From Oscillospiraceae bacterium (GTDB lineage Bacteria; Bacillota; Clostridia; Oscillospirales; Oscillospiraceae), in NCBI GenBank assembly GCA_022846075.1, contig AP025582.1, positions 2,170,001 to 2,234,000 on the forward strand: a DNA stretch of 64,000 nt, written 5' to 3'. Made by a program: the position numbers and the translations under genes. Positions within the stretch are counted from its first letter, which is position 1, and each line of letters begins with the position of its first letter. The notes under the pieces are model-generated. The model made no database searches. It saw only the letters and a program-made list of their open reading frames with translations, and was not told the origin of the DNA. Below are positions 1 through 64,000 of the stretch, piece by piece.

Positions 1-39
1 CAAAATCTGAAAGTGGGGTGTCGGATTATTCTACTTTTC

Positions 40-68
40 TTGCCCCTCACGACTCAACCGTGTATAAT
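40..68 (+). promoter_or_regulatory. Promoter of the 0.1-2.3 kb operon
   Basis: TTGCCC at 40-45, a 17-base spacer and a perfect TATAAT at 63-68 form a sigma-A-type promoter. It sits about 35 bases before the first start codon of a five-gene + strand run with little or no space between genes. Confidence 0.7.
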
Positions 69-103
69 GCAGATAAACAGGAAAACAGACAAGGAGCATC
101 GCT

Positions 104-676
104 ATGCGCATTCTCATGCTGGGCAACAGCTTTACTTTCACCAACAACATACCGCGAATGCTGGCGGAGCTGACCGGGGCGGAGGTGGTCCACCACACAC
201 GGGGTGGGGCGCGGCTGTCGGAGCAGCTGAATCCGCAGACCCGCCTGGGCGCAAAAACCCAAGCGGCGTTGGCGAATGAGCGGTGGGACTATGTGGTACT
301 CCAGGAGATGAGCCACGGCCCCATCACCGCCCCAAAGAGCTTTTTGGGCAGCGTCCGACTGCTGTGTGAGCAGATCCGGGAAAACGGGGCCGTCCCGCTC
401 CTCTACGCCACTTGGGCGTACCAAAAGGGCGGGGACAAGCTGGCGGCCAAGGGCTGGGACTATGACGAGATGGCCCGTAAGCTGTCCGTGGCATACCGCC
501 AAGCCGCCCAGGAGAACAACGCACTGCTTGCCGATGTGGGCCAGCGGTTTTACGAGTTGTCCCACACGCAGGACCTCTACGCCGCCGACGGCGTCCACCC
601 CAATGAGGCGGGCTCCCGCATCGCGGCGGAGACCCTTGCGGCCGTGATTCAACAACAGAAGGAGAACCAACTATGA
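104..676 (+). CDS. SGNH/GDSL-family hydrolase
   Basis: A 190-aa probable esterase-type hydrolase. The N-terminal GNSFT block (residues 7-11) carries the nucleophile Ser of SGNH enzymes, and the C-terminal DGVHPNEAG block supplies the Asp and His of the triad. There is no signal peptide, so it should act in the cytoplasm. The start follows AAGGAG by a normal distance. It is the first gene of an operon; its stop overlaps the next ATG (ATGA), implying coupled translation. Substrate unknown. A second unrelated SGNH protein lies at 11.1-11.7 kb. Confidence 0.8.
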   Translation: MRILMLGNSFTFTNNIPRMLAELTGAEVVHHTRGGARLSEQLNPQTRLGAKTQAALANERWDYVVLQEMSHGPITAPKSFLGSVRLLCEQIRENGAVPLLYATWAYQKGGDKLAAKGWDYDEMARKLSVAYRQAAQENNALLADVGQRFYELSHTQDLYAADGVHPNEAGSRIAAETLAAVIQQQKENQL

Positions 677-1083
677 TTCGTGAGATCTGTAAAGACGAGG
701 CCTTTCTGGCCCAGAAGGCGGAGCCCGCCACACCGGACGACATTCAAATTGCAACGGACCTGCTGGAGACATTGGAGCACCATAAGTCCGGCTGCGTGGG
801 TATGGCGGCCAACATGATCGGCGTGAACAAGCGCATCATCGCCTTTGACAATGAGGGCGAGTACATGGTCATATTCAACCCGGAGATCATCAAAAAATCG
901 GAGCCCTATCAGACGGAGGAGGGCTGTCTCTCCCTCAACGGCGTCCGCCCCGCCAAGCGGTGGAAGTCCGTCAAGGTACGCTGGCAGAACGAGAAATTCC
1001 AGGAGCGGGTCAAGACTTTTACCGGCTGGACGGCCCAAATCATCCAGCACGAGCTGGACCACTGCGAGGGCATCATCATCTGA
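673..1083 (+). CDS. Peptide deformylase-like protein, copy 1
   Basis: A 136-aa metallohydrolase of the deformylase family, which removes formyl groups from nascent N-terminal Met. Motif 2 (EEGCLSL, about residues 83-89) keeps the metal-binding Cys and motif 3 (QHELDH) keeps both His and the catalytic Glu. Motif 1 reads VGMAANMIG: the Gln normal in GxGxAAxQxG is Met, a variant I associate with a divergent Clostridia subgroup. It overlaps the SGNH gene by 4 bases. A paralog of identical length lies at 49160-49570. Full deformylase activity is not certain because of the Gln to Met change. Confidence 0.8.
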   Translation: MIREICKDEAFLAQKAEPATPDDIQIATDLLETLEHHKSGCVGMAANMIGVNKRIIAFDNEGEYMVIFNPEIIKKSEPYQTEEGCLSLNGVRPAKRWKSVKVRWQNEKFQERVKTFTGWTAQIIQHELDHCEGIII

Positions 1084-1095
1084 GGAGGGACAGCT

Positions 1096-1410
1096 GTGAA
1101 AAAGTGTAAGATCACTGTCATGCGGATGGCCCGATATGACGACCTGATGGCACAATATGAAAATCCCATTTCCCACGCCTGCGACATTAAGGTGGGGCAG
1201 GTCTTTGTCGCCAACGGCTGGGAGAAGCCGGAGGGCTTCTGTCCCAGCGCCTGGGACACCCTCTCGCCCTTCGTGCTGGCCCTGAGCCACGGGGCGGCGG
1301 ATTTTTACGACGGCTGGATGAAAAATCCCAAGTCCGCCATGCTCTCCTGCAACGACGGCTTCCGTCCGGTGAGCTTCCTGGTGGAGGCCCTGGATGAGGA
1401 CGCGGACTAA
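1096..1410 (+). CDS. TIGR04076 family protein
   Basis: A 104-aa protein matching the TIGR04076 family by its opening KKCKITVMR, the PEGFCPSAW segment and the C-terminal CNDGFRPVSF block. The function of the family is unknown; it is common in anaerobic Firmicutes. The GTG start is supported by GAGGAGGG just upstream, overlapping the end of the deformylase-like gene region. It is the third gene of the operon and is followed closely by a phosphoesterase. No signal peptide or membrane segment is visible. Confidence 0.75.
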   Translation: MKKCKITVMRMARYDDLMAQYENPISHACDIKVGQVFVANGWEKPEGFCPSAWDTLSPFVLALSHGAADFYDGWMKNPKSAMLSCNDGFRPVSFLVEALDEDAD

Positions 1411-1422
1411 AGGAGGAGCCTA

Positions 1423-1884
1423 ATGAAACTCGCCATTCTCTCAGACACCCACGGCCTGCTACGGCCGGAGGTGGTGGAGTATCTGCAAACCGCCGACGCC
1501 ATCCTCCACGCCGGGGACATCAACACCCAGGCCATCGTGGACCGGCTGGCGTCCATGGCTCCCCTGTACATCGTCCGGGGCAACAACGATAAGGACTGGG
1601 CAGAGGCCATCCCCCACGACCTCACCGTCACCCTGGGCGGTGTGACCTTTTACATGGTCCACAACAAGAAAGAGGTCCCAGCAGAACTCCCCGGCGTGGA
1701 CGCGGTGGTGTTCGGCCACTTCCACAAGTATGTGGAGGAGGAGAAAAACGGCCTTCGCTGGCTGAACCCCGGCTCCTGCGGCCCCCGGCGGTTCCATCAG
1801 GAGATCACCCTGATGATGGCGGAGGCGGAGGACGGCCAACTCCGGGTGGAGAAAATCACCATTCCCCATGAGGTGAAGGGATAA
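1423..1884 (+). CDS. YfcE/MJ0936-type metallophosphoesterase
   Basis: A 153-aa calcineurin-like phosphoesterase of the small YfcE/MJ0936 class. The metal-site motifs are in order: SDTHG (residues 7-11), HAGDI, GNND, and the paired GHFHK and NPGSCGPRR near the C-terminus. These enzymes hydrolyse phosphodiesters, often with Mn or Ni; the natural substrate is unknown. AAGGAGGAG precedes the ATG. It is the fourth gene of the operon, 12 bases after the TIGR04076 gene. Confidence 0.85.
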   Translation: MKLAILSDTHGLLRPEVVEYLQTADAILHAGDINTQAIVDRLASMAPLYIVRGNNDKDWAEAIPHDLTVTLGGVTFYMVHNKKEVPAELPGVDAVVFGHFHKYVEEEKNGLRWLNPGSCGPRRFHQEITLMMAEAEDGQLRVEKITIPHEVKG

Positions 1885-1903
1885 CCGGCAGGGAGGGACG
1901 AGC

Positions 1904-2278
1904 ATGACCGACGGAACTGTGACTGCCACGGTACTGGCCTACATCAGGGAGCAGTACGGCAGCGAGCCGGAATACCTGTGGGCCAAGAGCCCCAACAACG
2001 CGGCGATCCGCCACCGGGACAGCAAAAAGTGGTTTGCCGCGCTTCTGCTGGAACTGCCCCGGAAAACCCTCGGACTGCCCGGCGAGGGCCGCGTGGATAT
2101 CCTCAATGTGAAATGTGACCCGCTGATGAAAGGGTCGCTGCTGGACAGCAGGCGGTTCCTGCCCGGCTATCACATGAACAAGGAGCACTGGATTACGATT
2201 TTGTTGGACGGTTCTGTGCCTGCCGGGGAGATCTTTCCGCTGATTGACATGAGCTTTCAGCTGACCCAAAAGAAGTGA
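1904..2278 (+). CDS. MmcQ/YjbR family protein
   Basis: A 124-aa protein of the MmcQ/YjbR (CyaY-fold) family, recognised from the N-terminal YLWAKSPNNAAIRH, the central DILNVKCDP and the late GYHMNKEHW blocks. Members are annotated as DNA-binding-like but the biochemical role is poorly known. GGGAGGG precedes the ATG. It is the last gene of the operon; the terminator at 2280-2304 follows directly. Confidence 0.8.
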   Translation: MTDGTVTATVLAYIREQYGSEPEYLWAKSPNNAAIRHRDSKKWFAALLLELPRKTLGLPGEGRVDILNVKCDPLMKGSLLDSRRFLPGYHMNKEHWITILLDGSVPAGEIFPLIDMSFQLTQKK

Positions 2279-2279
2279 A

Positions 2280-2304
2280 GGAGGACCGTCCGGTCCTCCT
2301 TTTT
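2280..2304. terminator. Bidirectional terminator
   Basis: GGAGGACCG and CGGTCCTCC flank a 2-base loop and are followed by TTTTT on the + strand. It closes the + strand operon and abuts the stop of the convergent integrase, so it probably serves both. Confidence 0.75.
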
Positions 2305-3881
2305 CACGCCTGCCCCAGCATTTCCCGGAGCAGCTCATAGTGCTTGGCCACCGTGTGCCGGGTCACTCCGGCACCCTTGGTGATGACGCTGTAATTTGTC
2401 TCATCGGGGTGGAACCGCAGGTACTGCCAGATCTGCTTCTGCTTTTTGGTGAGATTATCCGGCGGGACGATCCCGTTGATCCGGTCCTGAATGGCCTTGC
2501 GCTCCGCTTTCATTTCCTCAATCAGCACCTTCAATTTCTCCTCGCACTCCTCCCGGGTGTGGGCGTAGACGCATTTGGAGTGCTTTTTGCCGTCGGGCCA
2601 CACGGGGGAGTAGCGGCCTTCAAACAGGTGGTCGTTGATCTCCGAGATGCACCCGGTACCCGGCTTTCTGATCCGCCCCAGCACGGGCTGGAAGTCCGTC
2701 ATCCGGGGCGGCTCCGGCTGAGGTGCATCCTCCTGCACCTGATTGCCCAGCCCCCGGTCGATCTTCGCTGCCGCCTCCGTCTGCATATCCCCGGTGATGT
2801 GGGTGTAGATGTCCAGGGTGGTAGCCGCCGACACATGGCCCAGCATGGCGGAGAGGGTCTTCACATCCATGTCGTTCTCCAGAGACAGTGTGGCAAAAGT
2901 ATGGCGCAGATCATGAAATCTGATCATCTTACATCCCGCCCGCTCCAGGATGATCTGGAGCCGCCTGCGCACAACACCGGGAGAGAGCGGCGCATCCTCT
3001 TTGATGGGAGAGGGGAACATCCACCGGGAGTCCACGGTGTTCCGGTATTCCCGCAGCACCTCCACCACCGCAGGCGGCAGGATCAGGGTGCGGATGGAGG
3101 TCTTGGTCTTGGGGACGCTCATCTGCAGCTTTCCCTTCACCTCGTAGACCTGCTTGTCCACCGTCAGCGTCCCGGTGGTGAAGTCCAGGTCGTCCCACTG
3201 GAGGGCCATCAGCTCACCCCGCCGCAAGCCGGTGCACAGGTCCAGGAGGAACAGCTCATAGTACCCCTCGGCCTGGGCCTGGATGAGAAACCGCTGGAGC
3301 TCCTCCCGGCTGAGCACCTGCATCTCCCGGCCCTTTTTCGGCGGCAGCTTGCACCCGATGGCCGGGTTCACCCGGATGAGGCCCTGCTGGACCGCTTTCT
3401 CCAGGGCGGAGCGGCAGGTGGCGTGACAGCCCCGCACCAGGGTGTCGGACAGGCCCTCGCCGAATTGCTCGGTGCGGACAAGCCGCCCACCCTTTTTCAG
3501 CCGGGTGTAGAACTGCTGGAGGTCCTTCTGGGTCAGCTGGTTCAGCGGGAGCTTGCCCAGTTCCGGGATGATGTGCTGATAGATCTTGCACTCGTAACAG
3601 GCCTGGGTGGTGGGCCGAATTTTAGGCTTGGAGTAGTTCTGATACCAGAAGTCCAGCCACTCCCCGAAAGGCATATCGGGCCGTATCTTCTCGGACTTGG
3701 AGCCGCCCACCGTCTCCATGAGCTGTTTCAGCTTCTCCTGACACTCCCGCTTGGTCTTGGCCAGCAAATTTTTTGTTTTGGGCAGGCCCTTCTCGTCGTA
3801 GCCGACGACAGCCCGGCCTTCCCAGCGGCCGTCCTTGCGCTGTCTTACGGTCCCGGTGCCGTTTTTCCGTCTCTTTGCCAC
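2304..3881 (-). CDS. Tyrosine recombinase with C-terminal HTH extension
   Basis: A 525-aa integrase. It has an arm-binding domain at about 1-55, a SAM-like core-binding domain at 70-175 and a catalytic domain with Arg220 (TGLRRGE), His323/Arg326 (HDLRH), His348 and nucleophile Tyr359 (LDIYTH). Unusually, about 130 residues follow: a second arm-binding-like block (about 402-450, with EGRYSPVWPDGKKHSK) and a helix-turn-helix-like end (about 476-522, LTKKQKQIWQYL then GVTRHTVAKHY). The start overlaps the end of the neighbouring integrase by 37 bases, so the two are probably translated together. Typical relatives are near 400 aa, so the tail is an addition. Confidence 0.9.
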   Translation of the reverse strand: MAKRRKNGTGTVRQRKDGRWEGRAVVGYDEKGLPKTKNLLAKTKRECQEKLKQLMETVGGSKSEKIRPDMPFGEWLDFWYQNYSKPKIRPTTQACYECKIYQHIIPELGKLPLNQLTQKDLQQFYTRLKKGGRLVRTEQFGEGLSDTLVRGCHATCRSALEKAVQQGLIRVNPAIGCKLPPKKGREMQVLSREELQRFLIQAQAEGYYELFLLDLCTGLRRGELMALQWDDLDFTTGTLTVDKQVYEVKGKLQMSVPKTKTSIRTLILPPAVVEVLREYRNTVDSRWMFPSPIKEDAPLSPGVVRRRLQIILERAGCKMIRFHDLRHTFATLSLENDMDVKTLSAMLGHVSAATTLDIYTHITGDMQTEAAAKIDRGLGNQVQEDAPQPEPPRMTDFQPVLGRIRKPGTGCISEINDHLFEGRYSPVWPDGKKHSKCVYAHTREECEEKLKVLIEEMKAERKAIQDRINGIVPPDNLTKKQKQIWQYLRFHPDETNYSVITKGAGVTRHTVAKHYELLREMLGQA

Positions 3882-5047
3882 GGTTTCAGCTCCTTCCCGA
3901 AGATATTTTCCAGAAAGCCGCCGACTACATGGCTGGCGGCTTTCTGCATATCCGGCGTCACATGGGTGTAGGTGTCCAGAGTGAAGCTGGCGTTGGTGTG
4001 GCCCAGGATGCCGGATAGGGTCTTGGCGTCCACGCCGCTGGTAAGGGCGTGGGTGGCAAAAGTGTGTCTTAAATCATGAAACCTGATTTGGGGCAGCCCC
4101 GTTTCTTTCAGGATCTGCTTCATCCGGTAGTAGGCGGCGCTGGGGCGGACGGGCTTTTCCGGTGCCAGCAGCTCCGGGAAGATCCACTGGCTGACGGCGT
4201 GCTTCTTCCGTTCCCGCAGGCGCTGGGCTGTGCTGGGCGGCAGGTGGATGACCCGCCTGCCCTGGCTGGTCTTGGTCTCGCCGATCTCCAGCACCCCGGC
4301 TTTGGGGGCGTTCACTGAGCGGGCGATCTTCAGTGTCCCGGCGGCCTCGTCGAAGTCCTGCCACATGAGCCCGCAGATCTCGCCCCGGCGCAGGCCGGTG
4401 GTCAGCTCCGTGTAGAAGAAGTCCCGCCAGATTTCGTTCCGGTCCACCTCCGCCAGAAATGTCTCCATCTCCGCCTTGCTCAGAATCTGCTTGGGCCGGT
4501 AGTTGGCCTTGGGCACCGTCGCCCCGTCGGTGGGGTTATAGGGGATGATGTGGGCGGTCACCGCGTCCTTCATGGCGCGGTGGAGCATGGCGTGGATGCG
4601 GAGGACCATGGAGTCCGACAGCTCATGTCCATGCTCTGGGTGGTCGCGGACGCGGCCCTCCTGTTTGATCTTCGTGTACATCCTCTGGATGTCCATTTGA
4701 GTGATGCGGGAGACCACCTTGTTCCCCAGGATGGGCTTGATGTAACAGCGGATGTACTGCTCGTAGCTCCGCAGGGTGTTGGGCCGCAGGGTGTGGGCGG
4801 CGTAGTCCTCCATCCAGCGGTCCAGCCATTCCCCCAGGGTCATGCGGCTGTCCTCGGTCAGCTCGATGTCCTGGTATTCCTCGATGTTTTGATGGAGCTT
4901 GTCCATCAGCTCTTTCTGGGTTTTGGCCAGCACATACCGGAAGAGGGGCTCGCCGTTCCGCTTGTGGCCCGCCACGATGCGCCCTTCCCAGCGGCCGTTC
5001 TCCCGTTTGCGGACCATGCCGTCCCCGCACGGCCTGCGTTTTGCCAT
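3845..5047 (-). CDS. Tyrosine recombinase, second of a tandem pair
   Basis: A 400-aa site-specific integrase. The catalytic residues are visible: Arg in TTGLRRGE, HDLRHTFA, GH(TNAS) and the Tyr of LDTYTH. I chose the ATG at 5047 because GGAGGTGAG lies just before it; an upstream in-frame ATG at 5089 has no such site. Its 3' end overlaps the other integrase gene. Paired recombinases suggest either a heteromeric recombinase or one enzyme each for integration and excision. Mobile-element role certain, division of labour inferred. Confidence 0.9.
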   Translation of the reverse strand: MAKRRPCGDGMVRKRENGRWEGRIVAGHKRNGEPLFRYVLAKTQKELMDKLHQNIEEYQDIELTEDSRMTLGEWLDRWMEDYAAHTLRPNTLRSYEQYIRCYIKPILGNKVVSRITQMDIQRMYTKIKQEGRVRDHPEHGHELSDSMVLRIHAMLHRAMKDAVTAHIIPYNPTDGATVPKANYRPKQILSKAEMETFLAEVDRNEIWRDFFYTELTTGLRRGEICGLMWQDFDEAAGTLKIARSVNAPKAGVLEIGETKTSQGRRVIHLPPSTAQRLRERKKHAVSQWIFPELLAPEKPVRPSAAYYRMKQILKETGLPQIRFHDLRHTFATHALTSGVDAKTLSGILGHTNASFTLDTYTHVTPDMQKAASHVVGGFLENIFGKELKPWQRDGKTAPGP

Positions 5048-5070
5048 TGTTCTCACCTCCAAGGGTTTTA

Positions 5071-5088
5071 TCTTTGATTTGTGATGCA
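5071..5088 (+). repeat. Short direct repeat, copy A
   Basis: TCTTTGATTTGTGATGCA here recurs at 5704-5721 as TCTTTGATTTGCGGTGCA (16 of 18 identical). The two copies bracket the Zn-ribbon and DUF6809 genes, upstream of the integrase. Possible recombinase arm-type sites or traces of a cassette insertion. Confidence 0.4.
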
Positions 5089-5101
5089 ATTTTTGAGCGG
5101 C

Positions 5102-5308
5102 TTACCTGACGGGCGGGAATTTGTGAGGTTCCGCCACGCACTGGAACAGTACCGCGCCGCAGCGGCGGCAGATCAGGTACCGCAGGCGGTTGCCCAGCAT
5201 CCCGTGCTTTTTGAAGGTCACCAGCGCTTCACCGTGCTGCCAGCCGACGCCCAGGTCCTCACAGCCGCAATACTGGCACCGCTTGACCGGAAATTGCGTT
5301 GTTATCAT
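5102..5308 (-). CDS. Small zinc-ribbon protein
   Basis: A 68-aa protein with two Cys pairs, CQYCGC near residue 11 and CRRCG near residue 47, the layout of a zinc ribbon. No enzyme motif is visible. It lies between the integrase pair and a DUF6809 gene in the mobilizable element, 2 bases from the latter, so probably belongs to the same transcript. Function not recognised; DNA or RNA binding is a guess from the fold. Confidence 0.6.
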   Translation of the reverse strand: MITTQFPVKRCQYCGCEDLGVGWQHGEALVTFKKHGMLGNRLRYLICRRCGAVLFQCVAEPHKFPPVR

Positions 5309-5310
5309 GG

Positions 5311-5619
5311 TCAGACCTCCTGTTCTCCATTTTTGCCGATCACATCGCCGTCGTTCTCGGCCAGGGCTTCCAGCATCAGCCGCACCCCCAGACGGAAGCC
5401 CAGGATGAAATTCTCCAGAGCCAGGGTGCTGCCGATCTCGTTCTCCGCGTTGATGAGCCGCAGCAACAACCTCTTTTCTTTGCCTTCCAGCAGCGCGGTA
5501 AGCTGTTCTTCACATTCCTCCGACTGCTCCATGGCCCGTTGCAGGGGCGTGCCCCGCTTGCATCGCAGAGCATTGGGCGTGATGTTTCCGTAGTAGAGAT
5601 CTTCCAGTGTGGTCCTCAT
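5311..5619 (-). CDS. DUF6809 family protein
   Basis: A 102-aa protein of the DUF6809 type, recognised by the opening TTLEDLYYGNI and the late FILGFRLGVRLM segment. Such proteins recur on Clostridia integrative elements; their function is unknown. The ATG at 5619 is preceded by AAGGAGGTGG. It lies between the relaxase and the Zn-ribbon gene. Confidence 0.75.
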   Translation of the reverse strand: MRTTLEDLYYGNITPNALRCKRGTPLQRAMEQSEECEEQLTALLEGKEKRLLLRLINAENEIGSTLALENFILGFRLGVRLMLEALAENDGDVIGKNGEQEV

Positions 5620-5703
5620 GTGTGCCACCTCCTTATCAGCAACACACAATACCCGAACCAACGGAGAATAGCTATACCCAGAATACACTTTTTCAAAGAT
5701 TTT

Positions 5704-5721
5704 TCTTTGATTTGCGGTGCA
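5704..5721 (+). repeat. Short direct repeat, copy B
   Basis: Second copy of the 18-base motif at 5071-5088, located between the relaxase stop and the DUF6809 promoter region. It also forms part of a TCAAAG/CTTTGA inverted repeat starting at about 5692. Confidence 0.4.
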
Positions 5722-5734
5722 GATCTTGACGGAC

Positions 5735-7540
5735 CTACATCCCGTCCATGGTCATGTTCCAGGGTCCGTACATCTCCTCCTCGTGGTCATCCGCCTTATG
5801 TCCCAGGGCGATCTTCTTCTCCCGGATCCTTTGCCGGAGCTTGCTGTCTACCTGATGGCCCGCAGGGGAGACGGGCGGCACAGAATTTTGCTGGAAGATC
5901 TGTCCCATATGGCAGAGCAGTCTGGTGGCGGAGAGGAGGACATTCGGATTTTGAAACTGGTTGAACCGTTCCAGGAAAAATTCAGCGTATTGGTTCCCCC
6001 GGATCGTTGACTCGACGAACCAGTGATAGGCCTGCTCCCGGTCCCGATTCACATCCTTCCCCATGAGGTACAGTTTTCCCAGCGCATATTGAGCGTACGG
6101 ATCGTCCAGCTGGGCGGAGGCAGTCAGATATTCTATCGCCTGGGGAATGTCCTTGGGGACCTGTTCTCCCTGGAGATACAGCTTGCCCAGCCGGTAGACG
6201 GCGTACCGGTTTTCCCGCGCTGCCGCCCGTTTGTACCAGGAGATAGCCTCGTCGATCCGATCCTGACTTTGCATCAGCTTGCCCAGAGCGTATTGGGAGA
6301 AATCGTTTCCCGCTTCGGCGGAGCGGCGGAACCACAGCTCCGCCTGTTCATCGTCCGGGAGAACGCCCAGGCCATCCCGCCAGCACTTGCCCAGCTGATG
6401 CGCCGCCACGGTGAACCCGCTGTCCCAGAGCTGTTCCAGTGTATGCACCTGGTTGCGCTTTTCCTCCTCTGTCATGTCCTCATCCTCCAGGACCTCTTTG
6501 GCATCCCGGTACGCCATCACCATCTCCCACATAGCGGGTGGGGAAGAGAACACGGTGTCCAGGTCCTCATCGTTCTCGTCGGTCATGTGCTCATCTTCAA
6601 AGGAGAACGCGTTCAGGCGGATGTGCTCCGCCTCCCGGATGACCATGTTCTTGATGACCTTGAACTCTTTTTGCCGGGAGAGGGGAGGGCGTTCCCTGGG
6701 AGTGTCCTTATAGTACTGCTCCACCTCGTCCCGGAGCTGGTTCCAGATCTCATAACACTCCGCCACCTCCGGGAGCTTTGCCAGCTCGTCTACCACGGCG
6801 TCCACCTGCGCCTTCACCGGCTTTTTCAGATAGCCGTAGACCTTTTTGCCCTTGACTTCCGCCAGCATCCCGGCCAGCGTTTCCATTTTTGCCGCGATTT
6901 CCGGGCTGTCACAGACGGAGGAGCGCATCTGACAGATGAGCTGTCCCATGGCCGTCTGCGCTGTATCCCGCACCTCCTGGTAGGAGCGGTCCTTCTGCTG
7001 ATAGAGGGACAGCAGCTCATCCTGGAAGATGTCACGGGTCAGCTGGGAGCGCATCTGCTCGATGCCCCGCTCCGTCAGGTAGCCTTGTTTGGGGGCTTTT
7101 GACCAGACCATCATGTGGATGTGGGGGTGGTGTTTTTCATCGTGGAAGGCGGCGCACCAGCGAAAGTCCTTGGGTGGAATTTTCATCGCCTGGGCCAGTT
7201 CTGTCTGGTGGGCCAGCAGGAGCTTGCGCCAGCTCTCCGCGCTTTCGTAACCCAACCGGGCGGCGTCCTCCCGCTTCAGGGAGTAGATGAAGGTCCACAC
7301 CGGGCCGGTGTGTGCGCTGACCGCGTCCATGGTTTCCTCCAGATCAGCGACACCGTCCCCGGAGAACAGGCCGTGGGAGCGGGGGCGCTCTGCGATGTAT
7401 TGCAGATAGCCGCCGCTCTCCTGGTGAGGGTGTGGAGCCTCGATCAGCTCCACACCCTCACGGGCGGCAATGTACTTGGCGTAGTTTCCGGCGCTGGTGC
7501 CCGGCTTGATGTAGCCGGACTTCTGGATGAGGCCGGTCAT
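5735..7540 (-). CDS. MobP3-family relaxase with Sel1-like repeats
   Basis: A 601-aa mobilisation relaxase that should nick the element at oriT and lead strand transfer. The metal-binding His cluster HDEKHHPHIHMM lies at about 133-144; a Tyr of the N-terminal region (for example near 19-24) is the likely nucleophile. Residues about 378-525 carry at least three Sel1-like repeats (HQLGKCWRDG, QYALGKLM, VYRLGKLYLQG, QYALGKLYLMG), a helical protein-binding array. The ATG overlaps the stop of the upstream RHH-like gene (ATGA). The Sel1 array may dock a coupling protein of a helper element (inference). Confidence 0.85.
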   Translation of the reverse strand: MTGLIQKSGYIKPGTSAGNYAKYIAAREGVELIEAPHPHQESGGYLQYIAERPRSHGLFSGDGVADLEETMDAVSAHTGPVWTFIYSLKREDAARLGYESAESWRKLLLAHQTELAQAMKIPPKDFRWCAAFHDEKHHPHIHMMVWSKAPKQGYLTERGIEQMRSQLTRDIFQDELLSLYQQKDRSYQEVRDTAQTAMGQLICQMRSSVCDSPEIAAKMETLAGMLAEVKGKKVYGYLKKPVKAQVDAVVDELAKLPEVAECYEIWNQLRDEVEQYYKDTPRERPPLSRQKEFKVIKNMVIREAEHIRLNAFSFEDEHMTDENDEDLDTVFSSPPAMWEMVMAYRDAKEVLEDEDMTEEEKRNQVHTLEQLWDSGFTVAAHQLGKCWRDGLGVLPDDEQAELWFRRSAEAGNDFSQYALGKLMQSQDRIDEAISWYKRAAARENRYAVYRLGKLYLQGEQVPKDIPQAIEYLTASAQLDDPYAQYALGKLYLMGKDVNRDREQAYHWFVESTIRGNQYAEFFLERFNQFQNPNVLLSATRLLCHMGQIFQQNSVPPVSPAGHQVDSKLRQRIREKKIALGHKADDHEEEMYGPWNMTMDGM

Positions 7541-7947
7541 GCGTCAGCCCCCTTTTGGAAGACGAGCGCGTCCTGAAAGGTGACCTCTCCGTTTACTTTT
7601 TTGACATTCTGGACACACCGGCTCTGCAGTTTTTGCAGCGTATCCAGGTCGACATCGAGAGCAGAGGCGAGGAGGTTCGCCATCATATCCTGTTCCACCG
7701 ACAGCTTGAAGAGCAGGTGGCCCATTCGTTTTCCGAAGGCGCCCAGCTTGCCCTCCAGCACTTCGGCCAGGACCCGCGGCAGGTATTCGTCTGCGCGCTC
7801 CGCATCCAGGTAGCCGGAGTAGAATTGGACGGCCTTCTCGATGTACTCATTTTTGGTGGAGCAGTTGTCTTTCTGGTAGTGGCTTTCCACATTGTCCCAG
7901 GCCTGGTCTGTCAGCCAGATGGTGTGTCGTTTCTTTTCTTCTTTCAT
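7537..7947 (-). CDS. Relaxosome-type accessory protein (RHH-like)
   Basis: A 136-aa protein beginning with a short basic segment and IWLTDQAWDNV, like ribbon-helix-helix plasmid mobilisation proteins, followed by a helical region. The ATG at 7947 has AAGGAGGAATAC before it. Its stop overlaps the relaxase start by 4 bases, so the two are coupled; the family norm is to bind oriT and recruit the relaxase. The long non-coding stretch upstream is the natural place for its target. Confidence 0.7.
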   Translation of the reverse strand: MKEEKKRHTIWLTDQAWDNVESHYQKDNCSTKNEYIEKAVQFYSGYLDAERADEYLPRVLAEVLEGKLGAFGKRMGHLLFKLSVEQDMMANLLASALDVDLDTLQKLQSRCVQNVKKVNGEVTFQDALVFQKGADA

Positions 7948-8285
7948 GGTGTATTCCTCCTTTTTGGGAATAGCGTCGTTGAAACCCCTGCAACAGCGGG
8001 CTTTTGGGGCTGTTTTCGAAGAACCAGCGTCAAACGGAATGTGGACCCGGCAGAAAAGCGTCAGCCCCGGCTTCCGGAAACCGCCCGCACTGCGGGTGGA
8101 AGTGACCGTCCGGGTGCGAAAAAGCGCCAGGGCTTTCTCCTGCTCTTCGTTCCCCCGCAGCCCCCGTATCGAAGCCTTGCCCAAAATCGGGCCAAAATCC
8201 GCTCCCAAAGCCCCTGCCGGGGCTGGGACTCCACCCAGCCTCGAAGGTGGGCACACAGCCTCTTACAGAGGCGTACACGGGGGCT
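7948..8285. other. Non-coding region, candidate oriT
   Basis: About 340 bases without a supported gene, directly upstream of the relaxosome and relaxase genes. It holds several GC-rich inverted repeats, among them GGGCTTTTGGGGC-type sequence at about 7999-8013 and CCCCTGCCGGGGCTGGG-type sequence at about 8210-8226. Position and structure fit an oriT; the nick site cannot be named from sequence alone. Confidence 0.4.
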
Positions 8286-8633
8286 TCAGCTTGCTATCAG
8301 CAGTTCGCCTGTGGGAGAGAACACCCGGAGGAAGTCCTCCGGCCCGGATACCATGTGGAGCCGCATCATCTCTCCGCACAGAAGCAGCTGGGTCACCATG
8401 GAACGGTAGCAGGCGAACATTTCTACCTGGCGCTCCTTGGCGAAGACCCTCTGCTCGTCGGTGAGCGCCCCTCGCCTTTCATCGCAGAGGAACAGAATCA
8501 CCGCATCTTCGTCCATGGGCGTGGCGTGTTCCGCGTTCCAGCGGCTGACGATGTACCGCTTGGTGTCCACGGTGCGCCGTGCGGACAGCGACAGGTCTTC
8601 TTCAATGAACCGATCTATCATCTGCTGACACAT
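8286..8633 (-). CDS. Hypothetical protein of mobilizable element
   Basis: A 115-aa protein not recognised. It is acidic and mostly helical, with the segments LFLCDERRGALTDEQRVFAKERQ and a hydrophobic LLLCGEMMRLHM stretch. The ATG at 8633 lies 16 bases inside the end of the replication-initiator-like gene and follows AAGAGGG, indicating translational coupling. The same gene order (initiator, small gene, non-coding gap, mob genes) suggests a role in element maintenance, which is inference only. Confidence 0.55.
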   Translation of the reverse strand: MCQQMIDRFIEEDLSLSARRTVDTKRYIVSRWNAEHATPMDEDAVILFLCDERRGALTDEQRVFAKERQVEMFACYRSMVTQLLLCGEMMRLHMVSGPEDFLRVFSPTGELLIAS

Positions 8634-9067
8634 ACCTGCGCACCCTCTTCCTGCTTGTACCGCTCTTTGCGTTTCTTGGTGCGTTGCCGCTCCGCAGCCA
8701 ACTCCACCGCGTCGAGCTGCCGCTGGTAGAACTGGTCGATGGACATCTGGATGGGCAGGATGGTGTAGAGCAGACAGCCGTTCCGCCTGCGGCCGTCCTG
8801 GGTGGTGATGGTGGTGCGCTCCGTGCGGATGAGACCGCGCTCCTCCAGCTCCACCACATACTTGCGCACGGTGTTGACGCATTTCCCGATGGCCTCGCCG
8901 ATCATCCGGTAGCTGGCCAGACACTGATAGGTCTTCCGGTCCTCCCGGCGGAGGAGATACCCGTAGACTGCAATGGCGGTGGAGGACAGACCCAGGGAGT
9001 AGATCTCGTTGGGCAGAGGGAAATAGTTCTTGATGGGATCCCGCTTGGGCCAGTTTTGCTTTCTCAT
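8618..9067 (-). CDS. HTH protein, probable replication initiator
   Basis: A 149-aa winged-helix protein. The segment PLPNEIYSLGLSSTAIAVYGYLLRRED followed by YRMIGEAIGKCVNTVRKYVVELEERGLI is the helix-turn-helix type seen at the N-terminus of RepA-like initiators on Firmicutes elements. A basic tail (QRTKKRKERYKQ) follows. The ATG at 9067 overlaps the excisionase stop (ATGA). Full initiators are longer, so this may be only the DNA-binding part, or a transcription factor. Confidence 0.65.
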   Translation of the reverse strand: MRKQNWPKRDPIKNYFPLPNEIYSLGLSSTAIAVYGYLLRREDRKTYQCLASYRMIGEAIGKCVNTVRKYVVELEERGLIRTERTTITTQDGRRRNGCLLYTILPIQMSIDQFYQRQLDAVELAAERQRTKKRKERYKQEEGAQVCVSR

Positions 9068-9273
9068 TTCGCACCTCCGGACTGCTCCTCCGCCCACCGG
9101 ATGAACTTCTCTTTCGGCACCACCATGCGGCTGCCCACACGGAGTACCGGGAAGCCGGGTTCGTGCATCACCTCGTAGGCGGTGGAGATGGACACGCCCA
9201 GCACCTGGGCCACCGTTTTCGCGTTGAGGAACAGCGGCAGGTCATCGTAGTTTTTGCACTGTGATAGTTTCAT
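9064..9273 (-). CDS. Excisionase-type HTH protein
   Basis: A 69-aa MerR-like excisionase. It has FLNAKTVAQVLGVSISTAYEVMH for the helix-turn-helix and VLRVGSRMVVPKEKFIRW for the wing. Such proteins direct integrases toward excision or regulate element genes. It is the first gene of the minus-strand element operon and overlaps the next gene by 4 bases. Confidence 0.8.
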   Translation of the reverse strand: MKLSQCKNYDDLPLFLNAKTVAQVLGVSISTAYEVMHEPGFPVLRVGSRMVVPKEKFIRWAEEQSGGAK

Positions 9274-9315
9274 TTCAATATCTCCGATCCGATTTTTGTT
9301 CTGGAAATTCTTCTT

Positions 9316-9420
9316 GCGTTTCGGAGGCCGCTCTGGTAAACTGAACAGCAGATCGAGCTGTGTTTTCCGAAACGCAGCGGGCCGTTGAACTGTTGCAGCA
9401 GTTCAGCGGCTTTTCCTTTT
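9316..9420 (+). ncRNA. Candidate structured RNA antisense to element leader
   Basis: On the + strand, GCGTTTCGGA (9316-9325) pairs with TCCGAAACGC (9366-9375); this is followed by a second hairpin, GCCGTTGAACTG (9381-9392) with CAGTTCAGCGGC (9399-9410), and then TTTTCCTTTT. A 10-bp stem plus an intrinsic terminator, divergent to and overlapping the leader of the excisionase/initiator operon, suggests a small counter-transcribed regulatory RNA. CTGAAC at 9341-9346 could alternatively pair with GTTCAG at 9401-9406, which would break the terminator. Confidence 0.45.
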
Positions 9421-9575
9421 CAGTATCTCATCGTGTTTTCCCCCCTTCTGTTTGGGATTGCATTTTACTTCTTCATCTGCTACCATGAGGTTAGCACGCC
9501 GGAACACCCGGTTCAATAGTTTGAGGCGAGTTCGGGTAAATGCAAAAACTCCATCGGATACAAAGGAGGCACATC

Positions 9576-10652
9576 ATGGAGGAGCAATTGGAGCGCACTT
9601 ATATCCCGTATTCCTACACTTATGACCAGTTCACCGTGTTCTTCCACGGAGACCGCGTTTACATTGGCGAGCAGAATTACCCCATAGGCCAATGCTGTGT
9701 AGACATTCTGAACACAGACGAGAGGGTGTTTGACGAGATTGACCGGCGGGTGAATGATTTCGTTCCTGCGGCATGGGAATTGCTCCGCGTGAAAAGCAAC
9801 AGCGCCGTGGCTGTAGCTCAGCAGAAGATGAACGCTATTTGGGATGCCATATTTGCACTGCCGGTCTACCGGGACCTGAATATGGATCACGATTGCAACT
9901 ATCACGCATTGGAGAACCTGTTTTCCAACAAGGAGAAGTGGGGACTGGTGCAGGAGCCGCGGTCGGAAGGCAGGGAGATATACCAGGGCATGATCGAGGG
10001 CTTCGAGAGTTTTTGCCATGAAATTAGAGCAGTCCGGCAGCAGTTCGCGCTCATAGCAGAGCGATACTTTGAGCCGCTGGAGCGGCGGAGCAGCGCAGCT
10101 TACGCCGATGGGTACTCACAGTTCTATGCGGATATGTTCACTCTCAGCGCCAATATTTTGGAAGAGGACTTTTCACAGAACTTCCAGGTGGAGCTGAGCT
10201 TTGTACCCATGATGCACCAGACCAACGCGGACGAAATTTTTATCGCGGAGAAAACCGCTTTCGACAGTCTGGCCAGCTTCCTGCGGACGGAGTTCTACCG
10301 TGGCTTGGCTGCAGGAAACGCCCCCCGCCGCTGTCACAACTGCGGGACGTACTTCTTGCTGACCTCCGGCTACAACACCTGCTACTGCAACAACATTGCC
10401 CCTGGCGAAACGGAGCGGACCTGCCGGAAGGTGGGAGCCCACCGCAAGGAGGCACGGAAGAAATCTAACCGCAGTCCCGCCCAGACGGAGTACGACCGGA
10501 CCTATAACCGTTTGAAGCAGAGAAAGAACCGGAAGAAGATCAGCCCGGATGAGTGGAATACCGCCGTTGCTGAGGCGATGCAGATCCTGGAGCAGACAGA
10601 GCGCGGCGAGCTCTCAGATGAGGAGATGCGGGCTCGCTTTCAGGCGCTTTGA
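9576..10652 (+). CDS. DUF6076 family protein with Zn-finger
   Basis: A 358-aa protein with a DUF6076-like C-terminal half. CHNCGTYFLLT, then CYCNNI and the following TCRKVGAHRKEARKK give a Cys cluster for zinc and a strongly basic tail, suggesting nucleic-acid binding. The N-terminal 230 residues are unrecognised. The ATG at 9576 has AAAGGAGG just upstream; the ATG at 9540 lacks one. It is transcribed away from the mobilizable element and ended by the hairpin at 10653-10699. Function unknown; such genes travel with Clostridia elements. Confidence 0.7.
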   Translation: MEEQLERTYIPYSYTYDQFTVFFHGDRVYIGEQNYPIGQCCVDILNTDERVFDEIDRRVNDFVPAAWELLRVKSNSAVAVAQQKMNAIWDAIFALPVYRDLNMDHDCNYHALENLFSNKEKWGLVQEPRSEGREIYQGMIEGFESFCHEIRAVRQQFALIAERYFEPLERRSSAAYADGYSQFYADMFTLSANILEEDFSQNFQVELSFVPMMHQTNADEIFIAEKTAFDSLASFLRTEFYRGLAAGNAPRRCHNCGTYFLLTSGYNTCYCNNIAPGETERTCRKVGAHRKEARKKSNRSPAQTEYDRTYNRLKQRKNRKKISPDEWNTAVAEAMQILEQTERGELSDEEMRARFQAL

Positions 10653-10705
10653 AAAGATCCGAAGGGCAAGTCGTGATGCGACTTGCCCTTCGGATCTTTC
10701 TTTGA
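10653..10705. terminator. 21-bp hairpin terminator
   Basis: Perfect 21-bp stem (10653-10673 with 10679-10699) followed by CTTT on the + strand, starting at the stop of the DUF6076 gene. A symmetric stem between convergent genes. Confidence 0.7.
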
Positions 10706-10750
10706 TTATGGCAATATAGATTCTGCGCTGCTTGCAGACTTTCGTTGACT

Positions 10751-11131
10751 TTACGGCTCTGTCTCATAGGGCCAAGTGTTGATGCCGCCAAATTCGTAAA
10801 TGTTGGTGTAGCCCAGCTCCGCCAGCGTGGTGGATGCGGTCTTGCTGCGGTTGCCGCTGCGGCAGTAGACCAGCACCGTGGAATCCTTTTCGGGTATCAC
10901 TTCGGGGGCGGAGTCCTCGTCGATGGTCCCCACCGGAAGTAGCACCGCACCGGGAATATGACCGCTGTCGTATTCGTCCTGTTCGCGGACATCCAGGACG
11001 ATGACCTCCTGGGTGTTCATCATCTCCTTAGCTTCCTCTTGGGTGATCTGCTGATAGGAACTGTCCGTGCTGTTACCTCCGCATCCAACAAGCAGCAGGA
11101 GCGAGAGCAGTATGGGTAAGATTCGTTTCAT
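10751..11131 (-). CDS. Rhodanese-domain lipoprotein
   Basis: A 126-aa exported protein. The N-terminus is a lipoprotein signal (basic MKR, hydrophobic run, lipobox LLVGC at about 13-17), so it should be anchored outside the membrane. The rest is one rhodanese domain with active-site loop CRSGNRSK, able to carry a persulfide. The ATG at 11131 has GGAGG upstream and overlaps the SGNH hydrolase stop by 4 bases. Role in sulfur transfer or redox is inferred from the family. Confidence 0.85.
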   Translation of the reverse strand: MKRILPILLSLLLLVGCGGNSTDSSYQQITQEEAKEMMNTQEVIVLDVREQDEYDSGHIPGAVLLPVGTIDEDSAPEVIPEKDSTVLVYCRSGNRSKTASTTLAELGYTNIYEFGGINTWPYETEP

Positions 11132-11661
11132 TTGAGTTCCTCCAATAGTCCGGCGGCAAAGGATTTGTGGCCCTGCTCTGTGAAGTGGACACCGTCGTAG
11201 GCCAGGGGGATGTCCCACTTCCTGGTGTCGGCAAACCGGATGCCCAGCCGCTCCGCAAGCTCACGGCAGCACCGGGCGAACGCCTTGGACGCATCAATAA
11301 GCTGCTGGCTGGGTACCCACTCTCCCGGCGCCATGGGCGGCGGCGCGATCAGCAGGAGCTTGTCCTGAGACAGAGAGATTCCAGAGAGGAACCGCTCCAA
11401 TTTTCCAGCGGCGCTTTCTGGGCTGTGTCCCTGGAGCAGATCGTTGGTCCCCAGCATGACGATCAGCAGATCTGTGTCCTCCGAAAAGGTAGGGGCAGCC
11501 GCCGGGATCTCACGGCCATTCTGTCCCATGTTGCAGACCGTCCAGCCGGTTTCCGCGGCCAGGATGTCTACCCAGCGGTTCTCCGCATCATACCGCCCGC
11601 CAAACCAGGAGCGAGGGTCATAGCCGTAGGTGTTGGAATCGCCGAAGCAGATGACATTCAT
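11128..11661 (-). CDS. SGNH/GDSL-family esterase
   Basis: A 177-aa hydrolase. Block I FGDSNTYGYDP has the nucleophile Ser, GTNDLL is the block III Asn site, and DGVHFTEQGHKSF holds the catalytic Asp and His. No signal peptide. It resembles small TesA/arylesterase-like proteins; substrate unknown. It is the first gene of a two-gene unit with the rhodanese lipoprotein, with which it overlaps. Confidence 0.85.
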   Translation of the reverse strand: MNVICFGDSNTYGYDPRSWFGGRYDAENRWVDILAAETGWTVCNMGQNGREIPAAAPTFSEDTDLLIVMLGTNDLLQGHSPESAAGKLERFLSGISLSQDKLLLIAPPPMAPGEWVPSQQLIDASKAFARCCRELAERLGIRFADTRKWDIPLAYDGVHFTEQGHKSFAAGLLEELK

Positions 11662-11722
11662 CCCGTACTTTCCCTTTCTCTGTATGTATACGTTTTCCAG
11701 TAATAATCAAGGGGCCTTCTAC

Positions 11723-11910
11723 TTACTCAGTAGTTTTCAGCCTCATTAGAGTTTCCTCGTCTGCCGGGCAAAAATCATATTGATCGATTTCATCCACAGT
11801 AATCCATCGGATATCATTATGCTCCAGTTTTGGGGAATGCCTGATTGAATCGACGCATTGAACAGAGTGAGGCGGACAGTCAAGTCTGGATATTCGTGAG
11901 TCACATCCTG
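11723..11910 (-). pseudogene. Remnant of MutT-like Nudix hydrolase
   Basis: Two frames together give the C-terminal part of a MutT-type protein: HEYPDLTVRLTLFNASI in one frame (to about 11848), then LEHNDIRWITVDEID and FCPADEETL in another (to 11723). A frameshift near 11848 and loss of the N-terminal Nudix box mark it as broken. It lies at the left edge of the AT-rich 12-27 kb block and may mark where that block replaced or disrupted older sequence. Confidence 0.6.
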
Positions 11911-12034
11911 CGGTCCGGTCCGCCTTGAATTTCCGAACAAACAGCAGCAATTTGTTTCCACTCTTCCGATAATGGATGTACCGTTACCCAGTGGGAGAGT
12001 AGTCCTTATGTTTTGTCCGTATGAGCACATCTGG

Positions 12035-12883
12035 CTATGCCCTTGCATATGTGGCATTATTGTATTGAACGGCTAAGTCACTTCCATCTGCAGGCCTTCG
12101 TGAATAGTCATTTGATAGTGATCGTATTAACACTTCTCTTATTTCAGGAGTTGTATTCAAATCGTTTAATTCGTGAATTATTCCGCCAGGAAACCTTTTA
12201 GTTAGCACAAAGACGAATACTGCGCACAATTGAAACACATCTGAATATGTACCGATCAGGTCACTCTGAAAATAGCTACAATCAACAGCCTCTGGACTCA
12301 TCCAAAAGGCGGGACCAACCTTTTCGTTCGGTTTTGTTATTTCTCTGTGTTCCTCCGGATCAAGGAATGTACACAATCCAAAATCACTAATTACCCATGT
12401 TTCGCCTTTGATAAGCACATTCTCTGGTTTGATATCTCTATGGATTGCGACCTTATGAATCTCTGCTAATGCTTCACATAGGCCGCGGAATTGCGCAGCA
12501 TATATCTCATAGGGTACTGACTCAACACTCCGCAGGTAGTCGACAAGATTTCCATCAGCACGCTCCATAATAACAAACGGAAGTTCGATTTCTTGTCCTT
12601 TTCTGTTAACCGTATCAGCCTTTCCCCTATCAACATAACGAATGATATGCGGATGGTTAATGCGCTCCATCAAAGAGACTTCCTGATCAAATCGTTTTTG
12701 GCTTTTGTGAGAAAGCTGGAGAAGAAATTTAACGGCATAAATCGAACCGCTTGAATCAATGCATTCGTACACGGCTCCATTTCCACCAGAACCAATTCGC
12801 TCCTGCAATTCATAACTCTTGCCAGAAGAAGAGATAATTTCGTCGTCTATATCGAAAAACAGATTTTTAAGATATATCGTCAT
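12035..12883 (-). CDS. Serine/threonine protein kinase
   Basis: A 282-aa soluble Hanks-type kinase. It has the glycine loop GSGGNGAVYE (31-40), Lys in YAVKF, catalytic loop HRDIKPENVL (about 150), DFG, and a WMSPEAVD segment in place of the usual APE. No transmembrane or PASTA part, so it acts in the cytoplasm. The ATG at 12883 has AAGAAGG upstream and lies 17 bases inside the end of the DUF262 gene: the two are coupled. It is the last gene of the putative phosphorothioation operon. I infer a signalling or effector role in defence. Confidence 0.9.
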   Translation of the reverse strand: MTIYLKNLFFDIDDEIISSSGKSYELQERIGSGGNGAVYECIDSSGSIYAVKFLLQLSHKSQKRFDQEVSLMERINHPHIIRYVDRGKADTVNRKGQEIELPFVIMERADGNLVDYLRSVESVPYEIYAAQFRGLCEALAEIHKVAIHRDIKPENVLIKGETWVISDFGLCTFLDPEEHREITKPNEKVGPAFWMSPEAVDCSYFQSDLIGTYSDVFQLCAVFVFVLTKRFPGGIIHELNDLNTTPEIREVLIRSLSNDYSRRPADGSDLAVQYNNATYARA

Positions 12884-13907
12884 ATTCTGCCTTCTTCCCA
12901 TATGCAGGCGATAACCGCTCCTTCAAAAAGTCCACTCTCCATTCTCTATTAGAGATGGAATTTGCATCACTCAGGCACCGAGTAGCATATTCTCGATACA
13001 AATCATCGTCACTTTGCGGACCAATATTATCACACATTTCTCGCAGAATTTCTCTGGTCCTCTCCAAATTTTCACAATTTAAAACAGCCTCTTTGCGTAA
13101 TTCGAATATACAGGCAAACAGAGAATAGAAGTCAGATTTCTGCTTGAATCTTGTATCTTTCATCGGGAATTCTTCTGCATCAAAGATAAGTGCGATATCG
13201 TCAATAATGCCAGTAAAAATATCAACGATGTCTGCTTGATTATCAAGCTGCATATATTCCTCGCATACCGCATCCAAATAATCTTTCTTGTCCTGAATTC
13301 CTTTGAGAATGATTGTGAGCAATTCCTCAATGTACTCTACATCAAGCATTCTTCTGCGCTGCTTTACAGAGAAAATCTTTGCCTTTTCGAAGAACTTGTT
13401 TTCAGACAGCTCTTCTGCGAGGTGTATAAAGTCTCCAGGAAAATCGGCACGGCGGAGCTCTTGCTTATTCAGCTGCACAGTGTACTTATTCACACGAGAA
13501 TACAAATCTCGAATCTCTTCGTCAGTGGGATTGAAAATTTCATTAATGTCAATCTTATATCGCAGGATCTGATTCTGTACTTCGGGCGGGAGCTCCGAAA
13601 ACTTTTTATCCTGGTGCTCGCCTATATATGGTTTTTTAAGCGCAAGCTTATTTTTCACAAACTTAAGAATAGCCGTCAATCGCTGTTGCCCGTCAATAAC
13701 AACGCGATAAGTATTTCCATCCCGGATAATCGATTTAATATACACTTTGGGTATAGGGATCCCTTTAATGATGGTATCAATAAGCATGATTTGTGCTGCG
13801 TTGCTCCAGACCTCATTGCGCTGGAAATCCGGTCTTAGTTCTAAGCGGTAACTATCATTCCAGTCGCGCACATCAGATATTGGATGTGAGTATGATTCCC
13901 ATTGCAT
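12867..13907 (-). CDS. DUF262 domain protein
   Basis: A 346-aa protein whose first 160 residues are a DUF262 (ParB/Srx-like) domain: LRPDFQRNEVW, then VIDGQQRLTAI with the DGQQR nucleotide-site motif, and RVNKYTVQLNKQELR. In GmrSD and SspE the DUF262 NTPase is joined to a DUF1524 HNH nuclease; here I see no HNH motif in the C-terminal half, so it may sense or hydrolyse nucleotide and pass a signal to a partner. It overlaps the kinase gene. Position in a phosphorothioation-like operon makes a PT-sensing role plausible but unproven. Confidence 0.8.
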   Translation of the reverse strand: MQWESYSHPISDVRDWNDSYRLELRPDFQRNEVWSNAAQIMLIDTIIKGIPIPKVYIKSIIRDGNTYRVVIDGQQRLTAILKFVKNKLALKKPYIGEHQDKKFSELPPEVQNQILRYKIDINEIFNPTDEEIRDLYSRVNKYTVQLNKQELRRADFPGDFIHLAEELSENKFFEKAKIFSVKQRRRMLDVEYIEELLTIILKGIQDKKDYLDAVCEEYMQLDNQADIVDIFTGIIDDIALIFDAEEFPMKDTRFKQKSDFYSLFACIFELRKEAVLNCENLERTREILREMCDNIGPQSDDDLYREYATRCLSDANSISNREWRVDFLKERLSPAYGKKAEYDDIS

Positions 13908-13938
13908 AATTTCAACCCTTTCTTTGTGAGAATATGTT

Positions 13939-15051
13939 TCAACTCCAAAAATCCTTCAATTTCTTGGCTTTGCTGGGGTGTCCAAGTTTCCTAAGTGCTT
14001 TTGCTTCGATTTGTCGTATGCGCTCTCGTGTGACTCCATATATCGCACCTACATCTTCAAGCGTAAGAGGTCGATTATCGTCAAACCCAGTTCTAAGGCG
14101 TATAACATCAGCTTCTTTGGGAGTCAGCGAACTAAGTGCATTCAAAAGAGTGTTTCTGGCCATTGAGGCGGCAGCTTTTTCAAACAGAAAATCATCGGCC
14201 TGCATAAGCTCCTGCGGCCAAGGCAGAGACTCTTCGCAGTCATTTTCTTCAAAGTAATCAGAAAGGTACAGATGATTCTCGGCTTGCTTGATTGCTGCTG
14301 CGAGGTACTCGTTTGCTTCCTCAAAAGATATCTCTAAGCTATCTGCGATTTCAGAAACAAGGGTTTCACAAATTCTACCGGGTACGCAATCACCACACCA
14401 GTGGTTAAGGTAGCGTTCGTAAGCCGGAAGCATTTTTTCTTTATAGTGAGCAGGAAAATAATACTCCATCCAGATAGGATTGCATTCCCTGTTAATATTC
14501 TGCTGGATCCACAAAGACGCATACGACTGGAATGCCGAAAATCCATCCGGATTAAATCTATCGACAGCAACAATTAAACCTACGAATCCAGCAGAAACTG
14601 CATCGGCAATATCATATTGGTGTGATTTTGCCATTGAAAGCGCAATCTTCAATACAACTCGTAAATGAATGAGTATTAGCCGTTCCCTGGCGAATGTGTT
14701 TCCTGCAGCAATCTGAGCGGTAAGCGCAGATATTTCGCCATACTGAGGCGGAGGCAATTTTTTAATAAGCTCAACAATATATTTAAGCTCCGGCGATAAT
14801 GAAATTATTTCTTTGAAAACGGCCTCATAATCTATTCGGCTGTAGTCCTCGAAATGAGCAACATCTTTTCCAGAAGGCGTAGTTTCATAAATTATGATTC
14901 CGCGTATTTCGAGGGCCTCGCTCAGTTGATCTACTTCAGATACTGACAGAGAGTGGGCGTCCGACAAGTCCATGACATCGCCGAAAGTCAAAAAGCCTTT
15001 TTTCTCTGACTCAGCGATTAGCTGTTTTTGGCAGTCTGCAACTTTAGACAT
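13939..15051 (-). CDS. Sigma-70-family factor inside defence operon
   Basis: A 370-aa sigma factor. An N-terminal region like sigma 1.1 (FLTFGDVMDL then VDQLSEALEIRGI) precedes region 2 (about 110-200, with FQSYASLWIQQNINRE) and region 4 (about 300-370, with LTPKEADVIRLR and GVTRERIRQIEAKALRKLG). Region 4.2 is nearly that of RpoD, whereas region 2.4 is much altered, so a normal -35 but a different -10 may be read. I chose ATG 15051 over GTG 15060 for spacing to GGGAGGT. Cotranscribed with the Ssp-like genes; perhaps a switch for alternative transcription upon attack. Confidence 0.85.
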   Translation of the reverse strand: MSKVADCQKQLIAESEKKGFLTFGDVMDLSDAHSLSVSEVDQLSEALEIRGIIIYETTPSGKDVAHFEDYSRIDYEAVFKEIISLSPELKYIVELIKKLPPPQYGEISALTAQIAAGNTFARERLILIHLRVVLKIALSMAKSHQYDIADAVSAGFVGLIVAVDRFNPDGFSAFQSYASLWIQQNINRECNPIWMEYYFPAHYKEKMLPAYERYLNHWCGDCVPGRICETLVSEIADSLEISFEEANEYLAAAIKQAENHLYLSDYFEENDCEESLPWPQELMQADDFLFEKAAASMARNTLLNALSSLTPKEADVIRLRTGFDDNRPLTLEDVGAIYGVTRERIRQIEAKALRKLGHPSKAKKLKDFWS

Positions 15052-15083
15052 CCCGGACACCTCCCGTCTTCAGAGCCTATATC

Positions 15084-15611
15084 TTATTCGGCATTAGCTC
15101 GACACAGGTCCAGGATATCTTTGCTGGTAATGCCTTCATTAAATCTTTCGTTGAATTCCTCTATGAAGTCATACATACGGTTAATGTATTCAGCGGGATC
15201 TGTTGCCCCGTCAACGAACTTTTCATACAAAACCTCAACGCCGCCAAGTACATAAGCATCAAAGAGCTGCAAGTCAGCTTCATCTGCACCAAAGTGCCGG
15301 AAAGCCTTATCTAAGCGCGCGTCCGCATTCGGCTCATGCTGACTATCCAATATGAGAATAAGTCGGAAGATATATTCCAGTTGCTCGGAGTTGTTTATAA
15401 GCTGCTCTGGGAAGATGTTTTGATCCGCAATAGCTCCATTAGAGTTTTTGATTCCCTTTCGTTTGAAAAGGAATCCAATCAAGGGCGCATTCATGTAAAC
15501 ATCCAGATTGCGCTCAAAGAGCTTCGCCTTTGCAACATCGTCAAAAATAGATGTCAATGCACTAACTTTTTCTGCATGGTTTCCTGTAAAACGATACTGT
15601 TTTTCAAACAT
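15084..15611 (-). CDS. Hypothetical protein of defence operon
   Basis: A 175-aa, mostly helical acidic protein that I do not recognise. It has a repeated pattern of charged and hydrophobic residues, no Cys cluster, and no signal peptide. AAGGGGGTG precedes the ATG. It begins 12 bases after the SMC-like gene and ends 32 bases before the sigma factor gene, so it is in the same transcript. It could be a small partner of the SMC-like ATPase. Confidence 0.65.
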   Translation of the reverse strand: MFEKQYRFTGNHAEKVSALTSIFDDVAKAKLFERNLDVYMNAPLIGFLFKRKGIKNSNGAIADQNIFPEQLINNSEQLEYIFRLILILDSQHEPNADARLDKAFRHFGADEADLQLFDAYVLGGVEVLYEKFVDGATDPAEYINRMYDFIEEFNERFNEGITSKDILDLCRANAE

Positions 15612-15623
15612 GATGACACCCCC

Positions 15624-17606
15624 TTATACCAGACGAGTATGGAACTCGTCGATTTTTTCAAAGTAATGACGAGTCATTACTTTTGTGCCGAGGTGTTCTT
15701 CTGCCAGTTCACCATCTGTATCTTTGATAAAGATGATAACCTGTTCCGCAGTTTCAGGAATGGCAGAACAAATCGCCTTGATTCTACGCTTATCAAAAGC
15801 GGACAGCGGAGCATCCATGACAAGAGGATAAGGCTCAGAGTATGCTTCGTCACCATTCTCAAGCTGATTTTCTCTTGCCATTTTGATGATAGCAGAGATA
15901 AACGCAAAAATAACAGAGATGCTCTGGGCGGTAGATGTTTCGACTCCACCATCAAAATCAGTTACATAGACCGAAATATTGTAATGATCATCAATAGTGA
16001 GAGACAAGCCACCATCATAAATGGACTTAAAAATCTCATTGATGTACATCTGCAGCTTTGCTCTAATCTGTGCTTCCTTTTGCTTGTACTCCGTGTTTAA
16101 CTCATCATAAATTCTCTGAGTGTAGGCTTTGTACAGCTCAATCATCTGATTGTTTTTGTCCAAGAGGGAAAGTTCGGACCGGCTATTTTCTTTCTGCTTC
16201 TTCTCCTCTTCAAACGCCCCCTGCTTACGAAGCAATTGCTGCTGCTCAGTCCTGCGCTTGGAAATCGTATCTGCACAAGCACGGATCTGGGTGTTCAACT
16301 TCTTAACCTGTTCCCGAACATCATCACCATCAAGTTTTTCACTGATAACGGCCAGCTGTTCTTCGAGGTCCGCTATGGATTCTTCTTGCTGGCTAATCAA
16401 GCCGACCTGCTCAGCAATATCCTGATACAAGGAAACTTCTCTGCTGTATTTAGAACGAGAGTCCTTTATAAATTGGCCGACCGTCACACCAATAGACTGC
16501 GGCGGCAGGTAATCCATCAACTCCATGACCTTGTTGTAAGGGATGGTGCCAGGATCAAGATGAGTTCCGCAAATGCATGTGCCGCGCTTCAGCAAAAATT
16601 CAATTGTTTTCGAATGCATCTCCGGGATATCTTTTCCGCTGAAATCGCTGTGAGAAAGAACTTCCAGCGCTCTATGGGCAAGTGAAAGCGAGAAAAACGC
16701 AGTCATTCTATCATTGAATTTCTTGCAACTTTCTTTAATAAACTGCGCTTTAAGTTTTTTGAGGTTTTGAAGTTCTACGGTCAAGCGATCCCGTTCATTT
16801 TGCAGTTTTTCGCCATCGGCATATTGTTTGATGTCTTGTTCAAACTTAGCTTTTGCAGAAGATGCCGCATCAATCTCATCGTCGATTTCAACCAAGCGCT
16901 TGGTGATTCTTTCAAGCTCATTCTGGAGTTCTTCAATACGCTTAGAAAGCTGCTGGATTCTGTCACAACTATCTCCGGTATAAGCCTCGTTGAATTTTCC
17001 CATAACGGAATTAGTTCTTGTAGGCGCAAGATGTCCCAGTGCGGCTAATGTAGCTTTTAATCCGGTTAGTCCCACCACCGCATTTGAGAAACCACTACTT
17101 TTTCTTCCACTGGCGATCTCCTTACTCATTTTTTCGATGCGCTCACCATCAAAGAAGAAGTAATTCGAAAGCTCCTTGGGGAGAATTTTTTTGATTTCAA
17201 CCTCACATTCAAGCTGTTTCAAATAGCGGGTATTACCATCTGCAGATTTGACCGCAATGTTTAATACTGTGTTTGTTCCAGTAACTTTGTTGCTATAGGA
17301 TTTCTTATATTCTTGTGTCCGGACGATTTCATAAGTTGCGCTGCCGTGAGTGAGCTTGAGTACAACTTTAACGGTAATTTTTTGATCTGGCGTCATCTGC
17401 TCGGCAAGAACCCTATTGAGCATGATCTTATCGGTAAAATCTGTTTCACCATAGAGGCACCAGAAAAACGCCTGTGCAAAGGTGGTTTTGCCTGTTCCAT
17501 TTTCGCCAATAATGAGAGTAACATTTCGTTCAGAATCGGTGGAGAAATCTATCTTTTCGTTGATGAACTGTCGAAAGTTCTGCAATTCTATTGATTGGAG
17601 CAGCAT
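15624..17606 (-). CDS. DndD/SMC-like ATPase
   Basis: A 660-aa RecN/Rad50-type ATPase. Walker A is GENGTGKTT (34-42); two long coiled coils flank a central CICGTH hook-like Cys pair (about 350), and the C-terminal half has the Walker B VMDAPLSAFDKRR. FFFDGERI near 160 is typical of DndD. Such proteins act on DNA in phosphorothioation systems or in the linked restriction module. The ATG at 17606 has GAGGAGG upstream and overlaps a 56-aa gene by 19 bases. Name not assigned because DndD and SspH-like roles cannot be separated by eye. Confidence 0.85.
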   Translation of the reverse strand: MLLQSIELQNFRQFINEKIDFSTDSERNVTLIIGENGTGKTTFAQAFFWCLYGETDFTDKIMLNRVLAEQMTPDQKITVKVVLKLTHGSATYEIVRTQEYKKSYSNKVTGTNTVLNIAVKSADGNTRYLKQLECEVEIKKILPKELSNYFFFDGERIEKMSKEIASGRKSSGFSNAVVGLTGLKATLAALGHLAPTRTNSVMGKFNEAYTGDSCDRIQQLSKRIEELQNELERITKRLVEIDDEIDAASSAKAKFEQDIKQYADGEKLQNERDRLTVELQNLKKLKAQFIKESCKKFNDRMTAFFSLSLAHRALEVLSHSDFSGKDIPEMHSKTIEFLLKRGTCICGTHLDPGTIPYNKVMELMDYLPPQSIGVTVGQFIKDSRSKYSREVSLYQDIAEQVGLISQQEESIADLEEQLAVISEKLDGDDVREQVKKLNTQIRACADTISKRRTEQQQLLRKQGAFEEEKKQKENSRSELSLLDKNNQMIELYKAYTQRIYDELNTEYKQKEAQIRAKLQMYINEIFKSIYDGGLSLTIDDHYNISVYVTDFDGGVETSTAQSISVIFAFISAIIKMARENQLENGDEAYSEPYPLVMDAPLSAFDKRRIKAICSAIPETAEQVIIFIKDTDGELAEEHLGTKVMTRHYFEKIDEFHTRLV

Positions 17607-17758
17607 TGAACTTCCTCCTCTATCCACTTCTTAATGTCCCGAATCATTTGAGCGTCCGTCTTATTTTTAGTGCGCAAATTAGTATTCTCGGCAATAACAA
17701 TCTTCCGTTTCAGTCGATTGATTGCCTTCCAATCGAGGTCAGACTTCGATGTCTCCAT
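17588..17758 (-). CDS. Small protein between helicase and SMC genes
   Basis: A 56-aa basic-then-acidic helical protein (KAINRLKRKIVIAE, then KWIEEEVQCCSNQ). The ATG at 17758 follows AAGGAGG exactly and lies 20 bases inside the helicase end; the stop lies 19 bases inside the SMC gene. The double overlap with a strong ribosome site argues it is real and made in balance with both neighbours. Probably a small bridging subunit; no family recognised. Confidence 0.65.
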   Translation of the reverse strand: METSKSDLDWKAINRLKRKIVIAENTNLRTKNKTDAQMIRDIKKWIEEEVQCCSNQ

Positions 17759-19970
17759 ATGGGTCCTCCTTTTCATCATTGTTCAAATCGTAGGGCAATC
17801 CATAACAGTCACAGATTTCCCAGATTAATTGAGAGGCTTCCATAGAGTTCATAGACAACCGCCCGAACTCCAACACTCTCGCCAATTCATTTTTTACCAG
17901 GGCCAAATCTCGTCGCATTTGTTCTTCTGTTAAGCCAGATACTTCGTCTAAAGGACGTGGCAAAGTCACAAAATCATAAATTTCTGCAAACTCTTTACCT
18001 GTCTCAGGAGATTTTCTCAACACACGGCCTCGGCGCTGAATGTACTCTTTAGGATTGGTAGTGCTTGCCAAAATAAAAGCGGTGCGAATGCCGGGAATAT
18101 TTACGCCTTCATCCAAACACTTGATAGCAACGATGGCCTGTAGATCGTCGCCGTCTTTGAAGTGCTGTTTTATGGCGTTACGCTCGTCGATGTTCTCTTC
18201 TGCTGTAAATTTAGATACTTTCATGCCTAATTCGTTGCCAAGTATCCGGGTTACAGCTTCAATTTGCTTAATGTCACCCTCGTCTACATCTGAGTTGTCG
18301 GCGTTTGGAGGTAACACATTTGTTGCGCCACAGTATACCAAAAGGAAATGCTCGTCCTTATATGGAGCAATGACTTCTTTAAGGCGAACAAGCTTGAGCG
18401 CTGCGGCTGCGACTATGCGGGAACGTTGGATTGCCAGCATTTCGCCATAGCTATCCAACTTGACCTTACCGCCTCGACTTTTGATTACATGACGAGATAT
18501 TTCGAAGGATAGTTGCTCATACTTTTCAAGTTCTTCGTCGTTCAGATAAGCAAGGATAGGATAGTATTTGTAAGGTGTAAGTTTCTCTTCTTCAATTGCT
18601 CGTTCAAGGCTATACTCAATACACTTTTTCCCGAAGAAGCCATAAAGAGTAGCGGTGCCTTCCTCGTCACGATGCCGTTCCAATGTAGCAGACAAAGCAA
18701 GCCGATAGGTAAATCGTTCATCTAACAGCTTTGCATAGCTTCGTGCGCCAAAATTGTGCGCCTCGTCTACCACCAGAAGAACGGGGCTTTTTATCTTCCC
18801 AATCTGCTCCTGGACAAAGCTGTTTGCAAAAGTAGCATTCGTGCAAATGAAGCAGAAAAAGCGTTTCTCGCTCCTGAGCTTTTGATCTCGAACAGCCTTA
18901 GATAATCGCTTTTTCCAGTCTTTTTGGGACGAGCTGCTGTAACCGATGATTGGCTGAATATTGAACTTTACAATATCATCTACCCATTGCTCCACCAGGT
19001 GCTGATATGGACAAACGATGATAACGGCAAGCTCGTCATTTAAGTCCTCCGATATTTTTGAAATAGCACCTAAACCTGTAAATGTCTTTCCGGTACCGGT
19101 TGCCATATCAAAAATGCCGCAATAATTTTCGCCTACCCATGCAGAGATAGCTTGTTTCTGATAATCATGCAGGGTTATGTTCTGGGGGATTCTTGCTCCA
19201 ACTGCACCGTGATCTTCCGGAAGCGCAGACAAGCCTCGTTGGCCTTCTTTTCGGGGAGGGAATTGTTCCTCGTCGATGTTGAAGTTTGGTGCTTTCTTTC
19301 TGTATTTCTCAATCAGGGCGTCCGTTATCTTTGGGAACTCCAAAACTCGAATACTTGGCTCACAGTCACTCCAGATAGAATAAAAAGCGTTTTCTTTTAA
19401 TTGAACACGGTCACGCTCTCCTCCGTCGTACCAACTACGAAACACATCGATGGTTTCATAATTCAGAGACATTGCAGTAGAGGATTCATTCATCGAACCA
19501 GAAAAAGCAACTTTGTTGCCATCAGAATCTTCGATAATGCCCATCTTTTCGTGGTACATTCCGATTCCTTTGGCATCCTCTGTATAGGCAATCCGGATAT
19601 CCAAAACACCATTAGCAATAAGATTTGCTAAAAGATTAAGGCGTTCCATGGAATAATAATCCGTATGTTCATCGGACAACTGTCCTAACAGAGCTGCCTC
19701 GATTACCTCATCACGATCTGCATATCCTTTTTTGATTGCTTCGATGTCATCGTCGGACAGATAGGGGGAAGCTACAATCTGAATCCTCCCGCCCCGACTG
19801 GCCAAATCAGCAATGCCTTTCGATATCTCAATCAGAGAAAACGAAGAAAAAAATCCCACCGCTCGCTTGTAGGATACGGCTTCATTGAGCAAGGGAACAT
19901 AGAATTTCTGCACCACATTGTCAATTAGAGAGCGATATTCAGTTTTTATGGCATGTTCCTGAAAACTCAT
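17739..19970 (-). CDS. PLD-domain SF2 helicase
   Basis: A 743-aa protein. The first 200 residues are a phospholipase D-like domain (IQIVASPYLS; one HxK-like motif in YHEKMGIIEDSDGN). Then comes an SF2 helicase: motif I MATGTGKTFTGL, DEAH in VVDEAHNFG, SATLERH, and the C-terminal EGVNIPG and QRRGRVLR. Such fusions act in DNA-degrading or restriction roles in defence islands. GAGGAG precedes the ATG. It is followed by overlapping small and SMC genes; the three resemble the restriction half (SspFGH-like) of a phosphorothioation system, by inference. Confidence 0.9.
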   Translation of the reverse strand: MSFQEHAIKTEYRSLIDNVVQKFYVPLLNEAVSYKRAVGFFSSFSLIEISKGIADLASRGGRIQIVASPYLSDDDIEAIKKGYADRDEVIEAALLGQLSDEHTDYYSMERLNLLANLIANGVLDIRIAYTEDAKGIGMYHEKMGIIEDSDGNKVAFSGSMNESSTAMSLNYETIDVFRSWYDGGERDRVQLKENAFYSIWSDCEPSIRVLEFPKITDALIEKYRKKAPNFNIDEEQFPPRKEGQRGLSALPEDHGAVGARIPQNITLHDYQKQAISAWVGENYCGIFDMATGTGKTFTGLGAISKISEDLNDELAVIIVCPYQHLVEQWVDDIVKFNIQPIIGYSSSSQKDWKKRLSKAVRDQKLRSEKRFFCFICTNATFANSFVQEQIGKIKSPVLLVVDEAHNFGARSYAKLLDERFTYRLALSATLERHRDEEGTATLYGFFGKKCIEYSLERAIEEEKLTPYKYYPILAYLNDEELEKYEQLSFEISRHVIKSRGGKVKLDSYGEMLAIQRSRIVAAAALKLVRLKEVIAPYKDEHFLLVYCGATNVLPPNADNSDVDEGDIKQIEAVTRILGNELGMKVSKFTAEENIDERNAIKQHFKDGDDLQAIVAIKCLDEGVNIPGIRTAFILASTTNPKEYIQRRGRVLRKSPETGKEFAEIYDFVTLPRPLDEVSGLTEEQMRRDLALVKNELARVLEFGRLSMNSMEASQLIWEICDCYGLPYDLNNDEKEDPYGDIEV

Positions 19971-19982
19971 ATATTGCTCTCC

Positions 19983-21128
19983 TCACATGTTTTCTTCGAT
20001 GTAATCGAGGGCTTGTTGAAGCTCCTCGAAATCGTCTTCTGAGGTAAAGTAGCTCACGCTAAAACGAATCGTTCCAGCTGGATATGTTCCTACAAATTGA
20101 TGTGCAAGGGGGGCACACTGCAGACCAGTTCTAACAGCAACGCCATAACGGTTAAAAATCTCTCCGGCACTATCACTGCTAATACCTTCAATCAAGCAGG
20201 AAACAATCCCCACATAATTGCAATCAGGATGATCACCAACAATTTTAATAAACCAATATTCTTGCAGAATCGCTATCAATTTGCTTCGGTGCTCTTGCTC
20301 TTTTTGCCAGATTGCTTCGATTCCCTGGTCTAACCCCCATTTTAGAGCTGCGTTCAACCCAGCAATGCCAGAGATATTCATTGTTCCCATTTCATATCGC
20401 TCAGGCAGGCTTTGAGGCATATTCTGATTAGCGGACTCAAAGCCGGTCCCGCCGAAGATAATCGGGGGCAAATCAATTGTAGGATCCATAATGAAACCAG
20501 AAATCCCCGTGGGGCCGTACAGGGTTTTGTGCCCTGCAAATACTGCGAAGTCAAACACATTGAGACCCAGATTACAATCTACAAGCCCCGCAGTCTGCGC
20601 CATATCGATCACAGTAGTTGCGCCGAACTTTTTTGCTAACGAGCAGATTTCAGTTACGGGCGCAATTAATCCAACCACATTACTCGCATGACTCACAATT
20701 ACTAAATCCGGACGCTTTGCTTCAAACTGATATCTTATTCTATCCAGATCATATTTCAATTCATGAGAAACAGTGAGTTGATGGACAGAAATAGTACCCG
20801 TTTCCTCGAAACGATGCAAAGTCCGGGTTACTGCATTGTGTTCAAACGGACTGATATATATGGTTTTGATGCCTTTACAAATCAGCCCCTGAATAATAAT
20901 ATTTAATGCTATCGTCGCGGTGGGCGTAAAAACGACTTGCTTTGCGGGACAGTGCATAAGTTCTTGTACCAATGCCCTGGTTTCACCAATCAGGGCATTG
21001 GCACCCTGTGCGAGGTTATAACGGCCTCTCCCTGCGTTGGCACCGTTCAATCTATAAAACTGGTCCATACTGGCATAGACAACCTCTGGCTTGGGATAGG
21101 TTGTCGCCGCATTATCGAAGTAGGCCAT
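19983..21128 (-). CDS. Cysteine desulfurase (SspA-like)
   Basis: A 381-aa PLP enzyme that moves sulfur from cysteine. The opening YFDNAATTYPKP, the PLP Lys in GHKTLYGPTG, and catalytic Cys in RTGLQCAPLAH mark the NifS/IscS class. I chose ATG 21128 with GGAGGG before it. There are no Fe-S scaffold genes near; it sits between the ATPase and the helicase and downstream of a DndC-like gene, so sulfur probably goes to DNA phosphorothioation (SspA or DndA role). Confidence 0.9.
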   Translation of the reverse strand: MAYFDNAATTYPKPEVVYASMDQFYRLNGANAGRGRYNLAQGANALIGETRALVQELMHCPAKQVVFTPTATIALNIIIQGLICKGIKTIYISPFEHNAVTRTLHRFEETGTISVHQLTVSHELKYDLDRIRYQFEAKRPDLVIVSHASNVVGLIAPVTEICSLAKKFGATTVIDMAQTAGLVDCNLGLNVFDFAVFAGHKTLYGPTGISGFIMDPTIDLPPIIFGGTGFESANQNMPQSLPERYEMGTMNISGIAGLNAALKWGLDQGIEAIWQKEQEHRSKLIAILQEYWFIKIVGDHPDCNYVGIVSCLIEGISSDSAGEIFNRYGVAVRTGLQCAPLAHQFVGTYPAGTIRFSVSYFTSEDDFEELQQALDYIEENM

Positions 21129-21139
21129 TATTATCCCTC

Positions 21140-24100
21140 CTAACACAATTCTTTCAGTATATCCATGATGATTTGTCGTTTTTCCTGCTCGGAGATAGAC
21201 TGTCCCATGGAATCTAATGCATCCGTGACCTGATTGAACAAGAGCTCACCTCGCTTACTATAGTCAATGCGAGAAAACCGCTTTGTAACAGCCTGACCAT
21301 TCTCGCCGACAAAGGTAACCTGATAAGCATCTGCCACCACTTCTTCTTGCGCAGCATCTGCGTTCTGGTACGCTTCTGCGGTTGTCTTATATTTTTTTAC
21401 ATTGGTAACAAAATGTTCGTATGTGCTACCGTCCCAGTCCTCCAAGCGAAGGTCTGTAGCTGTTTTGGCAAGGCGGGCAATGAGTGTTTCCTCGTCGTTC
21501 GTTGCCGTTTTAAACAGGCCGAGACACTTTTCCGTGCCATCGGTAAATAACTGCTCAAAAACCCTTTCGTCAAGACTCTCACACCAGTCCTTGATTACAG
21601 ATGTAAGCGAAGCAGCTTTAAGACTATTGGGGTTCTGCGTTGTAAAAAAGATTTCTTTTACTGTTTGAATAAGATCTTTTTTAAGCTGCACTATGCAATG
21701 ATCGTAGTATTTCTTTGCGGCGGTGATATTTTCTGCCAAACCAATGCTGAACTGGTTTGCATAGTCGAAAGCCGTTGGAAGCTTGTCGAACAACAATTCA
21801 TGCCCACCGGTGCTGTTCTTTAACAACCGTAGCATAGCTAAGTAGCGTTTATCAACCTTTTGGCCTTTTACGCTGCGCTTGAGCTCCTTAGCATATTTAG
21901 GCAATGCCATATACCAACGTTTCATCGCAGACACTACATAATCATAGGCGTTAACCAATTTTTCGGCCTCGATTATGTAATCAGAGAATATATCTGCAAG
22001 TAGCTGGATAAACTCTGCCTTTTCAGGATCCCAGTCCAAAGACGCTAAAGTAAATCCTTCTGGGTTAGCATTTACTTGAAGCAATGTATCAGCAGTAATG
22101 GGAACTTGTCCAAATTTATCTTGCAGAATCAGTTCTTGCTTAAATTCATGGAACACGGCGGCTAAATAAATAGGGATAAGCCCTTTTCGCAAACCAATGT
22201 GGTTTTCGGGAGCTACCAGACGACGGTACAACACGCCAAAAGACATGTTACCAGATGCTTTGGTTTCCTGAATGAATCCAGCGATGGTAGCTAACATATT
22301 TCCAATTAGCTCGTTATTCGGATTTAAATTAATTCGAACAAGCGCACTGTCTGTTACAAGAACTCCAGTCCTTATGAGTGTGCTTCTCATAATAGAAACT
22401 TCCTGTCCGGAGCCCGCCAACCCAAGGTTATGTTCCAACTCGTTTCTGAGCAGACCTGCAATAATTTTATTTCTGCTGTTGTTAGCAATAGAGGTAATGT
22501 CATTACGATTAATTGCTTCGTTATTGATGACCGGAGTGAGCGAATACACATCATCACAAATATCCGATAGCAAACCTGTAAGCGCTGCTTTTCGAGTAAT
22601 CGGTTTCTCCTCGCCCATGTAAATGTAAGTGGACTTAAAACTTTCCGGGTGCGTATAAGTGCCTATGAAGTCGGAAATTACTTCACGAAGATCTTCATAT
22701 ACGACTTCATATTCATCAAACAGAACCTTGTCTCCAGAGGCTTGTTCTCTCAGCAATGAAACAGCATTGAATTCTTGGATAATCTCGGTAATTTCTTTAT
22801 ACTTTTTGGGTAGGATGAAAAGAAAACGTTGATGGCCGGCGCTGGACTGAATCAGTGCGTCACGAAGGTGGTTGATGGATTCATCGCTTTTAGGAATAAC
22901 ACCATACACAACACCATCCGCATCGATTGACTCACTCTTCATAGTCCAGTCGACATCAGGACGAACCTCACCTTCGTCAATAAACTCAAAAGAGAAATAG
23001 CGAGTCATCTCTCGCGCGCCATTATAACGAGAAGGATAAATATAGTTGTCAAAGTTCGAAGCGTTCAAAGTCGCTTTTGTTGAAACCTTTCCTGCCAACG
23101 CTGCAACGGCATCATGGATCTTTTGTCCGATATCAACGCCCGAGGTTTGCTTTAGACGCAAATAATCGTTGCTTCTCTTTAAGTAAACAACATATTCTTT
23201 CTCAATTAGATTGGCGATTGCTTCCTCAATCTCTTCAACAGTATAATTGATAGAAAAGATGCCCACAATCTCGTCCTTAGTTGGCTTTAGCTTTTCAAAC
23301 TGCTCCAAAATATAAATGAGAGACAGCGTTTTTACAATTTTACTTTCCAAGGATTCATGTTGAAGTTTTGGCAGAATAGCTGTAGTCAGTAAATATGTTT
23401 GATGGATTTCGCTGGTATAAATCTCTTTTCTAAACAGCGGCTCAAAGTAATCGTAAATTTCATCCGGAGTGATCACATCAAAACATTGATCATCATAGCC
23501 TGCAAGGAATTCTGGCAATGTAGAGGTGCCCATTGCAGACAAGAAAGTAAACAATGTTCTTTCGTTTTGGGCAACACGCTCAGAAAGTCTCGGCAGAACA
23601 AATGTCGAAACAGGATGAAGCGGATAGCAGGAGTAGAGAATATGTTTTAAATCCTTCCTTGTAGCATCAGCGAAAATCGCATGGTTTGCATAGCGATGTT
23701 TTACGCTATCAAACTCTCCTTTATGCTGCTGGCAAAATTCTGCCCAAAGAGCGGCGTCTTTTTGAATAACAGATGCAATGATTTCATAGGTTTGAGCAAA
23801 GTTGTTGTTGAGGTGGACATGTTTAAAACGTTCAGATACTCCTCGCCAGCCATCGACTTTCTGTTTGGGTAAAGTATCGATATAGTTGGAAATTTCTTTG
23901 TGAGAAATCAGCATCAAGTGAATTTGGTTCTCACCGCTGCGATTGCATTTTTCGGCAAAATCCTGGAGCATTTTTGTATCGCTAACAGATGCCTCAGAGA
24001 TATTTGCCTCTAAGAACTTGCTGAATTCATCATAAACGACGTAAATACCAGTATATCCTTTTGAACGCAATCCTCGAACAGCGCTTTCGTACAGTTCTAC

Positions 24101-24754
24101 AACGTCAAAGCCAAGAAAGGGACTGAATACGCTACCAGCGGTCAGCGTAGGGTAAATTCGTTCGAATTTCTCATATGCAGTAATGTTATAGTCTTCAAGA
24201 TCTTCAATGAACTTTCCAAGAGGTTCATCAATTGCCTTTTGCAACTGAATATAGGTATCTGGGAAATCAGTTTTCCATCGTTGAAGCACCGCAACAGCAG
24301 CTTTGTAGTTGGTCTCCGGCATAATATCCAGCAGCTCATTTTCTGCCAATGTTCTCTGAAGTGCCAGGAGAAAAGCCTGCGGAAGACTGGTGTTGCTGCC
24401 ATTAATAATCACAGGAAGAAGCTTTTGGTCGCTTTCATAATAACTTAACACACATTGATGAAGTCTCTTATTACCCTCCAGTTTGGGCAGAAGCTTTTCA
24501 AACAAGGAAATGTCCTTTTTCATCAGCATGGAAAGAATCATCAAAATAATATGCGATTTTCCCTTGCCATAGGCACCAATTAAGACCCGAGCCCTTTCAG
24601 TAGATGTAATCCGGGTACTCAAAAGAATGTCCTCAAGAAGAGTAAGTGCCGATTGAGTCGGTATGAAATTTTTGAGTTTATCATCATTGTTCAGGTCATA
24701 TCCGATATTCACAGAATACTGAAAACCCGAAGCAACAGAAATCATGTTACTCAT
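21140..24754 (-). CDS. Large P-loop ATPase (SspC-like)
   Basis: A 1204-aa protein. Walker A GAYGKGKSH lies at 60-68 and a Walker B-like IYVVYDEFSKFLE near 240. The rest is long, helical and without other motifs I can name. Large ATPases of this kind (SspC, and the related BREX-type ATPases) accompany the PP-loop and DUF4007 proteins in single-strand phosphorothioation loci. AGGAGAA precedes the ATG and the gap to the DUF4007 gene is 18 bases. SspC assignment is by context; BrxC/PglY relatives are the main alternative. Confidence 0.75.
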   Translation of the reverse strand: MSNMISVASGFQYSVNIGYDLNNDDKLKNFIPTQSALTLLEDILLSTRITSTERARVLIGAYGKGKSHIILMILSMLMKKDISLFEKLLPKLEGNKRLHQCVLSYYESDQKLLPVIINGSNTSLPQAFLLALQRTLAENELLDIMPETNYKAAVAVLQRWKTDFPDTYIQLQKAIDEPLGKFIEDLEDYNITAYEKFERIYPTLTAGSVFSPFLGFDVVELYESAVRGLRSKGYTGIYVVYDEFSKFLEANISEASVSDTKMLQDFAEKCNRSGENQIHLMLISHKEISNYIDTLPKQKVDGWRGVSERFKHVHLNNNFAQTYEIIASVIQKDAALWAEFCQQHKGEFDSVKHRYANHAIFADATRKDLKHILYSCYPLHPVSTFVLPRLSERVAQNERTLFTFLSAMGTSTLPEFLAGYDDQCFDVITPDEIYDYFEPLFRKEIYTSEIHQTYLLTTAILPKLQHESLESKIVKTLSLIYILEQFEKLKPTKDEIVGIFSINYTVEEIEEAIANLIEKEYVVYLKRSNDYLRLKQTSGVDIGQKIHDAVAALAGKVSTKATLNASNFDNYIYPSRYNGAREMTRYFSFEFIDEGEVRPDVDWTMKSESIDADGVVYGVIPKSDESINHLRDALIQSSAGHQRFLFILPKKYKEITEIIQEFNAVSLLREQASGDKVLFDEYEVVYEDLREVISDFIGTYTHPESFKSTYIYMGEEKPITRKAALTGLLSDICDDVYSLTPVINNEAINRNDITSIANNSRNKIIAGLLRNELEHNLGLAGSGQEVSIMRSTLIRTGVLVTDSALVRINLNPNNELIGNMLATIAGFIQETKASGNMSFGVLYRRLVAPENHIGLRKGLIPIYLAAVFHEFKQELILQDKFGQVPITADTLLQVNANPEGFTLASLDWDPEKAEFIQLLADIFSDYIIEAEKLVNAYDYVVSAMKRWYMALPKYAKELKRSVKGQKVDKRYLAMLRLLKNSTGGHELLFDKLPTAFDYANQFSIGLAENITAAKKYYDHCIVQLKKDLIQTVKEIFFTTQNPNSLKAASLTSVIKDWCESLDERVFEQLFTDGTEKCLGLFKTATNDEETLIARLAKTATDLRLEDWDGSTYEHFVTNVKKYKTTAEAYQNADAAQEEVVADAYQVTFVGENGQAVTKRFSRIDYSKRGELLFNQVTDALDSMGQSISEQEKRQIIMDILKELC

Positions 24755-24772
24755 TTCCGTTTTCTCCTAATC

Positions 24773-25663
24773 TTACTCTTCAATACTTGCGTAATACATA
24801 TCTACGCATTCTTCGAAAGTGCGTTGATTGCTTAGCCGGACAATATCCAAGCCAGCCGTTCTAATAATTTTGATTTCGCCAGTTTTTTCTACTCGATGGA
24901 GTATATCGAGCATAGTAATGGCATCAAGGTTAAAAATGCGGCCAATATTGCACGGAGCGGTCAGAAGTTCATTTAGTGCGATTTCTTCTCTACCCGTTAC
25001 TTGATCCTCGATAACCGCCAGAATAACCCATGGACTAAAGCTTTTTGCTGCTGGGATTGACTTTTTATAAGTGCGTTTTTCTTTACTTAAAATATCGATG
25101 AACCCCAGCTCTCCGAACGGGCAGTCTATATTATTTTCGGGAGAAATCTTTCCGGGGGTTGATTTGTATCTTGGCAAGTAGGTATTTACGATACATGCAA
25201 AATCATCATTGAGGGAACGGATAGCAACGGAAACATCTTCGTCACTCATTAGCACATAGCTTTGTAACGCCGAAACAAAATCCTCTTTTGTGAATTCGGT
25301 CATTTTGAACTCATTGAAAAAGTAATACCATGCAGTTGCTTCCTCGCTATTAGAGGCTAATTTATAATGCAAAAGATGGAGAGTTCCGAGTTCCTCAATG
25401 TATCGGTCGTGCTCATAGATTTGATTACCCAGGTCCGTAAAAGTTTGAACTCGTCGTCCAGTTGTGGGTTCCTGAGTCACCCCAACAGCCTGCAGCCAAT
25501 AGCGCAATGCCTTTACCATGTTTGTACCGATACCAAGCACATCAGTTGGGTTTTCATCCCGAGAAACAAAGACATCAGCTTTATTATGAACATGTTTCAT
25601 GCCCTTGCTTAGCCAACCTTTTCTTATGAAAAATGTATCATGGGCACGAAATTTCATAGCCAT
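24773..25663 (-). CDS. DUF4007 protein (SspB-like)
   Basis: A 296-aa protein of the DUF4007 type, recognised by the opening FRAHDTFFIRKGWLSKG, the DPTDVLGIG-like GIGTNMVKALRYWL segment and a C-terminal wHTH-like end. DUF4007 proteins accompany DndC/SspD genes; SspB of the Ssp system is described as a DNA nickase. AGGAGGT precedes the ATG region. It lies 21 bases after the PP-loop gene and 18 before the large ATPase, as in ssp loci. Confidence 0.75.
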   Translation of the reverse strand: MAMKFRAHDTFFIRKGWLSKGMKHVHNKADVFVSRDENPTDVLGIGTNMVKALRYWLQAVGVTQEPTTGRRVQTFTDLGNQIYEHDRYIEELGTLHLLHYKLASNSEEATAWYYFFNEFKMTEFTKEDFVSALQSYVLMSDEDVSVAIRSLNDDFACIVNTYLPRYKSTPGKISPENNIDCPFGELGFIDILSKEKRTYKKSIPAAKSFSPWVILAVIEDQVTGREEIALNELLTAPCNIGRIFNLDAITMLDILHRVEKTGEIKIIRTAGLDIVRLSNQRTFEECVDMYYASIEE

Positions 25664-25684
25664 CGGTACATACCTCCAAATGTC

Positions 25685-27400
25685 TTACTTCGTTCTTAGA
25701 TATTTATCCATCATGCAACCGCCATCCAAGTACTTAGCGGTAACACACATTTTGCAGCGAACACATTTATCGGGATTAATATAATAACTATCACCAACGA
25801 TAGAAATAGCACCCGCCCGACAGAGCGATTCGCATTTTAAGCATTTACGGCAAGCGTTGAATTTTCGGATTTGATATCCAATCATGCGTTGCAAAGACTC
25901 ATGATCCGCAACATTCATAGTTCTTACTTTTACAGAATGCTTATATCCATCTTGGCCAAACGGCTGAATGGAAATGATTGGTACATTGGTCTTGGGCTCA
26001 AGAACTAAAACCTCATTCAGTAGCTTTTGACCTAATTCTGGGGCAACTCTCCCGAATGGAGTAAACATACCAATTAAATCGTCATCTAACGGACGCACCA
26101 AACTGTAGATCTTTGCATGATCTTCCGTAGTACAATTTGTAAACCGAATTTTTACATCGCCAGCTGCCACCAAACCATTTCCACCTTGACGGGCTTTCCA
26201 TTTTCCGGTATCGACATATACTTCAGCATCCGGTTTGCCAATTTTTTGGGCAAAGGAAATGAGGAACTCTCTCCATTTTTTAGACTGCTTTGGCATATAA
26301 ATTCTGGATAAAAACTGCGCACGCTGGTTGTTGTTTGGACAACACCAGCAGCCAACACGATCGTATCCCAATCTATAAGCATCGTTAAAGTCCACTTCTT
26401 CGGACAGAATATACAGCCAAATATCAAAATCTTTCCAAAAGAAGATAGGGGAGGCCACTGTTTGCTGCTGAATCTTGACGGATTCGGCATCATCTTCGAT
26501 TCGGTTATACTTGCTTCGGCTCACAGACTCTGCCTTTCTTATTCCATAAAAGGTCAGAATCTGCTGGTTGCGATACAAACTGTTAATAACCCTTGTAATA
26601 GGTCCAGTCTTAAACATGGAGCAGCACCAACGCATCATTCTTGCCGGTGGACCGATATCTTCGCAAACATCGTAGAATACTTGTTCTCTATTTTTGGCGA
26701 TCTGGAAAATTGCAAGAGGGTGGTCTCTTCTGTATCTTGATGCATACTCGATTGTTGCCGGAAATTCTAATGTTGTATCGCCAAAAATATGAACTAAGCT
26801 CGGATTACTTAGGGCCTTTATGACGATATCCGCTGTTACTGTAGAATCCTTGCCGCCAGAAAACGACAGCACAATATGTTCTTCATCAAATTTCTCTGCT
26901 GCCTTTTTGATAAACGCGTGAGCTTCATCCTTAAGATAGTGTAGTCTTAATTGATTTGCGCTGATAAATCGAGCAATATGCTTCTCAAAGTACTCGTAAG
27001 TGTTCTGGCCTTTATACTGTTCAAGCTTTTGGGATAAAGCATCGGCATCAGTTTCTTGGAAAGTTTTGCTTGAGATTGAAATAGATTTTCCGTTGATATA
27101 ATACCGACTATTTGCTGCCCATACAGACTTTTCAATATAGGTAAACGGCTCCTCATCCAAAAGCAGTTCGAGCAACAACCGTTCCTCTGGAAATACAGGC
27201 CGCAGGTCCGCAGAAAGATACTTCATTTTTCTTGTGCACAGAGGACAAAGCCCTTTGTCTGCCTGAGTTGCTACTTGAATAATCGGGACTTCACAATGAG
27301 CACACCAATATACTTCGGTAGGGAAATCTTCAATTGTTATAGAGCCACAAACCGGGCAAATCTTTTCATTTGTTTCAATATTGCAGGTGTTGCACCACAT
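25685..27400 (-). CDS. DndC/SspD-like PP-loop protein with Fe-S cysteines
   Basis: A 571-aa PAPS-reductase-family protein. The N-terminus has zinc-ribbon pairs (CNTC, CPVCG, CAHC, CPLC); the PP-loop SFSGGKDS lies near 180; GCWCCPNNN and MRWCCS supply Cys in the catalytic half; the C-terminus has ferredoxin-like Cys runs (CRKCLKCESLC, CVRCKMC). DndC/SspD activates DNA by ATP hydrolysis for sulfur insertion. GGAGAA precedes the ATG. It is the first structural gene after the XRE regulator. Closest function: phosphorothioation; related tRNA or CysH proteins are less likely given the neighbours. Confidence 0.85.
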   Translation of the reverse strand: MWCNTCNIETNEKICPVCGSITIEDFPTEVYWCAHCEVPIIQVATQADKGLCPLCTRKMKYLSADLRPVFPEERLLLELLLDEEPFTYIEKSVWAANSRYYINGKSISISSKTFQETDADALSQKLEQYKGQNTYEYFEKHIARFISANQLRLHYLKDEAHAFIKKAAEKFDEEHIVLSFSGGKDSTVTADIVIKALSNPSLVHIFGDTTLEFPATIEYASRYRRDHPLAIFQIAKNREQVFYDVCEDIGPPARMMRWCCSMFKTGPITRVINSLYRNQQILTFYGIRKAESVSRSKYNRIEDDAESVKIQQQTVASPIFFWKDFDIWLYILSEEVDFNDAYRLGYDRVGCWCCPNNNQRAQFLSRIYMPKQSKKWREFLISFAQKIGKPDAEVYVDTGKWKARQGGNGLVAAGDVKIRFTNCTTEDHAKIYSLVRPLDDDLIGMFTPFGRVAPELGQKLLNEVLVLEPKTNVPIISIQPFGQDGYKHSVKVRTMNVADHESLQRMIGYQIRKFNACRKCLKCESLCRAGAISIVGDSYYINPDKCVRCKMCVTAKYLDGGCMMDKYLRTK

Positions 27401-27451
27401 TTTGAGATTCTCCTATGCTTTTATGCTTTAGTCTATACTGTGCCTATCTTG

Positions 27452-27479
27452 ATTGTAGCATACCTGATGTCCATTAAAC
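27452..27479 (-). promoter_or_regulatory. Possible promoter before the DndC-like gene
   Basis: On the minus strand, GTTTAA, a 16-base spacer and TACAAT (27452-27457) preceded by TGC, an extended -10. It lies between the XRE regulator stop and the first structural gene, so the operon may be transcribed separately from the regulator. Confidence 0.4.
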
Positions 27480-27489
27480 CGTACAGATG

Positions 27490-27702
27490 CTATACCTCCG
27501 CATCTGGCATAATTTCCATAATGTCCTCTACACCACAATCCAGTGCAGTGCAAATCTTCAGAAGAATTTCCGTGGTGACATGACCGTTCCGACCCATCTT
27601 AGTAACGGATGCCGGGCTAATGCCTGCCTTTGCACATAGATCCTTCTTCTTCATATCTTTATCAATAAGCAATTTCCAGAGTTTTTTATAACTCACAGCC
27701 AT
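27490..27702 (-). CDS. XRE-family HTH regulator
   Basis: A 70-aa Cro/C1-type protein: KLLIDKDMKKKDLCAKAGISPASVTKM gives the HTH, followed by LLKICTALDCGVEDIMEI. The ATG at 27702 has GGGAGGAAA upstream. It is the first gene on the strand of the putative phosphorothioation operon, with its own promoter and a dyad at 27785-27804, so probably a repressor that keeps the system in balance. Confidence 0.85.
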   Translation of the reverse strand: MAVSYKKLWKLLIDKDMKKKDLCAKAGISPASVTKMGRNGHVTTEILLKICTALDCGVEDIMEIMPDAEV

Positions 27703-27784
27703 ATGCGATTTCCTCCCGGCGATATAAAAAAACTCCACCTCTTAGCAGAGCATTTGATCTGTGCAGCTATGCTGCCAAGGCCTT

Positions 27785-27804
27785 ACAACACTTGACAGCG
27801 TTGT
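27785..27804. promoter_or_regulatory. Candidate operator of XRE regulator
   Basis: ACAAC at 27785-27789 and GTTGT at 27800-27804 form a dyad just downstream of the minus -10, where a bound XRE repressor would block its own gene. Confidence 0.45.
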
Positions 27805-27809
27805 TTATA

Positions 27810-27838
27810 ATAATAGCATATCCGGTCGCAGAAAACAA
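27810..27838 (-). promoter_or_regulatory. Promoter of XRE regulator
   Basis: On the minus strand TTGTTT (27833-27838), a 17-base spacer and TATTAT (27810-27815), about 105 bases before the regulator ATG. Confidence 0.55.
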
Positions 27839-27903
27839 GAAAATGATGGATTCGCACGATTTTTCATGTTTTCGAAATTTTAAAAAAACAGAGAAATTTC
27901 TTC

Positions 27904-27934
27904 TTGACTCTCACGCTGCGTCATAGTGTACGCT
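27904..27934 (+). promoter_or_regulatory. MerR-type promoter with 19-bp spacer
   Basis: TTGACT (27904-27909) and TACGCT (27929-27934) are 19 bases apart, the long spacing that MerR activators untwist. The spacer has an ACGC-T-GCGT dyad, the expected operator place. It precedes the MerR/TipAS gene, so autoregulation is likely. Confidence 0.65.
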
Positions 27935-27959
27935 TATCTCACATGGAGGAGGGATACCC

Positions 27960-28676
27960 ATGATGACCATTCACGAAGTCAGCAAGCTGGCAGGGGTCAG
28001 CGTCCGGACGCTGCACCACTACGACGCCATCGGGCTGCTGCCGCCCACCAGGCTCACAGACGCGGGCTACCGGCTGTATGACGATACGGCCCTGGCGCGG
28101 CTGCAATCCATCCTGCTGTTTCGGGAGCTGGAATTTCCGCTCAAGGAGATCAAACGGATCTTGGATGATCCCGGCTTTGATCAGTCCGCCGCTCTGGCAG
28201 ACCAGATCAAACTGCTGGAGCTGCGGCGGAAACAGCTTGGAAAACTCATCGCCCTCGCCCGTGAGACTTTAAAAACAGGAGTGACACCGATGAAATTTGA
28301 CGCATTTGATAAGACCGAGCAGAAGCGCTTTGCCGCCGAAGCCAAGGAGAAGTGGGGCGGCACCGCCGCCTATCAGGAGTACCAGCAGCGCGAGCAGGAC
28401 GGTACCACCGGCGATCCCGCAGATCTGATGGCACAGTTCGCCGCACTGGGCAAGCTGAAGGAGCTTGCTCCCGCCGCGCCGGAGGTGCAGGCCGCCATCC
28501 GTGATCTGCAGCAGTTCATCACCGACCATTTCTATACCTGCACGCCGGAGATCCTGGCGGGGCTGGGGGAGATGTATGTGGCCGATGACCGCTTCCACCA
28601 GAACATTGACAAGGTGGGCGGCGAGGGCACGGCGGAGTTTGTCGCCCAGGCGATCCGCGCTTACTGCGGGAATTAA
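27960..28676 (+). CDS. MerR-family regulator with TipAS domain
   Basis: A 238-aa regulator. Residues 3-70 are the MerR wHTH (VSKLAGVSVRTLHHYDAIGLLPP), 75-110 a dimerisation helix, and about 115-235 a TipAS-type ligand domain as in TipAL, SkgA and Mta, which bind thiopeptides or other drugs. GGAGGAGGG precedes a double ATG. The 19-bp promoter upstream fits autogenous activation. The target may be only itself, as no drug pump is adjacent. Confidence 0.9.
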   Translation: MMTIHEVSKLAGVSVRTLHHYDAIGLLPPTRLTDAGYRLYDDTALARLQSILLFRELEFPLKEIKRILDDPGFDQSAALADQIKLLELRRKQLGKLIALARETLKTGVTPMKFDAFDKTEQKRFAAEAKEKWGGTAAYQEYQQREQDGTTGDPADLMAQFAALGKLKELAPAAPEVQAAIRDLQQFITDHFYTCTPEILAGLGEMYVADDRFHQNIDKVGGEGTAEFVAQAIRAYCGN

Positions 28677-28756
28677 GTTTTCTTTGACTATAGCCAGCCA
28701 AAAACTGATACGCCCGTTTCGCGAAGAAGTGTCGTTTTCCTGCCTCAAAACGATAC

Positions 28757-28789
28757 GACAACCCCTTCGGCACAGCCGAAGGGGTTGTC
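28757..28789. terminator. Terminator between convergent genes
   Basis: 15-bp stem (GACAACCCCTTCGGC with its complement) and a 3-base loop, between the MerR gene and the convergent methyltransferase. The T-run is weak on both sides. Confidence 0.6.
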
Positions 28790-28810
28790 CTTGTCAGGAC
28801 CGGAATTTGT

Positions 28811-29548
28811 TCACCCGGATGTTTCCTTTTTTGCCCGGACCAACAGCATCATGGGGCGCCGCATCTCATCTTTCATGCCCGGGATCTCCAGCATTTCCTC
28901 TGACGGCTGAACTTCTTCCACCACCTCCAGGGTGAAACCGCAGTTGAGCAGCCCCATGAGGATCTGTGTCAGGGTGTGGTGCTGCTTGCACACTTCACAG
29001 CCCAGGAATCGGGTCACCCGCTGGCCGGGGCAGTAGTAATCATCCACGGGCCAATACTTGGGGGCTCCGTCTTCCCCGTAGATCCAGTCCTGGTGAACGC
29101 CGGAAGTAAAGACCGGATGCTCGATATTGAACAGAAATGTGCCGCCGGGTCTCAACGTCTGCCAGACATTCCGAAACACCTGCTCCAGATCCTCAATATA
29201 GTGAAGGGCCAGATTGGACACCACCATGTCCCAGGCGCTCTCGGGGTACTCATACGCCTCGATACCGCAATGCCGGTACTGAATCCGCGCATCTGCGTTT
29301 CTCTGCTTTGCCTGGGCCAGCATTTTCTCACTCAGATCAATGCCGAGCACTTTGACTGCACCCTGGTCCACGGCATATCTGCAATGCCAGCCATAGCCGC
29401 ATCCCAAGTCCAACACGGTCATGCCAGCCAGGGGAGGGAACAACGGCTTTAGCTGATGCCATTCTCCAGCGGCTGCCAGCCCGCCTTTGCTGCGGTCCAT
29501 TTGGGCGTATTGGGTAAAGAACACATCGTTATCATATTCGTTGGGCAT
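28811..29548 (-). CDS. Class I SAM-dependent methyltransferase
   Basis: A 245-aa methyltransferase with motif I LDLGCGYGWH (about 46-55), acidic post-I site VLGIDLSEKML, and motif IV VVSNLALHYIEDL. I chose ATG 29548, with GGGAG upstream. It belongs to the broad UbiE/Methyltransf_11 group; substrate unknown. It stands alone, convergent with the MerR gene. Confidence 0.85.
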   Translation of the reverse strand: MPNEYDNDVFFTQYAQMDRSKGGLAAAGEWHQLKPLFPPLAGMTVLDLGCGYGWHCRYAVDQGAVKVLGIDLSEKMLAQAKQRNADARIQYRHCGIEAYEYPESAWDMVVSNLALHYIEDLEQVFRNVWQTLRPGGTFLFNIEHPVFTSGVHQDWIYGEDGAPKYWPVDDYYCPGQRVTRFLGCEVCKQHHTLTQILMGLLNCGFTLEVVEEVQPSEEMLEIPGMKDEMRRPMMLLVRAKKETSG

Positions 29549-29723
29549 AGCATCTCCCGGCCTTTCTCTGGAAAGCAAAATAATCGCGCAGCAGCACGCA
29601 GCGCTTGCGGGGTTTTATCGTACCATTTCCGACCGTAAGATACAACCATCTCTCGGGCAGAGAGGAAAAAACAACTTGCATTTCTGCTACAACAGAGCTA
29701 CAATACCCCAAACCCGAACATGG

Positions 29724-29785
29724 AAAAGAGCCCTTCTGAACAGGCTACGGCAACTGATTCCGTACCTGGTCAAGAAGGGCTCTTT
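29724..29785. repeat. Large inverted repeat near attachment scar
   Basis: AAAGAGCCCTTCT and AGAAGGGCTCTTT are outer arms with CAGG/CCTG and ACGG/CCGT inner arms. It lies in a gene-free stretch (29549-30213) just left of two TTTGACCACA repeats and a tRNA-Pro half. Possibly a terminator of a lost gene. Confidence 0.5.
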
Positions 29786-29804
29786 GACCACATGTTTGAC
29801 CACA
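29783..29804. repeat. Tandem TTTGACCACA repeats, arm-site-like
   Basis: TTTGACCACA at 29783-29792 and again at 29795-29804, a 12-base period. Paired short direct repeats near an att site are typical of tyrosine integrase arm-type sites; the same design is seen at the tRNA-Ser island ends. Confidence 0.45.
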
Positions 29805-29916
29805 GACAGCGCCGGAGCACTCGGAGACAGCGGAATTAAGAGTGGAAAAAGTGAGAGAAATTTAGCAAAAATGGTTAAAAGCCATTATAAAGTATCAGAA
29901 AAAATTTAGTTCAACC

Positions 29917-29962
29917 GTTTGGGACCAGGAGACCGTGCGTTCGAGTCGCACTACTCGGGCCA
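29917..29962 (+). other. 3' half of tRNA-Pro, probable attachment-site scar
   Basis: From the anticodon loop (TTTGGGA, anticodon TGG) through CCAGG, a T arm GTGCG-TTCGAGT-CGCAC, an acceptor strand TACTCGG, discriminator G and CCA. The 5' half of a tRNA is absent upstream, so this is not a working gene. A copied tRNA 3' end is the classic product of tRNA-site integration; the partner copy is not in this window. Confidence 0.7.
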
Positions 29963-29971
29963 GACGAATCT

Positions 29972-30003
29972 GGGGCAGGGTGCCTTATTAGGCACCCTGC
30001 CCC
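29972..30003 (+). terminator. Terminator after tRNA-Pro remnant
   Basis: 13-bp stem GGGGCAGGGTGCC with its complement, loop TTATTA, followed by GATTTAT. Probably the native terminator of the tRNA-Pro gene. Confidence 0.6.
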
Positions 30004-30123
30004 GATTTATATTGCTGCATAACAACTGAACTGCCTTGTGGTGATACAGCACGGCGAAGTGATCGAAGCATTCAACGGCAGGGACACCAACACTTATATT
30101 ATCAAAACAACCCATGATACCGC

Positions 30124-30182
30124 GAACGGCCATAGCCGGTTGCGCAAGCCTCACAGGCTTGTTCGACCGGCTGTGGCCGTTC
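30124..30182. repeat. Imperfect 28-nt palindrome
   Basis: Arms 30124-30151 and 30155-30182 with a 3-base loop and a few mismatches (GAACGGCC...GGCCGTTC at the ends). It lies just beyond the 3' end of the hybrid kinase gene. REP-like repeat or terminator-type structure; no T-run. Confidence 0.5.
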
Positions 30183-30213
30183 ATTGTCCTCTGGAGTTCA
30201 CCCCTCCCCCAAT

Positions 30214-33027
<2,814 letters not shown>

Positions 33028-33060
33028 CCGTACTCCTCCAAGCCGATCGCGGGCGCCCGC

Positions 33061-35694
33061 TTATTCGTGACCGTTTCCGTGAATACAATCCGACAGTGTT
33101 TTGCAAAGCTGGACCACATCCAGCGGCTTGCCCACGTGGGCGTTCATCCCGGCCGCCAGGGCGGCGGAGATGTCGTCGCTGAAGGCGTTGGCCGTAGTGG
33201 CGATGATGGGGATGGCGCTGGCCTGGGGATGGCCGGAGGAGCGGATACGCCGCGCGGCCTCGTGTCCGTCCATCACCGGCATCTGGACATCCATCAGGAT
33301 GGCGGCGTAATCACCGGGCTTGGAGGCCAGGAAAGCCTCCAACGCCTGCCGGCCGTCCTCCACACAATCCACCCGTGCCCCGTTCATGCGCAGCAGCGTG
33401 GCCGCGATCTCCTGGTTGAGGGCGTTGTCCTCCGCCACCAGCAGGCGGAAGCCCTCCAGGGGCTTCCCGGCGGGCTTCCCATCCCCGGCGGCAAAAGGCC
33501 GCCCCCTGTGCTCCAGCGCCGTCTTGACGGCGGCGTAGACGGAGGAGCGGTAGAGGGGCTTTGGAAGGAACCCGTTGACCCCCGCCGCCCGGGCCTCCTC
33601 CTCCACCTCGGAAATATCATAGGCCGAGATCATCACGATGGGCACGTCGCTGCCCACTTCCCGTCGGATGCGGCGGGTCACCTCGATCCCGTCCATGTCC
33701 GGCATCTTCCAGTCGATGAGACACAGATCGATGTCCCGGCCAGACCGGTGGATCTCCTTGACCCGCTCCACCGCCTCCGCGCCGGACAGCCGCCACTCCG
33801 CGGCGATCTTGATCTTTTTCAGAAGGAGGGTTGTCTGTTCGCACACCGGCTGCTCGTCGTCCACGACCAGCGCCCGCAGCCCTTGCCGTTCAAAGTCGGG
33901 CTCCGGCACAGCGCTCCCCTCCCCCTTTTGGAAGGGCAGGTCCACAATGCAGGTGGTCCCCTCCCCCGGCGCGCTCTCGACCTGGATCTGGCCCCCCATC
34001 AGGGCCACCAGGTTCCGGGTGATGGACATGCCCAGCCCCGTGCCGCCAAACCGCTTGGCGATGGAGGCGTCGGCCTGCTCAAAGGGCCGGAAGATCCGCT
34101 CAACCGCCTCCCGGGTCATGCCGATCCCGGTATCGGACAGGATGAACCGCAGCACGTCGGTCTCGCTTCCGCTCTTGTGCCGGGAGACGGCCAAATGGAT
34201 ATGGCCTCCCGGCGGGGTAAACTTCACCGCGTTGGAGCCGAGATTCAAAAGGATCTGGTTGAGCCGCAGCGAATCACCGATAAAGACGGTGTCCTCCCCG
34301 AAGCCCTCCATGGTCTCCGTGAATTCGACGCCCTTCTCCCTGGCCTGGGCGTAGACGGTGGAGACATATCCGTTGACGATTTCAAAGATGTCGAAGGGTT
34401 CGTCCATCAGCACCATCTTGCTGCTCTCGATCTTGGACATGTCCAGCACGTCGTTGATGAGCATCAGCAGGTGCTTGGAAGAGAATGTGATCTTGGACAG
34501 GCAGTCCTCCACCCGGGCGGGGTCCCCGACCGAGGCCGCCGCGATGGTGGTCATGCCGATAATGGCGTTTAGGGGCGTGCGGATCTCGTGGCTCATCCGG
34601 GACAAGAACTCGCTCTTGGCCGTATTGGCGTGCTCCGCGGCCAGCATGGCCTCTTGAAGGACTTGGCGGGAGCGGACCTCCTCGGTGCGGTCGGAAAAGA
34701 CGGTGATGAGCTGTGGGGTGTTCAGGTCCTCCACCCGGTAGACCCGGATCAGCATCCACCGTTTTTCATGATTGGGCTTGGTGTATTCCACCAGCTTCTC
34801 AACCAGCGAGGGAAACCGGGGATTCCCCAGCTCCTCCCGGAAGGCCCGGGCATCCTCCTCACGCAGGCCCCGGTAGAGGCTTTCCACGTCCGCCATGTGA
34901 ATGCCCAGGATCCGCTCCAGGTTGAGCCCCCGGTAATTGATGACGCCGGTCTCCGCGTCCCGGATGATAAACGCGTCGTCGATGCTCAGCGACAGGTTGT
35001 CAAAAAGCCTGCTGCGGTCGGCCAGCTCTTTGCGCTGGCGGTGAAGGACGTACTGGGACACCAACAGCACCACCACCATCAGGCCCATCAGCACGACGGA
35101 GCCGATCAGGCTGGTGCGCCGCAGGTGTTCCGCGGTCTCGCCGTAGCCCACCTTTTTTGCCTGGGCGGTGGAGATGATCTCCTCCGTCCGGCGAAGTGCC
35201 TCGTCATAGAGCGGCTCCAGCCGTTCCCCGGAATAGGCTTCGATGTCCCCCGCCGTGGTATCCGTCCGCCCGCAAAAGGCCAGATAGTCCCTCCGCTCCG
35301 TCTCCAGGCGCGACAACGTCTCTTCCAACCCCCGCACATCCTCCGCGTCGCCCAGATACAGTTCCTTGATCCGGGCCACCGGGGCCTCCAGCAGGCGGTC
35401 GAGCTCCTCCAGCTTTCCCCTGGCGTACTCCACGTCGTCGGTGCTGAAGTGGCGCTCCAGCCGTCCGGTCCGCAGGCTCATTTCCGACACATAGAGCTTC
35501 ACGTCCCCGGCGGAGATCACCACCTCGAAGGGATGGTTCGAGATGATCTCCGTCTGCGCCGCCAGGCTGGCGGAATTGTGGATGGTCATGGCCAGGTAAC
35601 AGAGCATCAGCAGGATAAGGACCGCCGTGCTGACTACGCTGAACCGCTGGCTCCTGATCACGGACCGCTCCTGGGGCTCCGCGTTTTTCTTCAT
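33061..35694 (-). CDS. Hybrid histidine kinase with two receivers
   Basis: An 877-aa sensor. Membrane helices near 20-40 and about 195-215 enclose a roughly 150-aa helical extracellular sensor. PAS-like region, HisKA (SHEIRTPLN), HATPase (NLGSNAVKFTP, GTGLGM) and two receivers (IDWKMPDMDG, LMDVQMPVMDG) follow. I chose ATG 35694 because GGGGAG precedes it; ATG 35733 overlaps the stop of the gene upstream (ATGA) and would add 13 residues. Middle gene of the operon. It shares domain plan and the two-receiver end with the cytosolic kinase at 41.5-44.3 kb, so they likely feed one relay. Confidence 0.9.
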   Translation of the reverse strand: MKKNAEPQERSVIRSQRFSVVSTAVLILLMLCYLAMTIHNSASLAAQTEIISNHPFEVVISAGDVKLYVSEMSLRTGRLERHFSTDDVEYARGKLEELDRLLEAPVARIKELYLGDAEDVRGLEETLSRLETERRDYLAFCGRTDTTAGDIEAYSGERLEPLYDEALRRTEEIISTAQAKKVGYGETAEHLRRTSLIGSVVLMGLMVVVLLVSQYVLHRQRKELADRSRLFDNLSLSIDDAFIIRDAETGVINYRGLNLERILGIHMADVESLYRGLREEDARAFREELGNPRFPSLVEKLVEYTKPNHEKRWMLIRVYRVEDLNTPQLITVFSDRTEEVRSRQVLQEAMLAAEHANTAKSEFLSRMSHEIRTPLNAIIGMTTIAAASVGDPARVEDCLSKITFSSKHLLMLINDVLDMSKIESSKMVLMDEPFDIFEIVNGYVSTVYAQAREKGVEFTETMEGFGEDTVFIGDSLRLNQILLNLGSNAVKFTPPGGHIHLAVSRHKSGSETDVLRFILSDTGIGMTREAVERIFRPFEQADASIAKRFGGTGLGMSITRNLVALMGGQIQVESAPGEGTTCIVDLPFQKGEGSAVPEPDFERQGLRALVVDDEQPVCEQTTLLLKKIKIAAEWRLSGAEAVERVKEIHRSGRDIDLCLIDWKMPDMDGIEVTRRIRREVGSDVPIVMISAYDISEVEEEARAAGVNGFLPKPLYRSSVYAAVKTALEHRGRPFAAGDGKPAGKPLEGFRLLVAEDNALNQEIAATLLRMNGARVDCVEDGRQALEAFLASKPGDYAAILMDVQMPVMDGHEAARRIRSSGHPQASAIPIIATTANAFSDDISAALAAGMNAHVGKPLDVVQLCKTLSDCIHGNGHE

Positions 35695-35729
35695 GATTCT
35701 TAACTCCCCGTCTCCCAGCCGCATACCCG

Positions 35730-37436
35730 TCATGGCTGAATACCCGCCGGATACCCGCGGCGGAGCTCCCGTCCCCCGGCGTTTTCCGCCAGGAGCCGCT
35801 CAAACTCCCCCACCGGCATCGGCTGGGCGAAATAGTATCCCTGGACACACTCACAGCCGATCACTCTCAGCCGCTCCAGCTGCTCCGCCGTCTCCACGCC
35901 CTCCGCCACCACGCCCAGCTTCATCAGGTGCGCCAGGTTGATGACGAATTTCATGATCTCCTGGTTGACCGGGGTCACCGGCTCGCTCTGGATGAACTTC
36001 ATATCCAGCTTCAGGATATCCACCGGCATCTTGTGGAGCATGTGCAGAGAGGAATAGCCGCTTCCGAAATCGTCCATTTCAATGATGAAGCCCAGCCGCC
36101 GCAGCTGGCTCACCGTGTCAATGATCTGCTGGGGATTTTCTGTGTAGGCGCTCTCCGTGATCTCCAGATGAAGGCTGGAGGGCGGCAGGCCGTGCCGCTG
36201 CAGAAGCCCCGTCAAGATCCCGGCCAGGTCCATGTTATAGATATCCGCCCGGGACACATTCACCGAAATGGGAACGGAGGGCAGGCCCCTCTCCCGCCAG
36301 TCCCGCAGAACGGCGCAGGCCCTATCCCAGACATACTGGTCCAGTCCGGTGATGAACCCGTTGCGCTCAAAGAGCGGGATGAAGGCCGCGGGGGACTGAA
36401 GGCCCCACTTGGGGTGGTTCCAGCGCACCAGCGCCTCGGCGCCCACCATCTGCCGGTCCGCGATCCTGTATTTGGGCTGCAGGTAGATCTCAAACTGCCC
36501 GGCCGCCAGCGCCGGCTCCATGCCGTCCACGATCTCCTGCTCCAGCAGCAGCCGCCTGCGCAGCACGTCGTCATAGCAGGCGAAATATTTCTTATACTGC
36601 CCCTTGATGCTCTGCGCCGCCAGCAGAGCCCGGTCGCACATCTGCTCCACCGGGACCTCCCGGTCCTCCACGTGGTAGACCCCCCACTTCATCACGATAT
36701 CCTGGGTCTGGGACTGCGCGTTGATCCGGGCGCAGGCGTCTTGAAACATGGCCTCGGTGTATTCCCAGTCACGTTCGATCATGCAGGCGAACTGGTCGGC
36801 ATGGAAATGGCTGCAGATCCCCTTCCCCTGGGTATTCTCCGCATAGTTTCGGGCGATGGTCTTTAGGAGCCGGTCTCCGGCGGCGATGCCGAATACGTCG
36901 TTGATCAGCTTGAAATTGACCACGTCGGAGCAGATGATGTCGTATTCCTTATCCGGGTTCCGAAGGAGCTGTTCCCTCGCCTGCCGGCAGAAAAAGGCCT
37001 TGCTGTAAAGCCCGGTCAGCCGGTCGTACCGGAACTCGTTGACCAGGGCGGCGGTCTCCCGCAGGTGGATGATGTTGGCGGCCCGGTGCAGGATGATCTG
37101 CGGCTTGTAGGGCTTGGCCACAAAATCGGCGGCGCCACAGGACAGGGCCGTCACCTCCTCCGACTCCCCGTCGTTCTGCGTGGTGACGATAACCGGGATG
37201 GCGGACAGGGCGGGGTCCTTCTTGACCTCGGCCAGAAATTCATAGCCGTTCATGACCGGCATGACGATATCCAGCAGTATCAGGTCAAAGCCGCCCCCGT
37301 CCCGCCGCAGACAGTCCAGGGCCTCCCGGCCGTTTTCCGCCTCCACCACGTCGTAGCCGGGACACAGTATCTCACACAGGAGGCTGCGGTTGAGCGCGTT
37401 GTCTTCCACCACTAGGATCTTTCTTTTCGCGGCCAT
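35730..37436 (-). CDS. Receiver-degenerate GGDEF-EAL protein
   Basis: A 568-aa response regulator. REC (1-120, LLDIVMPVMNG), then a GGDEF-like domain whose signature reads HADQF instead of GGDEF, so diguanylate cyclase activity is unlikely, then a complete-looking EAL domain (GAEALVRW, NVSR, EITES, DDFGSGYSS, AEGVET). Predicted c-di-GMP phosphodiesterase controlled by phosphorylation from the neighbouring kinases. First gene of the operon; its promoter is at 37504-37532. Confidence 0.9.
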   Translation of the reverse strand: MAAKRKILVVEDNALNRSLLCEILCPGYDVVEAENGREALDCLRRDGGGFDLILLDIVMPVMNGYEFLAEVKKDPALSAIPVIVTTQNDGESEEVTALSCGAADFVAKPYKPQIILHRAANIIHLRETAALVNEFRYDRLTGLYSKAFFCRQAREQLLRNPDKEYDIICSDVVNFKLINDVFGIAAGDRLLKTIARNYAENTQGKGICSHFHADQFACMIERDWEYTEAMFQDACARINAQSQTQDIVMKWGVYHVEDREVPVEQMCDRALLAAQSIKGQYKKYFACYDDVLRRRLLLEQEIVDGMEPALAAGQFEIYLQPKYRIADRQMVGAEALVRWNHPKWGLQSPAAFIPLFERNGFITGLDQYVWDRACAVLRDWRERGLPSVPISVNVSRADIYNMDLAGILTGLLQRHGLPPSSLHLEITESAYTENPQQIIDTVSQLRRLGFIIEMDDFGSGYSSLHMLHKMPVDILKLDMKFIQSEPVTPVNQEIMKFVINLAHLMKLGVVAEGVETAEQLERLRVIGCECVQGYYFAQPMPVGEFERLLAENAGGRELRRGYPAGIQP

Positions 37437-37475
37437 GGCGCCTTACCCCTCTTTAACCCGGTTGACGAAAAAATA

Positions 37476-37534
37476 TAATTGTTCACATCCATATATATGT
37501 TTCAGTATAGCAAATCGCGGCAAAAATAGCAACC
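37476..37534 (-). promoter_or_regulatory. Conserved promoter/leader block, copy 1
   Basis: Minus-strand TTGCTA (37527-37532), 17 bases, TATACT (37504-37509). This and the next bases down to TAATTGTT match the block at 44355-44413 in 45 of 59 positions, with the identities clustered in -35, -10 and the TAATTGTT end. A shared operator for the two signalling operons is likely. Confidence 0.75.
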
Positions 37535-37577
37535 TTTTGGCAAAAGCCGCCAGGTTATGGAAAACCGGCGCGAAAAA

Positions 37578-37586
37578 TGATATACT
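37578..37586 (+). promoter_or_regulatory. Extended -10 of double-GntR gene
   Basis: TGA followed by TATACT at 37581-37586, without a good -35, about 47 bases upstream of the TTG start. Divergent to the promoter of the REC-GGDEF-EAL operon, so the same operator could control both. Confidence 0.5.
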
Positions 37587-37632
37587 GAATCCGCCGCCGG
37601 TCGGATTTTTACGAAAAAAGGAGGCGCCGGAA

Positions 37633-39090
37633 TTGGAAAACAGTACTGAACTGCGCAGCGTTGTCTACAACATTTTGCTTGACCAGATACAATTCGGCAC
37701 CTACCGCCGGGGGGAGAAACTGCCCACCATAGAGGAGACCGGCGCGCGGCTCTGCGTGTCCATTGATACGGCCCGGTCCGCCTATTTGCGGCTCAAGGAA
37801 AAGGGCTATATCTCCCTTTCAAAGAACGTGGGCGCCACGGTAAAAGTAAACTACGCCCCCCAGGAGAGCGAACAGTTCATCCAGACCTTTTTCTCCCGGC
37901 GCAAACACGCGATGCTCGACCTGGGCCGCTCCATGCGGCCCCTGTTCGCCAACGCCCAGTGGGTGGGGCTCAAAAGCGCCCCGGCGGAGACGCTGCGGGC
38001 GATGGAGGCGCTTTTGAAGGAAGGGCGCGCCGCCGTGCCCTACGCGATGCTGGAGCATCTCAGTCAGAAATACGGCGGCCTCGGCAACTCCCTCCTCATG
38101 CGCCTTGTCTGGCAGACCTTTATGTTCCTGCACGGCCCCTTTTTCAGCCTGGAGGAAAATTTACAGTACTTCGACCAATCCGCCGACTACCTGCCTGAGG
38201 TCCTGACCCTCTGCCAAAATAGGGACTGGCCCGCCCTCCGCGCCGCGCTGGACCGGTCCACCGAAAAGCTGTCTCTGGCCCTCGTCCGGTTTTATGACTC
38301 CAGGATCACCGCCCCTCCCCCAGAGCAGGAGGAAGCCTTTGCCTGGAGTTCCTACAAAAAAAGCCGGCAGCTCTGTTATTCCCTCGCCATGGACCTTCTC
38401 ATCTCCATCAGCCGGGGGGAATACCCCGCCGGAAGCCTGCTCCCCTCCCAGGAGGAGCTGGCCGGGCAAAAAGGGGTGTCGGTAAGCACCGTCCGCAGGT
38501 CGCTGGAGCTTCTCGGCAGCGTGGGGGCGATCAGGTCCGCGAAATATGTGGGCACGCGGGTCCTGCCCTTTGACCAGGCCACGGAGAACAGTGATTTCAC
38601 CAAGCCCGTCCTCCAGCGGCGGCTCCTGGATATGGCGGAGAGCCTTCAGATCTTCGCCCTGTCCTGCAAAGACGTCTCCCTGCTGACCCTCTCCTCCCTC
38701 GACGCCGGTTCGGTGGCGGCGCTGTGCGGGGAGCTGAAGGCGCGCAAGCAGTGGCGGCGCGGCGATATCTTATCCTACTTCGTACTGGATCTGATCACAA
38801 GGCACGCCCCCTGTCAGGCGATACGGACCGTCTACTCCGAATTGCTGCGGCAGTTTTTCTGGGGGTACGCGCTCCACGGCCTGCTGGAAAGCCCGGAGGC
38901 CCTCAACGCCATATCCGATCCCTATTTTGACGCGCTGATCGCGGCCCTGGAAGGGGCGGATTACCCACGGTTCTCCGCCAAGCTGGAGGAGCTCATGCTT
39001 CACGAGCTTCGCAGGACCGTGAATTCCCTGTCCGGCCTCGGTGTTCCAGGCGTGGAGCACCTTCTGATCTCCAGTGACAGCATAACTTGA
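37633..39090 (+). CDS. Regulator with two GntR-type wHTH domains
   Basis: A 485-aa protein with two GntR-like winged helices: residues about 8-70 (LPTIEETGARLCVSIDTARSAY) and about 255-315 (LLPSQEELAGQKGVSVSTVRRSLELL), each followed by helical domains. The start is TTG at 37633, 10 bases after AAAGGAGG; the long upstream open frame has no ribosome site. It lies between two signalling operons with matching promoters, so it could bridge or repress them. Domain duplication within one chain is unusual for GntR proteins, which normally dimerise. Confidence 0.8.
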   Translation: MENSTELRSVVYNILLDQIQFGTYRRGEKLPTIEETGARLCVSIDTARSAYLRLKEKGYISLSKNVGATVKVNYAPQESEQFIQTFFSRRKHAMLDLGRSMRPLFANAQWVGLKSAPAETLRAMEALLKEGRAAVPYAMLEHLSQKYGGLGNSLLMRLVWQTFMFLHGPFFSLEENLQYFDQSADYLPEVLTLCQNRDWPALRAALDRSTEKLSLALVRFYDSRITAPPPEQEEAFAWSSYKKSRQLCYSLAMDLLISISRGEYPAGSLLPSQEELAGQKGVSVSTVRRSLELLGSVGAIRSAKYVGTRVLPFDQATENSDFTKPVLQRRLLDMAESLQIFALSCKDVSLLTLSSLDAGSVAALCGELKARKQWRRGDILSYFVLDLITRHAPCQAIRTVYSELLRQFFWGYALHGLLESPEALNAISDPYFDALIAALEGADYPRFSAKLEELMLHELRRTVNSLSGLGVPGVEHLLISSDSIT

Positions 39091-39136
39091 ACCCATCAAG
39101 GCCCTGTGGATGTTTCCACAGGGCCTTGATGGGTTC
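39089..39136. terminator. 22-bp perfect hairpin
   Basis: Perfect 22-bp stem (39089-39110 with 39115-39136), loop TGTT. It sits at the end of the double-GntR gene, convergent with the GGDEF gene, and works either way as an intrinsic terminator; T-runs are short. Confidence 0.65.
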
Positions 39137-39202
39137 AAAGGAGCACGCCGGGGCAGCATGGGCGCCGGTGGTCATGGCGCCACTGTCCCAGAGGGATGGG
39201 AG

Positions 39203-41410
39203 CTAATTCTTTTCCTGGTCCCGCGGCTGCTTGTGTTCCGTAATGTCGGTGCAGTTGATCAGATACGCGTCCTTGTCCTCCCACTTCATCGTGGAATACC
39301 AGGCCCGGGTCCAGACGCCGTACCGGGGATTATAGACCTCCGTGTCCCCGGACAGCGGGCAGCTCTCACAGGGGGTGTCCTGCCCGAAAAACGCCTTGTG
39401 GCAGGTCATGCCGGCCTTGGCGGAGGGGTCGAGCCGAAGGGTTTTGCGGTTCAGGTACAGCAGTTCGTAGTTGTCCTGACGGATGACGTAGATATAGGAG
39501 TCCTGCATATCCAGGATGGCGTTGAGCTGGACCATGATCTGTTGGTTGCGGTCCGACTCCCGCTTTTTCAGCAGGAAGGTGGTCAAAAGCTGGGCCACCA
39601 GGGAGAGCATGCCGATCTCCTCCTGGTTCCACATCCGCAGGCCCGTGCACTCGTCAAATCCGACGAACCCCCGGAACTCCTTCCCGTCGTGCAGCGCGCA
39701 CTGGAGCGTGGAGCGGATGCCCTGGCTTTCAAAAAGCGCGGCCTGGGCCGGGGTGAGGGCGTGGATGTCCCGGCAGTAAAAGATGGCGTTATCCCGAAAC
39801 AGTTCCCGATAACCCTCCACCTTTTCCAGGGGATAGTGCTGCAAAAACTCCTTCTGGGGCGGAATGCCCTCGTTGCACCACTCGTAGGTGTTGTCCACGT
39901 ATTCTCCCCCGGGGCTGTTCTCAAACACGTAGGCCCGGCTCACGTCGAAGCGCCTGCCGATTATCTCCAGGATCGCCTCCACGGCGGCGTTGATATCCTC
40001 ACTGTCATACAAGATCTGGAACACGTAGTTGACCAGATTTCCCTTGTTCCCGCCCGTATTTTGGTCGGAATCGATGACCGCGCCCAGGGAGGAGTATCCG
40101 ATCCGATCCACCGCCGCCATGCTTTTGGGGTCAAACCGGGCATACCTGTTTTTCCCCTGGCTCTTGGCCTGGTAAAGGGCCAGATCCGCGCAGTGGTATA
40201 GCGTCTGGAAATCCAGTCCGTCCCACGGATAGATGGCCAGGCCGATGCTGCAGGTCACCTCGATGGGCTTCTTTTCCCCCCGGAACAGGTTTTGAAAGAT
40301 CTCCAAAAGCTTCCGCGCCTTCTCCTCGGCGATTTGGGAGGAGGGGATGTCCTTCAGAAATATGGCGAACTCGTCCCCGCCGATCCGTCCGATCACGTCG
40401 GATTTCCGGGTCAGCTTCTTCATGCCCGCCGCCAGCTCGGCCAGGACCGCATCCCCGAAAAGGTGCCCCTGCCCGTCGTTCACCAGCTTGAAATTGTCCA
40501 CGTCGATGATGAACATGGCGCAGATGGTCTCCGGCATGCCGTCCAGATAGATCCCCGCCCGCCGCTCCGTCTCGGCGTGGTTGTAGAGCCCGGTCAGGGC
40601 GTCCAGCTCCGCCCGGCGGCGCAGGTCCTCCACCATCCGCTTCTCTTCGTCGATGTCCGAAATCGTGCCCACGGCCCGGAGGGGCACGTTCTCCGCGCTG
40701 TACTGGGTGGCGGCCCGGATCCGGCACCAGACGTACTGGTCCTTCGAATTGCGGATCCGCACATCCAGCACCGAGCCCGGAGCGCCCTCTTTAGCCGCCT
40801 TCAAAAACTCGGCCATGGGGTCCACGTCGTCGGGATGGAAGTGGCGGAAGGTCTCCTCCTTCGACAGGCTGCCGTCATAGTGCGGCGCGTAGCCGAACTT
40901 ATCCAGCCAGTTGGGGGAAAAGGACATGGCGTCGGAGGCGAAATCCCACTCAAAAATAATGTCGGAGGACTGGTTCATGATGATCTCCAGGTGCTCCAGG
41001 GAGAGCCTCAGCTTTTCCTGGGCGTCCCGCACCTCGGTGAGATCGAGAAGGATACAGAAAAACCGTTCCTCCCGCTCGTCTCCGAAGAGCTTGGCGCTGC
41101 TGGCGGTCCACTTATAGCCGCCGTCCTTGCAGACCACCCGGTAACTCAGGGAGAGCCGGTCCCCCCGGCCCAGCTGCCGGTCCACCTCGATGAGAAAATT
41201 CTGCCGGTCCGCCGGGTGGATCATCGCGAGGAATTGGTTTTGAAACCGCTGGGTCAGCTCTTCCGCGGTGAATCCAAACATGCCGCGAAAGCCCTCGTTA
41301 ACTTCCACGATGGTGTAATTCCCGTCGTTCCTGCACTGCATGACGCCCCCGGGTATGAGGTCCAGCAGGGCCTCCCCCTCAGGGCTGAGCCCTTTCAACA
41401 GTCTTTGCAC
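39203..41410 (-). CDS. PAS-PAS-GGDEF-GAF-PAS diguanylate cyclase
   Basis: A 735-aa soluble protein. Two PAS domains (first 270 residues), a GGDEF domain with intact RIGGDEFAI, a GAF-like domain, and a C-terminal PAS-like part with CHKAFF and PCESCPL cysteines. Predicted c-di-GMP synthase with several cytoplasmic sensors. I chose GTG 41410 because GAGGGAG lies 6 bases before it; ATG 41470 would add 20 residues but lacks a site. It follows the hybrid kinase gene in the same operon and opposes the EAL protein of the other operon. Confidence 0.85.
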   Translation of the reverse strand: MQRLLKGLSPEGEALLDLIPGGVMQCRNDGNYTIVEVNEGFRGMFGFTAEELTQRFQNQFLAMIHPADRQNFLIEVDRQLGRGDRLSLSYRVVCKDGGYKWTASSAKLFGDEREERFFCILLDLTEVRDAQEKLRLSLEHLEIIMNQSSDIIFEWDFASDAMSFSPNWLDKFGYAPHYDGSLSKEETFRHFHPDDVDPMAEFLKAAKEGAPGSVLDVRIRNSKDQYVWCRIRAATQYSAENVPLRAVGTISDIDEEKRMVEDLRRRAELDALTGLYNHAETERRAGIYLDGMPETICAMFIIDVDNFKLVNDGQGHLFGDAVLAELAAGMKKLTRKSDVIGRIGGDEFAIFLKDIPSSQIAEEKARKLLEIFQNLFRGEKKPIEVTCSIGLAIYPWDGLDFQTLYHCADLALYQAKSQGKNRYARFDPKSMAAVDRIGYSSLGAVIDSDQNTGGNKGNLVNYVFQILYDSEDINAAVEAILEIIGRRFDVSRAYVFENSPGGEYVDNTYEWCNEGIPPQKEFLQHYPLEKVEGYRELFRDNAIFYCRDIHALTPAQAALFESQGIRSTLQCALHDGKEFRGFVGFDECTGLRMWNQEEIGMLSLVAQLLTTFLLKKRESDRNQQIMVQLNAILDMQDSYIYVIRQDNYELLYLNRKTLRLDPSAKAGMTCHKAFFGQDTPCESCPLSGDTEVYNPRYGVWTRAWYSTMKWEDKDAYLINCTDITEHKQPRDQEKN

Positions 41411-41482
41411 GTCTATCTCCCTCACGATTTGAAAGCCGGGGCCCCATGGGGCGGGTCCGGGCCTCTCCATATTGGAATTCAG

Positions 41483-44266
41483 TTATCTGATCCATCTCTT
41501 CAGCGCTTCCATGAGCCTGTCCACCTCGATGGGCTTGGCCACATGGTCGTTCATACCGGCGCTGTGGGCCTTCCCGATGTCCGAGGCAAAGGCGTTGGCC
41601 GTCAGGGCCAGGATGGGGATGGTCTTCGCGTCGGCCCGGTCCAGGGCCCGAATCGCCTCGGCCGCCTGGTAGCCGTCCATCACCGGCATCTGGATATCCA
41701 TCAGGATACAGTCGTAGTACCCCGGCCCGGCAGCCTCGAATTTTTCCACCGCCAGCCGGCCGTTCTCGGCCCCCTCGATCAAAAAGCCGTGCATCTGAAG
41801 CAGCTCGGTGGCGATCTCACGGTTGAGCCAGTTGTCCTCCACCAGCAGGATCCGCTTCCCCTCCAGGCAGGAGGAGGCCTCCCCGGCGGGGAGGGGCGCG
41901 GCGTCGGCCGAGCGCCCGCTCTGGCGGAGCTGGTGGAAGGTATGGGCAATCTTTGATTTGAACAGCGGCTTCGTCAGGAAGGCGTCCGCCCCGGCCTGGC
42001 GGAACTCCTCCTCGATCTCGGAGTAGTCGTAGGCCGAAATGACGATGACGGGCACGTCCGCGCCCAGGCGCTTCCGGATCTCCCTGAGGGTCTCCAGCCC
42101 GTCCATTCCGGGCATTTTCCAGTCCAGAATCACCGCAAAAAAGTCGTCCCTGGCCTCATGGGCCCGGGTCACCCGGGAGACCGCCGCCTCCCCGGACAGC
42201 TCCCAGCTGCTCCGCATCCCCAGTTCGTCCAGGATCTCGGCGGCGCTCTCACAGACGATCCGGTCGTCGTCCACCACCAGCACCGGCAGGCCGGAGAGCT
42301 CCCCGTTATCCCCCTCGGCCTCCCTGCACAGCTCGAAGGAGACGGCAACGATAAACTGACTTCCCCCGCCCAGGACGCTTTTGACCTCGATGGTGCCGTT
42401 CATCATCCGCACGATATTCTGCGTGATGGCCATGCCCAGCCCTGTGCCCTGGATCTGATTGACCCTGGACTCCTCCGCCCGGGAAAAGGGCTCAAAAATA
42501 TGGGGGATGAAGGCCTCGGACATCCCGATACCATTGTCGGTGACGATGAACTCATACTGTCCCCTGCCCTTGGCGAAGGACGGCACCTCACGGACCCGCA
42601 GTCCCACACAGCCGCCCTCGGGCGTATATTTGACGGCGTTGGACAGCAGGTTCACCAAGACCTGCTGGAGGCGGCTTTGATCCGTCACCACGGTCTCGTG
42701 CCGCACGTGGTCGGCGTTGATCTGCAGCTCTTGACGCTTTTCCGCCGCCAGAGGGCGGAAGACGTCCATAACGTCCTCGATCAGCTCCGGCAGCGAGACC
42801 GCCTCGGAGATAAGGTCGATCTTCCCGCTCTCGATCTTGGACATGTCCAGCACCTCGTTGATCAGGCTCAAGAGATGACGGCTGGAGACATTGATCTTGT
42901 TCAGGCAGTCCTGTATCTTTTCCGGGGCGTGCATATTGGCCTGGGCGATGACCGTCATGCCGATGATGGCGTTCATGGGTGTACGGATATCGTGGGACAT
43001 GGAGGAGAGGAAGTTTGTTTTGGCGTCGTTGGCGATCTGGGCCGCCTTGCAGGCGTCCTCCAAGGCCTGCCGCTGACGGGCCTGCTCCGTGCGCTCCGCC
43101 GTCACGTCCACGCCCACGCTGTAATAGGAGGGGATCCCATCCCAGCTTTCCCCGCCGGCGACATAGCTGTACGTCAGCATCAGGATCTTGACCGCCCCGG
43201 TCCGGCTGACCACGCGGCATTCCACCGCCGCCGGCTCGCCGGTCTCCCTGGCCTGCCCCATGGCGGCTTCGACGCGCGCCACGTCGTCCGGATACACATA
43301 GTCGCACCGGGAGTGCAGCTCCTGTTCAAATTGCTCCTTGGTATAGCCGATCAGATCCAAAAAGCCACCGCTGTACCACAGGACGGTGCGCGTGTCCCTG
43401 CCGTCCACCCGGGCCAGTCCGCCGGGGACGCTGCGGATCAGCGCGTCCCGCTCCTGGTCTTTTTTCGCCAGCTTGTACTCGGCGCTGTACATATCGTGGG
43501 AAAGCTCCAGGCGCGCCCGGCGCCCCTCCCAGTTGATGATCCGGTTCTTGATCCGGAAGGTCCGCTCCAGGACCGGGTTCTCAAATTCCCACTCGTAGAA
43601 GTCGTCCTCGGTCAGTTTGCTGTTGGTGCAGAAGGGGCAGGGGGTCGTTCTCCCCTGGATGACCTCGTAGCATTTCCGCCCCACCAGCTGGACCGCGGGG
43701 GCCCCCAGGACCTCGCAGGAATTTTGGTTCAGATACAGCAGCTCATAGGTATCCATGTCGCTGATGTAGACGTTGCCCTCATAGGAATCCAGCATCCAGT
43801 GAAAATAACCCAGCTTCTGCCGGTAGAGCCGGGCCTGTTCCTCTTTTTCCGCGGCCAGCGCGTCCACATCCGCAAGCTCCGCCCGCAGCACCGGTCCACC
43901 CGCCGCCGGGTCCTCCACAAGGGTCCCATAGAGGCGGACCCAGGTGAACCCGCCCTCTTGGCGGGGCAGGCGGAGGGTCGCCTCGATCTCGCGGCCGCCG
44001 GTTTCGGCGGCCTGTGACAACGCCTGCCGGATGGCGTCAAAATCGTCGGGGAATCCCGCGTAGTATTGCCGCAGATCATGGAACCGGCCGCAAAAGCCGT
44101 CCCGGGAATACCCAGCACGGCGGAAAAAGCTGGAATTTCCCCAACAGAAGGTCAGATCATCGTCGGGAAGGCAGCAGATCACGCCGGTTTTCAGCATGTC
44201 CAGCGCCGCCGGACACTGGATTGCGTTCTCTCCGCCGCCCCGCTCCGTCACATGTTTGTTTTCCAT
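41483..44266 (-). CDS. Cytosolic hybrid histidine kinase with PAS domains
   Basis: A 927-aa sensor kinase without membrane helices. Three PAS-type domains (about 20-420); the second has the motif GRTTPCPFCTNS. HisKA (SHDIRTPMN), HATPase (NLLSNAVKYTP, GTGLGM) and two receivers (LDWKMPGMDG, LMDIQMPVMDG) follow. The ATG at 44266 has AGGTGG upstream. First gene of an operon with the GGDEF protein; promoter at 44383-44411. The paired cysteines may bind metal or sense redox (inference). Confidence 0.9.
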   Translation of the reverse strand: MENKHVTERGGGENAIQCPAALDMLKTGVICCLPDDDLTFCWGNSSFFRRAGYSRDGFCGRFHDLRQYYAGFPDDFDAIRQALSQAAETGGREIEATLRLPRQEGGFTWVRLYGTLVEDPAAGGPVLRAELADVDALAAEKEEQARLYRQKLGYFHWMLDSYEGNVYISDMDTYELLYLNQNSCEVLGAPAVQLVGRKCYEVIQGRTTPCPFCTNSKLTEDDFYEWEFENPVLERTFRIKNRIINWEGRRARLELSHDMYSAEYKLAKKDQERDALIRSVPGGLARVDGRDTRTVLWYSGGFLDLIGYTKEQFEQELHSRCDYVYPDDVARVEAAMGQARETGEPAAVECRVVSRTGAVKILMLTYSYVAGGESWDGIPSYYSVGVDVTAERTEQARQRQALEDACKAAQIANDAKTNFLSSMSHDIRTPMNAIIGMTVIAQANMHAPEKIQDCLNKINVSSRHLLSLINEVLDMSKIESGKIDLISEAVSLPELIEDVMDVFRPLAAEKRQELQINADHVRHETVVTDQSRLQQVLVNLLSNAVKYTPEGGCVGLRVREVPSFAKGRGQYEFIVTDNGIGMSEAFIPHIFEPFSRAEESRVNQIQGTGLGMAITQNIVRMMNGTIEVKSVLGGGSQFIVAVSFELCREAEGDNGELSGLPVLVVDDDRIVCESAAEILDELGMRSSWELSGEAAVSRVTRAHEARDDFFAVILDWKMPGMDGLETLREIRKRLGADVPVIVISAYDYSEIEEEFRQAGADAFLTKPLFKSKIAHTFHQLRQSGRSADAAPLPAGEASSCLEGKRILLVEDNWLNREIATELLQMHGFLIEGAENGRLAVEKFEAAGPGYYDCILMDIQMPVMDGYQAAEAIRALDRADAKTIPILALTANAFASDIGKAHSAGMNDHVAKPIEVDRLMEALKRWIR

Positions 44267-44354
44267 GATTTGACCACCTATTCTGTCCGATCCGTGATAA
44301 TCGTCCCCCATTTGGGGGGCCTGCACGCACAGCCATGTTATCTGAACGGAGCTC

Positions 44355-44413
44355 TAATTGTTTACATACATATTTATTGTTTAGTATAGCAAAATCAGGT
44401 GCAAATAGCAACA
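44355..44413 (-). promoter_or_regulatory. Conserved promoter/leader block, copy 2
   Basis: Minus-strand TTGCTA (44406-44411), 17 bases, TATACT (44383-44388), then AACAATAAATATG and AACAATTA. Paired with 37476-37534 (45/59 identical). See that entry. Confidence 0.75.
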
Positions 44414-44500
44414 CATTGGCGGAAAATGTGGAAACAGAAACGGCATGCCCGCAAGCCCGGACAGAGCCCGGATTTGGGCTCTCCACACGACGAAAAACAT

Positions 44501-44531
44501 AAAGGCCGCCGGGGTACCCCGGCGGCCTTTT
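44501..44531. terminator. GC-rich terminator
   Basis: 14-bp stem AAAGGCCGCCGGGG with CCCCGGCGGCCTTT, 2-base loop, TTTT on the + strand side. It lies between divergent promoters and insulates them. The gene-free stretch 44414-44851 otherwise holds the promoter and leader of the methyltransferase gene. Confidence 0.7.
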
Positions 44532-44609
44532 CTGGTTCCTGTATTTTCGGCGGGTTTGCCCGTTCCGCACCCGCCGCGGAGGCTGTGAGGCCGGCCCCGT
44601 CAAAACGGG

Positions 44610-44638
44610 GTGACAGCCCTTCGGATAAATGGTATAGT
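44610..44638 (+). promoter_or_regulatory. Promoter of TrmH-type methyltransferase
   Basis: GTGACA (44610-44615), 17 bases, TATAGT (44633-44638) with TG before it. The transcript would have a leader of about 205 bases with a GAGCGGG-GAAA-CCCGCTC hairpin at 44664-44681. Confidence 0.5.
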
Positions 44639-44851
44639 TATTCATAGTCCATTGGGGATCGCCGAGCGGGGAAACCCGCTCTGGAGCGGCCGTCCAAAGA
44701 CACCGGCAAGTTCTGCCGCCGCTGTGGAAGCGCAGGAAATTCGACCCGTCTCCCCACGATTTTCCCTCATATCCGTACAGCCCTCTGGCCACTTCCCCCC
44801 GGCACAGGGGCGGGCGGTTCGAAACTCCCATGTCCCCGAAAGGAGCCCACC

Positions 44852-45679
44852 ATGCCCAATATCATAGAAATAACCGACTTTTCCCTGCCGGAGCTGGACG
44901 TCTTTGCCCGCCTTACCCAGGCGCAGCTGCTCAACCGCCGGGAGCCGGAGAAGGGCCTCTTCATCGCGGAGAGCCCGAAGGTGATCGGCCACGCTCTGGA
45001 CGCCGGGTACGAACCCGTCTCCCTTTTGATGGAGCGCAGGCAGATCGACGGACCGGCCCGGGACATCCTGGCCCGCTGTGGAGAGGTCCCCGTCTATACC
45101 GCCGGGCGGGACCTGCTGGCCCAGCTCACCGGCTACCCCCTGACCAGGGGCGTGCTGTGCGCCATGCGCCGCCCCCCGCTGCCCGGCGTGGAGGCGCTGT
45201 GCGCCGGGGCCCGCCGGGTGGCGGTGCTGGAGGGCATCGTGGACCCCACCAACGTGGGCGCCATCTTCCGCTCCGCCGCGGCGCTGCACGTGGACGCCCT
45301 GCTGGTTACGCCTACCTGCTGCGACCCCCTGCACCGGCGGGCGGTGCGGGTCAGCATGGGCACCGTGTTCCAGATCCCGTGGACCCGCATCGGCAGCGAG
45401 CCCGCCCACTGGCCCCGGCCGGAGATCGACCGCCTGCGGGCGCTGGGCTTCCAGACAGCCGCCATGGCCCTCAGTGATACCGCCGTCAGCATCGAGGATC
45501 CCCGGCTCATGGCCGAGGAAAAGCTGGCCATCGTCCTGGGCACCGAGGGGGACGGCCTGTCGGCGCGCACCATCGCCGCCTGCGACTACACCGTGCGCGT
45601 CCCCATGTCCCACCAGGTGGATTCCCTGAACGTGGCGGCGGCCAGCGCCGTGGCCTTTTGGCAGCTGAGGGCCCGCTGA
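44852..45679 (+). CDS. TrmH/SpoU-family RNA methyltransferase
   Basis: A 275-aa SPOUT enzyme that 2'-O-methylates rRNA or tRNA ribose. The N-terminal 100 residues are an L30e-like RNA-binding domain; the three knot motifs are DPTNVGAIFRSAAAL, GTEGDGL and VPMSHQVDSLNVAAASAVA. AAAGGAG precedes the ATG. Single-gene unit with a long structured leader. Substrate RNA not deduced. Confidence 0.9.
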   Translation: MPNIIEITDFSLPELDVFARLTQAQLLNRREPEKGLFIAESPKVIGHALDAGYEPVSLLMERRQIDGPARDILARCGEVPVYTAGRDLLAQLTGYPLTRGVLCAMRRPPLPGVEALCAGARRVAVLEGIVDPTNVGAIFRSAAALHVDALLVTPTCCDPLHRRAVRVSMGTVFQIPWTRIGSEPAHWPRPEIDRLRALGFQTAAMALSDTAVSIEDPRLMAEEKLAIVLGTEGDGLSARTIAACDYTVRVPMSHQVDSLNVAAASAVAFWQLRAR

Positions 45680-45697
45680 GGGTTCAGCCCAGGGCCC

Positions 45698-47026
45698 TTA
45701 CGGACGGCGGGGCCGGATGCCGCCCGTGGCCGGGTTGTCGATCAGTTCTCCCCCCGCCCTGAAGCGGGAACCATGGCAGGGGCAGTCCCAGGAGCGCTCC
45801 GCCCCGTTCCATTTCAGCGCGCATCCCATGTGGGGACAGCGCGGGGCCGTGGGGGTCAGCAGGTCCACCGCCGCCTCCATGGCGTTAAGCGCCAGCTGGG
45901 GCCGGAGCATGCTCCTGGAGGGGGAAAACACCCCGGCATAGGGGTTCTCCTTCCCCGTGATCAGATCGGTCAGCACCAGGGCGGCCGCCATGGAGGAGGT
46001 CATGCCCCATTTGTTGAAGCCGGTGGTCACATACAGCCCCGGCGTATTTTTGGAATAGCGGCCGATATACGGCACGTCGTCCAGCGTCATGCAGTCCTGG
46101 GTGGACCAGCGGTACCGCTCCTTGGCGTTGGGATAATGACGGGCGGCGAACCGGCTGAGCTCCTCCCAGTTCCCCCCGCTTTTCCCCGTGCGGTGATCTC
46201 CGCCCCCGATGAGCAGTAAATTTTCAAAATTGCGGAAGGACATCCCCTTGAGGGCGTCGTCCACGTACATGCCCCCCACGTCCGGAGCGTCCTCCAGGGC
46301 AATCACATAGGAGCGGTGCTGGTACAGCTTCAAAAAGTAGCTGCCCCGCAGATTGAGAAAGGGAAAGTGGGTCGCCACGATGATCTGGTCCGCCGTGATG
46401 GTGCCCCGGTCCGTGACCGCCCTGTGCCCCGCCACCTCCCGCACCATGGTGTGCTCGTAGATCTCCAGCCCTTCGGTGATCCCGTGGACAAATTTCAGCG
46501 GATTGAACTGGGCCTGATCAGGGAACCGGACGGCGCCCGCCACGGGAAAGGGCAGGGGGAGCTGGCCCACAAACTCCGCGGGAAAGTCCAGCCGCCGGAG
46601 GGCCTCCATCTCGTCCTCAACGGCCTGGGGATCGTCCAGGGAATAGACGAAGGCGTCCCGCCGCTCAAAATCGCAGTCGATGCCCTCGCAGAGCTCCCCG
46701 TAGGCCCGCAGGGCCTCCTGATTGGCCCGGAGGTACAGCGCCGCCGTCTCCGGGCCGAACCGCTTGACCAGCTTGTGATAGATGAGCCCGTGCTGGGAGG
46801 TGATCTTGGCGGTGGTGTTTTTGGTGTCCCCGCCGCAGACGGTGTCCGCCTCCACCAGGGCGCAGGCCACCCCGGCCCGCTGGAGCATATAGGCGCACAG
46901 GACCCCCGCCATGCCTCCGCCGATCACAAGGACCTGGACCTTCAGGTCCCTGTTCAGGCTTTTGAACCTTCGCGGCGTGACGGAAGCGCTCCATAGGGAT
47001 TTGGGGTGGACGGTTCCTTCTTTCAT
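45698..47026 (-). CDS. FAD-dependent oxidoreductase with C-terminal Rieske domain
   Basis: A 442-aa fusion. FAD site VIGGGMAGVLCAY near 34-46 and the DAO-type core, then a Rieske-like end with CPHMGC and CPCHGS holding the Cys2His2 ligands of a 2Fe-2S cluster. DadA-type/Rieske fusions of this shape are found in Clostridia and Bacilli; substrate unknown. The ATG follows GAGAGGA. Monocistronic, convergent with the methyltransferase. Confidence 0.9.
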   Translation of the reverse strand: MKEGTVHPKSLWSASVTPRRFKSLNRDLKVQVLVIGGGMAGVLCAYMLQRAGVACALVEADTVCGGDTKNTTAKITSQHGLIYHKLVKRFGPETAALYLRANQEALRAYGELCEGIDCDFERRDAFVYSLDDPQAVEDEMEALRRLDFPAEFVGQLPLPFPVAGAVRFPDQAQFNPLKFVHGITEGLEIYEHTMVREVAGHRAVTDRGTITADQIIVATHFPFLNLRGSYFLKLYQHRSYVIALEDAPDVGGMYVDDALKGMSFRNFENLLLIGGGDHRTGKSGGNWEELSRFAARHYPNAKERYRWSTQDCMTLDDVPYIGRYSKNTPGLYVTTGFNKWGMTSSMAAALVLTDLITGKENPYAGVFSPSRSMLRPQLALNAMEAAVDLLTPTAPRCPHMGCALKWNGAERSWDCPCHGSRFRAGGELIDNPATGGIRPRRP

Positions 47027-47174
47027 TTTCCGGTCCTCTCTTTCCGCTCAGTTGCCATAAAGACAGACTTTAGTATAACCCATTTCACGGAAATAAGAGG
47101 CGGGGCCCTTTTTCCCCGCTCCTGTGGTATTATGATAGGGACACATTTCCACTCAGGGAAAGGAAGGCGCCAAC

Positions 47175-47405
47175 ATGGCAGACATCATCGATTTCAGCCA
47201 ATACGCTCAGACCCCCGGCCTGGACAGCATGGACCGGGAGGGGCTGTCCGCTTTTCTGCGGGACGTCCGGGTCCAGATTGCCCGGCTGGACGAAGAGGAG
47301 CCCGGGGACATGGAGAGTGAGGAACACGAGATCTGGGGCGACCGCCACGAGGAGCTGGAGGATCTGGCCGACGAGATCCTGGACCGGCTGGACGAACTTG
47401 ATTGA
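47175..47405 (+). CDS. Small acidic hypothetical protein
   Basis: A 76-aa acidic, probably helical protein (LDEEEPGDMESEEHEIWGDRHEELEDLADEILDRLDELD split by prolines early on). AAGGAAGG precedes the ATG. It is followed by a DUF188 gene 28 bases on, so they may be one transcript. Not recognised. Confidence 0.6.
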   Translation: MADIIDFSQYAQTPGLDSMDREGLSAFLRDVRVQIARLDEEEPGDMESEEHEIWGDRHEELEDLADEILDRLDELD

Positions 47406-47433
47406 CCCGGATTTTCAGGAGAGGATGGGGCCC

Positions 47434-47871
47434 ATGCGCATTTTGATCGACGCCGACGGCTGTCCCGTGGTGGACCTGACCCTGTCCATCGCCCGCAGAC
47501 GAGGAGTGGAATGTCTCATCCTCTGCGATACCTCCCACGTCTTTGAAAAGCCCGGGGCCGCCACCCTCACCGTATCCAAGGGGGCGGACAGCGTGGATTT
47601 CGCCCTGGTAAACCTCCTGCGGCCCGGAGATATCGCCGTCACCCAGGATCACGGCCTGGCGGCCATGTGCCTGGCCCGGCGGGCCAGGGCCCTGGATCAG
47701 AACGGCATGGAATATACCTCCGGCAACATCGACGCCCTGCTGCTGGCCCGGCACACCTTTCAAAAGATCAGCCGCGCCGGCGGGCGCCTGAAAGGCCCCG
47801 CCCGCCGTGGGCCGGACCAGGACCGGGCCTTCGCCGCGACTCTGGAGCGGCTTCTGGACGAAACCCCCTGA
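47434..47871 (+). CDS. YaiI/YqxD (DUF188) family protein
   Basis: A 145-aa PIN-like protein of the UPF0178 group: ILIDADGCPV at the start, CDTSH, and DIAVTQDHGLAAM, NGMEYTSGNIDALL later. Conserved acidic residues suggest a nuclease fold, but function is unknown. I chose ATG 47434, with AGGAGAGG 10 bases upstream. The convergent terminator follows. Confidence 0.9.
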   Translation: MRILIDADGCPVVDLTLSIARRRGVECLILCDTSHVFEKPGAATLTVSKGADSVDFALVNLLRPGDIAVTQDHGLAAMCLARRARALDQNGMEYTSGNIDALLLARHTFQKISRAGGRLKGPARRGPDQDRAFAATLERLLDETP

Positions 47872-47930
47872 GACTGCTCCCGGGCGGGGCTTCGGTTCAT
47901 GCCGGGCATCCCATCAAAGCCGCCTCAAAA

Positions 47931-47971
47931 AAGGGGCCAGGAGCGCATCACGCTCCGGGCCCCTTTTCTTT
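47931..47971. terminator. Bidirectional terminator
   Basis: Stem AAGGGGCCAGGAGCG with CGCTCCGGGCCCCTT (one mismatch), loop CATCA, then TTTCTTTTT on the + strand. Between the convergent DUF188 and RsmH genes. Confidence 0.75.
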
Positions 47972-47977
47972 TTGCCC

Positions 47978-49015
47978 CTATGCCCTGACAGCCCAGCGCA
48001 GCTTGGTGGAACGGGCCCGTGGGTTTTGAAAGCACTCCTGGGCGGAGGGGCGGGTGACGTCCCCCGCGATCTCCCGGTAGAGCCCCTCCCGCAAATGCTG
48101 CTTGAAGGCCTTTTTTACCAGCCGGTCCTCCCCGGAGTGGAAGGTCAGCACCGCCGCCCGGCCACCGCTCTTCAGCACGCCGGGCAGCTTCTCCAAAAAG
48201 GCGTACAGCGCCTCGAACTCGCTGTTGACGTCGATGCGCAGGGCTTGGAAGGTCCGCTGGCAGGACTTCTTCACCGCCTCCTTCCGCTCCGCCTGGGGCA
48301 GGAAGGAGAGGGCCTCCTCCACAATGGCCGCCAGCTGCCGGGTGGTCTCCACGCGCCCGCCCCCCTTGAGGGTCCCCAGGACGCCTTTGGCGATCCGTTC
48401 TGCGTAGGGCTCGTCGGCGTTCTCTACCAGCAGGGCCGTCAGCTCCTCCTCGTCCAGCTCCCGCAGCCGCTGGGCGGCTGTGATGCCGGTGGTGGGGTCC
48501 AGCCGCAGGTCCAGGGGGCCGTCCCGCTTGAAGGTAAAGCCCCGCCCGGGATCGTCGATCTGCATGGAGGAGACCCCCAGGTCCGCCAGGACGAAATCAA
48601 AGGCCTCACCGGGGGCCACCTGATCCACCTGGGAGAAGTTCATGCGGCGGATAGTCAATATCTCAGGGCCGTACCCCAGCTCCGCCAGACGGGCCCGGGT
48701 CTTTTCCGACTCTACCGGGTCCACGTCGGTGGCGTAGAGATGGCCTTGCCCCTGGAGCCGCTCCAGCATTTTCCGGGTGTGGCCGCCGTAGCCCAGGGTG
48801 GCGTCATAGCCCGTCATGCCCGGCTGGATCTGGAGCACGTCCAGGATCTCCTCCACCATGATGGGGATATGCATCCCGGCGGGGGTCTTGCCGCTCTGGA
48901 TGATCTTCTCCACGTCGGACCGGTACTTCTCGGGGTTCAGCTCCTTGTACTTCTCCTGAAAGTTCCGGGGGTGGGTCCCCTGATAGCGGACGCGGCGCTT
49001 GTGCTCCTGCTCCAT
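47978..49015 (-). CDS. RsmH-type rRNA methyltransferase
   Basis: A 345-aa enzyme of the RsmH (MraW) class, which N4-methylates cytosine 1402 of 16S rRNA. The SAM motif is GYDATLGYGGHT, with HIPIMVEEIL before it and LADLGVSSMQIDDPGRGFTF and FHSGEDRLVKKAF later. It has about 50 extra N-terminal residues and lies away from mra/fts genes, so it may be a divergent second RsmH. AAGGAG precedes the ATG. Confidence 0.85.
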   Translation of the reverse strand: MEQEHKRRVRYQGTHPRNFQEKYKELNPEKYRSDVEKIIQSGKTPAGMHIPIMVEEILDVLQIQPGMTGYDATLGYGGHTRKMLERLQGQGHLYATDVDPVESEKTRARLAELGYGPEILTIRRMNFSQVDQVAPGEAFDFVLADLGVSSMQIDDPGRGFTFKRDGPLDLRLDPTTGITAAQRLRELDEEELTALLVENADEPYAERIAKGVLGTLKGGGRVETTRQLAAIVEEALSFLPQAERKEAVKKSCQRTFQALRIDVNSEFEALYAFLEKLPGVLKSGGRAAVLTFHSGEDRLVKKAFKQHLREGLYREIAGDVTRPSAQECFQNPRARSTKLRWAVRA

Positions 49016-49159
49016 GGCGATCAGCTCCTTCTCTCGTGGTGGATATCATACCACAAAACCGCCGGAAAGAGAAGGGCGGGCCGCCGGGGGACGGCCCTAC
49101 CCCAAATCCGGGATATGTGGTAGAATCAGATATCATACCAGACAGACGGAGGAAACGCC

Positions 49160-49570
49160 ATGGTCAGAGACATCATGAAAGACCCCCTTTTTCTCGCCCT
49201 CCCCTCCTCCCCCGCCACCCAGGCGGACCGCGCCGCGGCGGAGGATTTGCTGGATACCCTGCGCTCCAACGCCGGCGGATGCGTGGGGATGGCCGCCAAT
49301 ATGATCGGGGTATCCAGGCGCATCATCGCCTTCGACAACGAGGGGAGCTATCTCCTCATGTTCAACCCGGAGATCGTCAAACGCTCCGGCCCCTACGAGG
49401 CGGAGGAGGGGCGCCTCTCCCTCCCCGGCGTCCGCCGGGCCAGGCGGTACCGCTCCATCAAGGTACGGTACCAGAACGAGGATTTCCAGATTCGGCTGAA
49501 AACCTTCACCGGCTGGACGGCCCAGATCATCCAGCACGAGATCGACCACTGTGACGGGGTGCTGATCTGA
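49160..49570 (+). CDS. Peptide deformylase-like protein, copy 2, Cys to Arg
   Basis: A 136-aa paralog of the protein at 673-1083, same length and clearly similar throughout. Motif 3 (QHEIDH) is kept, but motif 2 reads EEGRLSL: the metal-binding Cys is Arg (cgc in place of tgc), as seen directly. Motif 1 has Met in place of Gln in both copies. Metal binding is probably lost or changed, so it may be a non-catalytic ribosome-binding or regulatory form. ACGGAGGAAAC precedes the ATG. The esterase gene starts 2 bases after its stop. Confidence 0.85.
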   Translation: MVRDIMKDPLFLALPSSPATQADRAAAEDLLDTLRSNAGGCVGMAANMIGVSRRIIAFDNEGSYLLMFNPEIVKRSGPYEAEEGRLSLPGVRRARRYRSIKVRYQNEDFQIRLKTFTGWTAQIIQHEIDHCDGVLI

Positions 49571-49571
49571 T

Positions 49572-50231
49572 ATGGAAAAAACGATGGAGCTCTCCCCCTA
49601 TACGGTCCGCCTTTTTCAGGCTCCCGACAGCCGGGATCTTGTGTACTGCCCCCTCTCTCCCCGGGAGGCGGAGGAGGTCTGGCGGCTCCTCCCGGAGCCC
49701 AGGCCCGCCCTGGCGGCGGTGAGCGGCTTGGACTGGGAGCGGGACCTCTCCCCCTGGCCCGCCCCACGGGCCTTTCGCGGGGGAAAGGACTTCGGCGGGG
49801 GCGGCCCTCTCTTTCTGGAGGAGCTGACCCGCCGCCTTCTCCCCGCCGTGGAGGGGGAATTGGGGTTCCTCCCCCGTTCCCGGGGCATCGCGGGCTACTC
49901 CCTGGCCGGGCTGTTCGCCCTGTGGGCGGTCTACCAGGGGGACCTCTTTGACCGGGCGGCCAGCCTGTCCGGCTCCCTCTGGTTCGACGGATTCTTGACG
50001 TACATGGAGAACCACACCTTTCCCAGGCCGCTGGAAAAAGCGGTCCTCTCCCTGGGCGACCGGGAGAAAGCGGCCGGGAACCCCCGGCTGGCGTCGGTGG
50101 AGGAGCGCACCCGCCAGGCCGCCGGGCTGCTCCAGGCCCAAGGCGTCCCCGTAACCCTGGAGTGGAACCCGGGCGGACATTTCAAAGACGTCCCGGAGCG
50201 GACCGCCAAGGGCATTTCGGCCCTCTTCTGA
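49572..50231 (+). CDS. Esterase of Fes/IroE-like fold
   Basis: A 219-aa alpha/beta-hydrolase-like protein. Nucleophile elbow GYSLAGLFAL (about 116-125), acidic GDREKA region and catalytic His in NPGGHF near the end. It resembles the putative-esterase (Fes/IroE) family that hydrolyses siderophore esters or acyl groups; substrate unknown and no siderophore genes are near. Its ATG is 2 bases after the deformylase-like stop, so the two are one transcript. No signal peptide. Confidence 0.75.
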   Translation: MEKTMELSPYTVRLFQAPDSRDLVYCPLSPREAEEVWRLLPEPRPALAAVSGLDWERDLSPWPAPRAFRGGKDFGGGGPLFLEELTRRLLPAVEGELGFLPRSRGIAGYSLAGLFALWAVYQGDLFDRAASLSGSLWFDGFLTYMENHTFPRPLEKAVLSLGDREKAAGNPRLASVEERTRQAAGLLQAQGVPVTLEWNPGGHFKDVPERTAKGISALF

Positions 50232-50314
50232 GTCGGCATTTTCAAAACACCCCTCCCCTTTTCTCGGAATACAATGGGTATGTCATTGTGATTTGAAATC
50301 GGGAGGGAACCGTC

Positions 50315-51295
50315 TTGAATATCCGAAAATACGCGATCCTGGAGCCGGCCGCCGTGCAGGTCTGCGTGGAGAACGCCAAGCCGCCGCTCATCTTCCAGCT
50401 CCCGCCGGAGCAGGGGCGGGCCGCCCTGGACGCCGCCCAGGCCTCCCCGGTCCCCATGTGGCCCGCCAGGATCGACAGCTATCACGCGGACACCGGACCC
50501 TGGGGCCGTCTGCCCGTGTATGTCGTCACCCCGGAGGAGACCCGGACCCCCGCGGACGTCATCTTTTACATCCACGGCGCGGGCTGGGTCTTCGGCAATC
50601 TCCGCACCCACGAAAAGCTGGTGCGGGAGCTGGCCGGGCGGACCCGTTCCATCGTCATCTTCCCGGAGTACAGCCTCTCCCCCGAGGCCCGGTACCCCAC
50701 CGCCATCGAACAGTGCTACTCCATCCTCTGCCAGCTTCCCCGGCTGGCCGAGCTGGCCGGGTTCCAGTTCGACCCCGCCACCCTCACTGTGGCCGGGGAC
50801 AGCGTGGGCGGGAACATGGCCGCCGTCATGACCCTCATGGCCAAATTCCGTCAGGGCCCCGCCATCCACAAGCAGCTGCTCTACTACCCCGTCACCAACG
50901 CCTGCTTCGACACCCCCTCCTACCGGGAGTTTGCCTCCGGCTTTTACCTCTACCGGGCGGGGATGCAGTGGTTCTGGGACCAGTACGCCCCCTCGGAGGC
51001 CGCCCGCCGTCAGATCACCGCCTCCCCCCTGCGCGCCTCCCTTCAAGACCTGGAGGGCCTGCCCGACGCCATGATCCTGAACGGCGAGTGCGACGTGCTG
51101 CGGGACGAGGGGGAGGCTTACGCCGACAAGCTCCGTCTGGCCGGGGTAGACGTGGCCTCCATCCGTTTCCGCGGGATGATCCACGACTTCGTCATGCTCA
51201 ACGCCCTGGACCAGACCAATGCCTGCCGGGCGGCCATGGATGCCTCCACCGGCTGGATCGACCGGAAAAACCGGGAGTCCGGCTGTCCCGGCTGA
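50315..51295 (+). CDS. HSL-family alpha/beta hydrolase
   Basis: A 326-aa acetyl-esterase-type enzyme. Oxyanion motif HGAGWVFG (near 90), nucleophile GDSVGGNMAA, Asp in NGECDVLRDEG and His in GMIHDF. The start is TTG, supported by GGGAGGG just before it. Cytoplasmic; hydrolyses small acyl esters (family). The terminator at 51307 follows. Confidence 0.85.
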   Translation: MNIRKYAILEPAAVQVCVENAKPPLIFQLPPEQGRAALDAAQASPVPMWPARIDSYHADTGPWGRLPVYVVTPEETRTPADVIFYIHGAGWVFGNLRTHEKLVRELAGRTRSIVIFPEYSLSPEARYPTAIEQCYSILCQLPRLAELAGFQFDPATLTVAGDSVGGNMAAVMTLMAKFRQGPAIHKQLLYYPVTNACFDTPSYREFASGFYLYRAGMQWFWDQYAPSEAARRQITASPLRASLQDLEGLPDAMILNGECDVLRDEGEAYADKLRLAGVDVASIRFRGMIHDFVMLNALDQTNACRAAMDASTGWIDRKNRESGCPG

Positions 51296-51306
51296 CCCCC
51301 CCTTTG

Positions 51307-51332
51307 AAAAGACCGCCTTCGGGCGGTCTTTT
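51307..51332 (+). terminator. Intrinsic terminator
   Basis: Stem AAAAGACCGCC with GGCGGTCTTTT and TTCG loop, followed by CTTGT. Ends the hydrolase gene. Confidence 0.8.
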
Positions 51333-51464
51333 CTTGTGCCCCGCAAAACTTTAAAAATATTTTTCAAATACCTGCGATAAAAGGGCCCCCTCCCGCATTA
51401 TCAGGGCAGAGACGGAAAACCGGCTCCCCACACGAACCACACGATCTGAAAGGATGGTATCACT

Positions 51465-52799
51465 ATGAAACGGATCTCTATGCGCACCCCCGCCGCCGTC
51501 TGCCTGCTGGCCGGGGCCCTGACCCTGGGCGCCGCGGCGGCCACCGGCATCCAGTCCATCACCGCCACCCTGCGTCCCGACATCAGCGTGGAAGTCAACG
51601 GCGAGAAACAGACCATGTACGACAAAAACGGCGACGTGGTCTACCCCATTGAGTACGGCGGCTCCACCTACCTGCCCATCCGGGCCATCGGCGGGCTGCT
51701 GGACCAGGAGGTCCTCTGGGATTCCAAGACCCAGACCGTATCCCTGAGCCCCAAGACCGAGACTCCGCCCGAGGAGCTGACCGCCGGCGCCCTGACCCGC
51801 CGGGCGGAGAGGCTGGAGGCCCGCTACGTCAACCTCATCGCCGACCGGGACGCCGCCGATAAGGCCGGGACCTACGGCGAGAACCTGACCATCTACCGCC
51901 GCCTGGAGGACCGCCGCCTGTCCCTGGTGGACGATCTGCGGGAGATGCAGGTGGACCTGAGCGAGGCTTACCGGCTGGAGCTTTTGACCAAGGCCCAGCG
52001 GGACGCCCTGAACGACCGGATGAACACCCTGGACAGCCGCTTGGTCACGCTGGCCAAGGACCTGATCTCCAAGTACGGCATTGACGCCGGAAGCACCTAC
52101 CAGACCCTTCGGGCCGAGGCCGACCATCTGGAGAAGGACCGGGCCGCGCTGAAGAGGCTGGTGGACTCCGCCGCCTCCGCCAAGGACTACAACGCCTGGA
52201 AGACCGCCGACGCCAACGCCCGGGAGGACTGGAAAACCTTCCGCAGCGACGTCACCGCCCTCCAGATCGCCCTGAACGACAGCCTGCGCCAGTCCGCCAT
52301 CAGCTACGCGGAGTATAACGAGCTGGTGGCCGCCGCCGACGTGCTGGACATCGCCTGCAAGGACTATAAGGCGACCCTGGACCAGGCCCAGGCCGGCTGG
52401 ACCGGCTCCCAGTCCAAGCCCGACGACAACTGGGCCAATCAGGATACCGAGGCCTATTCCAATCAAATCGCCGCCCTCAGGGACCGCGCCGACACCCTGT
52501 TCGTCCAGTGCCGGGACCACTTCACCTCCCACTCCGGCGACACCGACTCCGGCCGGGCCCTGATGTCCCAGGTGGAGGCCCTCTCCGATGAGATCGACCA
52601 CCTGGAGGACGCCATTGAGGACAGCTCCAAGCTGGGCCGCCAGGCCAGATGGGAGCTGCTCCGGGATCTGGACAAGGCCGAGGACACCTTGGATAAGGCC
52701 GAGGATTTCCTGGAGAAGGCGGGCATCGACGACGACTGGGACGACGACCATCACGACCGCGGCTGGCACAAGGGCTGGGACGACGAAGACGACGATTGA
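51465..52799 (+). CDS. Secreted stalk-domain protein with acidic tail
   Basis: A 444-aa exported protein. Signal peptide 1-27 (RISMRTPAAVCLLAGALTL), a copper-amine-oxidase-N-type stalk domain (about 35-100, TYLPIRAIGGLL), a long coiled coil (110-410) and an Asp/His-rich tail (DDDWDDDHHDRGWHKGW-like). Probably cell-envelope associated; the tail could bind Ca or other metals. AAAGGATGG precedes the ATG. It lies directly upstream of a sigma/anti-sigma pair and its tail resembles that of the anti-sigma factor. Function not recognised. Confidence 0.8.
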   Translation: MKRISMRTPAAVCLLAGALTLGAAAATGIQSITATLRPDISVEVNGEKQTMYDKNGDVVYPIEYGGSTYLPIRAIGGLLDQEVLWDSKTQTVSLSPKTETPPEELTAGALTRRAERLEARYVNLIADRDAADKAGTYGENLTIYRRLEDRRLSLVDDLREMQVDLSEAYRLELLTKAQRDALNDRMNTLDSRLVTLAKDLISKYGIDAGSTYQTLRAEADHLEKDRAALKRLVDSAASAKDYNAWKTADANAREDWKTFRSDVTALQIALNDSLRQSAISYAEYNELVAAADVLDIACKDYKATLDQAQAGWTGSQSKPDDNWANQDTEAYSNQIAALRDRADTLFVQCRDHFTSHSGDTDSGRALMSQVEALSDEIDHLEDAIEDSSKLGRQARWELLRDLDKAEDTLDKAEDFLEKAGIDDDWDDDHHDRGWHKGWDDEDDD

Positions 52800-52815
52800 T
52801 CCCTCCGCGCCATGG

Positions 52816-52845
52816 GGGCGGGCCCACAGCGGCCCGCCCTCTTTC
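52816..52845 (+). terminator. Intrinsic terminator
   Basis: GGGCGGGCC (52816-52824) and GGCCCGCCC (52831-52839), then TCTTTCC. Ends the stalk-domain gene. Confidence 0.65.
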
Positions 52846-52860
52846 CAAGCGTACGGGGGA

Positions 52861-52889
52861 TTGCGCGGGCGTCCCGATTCTGATACACT
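52861..52889 (+). promoter_or_regulatory. Promoter of the sigma/anti-sigma pair
   Basis: TTGCGC (52861-52866), 17 bases, TACACT (52884-52889), preceded by TGA. Whether the sigma factor reads its own promoter cannot be told. Confidence 0.5.
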
Positions 52890-52927
52890 GAGAAAAAGTC
52901 AGTTGTTTGAGGAGGGATGCGCGCGTG

Positions 52928-53527
52928 ATGCTCTGGCTGGCCATGGAATCCGCCTCCGCCCGGGCGCGGGATGCCCTCTCCGACGGGGCCTGTGAACGGC
53001 TCCTCCTGGGGGTGGCCCAGGGGCGGGCGGAGGACTTTGACGCCCTCTACCGCCTGACCGCCCGCTCCCTCTACGCCTTCGCCCTCTCCCTGACCCGCAA
53101 TTCCCAGGACGCCCAGGACGCCATGATGGACACCTATCTGGCCATCCGCACCTGCGCGGGGCAGTACCGCCCCCAGGGCAAGCCTCTGGCCTGGATCTTC
53201 ACCATCGCCCGCAACGCCGTCCGGATGCAGCAGCGCCGGTCGGGGCGGGAGGCCCCTCTGGAGGACCTCCCCCCGCTGGAGCTGGCCGACGACAGCGACC
53301 CCACCGCCGCCCTGGCCCTGCGGGAGGCCCTGCGGATCCTGGACGGGCAGGAGCGGGAGATCGTGCTCCTCCACGCCGTCTCCGGCCTAAAGCACCGGGA
53401 GATCGCCGCGATGCTGGGGCGGCCGCTGTCCACCGTGCTCTCCAAGTACAACCGGGCCCTGCGAAAACTGCGCCGCCAGCTGGAGGCGGCAGACGAGGAG
53501 GTGGACCTGCGTGAAAAAACGAAATAA
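52928..53527 (+). CDS. ECF-type RNA polymerase sigma factor
   Basis: A 199-aa sigma factor. Region 2 is FDALYRLTARSLYAFALSL with a DAQDAMMDTYLAI segment, and region 4 is LREALRILDGQEREIVLLHAVSGLKHREIAAMLGRPLSTVLSKYNRALRKL read in two parts. GAGGAGGG lies before it; GTG 52925 is an equally possible start. Its end overlaps the anti-sigma start by 17 bases, so the two are made together. Controlled genes likely include the stalk-domain protein next door. Confidence 0.9.
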   Translation: MLWLAMESASARARDALSDGACERLLLGVAQGRAEDFDALYRLTARSLYAFALSLTRNSQDAQDAMMDTYLAIRTCAGQYRPQGKPLAWIFTIARNAVRMQQRRSGREAPLEDLPPLELADDSDPTAALALREALRILDGQEREIVLLHAVSGLKHREIAAMLGRPLSTVLSKYNRALRKLRRQLEAADEEVDLREKTK

Positions 53528-54626
53528 CCGGGCGCTGGAGGAGCTGCTCGCCCGGGGGGTGGACCAATCCCTCCCCGATCTGCGCCAGGCCGCCGCCTCG
53601 GCCCCACTCACCTCCCCCGCCTATTACGAGAGCCTTCTCCCGCGGGAAGAACGTCCCGCCGTCCGCCGCTCCGGCGTCCCGCGGCGGCTGGCCGTGGCCG
53701 CCGGGCTCTGCCTGGCCCTCCTGTGCGGCGGGGTGGCGGGCTACTACCACCCCGCCGCCCGCATCGGGATCCAGGTCAACCCCAGCATTGAGCTGACCAC
53801 CAATCTGCTGGACCGGGTCCTGGAGGCGAAGGCCCTCAATGCCGACGGGGAAGCCATCCTCAGCACGCTGGAGCTGAAAAACGTGGATCTGGACACCGCC
53901 GTCAGCGCCATCATCGGTTCCATCGTACAGCACGATTATTTTGTGGACGGCACCGGCACGGTCCACATCACGGTATCCGCCGCCAGCGCCAGCCGCGCCC
54001 TCTCCCTGGAGGAGCGGGTCTCCCAGGACGTGCTCAGCGCCCTTCCGGAGGATCAGAGCGTCACCATCTCCACCACACCCGCCTCTCCGTCTCCCGCCCC
54101 GCCGGCCTCCTCTCAGGAGGCCGTGCCCACGCCCACGCCCGTCCCCACTCCGGACCCCGTTTCCACCCCCACACCAACGCCCGCTTCCACTCCGGTACCC
54201 CAGCTCACCCCGACGCCCCGGCCCACCGCCGCGCCGGAGCCGCCTCCCTCATCTACGCCGACGCCCAGGCCGGATCCCTCCAACGGCAAGAATTTTTGGA
54301 TCAATTACCTGCTCTCCCTTGACCCCACCCTGGATCCCGGCAGGCTCCAGACGATGAGCGTCAAACAGCTGCGGGACCTGGCGGAGGACCTGGAAGAGCG
54401 GCTGGAGGATGCGGACGACGACCGGGATGACGATGATGAGGACAGAGACGACGACCGGGACGACAACGAGAAAGACCGGGACGATGACAGGGAGGATGAC
54501 AATAACGACAGAAACGATGACCGGGATGATGACGACGAGGATAGAGACGACGACTGGGACGGCCAGGACGACGATAACGGAACAAAAGACCGCCACGGCC
54601 GGGACGAGGATGACGACGATGATTGA
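53511..54626 (+). CDS. RsgI-like membrane anti-sigma factor with Asp-rich tail
   Basis: A 371-aa membrane protein. Cytoplasmic N-terminus (1-58), one membrane helix (about 60-80), an RsgI-type middle domain with the NPSIEL motif (91-96) whose Asn-Pro bond is a known autocleavage site in RsgI proteins, a Pro/Thr-rich spacer (about 185-255), and a C-terminal Asp-rich run of DDRDDD-type repeats. The GTG start has GGAGGT upstream. It should hold the sigma factor inactive until an outside signal acts. The acidic tail probably senses divalent cations or cell wall (inference). Confidence 0.85.
   Translation: MKKRNNRALEELLARGVDQSLPDLRQAAASAPLTSPAYYESLLPREERPAVRRSGVPRRLAVAAGLCLALLCGGVAGYYHPAARIGIQVNPSIELTTNLLDRVLEAKALNADGEAILSTLELKNVDLDTAVSAIIGSIVQHDYFVDGTGTVHITVSAASASRALSLEERVSQDVLSALPEDQSVTISTTPASPSPAPPASSQEAVPTPTPVPTPDPVSTPTPTPASTPVPQLTPTPRPTAAPEPPPSSTPTPRPDPSNGKNFWINYLLSLDPTLDPGRLQTMSVKQLRDLAEDLEERLEDADDDRDDDDEDRDDDRDDNEKDRDDDREDDNNDRNDDRDDDDEDRDDDWDGQDDDNGTKDRHGRDEDDDDD
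54411..54623 (+). repeat. Asp-rich coding repeat
   Basis: GAC/GAT-rich repeat encoding DDRDDD and DDEDRDDD-type units in the tail of the anti-sigma protein. Low-complexity, liable to length change. Confidence 0.7.
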
Positions 54627-54654
54627 CCGCCGCCGGTCCCATCGCCGGGCGCGC

Positions 54655-54692
54655 AAAGAGCGGGAGGCCCATATGGGCCTCCCGCTCTTTTT
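54655..54692 (+). terminator. Intrinsic terminator
   Basis: 16-bp stem AAAGAGCGGGAGGCCC with its complement, ATAT loop, then TTTTT. Between convergent genes. Confidence 0.85.
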
Positions 54693-54700
54693 CATATCTG

Positions 54701-55471
54701 TCAGCTCAGATAGTTCACCGCCAAAATGGCCGCGCCCAGGACGGTGAGGACCACGCCGGTGGCCCGGTTGAGGACGATGGGATCGGCCTTGTTGGCAAAC
54801 CGGGCGGCCACCCTGGCCCACAGGAGGGTGCTCAGCACGCAGAAGACCAGGCTCCACAGGTCGGGGGCGCCCCCTATGGCGAAATGGCCGGCGGCCCCGG
54901 TAAAGGCGGTAAAGGTCATGATGAACACGCTGGTCCCCACGGCGGTCTTCAGCTCATAGCCCAGAACGCTGGTGAGGATGAGTAGCATCATCATGCCGCC
55001 CCCCGCGCCCACAAAGCCGCAGATGGAGCCCACCACGGCCCCGCAGAGCACCGACTGGATAAACCGCTTCCTCGGCTCCACCGCCTTCATGTTCTCCTTG
55101 GTGGTCATGACGGGCCGCAGGATGAATTTGATCCCCAGCAGCAGGGTCATGCAGGTGGAAAATCCCCCCATGGCGGTCCCCGGCACCAGGCTGGAAACAT
55201 AGCTCCCCACCAGGGTGAAGCAGAGGACGGAGGCCATCATCACAAGGCCGTTGCGCACGTCCAGGTTCTTGTTCCTGCCGTAGGTATAGGCCGATACGGC
55301 GCTGGCCAGCACGTCGCTGGCCAGCGCGATCCCCACCGCCGTATAGGGCTCCATGTGGAGAAAGGTGATCAGCATGGGGCTAATCACCGCCGCCGCGCTC
55401 ATCCCGGCAAAGCCGGTGCCCAGCCCGGCCCCGATGCCGGCGATGAAGCAGATGACGAAGGTGTAGACCAT
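54701..55471 (-). CDS. TauE/SafE-family membrane permease
   Basis: A 256-aa transporter with about eight membrane helices and the two repeated TauE motifs (GAGLGTGFAGMSAA, GFVGAGGGMMMLL). Members export or import sulfite, sulfonates or organic anions. ATG 55471 overlaps the MarR stop by one codon, so it is in the same transcript. Probably regulated by that MarR protein. Confidence 0.85.
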   Translation of the reverse strand: MVYTFVICFIAGIGAGLGTGFAGMSAAAVISPMLITFLHMEPYTAVGIALASDVLASAVSAYTYGRNKNLDVRNGLVMMASVLCFTLVGSYVSSLVPGTAMGGFSTCMTLLLGIKFILRPVMTTKENMKAVEPRKRFIQSVLCGAVVGSICGFVGAGGGMMMLLILTSVLGYELKTAVGTSVFIMTFTAFTGAAGHFAIGGAPDLWSLVFCVLSTLLWARVAARFANKADPIVLNRATGVVLTVLGAAILAVNYLS

Positions 55472-55472
55472 C

Positions 55473-55922
55473 TCAGCGGCCGCCCTTCTGTTCCAGCTCT
55501 CCCAGCGCATGCCGGACGTTGGCGTCCAGCCGGAGCATCAGCTCCCGCAGCCCCGCCAGCTCCTCCTTGGTAAAGCCCGCCAGGACCGCGGAAAAGCACC
55601 GCTCCTGGCACTGGGCCATGGCCGTCACCGCCGCCTGCCGCTCCGGTTGGAGGAAAAGCCGCTTCATCCGCCTGCTGTCCGGATCGGGGGCCACCCTCAG
55701 CCAGCCGTCCCGCTCCAGGGCGTCCACCGCCGTGGAGACGTTGGACTTGGCGAACCCCCGCAGGGCCACCATATCCCGGGCGGTGTTCCGCTCCGGGTTG
55801 TTGTGCAGAAAAAGGAGCATGTCCATCTCCAGCTGGGACAGCCCCCACTCCTCCCCCAGAGGTTGAAAACTCTTTTGGTACAGCCGCCGGAACCGGCTGG
55901 CATATTGCAGCATTTCCCGCAT
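55473..55922 (-). CDS. MarR-family regulator
   Basis: A 149-aa winged-helix repressor: SQLEMDMLLFLHNNPERNT, then ARDMVALRGFAKSNVSTAVDALERDGWL and the wing DPDSRRMKRLFL. I chose ATG 55922, with AGGAAGTG upstream. It precedes and is coupled with the permease, whose substrate or an oxidant may be its signal. Its promoter has a perfect dyad, the likely operator. Confidence 0.9.
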   Translation of the reverse strand: MREMLQYASRFRRLYQKSFQPLGEEWGLSQLEMDMLLFLHNNPERNTARDMVALRGFAKSNVSTAVDALERDGWLRVAPDPDSRRMKRLFLQPERQAAVTAMAQCQERCFSAVLAGFTKEELAGLRELMLRLDANVRHALGELEQKGGR

Positions 55923-55950
55923 GTGCTCACTTCCTGTTTCAAATAAAACC

Positions 55951-55964
55951 GTTATAATTATAAC
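55951..55964. promoter_or_regulatory. MarR operator candidate
   Basis: GTTATAATTATAAC, a perfect 14-base palindrome over the -10 of the marR promoter. Confidence 0.65.
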
Positions 55965-55985
55965 TATACCGCATTTTCTTGTCAA
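55957..55985 (-). promoter_or_regulatory. Consensus promoter of marR-permease operon
   Basis: Minus strand TTGACA (55980-55985), 17 bases, TATAAT (55957-55962): a full consensus match, with the operator covering the -10. Confidence 0.8.
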
Positions 55986-56008
55986 TTCCTCTTTTTTTGA
56001 TTTAGGCC

Positions 56009-56036
56009 TTGACTATTCCCGGAAATCTGTTATAAT
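56009..56036 (+). promoter_or_regulatory. Promoter of tRNA-Ser
   Basis: TTGACT (56009-56014), 16 bases, TATAAT (56031-56036), 27 bases before the tRNA. Confidence 0.7.
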
Positions 56037-56062
56037 AACTTTCGCTGTCCACGTAAATATCT

Positions 56063-56153
56063 GGAGTGGTATCGAAGTGGTCATAACGAGCACGATTGGA
56101 AATCGTGTAGCCGCTAACACGGCTCGAGGGTTCGAATCCCTCCCACTCCGCCA
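56063..56153 (+). tRNA. tRNA-Ser(GGA)
   Basis: Acceptor GGAGTGG pairs with CCACTCC, discriminator G, CCA encoded. Anticodon arm CACGA-TTGGAAA-TCGTG has anticodon GGA (codons UCC/UCU); a long variable arm (GCCGCTAACACGGC-like) is typical of Ser, and the T arm has TTCGAAT. It is the attachment site of the island to its right, which restores the 3' end exactly, so the gene stays intact. Confidence 0.95.
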
Positions 56154-56156
56154 GAA
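56131..56156 (+). repeat. attL of tRNA-Ser island, 26-bp direct repeat
   Basis: Starts TTCGAATCCC inside the T loop and ends CGCCAGAA beyond the CCA. The same 26 bases are at 62482-62507. This duplication of the tRNA 3' end marks the island ends. Confidence 0.9.
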
Positions 56157-56161
56157 GAAAA

Positions 56162-56197
56162 ACCCTAGAGCTTCAACGGCTCTAGGGTCTTTTTTTA
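56162..56197 (+). terminator. Terminator just inside island
   Basis: ACCCTAGAGC with GCTCTAGGGT, 7-base loop, then C and T8. It ends the tRNA-Ser transcript, replacing the native terminator now displaced to 62512-62555, and may also stop the integrase transcript. Confidence 0.8.
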
Positions 56198-56212
56198 TGT
56201 CCCTCAAGTGGT

Positions 56213-56237
56213 GTTTTCCCTTTAGTTTTCCCTTTAC
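56213..56237. repeat. Integrase arm-type repeat, left
   Basis: GTTTTCCCTT twice in 25 bases, identical at 24 of 25 positions with 62354-62378 at the other end. Paired sites near both att copies are typical arm sites of tyrosine integrases. Overlaps the integrase stop. Confidence 0.7.
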
Positions 56238-57424
56238 AGCCCCAAAACGTCTTTGATATACGAATCCATCCGGGCGGCGCTCTCCTTCTTCATCTGGTCT
56301 GTAACATGTCCATACACGTCCAGGGTGAAGGCGGCGGTGGCGTGACCCATGTTACCTTGGACTGTTTTTACATCGTCTCCCGAACGAATGGAGGCGACGG
56401 CGTAGCTGTGCCGCAGATCGTGGAACCGGGCGTCTGGCCGGCCAATCTCAGCGGCTACCTTCTTGAACGCCCGATAGATAGTATAGACTGCCAGGTGGTG
56501 GCCCAGCTCATCGGTAAAGACAAGCCCGGAATCCTCCCACAGCTTGCCCGCCTTCAGCCGTTGTTCCGCCTGTCTGGCCCGGTGAGTGCGAAGGAGCTTC
56601 ATCACCCAGGCCGCAGGGGTGACGGTCCGGGCCCTGTCATTCTTTGGGGGGACAAATACGTGTTGTCCGCCCTTCTTCTTTTCAAGCTGGAGCTGTTTGT
56701 CGATGGTGAGCGTACCTTTCTTGAAGTCCACACAATCCCATTTCAGGCCAAGGACCTCACCTTCCCGCAGGCCAGTAAAGAGGGTAACGGTATAAAGTGT
56801 CTCGAATCGGTGGCCCTGGATGGCCTTCAAAAATGCCTTGCTCTCCCCTTCGTCCAGTGGTTTGATCTTGTGCTTTTGAATCCGGGGCATGGTACAGGCA
56901 TCCGACGGATTAAATCGAAGGTACCCAATAGCGACGGCCTGCTGTAGCGCTTTGTGGAGGACCCCGTGGACGTTCTTCACCGTCTTGGGGGACAGACCGG
57001 GCTTTCCCTCCCGCTCGGCGGTGAGGCCATTGTAAAAGCTCTGGATGGTGTGGGCGTTCAGGGTGGGCAGCTTGATAGCCCCCAGAGCGGGCTTAATGTG
57101 GTTTTTAATGGTGCCGGTGTAGGCTACCACTGTGTAAGGCTTCACTCCGCCCAAATAATCCCTGGCCCAAATGTCCAACCAGTCACCCACGGTCATTTTA
57201 CTGGGGGAAATATAGGTCCCTTGGTCTATGGATGCGGTGGCCGCTTTCAGCTTTTGGGCGACCTCCTTTTGGGTCTTGCCCGTAATACTCCGCTGGATCT
57301 GCTTCCCGGTACCGGAATCTCGGCCTTCGGTATAGCGGGCCTCCCAATAGGTGTACTGTTTTCCCGAGCGGGTAACCGTCTTTTTCCTGATCGTGCCAGT
57401 TCCGTCTGCGGCTTTTCTTGCCAT
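56234..57424 (-). CDS. Tyrosine integrase of tRNA-Ser island
   Basis: A 396-aa recombinase. Arm-binding AP2-like N-terminus (GTGTIRKKT, YWEARYTEG), SAM-like core domain, then Arg in TGLREGEV, HDLRHSYA, GHATAAFTLDVYGH with the nucleophile Tyr. AGGAAGTG precedes the ATG. It lies next to attL in the usual orientation and should integrate the element at tRNA-Ser. Confidence 0.95.
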   Translation of the reverse strand: MARKAADGTGTIRKKTVTRSGKQYTYWEARYTEGRDSGTGKQIQRSITGKTQKEVAQKLKAATASIDQGTYISPSKMTVGDWLDIWARDYLGGVKPYTVVAYTGTIKNHIKPALGAIKLPTLNAHTIQSFYNGLTAEREGKPGLSPKTVKNVHGVLHKALQQAVAIGYLRFNPSDACTMPRIQKHKIKPLDEGESKAFLKAIQGHRFETLYTVTLFTGLREGEVLGLKWDCVDFKKGTLTIDKQLQLEKKKGGQHVFVPPKNDRARTVTPAAWVMKLLRTHRARQAEQRLKAGKLWEDSGLVFTDELGHHLAVYTIYRAFKKVAAEIGRPDARFHDLRHSYAVASIRSGDDVKTVQGNMGHATAAFTLDVYGHVTDQMKKESAARMDSYIKDVLGL

Positions 57425-57796
57425 AATTAAACACTTCCTTTGCGTTTTAGTTGGCCGAGGTCCCCCACGCTGTGAGGGGTACCTTTACCCAACCACCCAC
57501 AGTTTGTAGGTGGTTCTACATCCTCACATTTCGGAGTCCCTAAAAAGGCTGAAACATGGCAGACCCCCACCCTCAAAAAATTGGGTTTAATCTTTATCGC
57601 CCGACTCGGCACGGTCCTGGACAAAAGGGACAGCCTCGCGCGCATGAGAGATCCCCCCCCCCCCACCCCTTGACTCTGGCCAGCAGTGGGCAAGTGACCG
57701 GGAAGGGGCACCTCTTCCAATAGAGCGGTGGTTAAAAGAAAAAGGGGGCAACAGATGCCCACACCGCAAGGTGTCGTGCCCAGGTCAACGGGCCTT
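57425..57796. other. Non-coding stretch with hairpins and a C12 tract
   Basis: No supported gene. It holds an inner stem AACCACC (57491-57497)/GGTGGTT (57509-57515) within an outer GTGAGG/CCTCAC stem, an AT-rich site near 57590, and twelve C in a row at 57653-57664. Could be an origin- or regulator-type region of the island. Confidence 0.4.
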
Positions 57797-57997
57797 TTAA
57801 AGCCGAGTTTCCGCCCTTTTCTGCCTGATACCATCGAGCCACCCGGCGTTATAGATAGTCTGGAGAAAATCGAAGAGGGCATCATCGCTGCCGGGTTCTG
57901 GTTTCGCTCCGTAAATATCCATCAGTTCCGCCACGAACTCACGACGGTCAGGCAGATAGGGCCTAAGCCTCATAATTTCTCGAATGTCAATATTCAC
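57797..57997 (-). CDS. Small hypothetical protein
   Basis: A 66-aa protein, GTG start at 57997 with GGAG upstream, overlapping the end of the 79-aa gene by 4 bases. Helical, with IREIMRLRPYLPDRREFV at the start. Not recognised; part of the minus operon of the island. Confidence 0.55.
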   Translation of the reverse strand: MNIDIREIMRLRPYLPDRREFVAELMDIYGAKPEPGSDDALFDFLQTIYNAGWLDGIRQKRAETRL

Positions 57998-58233
57998 TCT
58001 TGCGTTTCTCCTTCATAGCCCATTCTGGTGAACGTAACCCCATACCTGAATCCATTGATAAATCCCTGCTCTTCCATGGCCTCCCCATACTCCGCCACTT
58101 CATCGGTCATACCGAGAGCCTTCCGGGCCTTCTCCGCCTTCTGGGTTCGCTCGTAATAGTCCGACAGGCTGGGGACGGTGGCGGGGTCCTCGTTGGAACA
58201 GGCCAGAAACAAAGCCCGCATCAGATCGCTCAT
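57994..58233 (-). CDS. Small hypothetical protein
   Basis: A 79-aa protein (LMRALFLACSNEDPAT early, QGFINGFRYGVTFTRMG late). The late segment resembles the GFRLG region of DUF6809 proteins, a weak hint only. AAGGAGGAG precedes the ATG. A hairpin at 58258-58288 lies just upstream. Confidence 0.55.
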   Translation of the reverse strand: MSDLMRALFLACSNEDPATVPSLSDYYERTQKAEKARKALGMTDEVAEYGEAMEEQGFINGFRYGVTFTRMGYEGETQE

Positions 58234-58257
58234 ATTCTCCTCCTTGTATTTCAGGAG

Positions 58258-58288
58258 GGGACCCGATATAATAGGGTTACCGGGTCCC
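58258..58288. promoter_or_regulatory. Hairpin before the 79-aa gene
   Basis: GGGACCCG/CGGGTCCC, 15-base loop, directly before the ribosome site of the next gene. Perhaps an attenuator or RNA-processing signal in the operon. Confidence 0.4.
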
Positions 58289-58354
58289 TCTCTTGGGTCT
58301 TGGTGTGTGGGTCCGCTATCCTTGCTTTGATCGGCTGGGGGTAGCGGGCCTTTC

Positions 58355-58675
58355 TTATGCAGCTCCATGTTCTCTTCGGCTCCACCGTCTGGCCGTATCA
58401 TTGACGGCGTCATGGATACTCGTTTGTGTCCCAGTGAAATAGTCGTAGCTTGGCCCCACGCTTGCGGTGCGCCCATGGCAGTGGGAACACTCGACGGTAA
58501 CGGACGGAGTTGTGTACATGGTACCTAGCACAAACACCGCCTCACCCCCACAGAATGGGCACGGCGGGAGGTCTAGGCCCTTGACCTGATCCCTGACCGC
58601 CTCCAGAGCCTTCAAGCCGCCAAACGCATCAACAACGGGAGCGGATACGGAGTAGTCATGTTTTAGTCTGCTCAC
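58355..58675 (-). CDS. Lar-family restriction-alleviation-like protein
   Basis: A 106-aa zinc-binding protein. CPFCGGEAVF and CSHCHGR are the Cys pairs of the Lar family, phage proteins that relieve type I restriction. The GTG start at 58675 overlaps the stop of the Gp157-like gene (GTGA). Anti-restriction is a family guess; some relatives are only named for this ribbon. Confidence 0.7.
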   Translation of the reverse strand: MSRLKHDYSVSAPVVDAFGGLKALEAVRDQVKGLDLPPCPFCGGEAVFVLGTMYTTPSVTVECSHCHGRTASVGPSYDYFTGTQTSIHDAVNDTARRWSRREHGAA

Positions 58676-58941
58676 GCTACACAAAACCTCCGCACGGTGG
58701 TTTCCCTGGTGAATCTCTCCACGACCTCGGGCAATGCCGCTCTAAGGGCCACAGCGTCGATTCTGGCGGACTTTACCGTTTTCCAGGTCACCCGGTATTC
58801 CCCGGCCCGCAACTCCTCGCTATCGCCCATGTGGGCCTTGATAGCGTCCTTAATGCCCTCCGCCTCCGCTTCGGCCTCCTCAATCAGGGCTTGAAGCTGG
58901 CGCAGCTCCCGAAGCTTCCCCTCCAACTCGTGGTTGCTCAT
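58672..58941 (-). CDS. Gp157-like phage protein, copy 1
   Basis: An 89-aa protein with an N-terminal coiled coil and a C-terminal GEYRVTWKTVKSARIDAVAL block; the end ETTVRRFCVA closely parallels the protein at 62844-63119 (SDYKISWQTVSSVRLDTKSL, TKRFLVS). Such proteins resemble Siphovirus Gp157 tails. The start overlaps the stop of a 59-aa gene. Confidence 0.65.
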   Translation of the reverse strand: MSNHELEGKLRELRQLQALIEEAEAEAEGIKDAIKAHMGDSEELRAGEYRVTWKTVKSARIDAVALRAALPEVVERFTRETTVRRFCVA

Positions 58942-59117
58942 GCTGCCCCTCCTTCCTCGTTGAGCTGTTCCAGCAGGGTAACCAGACGGTTATTCACCCG
59001 CTCGATGATTTCCATGCTGTCCGGGTTCAACCCCTCGTCGACGAGATAGCCCAACTCGGAGCTGATCTCCAGCATACAGGCGATGAACTCGGCATTGACC
59101 TTGAAGTGACGTTCCAT
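58938..59117 (-). CDS. Small hypothetical protein, 59 aa
   Basis: Translates to a 59-aa helical protein starting MERHFKVNAEFIACML. GGAGGTCCAC precedes the ATG at 59117. Its stop overlaps the ATG of the Gp157-like gene (ATGA). First gene of the minus operon, whose promoter is in the switch region to its right. Too short for most automatic gene callers; not recognised. Confidence 0.6.
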   Translation of the reverse strand: MERHFKVNAEFIACMLEISSELGYLVDEGLNPDSMEIIERVNNRLVTLLEQLNEEGGAA

Positions 59118-59222
59118 ATTGTGGACCTCCTATTCTTGATTCAAGAGAGCGGGGCGAAGTTCGTTCCCGGAGCTTGTCACGGTACTGGAGAAGTCGTTCC
59201 CCTTGTCCCTCTTGCTGATAAT

Positions 59223-59251
59223 ATAATACTATATTGTACCCGATATATCAA
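59223..59251 (-). promoter_or_regulatory. Minus-strand promoter in switch region
   Basis: TTGATA (59246-59251), 17 bases, TATTAT (59223-59228). Overlapped by repeat R1. Confidence 0.55.
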
Positions 59252-59314
59252 TGGTCAACACCAACAAATATCGTACCCAATATATGTATACATTGTATAT
59301 TGTCCCCTATATAC
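59231..59314. repeat. Three 18-bp repeats between divergent promoters
   Basis: R1 59231-59248, R2 59268-59285, R3 59297-59314, consensus ATAT-YGTMCCC-NATATA. R1 covers the minus promoter spacer and -35 edge, R3 covers the + promoter -35. Gaps 37 and 29. Operators for one regulator, or iterons. Confidence 0.65.
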
Positions 59315-59328
59315 TTTTGTGGTAAAAT
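59300..59328 (+). promoter_or_regulatory. Plus-strand promoter in switch region
   Basis: TTGTCC (59300-59305), 17 bases, TAAAAT (59323-59328). The -35 is inside R3. Confidence 0.55.
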
Positions 59329-59387
59329 ACAGGTATACTAGGAGAAGGTATCGGCATTTTGCCGACCCCAAAGTGGAGGTGAATGAT

Positions 59388-59594
59388 GTGCCAGCATCAA
59401 AAGCGCAACAACGTGCTGTGAGCAAGTACATGAAAGAGAACTATGATGAAATCAAGGTTCGTGTCCCCAAAGGGGAAAAGGAAACCATCCAGGCCCACGC
59501 AGAGGCCCACAGCGAGAGCGTGAACGGGTTTATCAACCGGGCCATATCCGAAACCATGGAGCGGGACAAAGCCGCTCCTGGGGCCACAGAGTGA
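59388..59594 (+). CDS. Arc/RHH-type small DNA-binding protein
   Basis: A 68-aa protein: short basic start, IKVRVPKGEKETIQAHAEAHSES and NGFINRAISETMER, the beta-strand plus two-helix pattern of ribbon-helix-helix proteins. GTG start at 59388 with GGAGGTG upstream. Only + strand gene of the island; transcribed from the switch region and so probably binds the repeats there. Confidence 0.7.
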   Translation: MPASKAQQRAVSKYMKENYDEIKVRVPKGEKETIQAHAEAHSESVNGFINRAISETMERDKAAPGATE

Positions 59595-59603
59595 GGAGAA
59601 CGA

Positions 59604-59634
59604 GAGCCGCCCTTGTGTGGGGCGGCTCCTGTTC
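59604..59634. terminator. Convergent terminator
   Basis: GAGCCGCCC/GGGCGGCTC stem with an outer AGAAC/GTTCT pair. Between the RHH gene and the resolvase-like gene. Confidence 0.6.
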
Positions 59635-59949
59635 TTATTGTCTATAAAGCCCCATCCAGTCCTCCAGCCTCATTGTCACCAGCCAGGGGTGACGGTTGCG
59701 CCGGTGGAAGAGGACGGGCACGCCGTCATGAAAGCGGTCAGCGTCCCGGATGGCCTGTCCCATAGCCTCGCCCACATTCAGCCGTTCCACACGCTTGACC
59801 TCGATATGTACCCCCGGCAGGCCCACCAGATCGGGCACCTTCCCGAAGGACAGAGATCCGCCCCGCTCGACGGGGTAGCCATATTGGGCCAGGAGGGCGG
59901 CAAGCTCCCGCTCACCGTCGGCTCCCTTTCGCTGGGATGATCTACCCGT
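59635..59949 (-). CDS. Resolvase-like PDDEXK protein without a normal start
   Basis: Reading on the minus strand from 59949 gives a 104-aa family protein: QRKGADGERELAALL, YGYPVERGGSLSFGK, VPDLVGLPGVHIEVKR (PD-ExK), then RRNRHPWLVTMRLEDW. This is a phage Holliday-junction-resolvase-like nuclease. There is no ATG/GTG/TTG at the expected start: the frame reads GTG-GAC-TAG-ACG just after AAAGGAG. So either ACG is used, or an amber codon breaks a GTG-started gene. The first usable GTG is at Val-38, which would lose the family's N-terminus. Confidence 0.6.
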   Translation of the reverse strand, partial: TGRSSQRKGADGERELAALLAQYGYPVERGGSLSFGKVPDLVGLPGVHIEVKRVERLNVGEAMGQAIRDADRFHDGVPVLFHRRNRHPWLVTMRLEDWMGLYRQ

Positions 59950-60007
59950 CTAGTCCACACTCCTTTCAAAATTTACTTATGGGTGGAAACGATGGAAACG
60001 ATGGAAT

Positions 60008-61621
60008 TTATGCCGCATCATTTCCATGCTTTCCATCAATTCCAGCTATGGCCGGATTTATTAAATAGGCCGTCTTGGTTCTGTTGTTATAGCCCACGTC
60101 GCTTTCTACTTCCCGGATATACCCACGCTCTTCCAGCACCTTTAATGCGGGGTCCATATCGTCGGACCTGTTGAATCTCCCACGGCACAGACGGGTCAAC
60201 TCCGAGCGGGTTATTCTGGTGGTGGAAGCCATGGAAAGCCGCTTCAAGATATATCTTGCTGCTGATTGACTTTCATCAGCCCCCATGATCTGATAAGCGG
60301 CCATTGCGTGAACACCCAAGAACTCGGCTATGCTGACGGCGCTTGCCATGACCTCTGGACTGATAGGTGTTTCCGCCGGGTCTCCTTGGAGCTGGGCGGC
60401 GTGCATGAGGGCGGCGATTCTCACCATGGCCCCCACCAGCTTACAGCCCCAATCCCGCATGAACTCCCACTCGTTCCCCAGCTTGGTTTCAATGTGCCCC
60501 TGATACTGCTTTCTGATCTCGTCGGCCTCCGGGGAGAGACGGATCGTCCCAGCCCCAGGGTCGGCCAAGATGCGACGGACAAAGGACCGATAATCAGCCT
60601 TTACGGTATCTGGGACAGGTGGAGGGGATACCGCCCGCTGCCCCACCTTGGACTTGCACATGACATACAGGAACCGCCCGCACAGCCCACGGCCCCGCAT
60701 GGTGACGTTGCTCATAAGGCCGCTCAACACTTCTGGTTGGATTGTCAGCATCATGGTGAGGCGGGGAGCGTCGATGCGGTTTTGCCTTCTGCCAACACGG
60801 TCAACGGTGATAGGGTCCCCGGCGTGGCCTTTCAGGTAAACGTCAAAATTTGCTCCCTTGTCGTACCGCCCGGCCATGCTGTCAAAAATGCCGCCCTCGG
60901 CGCTAGATACGGTGATACACCCGTTTTGCGTGTCCATAATGTCCATCAGCTTTTCCGGGGTGGTATCGTCGGCCAGAAGCCGAAAGGGGTGCTTGTCCTG
61001 AAACTGTGCCAGCTCGGCGGACAAGGCAAGGGCCTCTTCCCGGCCTGCTTCCAGGTCTGCCCGCTTCCCTTTGGTGGCCCTGTCCTGCGCAGCCTGTAAC
61101 GCTTTTTCAAGTAGTTTTCGCTCGGTCCTATTTTGGTCGATCTCTACCGCCTCCGCCTGTCTGCGCTCCGCCTCATACTCATAGATGGGTTTCGTCAGAG
61201 CGGAGATCACGGCGCTTTTCCGCTCACCTGGAGGGGCAACAGCCACCGGGTACAGGCACAGAGGCTCCCGCCAGTCCGGGGTGACCTCTACCTCATACTT
61301 CGACTGAAAGGCAGTAGCCAGAACGCCCAGGGAGAGGATACCCGCCATTTCCTCCGGGGTTTGCGTACTCTCGGCCAAGCACTCCACAAAAGCGGACAGC
61401 GGCCCCGGCAAGCTCTCAACAGGGAAGTTTGGGGTATCTATGGTATCAAAGGGAATCGGTTCTTCCCAGGCCAGGAAATCGCCGGTAAGGCTCCCGTTGC
61501 GGGCAATGATACTTTCCGCCGCCTCCGCCAGTTGATCGATGGTAAGACCGTCCCGCTCCTTCAACCGTTCGATCTCTTCCAGGGTCATACCGTTTTCCAG
61601 AAGGTAGTTAAGACTGTCCAT
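60008..61621 (-). CDS. DUF3987 (YfjI-like) helicase/primase-type protein
   Basis: A 537-aa protein of the DUF3987 type, present on many phages and satellites in place of a primase-helicase. Signs are VAVAPPGERKSAVISAL (degenerate Walker A), TPEKLMDIM, EGGIFDSMAGRY and a C-terminal wHTH-like end (SELTRLCRGRFNR). The ATG at 61621 is 4 bases after the excisionase stop. Probably replication of the element. Confidence 0.8.
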   Translation of the reverse strand: MDSLNYLLENGMTLEEIERLKERDGLTIDQLAEAAESIIARNGSLTGDFLAWEEPIPFDTIDTPNFPVESLPGPLSAFVECLAESTQTPEEMAGILSLGVLATAFQSKYEVEVTPDWREPLCLYPVAVAPPGERKSAVISALTKPIYEYEAERRQAEAVEIDQNRTERKLLEKALQAAQDRATKGKRADLEAGREEALALSAELAQFQDKHPFRLLADDTTPEKLMDIMDTQNGCITVSSAEGGIFDSMAGRYDKGANFDVYLKGHAGDPITVDRVGRRQNRIDAPRLTMMLTIQPEVLSGLMSNVTMRGRGLCGRFLYVMCKSKVGQRAVSPPPVPDTVKADYRSFVRRILADPGAGTIRLSPEADEIRKQYQGHIETKLGNEWEFMRDWGCKLVGAMVRIAALMHAAQLQGDPAETPISPEVMASAVSIAEFLGVHAMAAYQIMGADESQSAARYILKRLSMASTTRITRSELTRLCRGRFNRSDDMDPALKVLEERGYIREVESDVGYNNRTKTAYLINPAIAGIDGKHGNDAA

Positions 61622-61625
61622 CCCA

Positions 61626-61805
61626 TCACCCGCCCTTGCTCTGTTGCCGCACCCACTCCCGCAGGCCATCCACGGAAACGAGGGTGCGCTCTCCGAGCTT
61701 AAAGGAAGGAAATCCCTCTTGGTGGGTGAGCTGGTACACCGTCTTTGTGGACAGGCCCAGCAGAGCCGCCGCCTCCCTCACGCTGACCGCCAGTTTGTCG
61801 GGCAT
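61626..61805 (-). CDS. Excisionase-type HTH, 59 aa
   Basis: Reading gives a 59-aa protein: LAVSVREAAALLGLSTKTVY and GFPSFKLGERTLVSVDGL, a MerR-like excisionase. GGGAGGTATAACC precedes ATG 61805. Its stop is 4 bases before the DUF3987 ATG. It pairs with the integrase for excision. Short gene. Confidence 0.75.
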   Translation of the reverse strand: MPDKLAVSVREAAALLGLSTKTVYQLTHQEGFPSFKLGERTLVSVDGLREWVRQQSKGG

Positions 61806-61807
61806 GG

Positions 61808-61987
61808 TTATACCTCCCGGCTCAAGGTGGAAATAGCTTCCGTGATAAGGGCTTCCTTTTCCTTTGTCAGGGGGAAGCGCATCCAGCGGATCAATGTGGG
61901 CTCACTCACGCCGATAGCGGCGGCCACCCTCCAAAGGGGAACACCGGCCACTCGTGCCGCCTTGCGGATATGTTCATTCTCACGCAT
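61808..61987 (-). CDS. Small HTH protein, 59 aa
   Basis: A 59-aa protein with the segments HIRKAARVAGVPLWRVAAAIG and VSEPTLIRWMRFPLTKE, a helix-turn-helix. First gene of the operon, ends 2 bases before the ATG of the excisionase-type gene. Likely a regulator of the island; its promoter has a 12-base palindrome. Confidence 0.65.
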   Translation of the reverse strand: MRENEHIRKAARVAGVPLWRVAAAIGVSEPTLIRWMRFPLTKEKEALITEAISTLSREV

Positions 61988-62013
61988 CTTGTTATCCTCA
62001 CTCTTCTATAATT

Positions 62014-62061
62014 TGGTTGCAACCATATTATTAGTATAATTGTTATTATAAAGTTGCGCAA
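62014..62061 (-). promoter_or_regulatory. Promoter and operator of the island replication operon
   Basis: TTGCGC (62056-62061), 17 bases, TATACT (62033-62038); a perfect 12-base palindrome TGGTTGCAACCA lies at 62014-62025, just downstream of the start of transcription. Confidence 0.6.
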
Positions 62062-62353
62062 TACAGGTGCAAACGCATTATTTGTGCACTTTTATAGTTC
62101 TTTTTAACACACAGAGATATGCTAACAAATTCAAACACAAGAGATCATTACAAAACATCCGTATTTTTTCTACGTTTTGACCAGAGATTTTTTGCCACAA
62201 CGCTGGCCATAGATGGCAGAGGACAGAAGGGATTATCTGCATGAGCTGGCGAGGGTACCCCCGGTGTATGTCAGGCTTATAGGGAGGAAGGGTGTAGACC
62301 TTACTGCTCCCATACCCGCAAAGACTTTTCCCGCAATGGGATTCGGGGCAAAA
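62062..62353. other. Gene-free stretch at island right end
   Basis: About 290 bases without a supported open frame, promoter-type AT-rich at the left. I see nothing else definite. Confidence 0.5.
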
Positions 62354-62378
62354 GTTTTCCCTTAAGTTTTCCCTTTAC
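62354..62378. repeat. Integrase arm-type repeat, right
   Basis: Partner of 56213-56237; GTTTTCCCTT twice, 24 of 25 identical. Lies 104 bases from attR. Confidence 0.7.
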
Positions 62379-62481
62379 GTTGTTCAGCCGATTTCCAGCC
62401 TATTCCACACCATACCACGGAAGCCTTGGGGCGCAGTACTCCAGGGAGCCGTATTCCACCCATGAAACACATCATCTATAA

Positions 62482-62507
62482 TTCGAATCCCTCCCACTCC
62501 GCCAGAA
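62482..62507 (+). repeat. attR of tRNA-Ser island, 26-bp direct repeat
   Basis: Copy of the tRNA-Ser 3' end (T loop to just beyond CCA) without the rest of a tRNA. Pairs with 56131-56156. Confidence 0.9.
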
Positions 62508-62511
62508 CCGG

Positions 62512-62555
62512 AACCCTTGCTGTCACTAAGAAAATGAGTGTCAGCAAGGGTTTTT
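62512..62555 (+). terminator. Displaced native terminator of tRNA-Ser
   Basis: AACCCTTGCTGTCACT (62512-62527) pairs with AGTGTCAGCAAGGGTT (62537-62552), one mismatch, then a T-run. It starts right after attR, as expected for a terminator separated from its tRNA by the island. Confidence 0.8.
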
Positions 62556-62611
62556 CCATGCTTTGCGGCAGGCGTTGCCGCCATATGCTCCCCACGCCGC
62601 AGGAATGAAGC

Positions 62612-62660
62612 AAAAAGTCCCCGCCGCCTGGATTCTCTTTCAGGCGGCGGGGGCTTTTTG
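62612..62660. terminator. GC-rich hairpin with T-runs both sides
   Basis: AAAAAGTCCCCGCCGCCT (62612-62629) with AGGCGGCGGGGGCTTTTT (62642-62659). The core recurs at 63405-63443. Confidence 0.7.
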
Positions 62661-62843
62661 TTTCATCGTTCCTCTTCCCTGTCCAGCTCGGGCGGCGTCT
62701 CTTTGGTGAACCCGTCTCCGGGGCCGGACACGGGGACAGGGTATGCGCTTTGCCCAGTTCGGTCCTCCGGAGCACGCCAGTCCGCATCAAAGGCCGGGCC
62801 GCCTCATACAGTTTAGCATCTGAAACTGATGGGAGTTGGTATC

Positions 62844-63119
62844 GTGACTGACGAGGTGTTGAACTCAAAAATAAAGGAATTGAAAAAGTATAAACGGGAG
62901 GTGGAAGAACTTCAGCACAACATTGACGCCATCCAATCCGAAGTGAAGGAGGAGATGCTGCGCCGCGGCGTAGAGCAAATCATGACCAGCGATTACAAAA
63001 TCTCTTGGCAGACGGTGTCCAGCGTCCGTCTGGACACGAAGTCCCTCAAAGAGGAGCGGCCGGAGATCTATGCCCGCTACGCCGTCACCGCTGAAACGAA
63101 ACGTTTTTTGGTGTCATAA
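62844..63119 (+). CDS. Gp157-like phage protein, copy 2
   Basis: A 91-aa protein with coiled coil KIKELKKYKREVEELQ and C-terminal TSDYKISWQTVSSVRLDTKS; paralogous to the island protein at 58672-58941. GTG start at 62844 with GGAG before it. Outside the island att repeats, so either a host version or a remnant of an older element. Confidence 0.65.
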   Translation: MTDEVLNSKIKELKKYKREVEELQHNIDAIQSEVKEEMLRRGVEQIMTSDYKISWQTVSSVRLDTKSLKEERPEIYARYAVTAETKRFLVS

Positions 63120-63161
63120 AAGTCAGCCCATCCCGGAAATACTAACTCCGGGGTGAAAATC

Positions 63162-63401
63162 ATGTCACACAGCAGCGCTTACTTTTCGGTGGGCAAAATT
63201 GCCGGCAAGCACGATTCCAAAGAGCTGAAGCGCGGTCTGGATGCCCTTCCGGGCGTTATGTCTGTCAGCATAAACAGCGCGAAGAACCAGATATCCGTCG
63301 ACTTCGACGATACGGGCGTGACGCAGAACAAGATCCAGCGGAAGCTGGAAGATTTGGGCTACCATATCGAGAGCGTAACCATGGAGCAGATCACGGAATA
63401 A
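63162..63401 (+). CDS. HMA-fold protein lacking CxxC
   Basis: A 79-aa protein: SAYFSVGKIAGKHDSKELKR, LDALPGVMSVSINSAKNQISVDFDD, VTQNKIQRKLEDLGYHIE is the ferredoxin-like HMA pattern of copper chaperones. The normal metal site after the first strand (GMTCxxC) reads GKHDS, so there is no CxxC. I chose ATG 63162 over GTG 63153. May bind a different ligand or a partner. Confidence 0.75.
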   Translation: MSHSSAYFSVGKIAGKHDSKELKRGLDALPGVMSVSINSAKNQISVDFDDTGVTQNKIQRKLEDLGYHIESVTMEQITE

Positions 63402-63404
63402 AAG

Positions 63405-63443
63405 CGCCCCCGCCGCCCGGACCTCAATCCAGGCGGCGGGGGC
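63405..63443. terminator. Intrinsic terminator, convergent
   Basis: GCCCCCGCCGCC (63405-63416) with GGCGGCGGGGGC (63432-63443), followed by CTTCTCT. Between the HMA gene and the nitroreductase. Confidence 0.6.
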
Positions 63444-63518
63444 CTTCTCTGTCACAGCCCGGCCGCCGGGCCGACAGTTATCCTATGACAAAAGCAGATC
63501 GTGAAAACGCTGTTCCAA

Positions 63519-64000
63519 TCAAAACCACCGGATCGAAGCCGCCTCTTTTTGTGCGGTGCGGCGATAGGTAACGCCGGAATAGCCAAGCACCAAGGCGGCA
63601 ACGGCCTTCTCCCCGCGCCCCAGGCCCAGCGCCTTACGCAGCGGGCGGGAGTGACCGGCAGCCATGCAGAAAAATCCGCTGTACAGCACGCCCAATCCGC
63701 AGGCCTCCGCCATCAGCGCCATATTGGCCGCGGCAAGAGCTCCATTCACCTTATCCCGCGACACAACGACGATTACCGCAGGCGCCTTTTTGAAGAAGAA
63801 GTGGTCATCAATCGTCATGCGCCCAGCCATGGCGCTCGTCAGTTTCGCCAGTGGAAGAATCCGTCGAAACAGGCGCACCGCCAAACGTTCCATTTGCTCC
63901 ATCTCATCCCTCAGCACAAGGAACGAGACGTCCTGGGCGTTTCCGCCGGTCGGCGTCAGGCGTCCGGCCTCAATGATCCGCGCGATGAGATCCGGCTCGA
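63519..64000 (-). CDS. Nitroreductase-family protein, partial
   Basis: The frame runs off the window end (partial at 5'). It has GGNAQDVSFLV upstream of the first Met and GLGVLYSGFF and AVAALVLGYSGV later, the FMN-binding nitroreductase pattern. Its C-terminal region is complete. Substrate unknown; the convergent terminator at 63405-63443 lies beyond its end. Confidence 0.75.
   Translation of the reverse strand, partial: EPDLIARIIEAGRLTPTGGNAQDVSFLVLRDEMEQMERLAVRLFRRILPLAKLTSAMAGRMTIDDHFFFKKAPAVIVVVSRDKVNGALAAANMALMAEACGLGVLYSGFFCMAAGHSRPLRKALGLGRGEKAVAALVLGYSGVTYRRTAQKEAASIRWF

Follow-up and report, generated by a model that had tools for sequence, protein, structure and literature searches.

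Phosphorothioate (PT) systems have been described so far as a writer plus a nuclease. The SspABCD writer is known in combination with SspE or SspFGH, and 2,211 of 2,678 sspBCD loci have been reported to be unaccompanied (PMC8092258, in its available portion). PbeABCD, the CxC ABC ATPase-DndE system, is a known restriction cassette (PMC6459918 and PMC10853773, in their accessible parts); it was first described together with Dnd writers and stops replication without visible DNA cleavage (PMC6459918, in the same part). Within the available portions of the literature searched, neither a sigma gene nor a DUF262-kinase pair is ever named as part of an Ssp or Pbe locus.

The present study reveals both in one island of 15.7 kb, at positions 12035 to 27702 of the window (the whole 64,000-nucleotide stretch of DNA analysed; all features below lie on its minus strand). 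An initial annotation had described an AT-richer block of twelve minus-strand genes. All twelve were present as open reading frames (12/12), and the GC content per kilobase was 0.40 to 0.45 inside the block versus 0.52 to 0.62 in the 3 kb on either side. The island was probably acquired horizontally. Its tight gene packing was also confirmed (spacings of 11 to 31 bp or overlaps), except for the 89 bp between the XRE gene and sspD. The proposed families were borne out, namely SspB/DUF4007, SspC, SspA, PP-loop/PAPS reductase, PLD-helicase, ABC ATPase, sigma-70, DUF262 and Ser/Thr kinase, but the middle four genes had gone unrecognized as a known cassette. They encode, in this order, PbeA (the PLD-helicase), PbeB (56 aa), PbeC (SMC-like) and PbeD (175 aa), so that the island is composed of SspDBCA, the PT writer, followed by PbeABCD, a sigma factor and a DUF262-kinase pair. 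Its genes are identified, its module boundaries are visible, its modules recur in other loci and its catalytic motifs are intact. We put at roughly 0.55 the probability that it works as a three-module PT island, consisting of the SspDBCA writer, Pbe with its sigma, and a two-piece, SspE-like DUF262-kinase; PT writing, its use in telling self from non-self, phage resistance and all the regulatory and effector steps are what we infer from the genes.

Furthest upstream lies an XRE/Cro-type regulator (27490 to 27702; 70 aa from the ATG at 27702; Pfam HTH_26, 2.8e-19), whose HMM matched in 17 of 65 sampled PbeA loci. The sspD gene (25685 to 27400) encodes a BrxP-like PP-loop/PAPS-reductase sulfurtransferase (PAPS_reduct, 2.7e-31) with N-terminal CxxC pairs and C-terminal cysteines of the 4Fe-4S type, both recognized by motif; Fer4 matches were below cut-off. 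In PADLOC, its product matched BrxP (1.9e-79, 266 bits) better than SspD (8.3e-13, 47 bits). It is followed by sspB, a DUF4007 gene (24773 to 25663; PF13182, 4.7e-84; PADLOC SspB, 1.5e-60), sspC, which encodes a 1204-aa ATPase with the Walker A motif GAYGKGKS at residue 60 (21140 to 24754; PADLOC SspC, 3.2e-132), and sspA, a cysteine desulfurase gene (19983 to 21128; TIGR01977, 8.4e-128; PADLOC SspA, 4e-41). Thus, the Pfam, TIGR and PADLOC matches verify the claim of an Ssp-type PT locus, and the SspABCD set (desulfurase, DUF4007 protein, ATPase and PP-loop protein) is complete in one operon. Unlike in the described SspABCD systems, the SspD protein here is BrxP-like with Fe-S-type cysteines, and no SspE was found in the island; SspF, SspG and SspH were likewise lacking among the PADLOC matches listed (the best 25 for three of the proteins) for ten island proteins and the kinase, together all but the XRE regulator. 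BREX type 4 (BrxP, a BrxC-like protein, PglZ and BrxL) shares the BrxP-like PAPS reductase with Fe-S-type cysteines, DUF4007 and the BrxC/SspC-type ATPase, and neither PglZ nor BrxL appeared among the matches listed for the island proteins. In the proposed mechanism, SspA would hand sulfur to SspD, SspB would nick the DNA and SspC would power the insertion, so that host DNA is marked.

The Pbe cassette has the same components in the same order as described. The pbeA gene (17739 to 19970) encodes a PLD (HKD) nuclease-like domain and an SF2 helicase, with PLDc_2, ResIII and Helicase_C domains (PADLOC PbeA, 3.2e-243); its TIGR04095 domain match (3.4e-148, 494 bits) is under the 600-bit cut-off of that model. 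Between pbeA and pbeC lies pbeB (17588 to 17758), which encodes a small protein of 56 aa, that described having 66 aa (PMC6459918, available part). PbeB itself had no match in the libraries searched and is assigned by position, size and recurrence, its family HMM matching in 57 of the 65 PbeA loci. The pbeC product (15624 to 17606; PADLOC PbeC, 1.5e-109) is a CxC-type coiled-coil ABC ATPase with Walker A at residue 41 and CIC at residue 351 of a 667-aa ORF. The pbeD gene (15084 to 15611) encodes a small, DndE-like protein, assigned by family matches and fold search. The window protein has no family match of its own, the PADLOC PbeD model included; that model matches 4 of 29 PbeD family members (best 3.4e-5), and Foldseek places DndE structures at ranks 1, 2, 4 and 9 with weak scores (best E 0.86), which supports PbeD as a DndE cognate, though not strongly. 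Pbe is here coupled to Ssp instead of Dnd writers, and SspB HMM matches occur in 53 of the 65 sampled PbeA loci; in the Bacillota sample, 10 of 28 fetched DUF4007 loci hold a PbeA longer than 600 aa. In operation, PbeC-PbeD may scan DNA, and PbeA, restrained by PbeB, may attack or stall unmarked DNA.

In contrast to the accessible descriptions of Pbe, the cassette here is followed by a gene for a SigA/RpoD-like sigma factor of 373 aa (13939 to 15060), recognized by family profile, recurrence and co-evolution. Pfam matches cover r1.1 (5.5e-6), r2 (6.9e-9) and r4 (1.5e-17), and the family profile aligns along the whole of SigA (profile positions 4 to 368; best 7l7b_F, 2e-72). Of the 51 PbeA loci whose downstream sequence is long enough to evaluate, 34 have a full-length, SigA-like sigma gene after pbeD, and pbeD-sigma gaps are -22 to 30 bp in 34 of 36. 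Across 28 sets (the window and 27 loci), pairwise distances of sigma correlate with those of PbeA, PbeC and PbeD at Spearman values of 0.81, 0.85 and 0.82, against 0.58 to 0.62 for the Ssp proteins, and sigma presence changes 4 times on a quick PbeA tree, against 14.0 times when shuffled (0/500). The gene is therefore not a chance neighbour: following pbeD in these loci and evolving with PbeC/PbeD rather than with Ssp, it behaves like an additional, fifth member of Pbe. MZA likewise holds a sigma-70-type protein (MzaA) within a defence locus; in contrast, the sigma here is like SigA over its full length and is linked to Pbe, and no other MZA protein was among the matches listed for the island.

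In region 4.2, each position of TRERxRQIE except x is kept in 36 to 38 of 38 members. The positions that we take to be W434, Q437, R441 and H455 in E. coli numbering are kept in 35, 35, 38 and 36 of 38, respectively, and D403 is D or E in 37. By the same presumed numbering, the RNA-polymerase-facing Q406 is Q in only 19 of 38, while 16 have S, as does the window protein, or G, so that tight binding to RNA polymerase is putative. Since region 4.2 is among the best-kept parts and sigma co-evolves with PbeC/PbeD, the protein could instead be a DNA-reading subunit that brings PbeC-PbeD, as the scanner, to promoters or to sites resembling the -35 element; a precedent would be the sigma-related HTH insertion reported for some DndH proteins (PMC10853773, available part). 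However, the alignment over the whole SigA length, region 1.1 included, and the acidic residue at position 403 argue against this reading, which we regard as improbable.

Under the preferred reading, sigma would be the dedicated transcription factor of Pbe, recognizing an extended -10/-35 promoter and thereby switching the operon on, or raising its output, on need. A candidate operon promoter, the extended -10 promoter-like element TTG-N17-TGCTATTAT, lies upstream of the XRE gene (27810 to 27838). The pattern, which was defined only after inspection of the sequences, occurs upstream of sspD in 15 of 28 loci with sigma (shuffled mean 1.5); where pbeD is not followed by sigma, it also exceeds the shuffles (4 of 17 loci, against 0.9). 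It is readable by SigA as well, and canonical promoter scores were no better than shuffles in the loci with sigma.

The last two genes encode a stand-alone DUF262 (GmrSD_N) protein (12867 to 13907; PF03235, 3.5e-21) with FQR and DGQQR motifs, and a Ser/Thr protein kinase (12035 to 12883; PF00069, 2.6e-32) of 282 aa (ATG at 12883, overlapping the DUF262 gene by 17 bp) or 288 aa (ATG at 12901). The DUF262 protein has the NTPase domain with DGQQR seen in SspE and would share its reader principle; unlike SspE, it is followed by a kinase in place of a fused DUF1524, no DUF1524/GmrSD_C match being found in it at E 0.1. In full-length SspE-like relatives (L062, L178), DUF1524 was matched weakly, below cut-off. 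FQR..V and DGQQR are kept in 8/8 aligned DUF262 proteins; as these are general DUF262 motifs, PT reading is putative, and a search of the PDB with the DUF262 profile gave no match up to E 10. The catalytic lysine, HRD and DxG of the kinase are invariant in 9/9 aligned family members. The initial annotation placed a linked kinase and sigma outside the described Ssp systems. Systems of this type have had protein kinases before: kinase domains are known in DndF and PglW (PMC10853773 and PMC12839542, accessible portions), and the best PADLOC match of the kinase is mad6 of the MADS model, followed by PD-T4-6. The island kinase differs from these defence-linked kinases in being single-domain, with a DUF262 partner and without NERD or STAND fusion. 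Among the matches listed, only the kinase fits the MADS set; by best matches, the island has no methyltransferase.

Independent DUF262 and kinase searches over 72,556 plasmid records returned the identical top four distinct plasmids, each belonging to the 95 records in which DUF4007 was detected. Of 398 Bacillota genomes, one other (G317) has an island-type DUF262 (E<=1e-40), in the order SspB-SspC-SspD-PbeA-PbeC-PbeD-DUF262-kinase. Altogether, nine loci with the pair are available, the window and eight more from Bacillota, an unclassified isolate, Alphaproteobacteria and Cyanobacteria, and 9/9 hold Ssp and/or Pbe genes. The pair is seldom found (3 of 65 PbeA loci, 2 of the 29 DUF4007-bearing Bacillota genomes, the window genome counted, and 5 of 95 DUF4007 plasmid records; absent from six further DUF4007 plasmids inspected), and tail genes differ between loci, as would be expected if unrelated defence genes had clustered by chance in a defence island. 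Against this stand the nine PT-linked loci, the four plasmids and two lower-ranked DUF262 relatives (31.8% and 29.5% identity) annotated with neither kinase nor PT genes. We give chance clustering hardly any credence; DUF262-kinase is a separate PT-linked pair, and the sigma, DUF262 and kinase genes are each found again in related loci.

The initial annotation took these last genes as one relay, and their closeness in the window and the order DUF262(part)-kinase-PbeABCD-sigma in L034 would suit a kinase that phosphorylates sigma. However, within the stretches examined, sigma accompanies only 2/9 pairs (the window and L034), the other seven pairs being without it, and the pair stands beside Pbe, SspFGH or neither. 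Among 36 sampled loci with sigma after pbeD, the pair is absent in all but L034. The nearest relative, L056 (an uncultured Dysosmobacter MAG), is colinear with the window from sspD through sigma (DNA identity of 78.6% over 27415 to 14429 and 77.4% over 14169 to 13945) and retains sigma; the tails then diverge, with DUF262-kinase in the window versus a weakly GIY-YIG-like gene and DndB in L056. Considering the rarity of the pair and of its company with sigma, a single relay is very unlikely; sigma goes with Pbe.

Since DndB, a PT regulator, fills the same slot after sigma in seven loci (L020, L024, L035, L038, L054, L056 and L071, with the weakly GIY-YIG-like gene; Pfam DndB match checked in L020 and L056), a regulatory role of the pair has to be weighed, in which it would respond to the state of DNA or nucleotides and adjust PT writing or restriction by phosphorylation, averting self-damage. 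Seven of the nine pair loci, the window included, have a Pbe or SspFGH module as well, and both DndB and DUF262 have ParB-type folds (in part from the available text of PMC10952713 and PMC12839542). In opposition to this, two Asticcacaulis plasmids hold SspA-D, a DndB(-like) gene and the pair, and HMM and BLAST detected no SspE, SspF/G/H or PbeA/C/D in the stretches examined; with no restriction module there, the pair is a candidate effector. SspE-like genes immediately follow pbeD in L062, L063 and L070, and two Ssp loci (Hymenobacter, Sinorhizobium) have SIR2, in place of the kinase, as the partner of a related stand-alone DUF262. ThsA-type SIR2 relatives are killing effectors. We therefore consider a purely regulatory pair rather doubtful and prefer the effector reading, in which DUF262 would sense PT state and hydrolyse NTP, like the N-terminal half of SspE, and would command a separate kinase where SspE has its fused DUF1524 nickase; the kinase may phosphorylate a cell or phage target, halting replication.

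More broadly, and tentatively, at slightly less than even odds, stand-alone DUF262 proteins could be PT readers with swappable effectors, SspE being the fused nickase version and others using a kinase or a ThsA-like SIR2, so that PT marks trigger signalling or abortive infection and not just nicking, while many Pbe systems would own a SigA-derived sigma through which their expression or targeting is linked to promoters. These findings make testable how Pbe blocks replication without visible cleavage and which effectors serve the unaccompanied sspBCD loci. If true, a Pbe sigma and a PT-linked sensor that swaps its nickase for a kinase or SIR2 would join DNA backbone marking to transcription and protein-based immunity.

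The island belongs to a 3.23-Mb genome in a single contig and comprises twelve minus-strand genes at 12035-27702, which overlap or are spaced by 11-31 bp except for the 89 bp between the XRE gene and sspD; most of their starts are preceded by purine-rich stretches resembling ribosome-binding sites. HMM libraries matched SspD (BrxP-like), SspB (DUF4007), SspC and SspA, followed by PbeA and PbeC; the positions of PbeB and PbeD are occupied by the 56-aa and 175-aa genes. For PbeB and PbeD, Xiong et al. 2019 (PMC6459918) report lengths of 66 and 152 aa. Rakesh et al. 2024 (PMC10853773) treat PbeD as cognate to DndE and place PbeC among the CxC ABC ATPases; the window PbeC carries a Walker A motif as well as the CxC motif. 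The PADLOC PbeD model was matched by 4 of 29 members of the 175-aa family, the window copy itself giving no match; with the AlphaFold model of the 175-aa protein (pLDDT 91.6), DndE structures ranked 1, 2, 4 and 9 among 98 PDB matches, all weakly (best E 0.86). By family and weak fold match the gene was taken as PbeD/DndE, and its status as an orphan was rejected. Overall, the module identities of the island are close to certain. The initial annotation had named the families correctly, as the HMM libraries confirm, but had overlooked that the four central genes are the known PbeABCD cassette, here joined to Ssp writers, not to Dnd writers. Two other assignments were rejected: BREX type 4, as neither PglZ nor BrxL was among the matches listed, and MADS, for which the kinase alone matched (mad6).

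GC content per kilobase is 0.40-0.45 in the island but 0.52-0.62 over the three flanking kilobases at each end. Furthermore, 15 other genomes of the genus held no convincing PbeA relative, the single match there having an E of 9.2e-4. This pattern in the window's genus fits a recent horizontal gain. No exact direct repeats of at least 13 bp joined the island ends between 11000-12100 and 27400-28900, and when an empty site was sought in the 15 same-genus genomes, the flanks matched merely in pieces. A right-flank stretch of ~45 bp, at 29918-29962, has counterparts of 79-89% identity in five further same-genus genomes and looks like a dispersed repeat.

The layout recurs elsewhere. When six peptide patterns derived from the window's PbeA were run against the species-genome collection, an approach that over-represents near relatives, 65 loci were found, many of them cut by contig ends. 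Among these, family HMMs detected SspD in 50, SspB in 53, SspC in 58, SspA in 56, PbeB in 57, PbeC in 60, PbeD in 59 and the sigma factor in 38. Since the labels of MAG loci (Methanobrevibacter, Thermoguttaceae, Bacteroides, etc.) may reflect binning errors, claims about phyla rest on complete plasmids. In a separate, even draw, DUF4007 was present in 29 of 398 Bacillota genomes; of the 28 loci other than the window's, 10 had a PbeA longer than 600 aa and one had the stand-alone DUF262-kinase pair. In five of these 28, a long protein of 851-1524 aa that matches kinases lies next to SspB-SspC-SspD (comparison loci L115, L116, L123, L135 and L137). The three scanned with PADLOC (L116, L123 and L135) gave kinase and SspF matches, and the two of them also scanned in Pfam had NERD, a STAND-like region and two kinase stretches. 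NERD with two kinase stretches is also how DndF and PglW are described, kinase domains being reported in both (PMC10853773, PMC12839542).

The sigma gene goes with the Pbe module. It comes next after pbeD in 34 of the 51 loci having at least 1300 bp past pbeD (L017 being left out, as the gene picker did not keep its pbeD, yet its sigma gene is present), and the pbeD-sigma gap lies between -22 and 30 bp in 34 of the 36 loci with sigma after pbeD. In L027 a 185-aa sigma piece is matched first after pbeD, with a full copy behind it; in L029 the sigma gene lies upstream of the ssp genes instead. In the latter locus pbeD is followed by a short gene and by a leucine-rich-repeat protein of the BspA type (L029:15009-17097), the starts of which resemble sigma region 1.1 by eye. 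Across 28 sets holding all the genes (the window and 27 loci), pairwise sigma distances correlated with those of PbeA, PbeC and PbeD at 0.81, 0.85 and 0.82, and with those of the four Ssp proteins at 0.58-0.62. In L031, L039 and L045 the Ssp genes are strongly diverged and the Pbe-sigma unit is kept. On a quick PbeA tree, the sigma label required 4 changes against 14.0 when shuffled, with 0 of 500 shuffles as low, a contrast inflated by relatedness. The window and L056, from an uncultured Dysosmobacter MAG, share a colinear region that starts at sspD and stops where sigma ends (27415-14429 at 78.6% and 14169-13945 at 77.4%), after which the tails differ. Between these segments, window DNA at 14170-14428 inside sigma (~residues 211-298) is unaligned with L056, both sides aligning at ~77-79%.

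The window's sigma protein (13939-15060) is a full-length SigA paralogue, positions 4-368 of its family profile aligning with SigA 7l7b_F at 2e-72. The RpoD-like protein of its own genome matches it at 38% identity over residues 123-372. Among 38 family members, region 4.2 (TRERxRQIE) is nearly invariant, and the equivalents of W434, Q437, R441 and H455 (E. coli numbering) are conserved in 35, 35, 38 and 36, respectively; the Q406 equivalent is conserved in 19 and is S in the window. A cysteine motif, CxxCx4-8C, occurs in 24 of the 38 (14 with a fourth cysteine), mostly in the segment past region 2; it is absent from the own-genome RpoD-like protein and is a possible metal site. The AlphaFold model had a pLDDT of 85.2 and a pTM of 0.58. 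A profile search (E<=1e-90) of 391 same-class genomes, scoring up to five first-look candidates per genome and thus liable to miss copies, found none besides the window's own.

Canonical TTGACA/TATAAT scores in the sigma-bearing loci did not beat shuffles (8.82 versus 8.74); in the other loci they were 9.33 versus 8.85. Upstream of sspD, an extended -10 element was present in 15 of 28 sigma-bearing loci against a shuffled mean of 1.5; among 17 loci lacking sigma after pbeD it was present in 4 against 0.9, the latter group including L015, L052 and L053, cut before sigma would be visible, and L029, with sigma upstream. Because this pattern was picked post hoc, from sequences inspected after the canonical scoring, and SigA would also use it, the count shows only that a fitting promoter exists. 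We consider it probable that the sigma factor is functional as a transcription factor for the Pbe module.

The DUF262 and kinase genes are a separate PT-linked pair. In tblastn searches of 72,556 plasmid records, both queries returned the identical top four distinct plasmids (five records), from Sphingopyxis, Asticcacaulis (two) and Pseudanabaena, at 36.8-45.1% identity for the kinase and 45.8-50.4% for DUF262. All four carry DUF4007, detected on 95 of the 72,556 records (E 1e-3). In both Asticcacaulis plasmids the pair faces SspD-SspC-SspB-SspA-DndB; HMM and BLAST searches found no SspE, SspF/G/H or PbeA/C/D in the stretches covered, which extend ~13 kb past DndB and 7.7 kb past DUF262. In Pseudanabaena, SspB-SspC-(short SspD-like) comes before SspF-SspG-SspH-DUF262-kinase-desulfurase, a run of genes sharing one strand. 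The Sphingopyxis locus is split: an IS follows SspF-SspG-SspH-DUF262, and the kinase adjoins SspDCBA at a distance of 38 kb, past a Tn3 transposase. On this plasmid (NZ_CP009431; L080, L144) a transposase gene adjoins each broken end. DUF262 (E<=1e-40) was found in 2 of 398 Bacillota genomes, the window's and G317, the latter ordered SspB-SspC-SspD-PbeA-PbeC-PbeD-DUF262-kinase with a weak SspD match; the 391 same-class genomes yielded only the window's own copy. Adding L022, L049 and L034 from the (hence biased) PbeA scan, the total comes to nine pair loci, each with Ssp and/or Pbe genes. In seven of them DUF4007 lies on the same sequence record; the L022 and L034 contigs break off immediately upstream of pbeA or the pair. 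Two lower-ranked DUF262 relatives, from Glutamicibacter (31.8%) and Pseudoalteromonas (29.5%), had neither kinase nor PT genes in their annotation. FQR..V and DGQQR are intact in all eight aligned DUF262 proteins, as are the lysine, HRD and DxG in all nine aligned kinases. DUF262 gave no PDB match and no relative in viral contigs, where 44 stretches matched a search pattern; the kinase search in phages returned 22 records, at 24-30% identity in the best 10 of 22.

We put the probability that the pair is a PT-dependent effector at about 0.5. A regulatory role for it is kept alive by DndB, a known PT regulator, and seems to us rather doubtful. The initial annotation had further joined the sigma factor and kinase in one relay. 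This proposal is not borne out and was rejected as very improbable, because the two co-occur in only two of the nine pair loci, the window and L034.

In the open-access literature as far as the search reached, neither a sigma factor nor a DUF262-kinase or DUF262-SIR2 pair was named as an Ssp or Pbe part. PMC10853773 mentions that some DndH proteins have a sigma-related HTH insertion, and PMC7464106 that SspE in Acinetobacter has neighbouring genes for histidine kinases, a different type from the window's kinase. In SspE, according to PMC9646914, DUF262 is fused to DUF1524, PT sensing needs Y30/Q31 and NTP hydrolysis needs DGQQR. An SspE-like gene lies directly past pbeD in L062 (by Pfam, the nuclease part being below cut-off), L063 and L070 (both by HMM). 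Six further DUF4007 plasmids lacked the DUF262-kinase pair in their annotation; that of Methylibium encodes a 779-aa SspE-like DUF262 protein (Pfam), and that of Hymenobacter reads DUF4007-SspC-SspD-DUF262(345 aa)-SIR2, its DUF262 sharing 27% identity with that of the window across 205 columns. For the Hymenobacter DUF262 and SIR2 genes alike, the highest-ranked other records were the same two from Sinorhizobium americanum, and in the one opened, DUF262-SIR2 adjoins SspF-SspG-SspH and SspABCD. Among the models matched by the SIR2 proteins, those of ThsA type score best. These Ssp loci with a stand-alone DUF262 and SIR2 lie at L180:11980-19086 and at L181:10001-15738 with L182:6915-13158 on the Hymenobacter and Sinorhizobium plasmids. 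Thus, the slot after sigma or pbeD varies by locus, holding DUF262-kinase, an SspE-like gene or a weakly GIY-YIG-like gene with DndB, and in many loci other genes. What most simply links these loci is a reader of the DUF262/DndB type whose partner can change.
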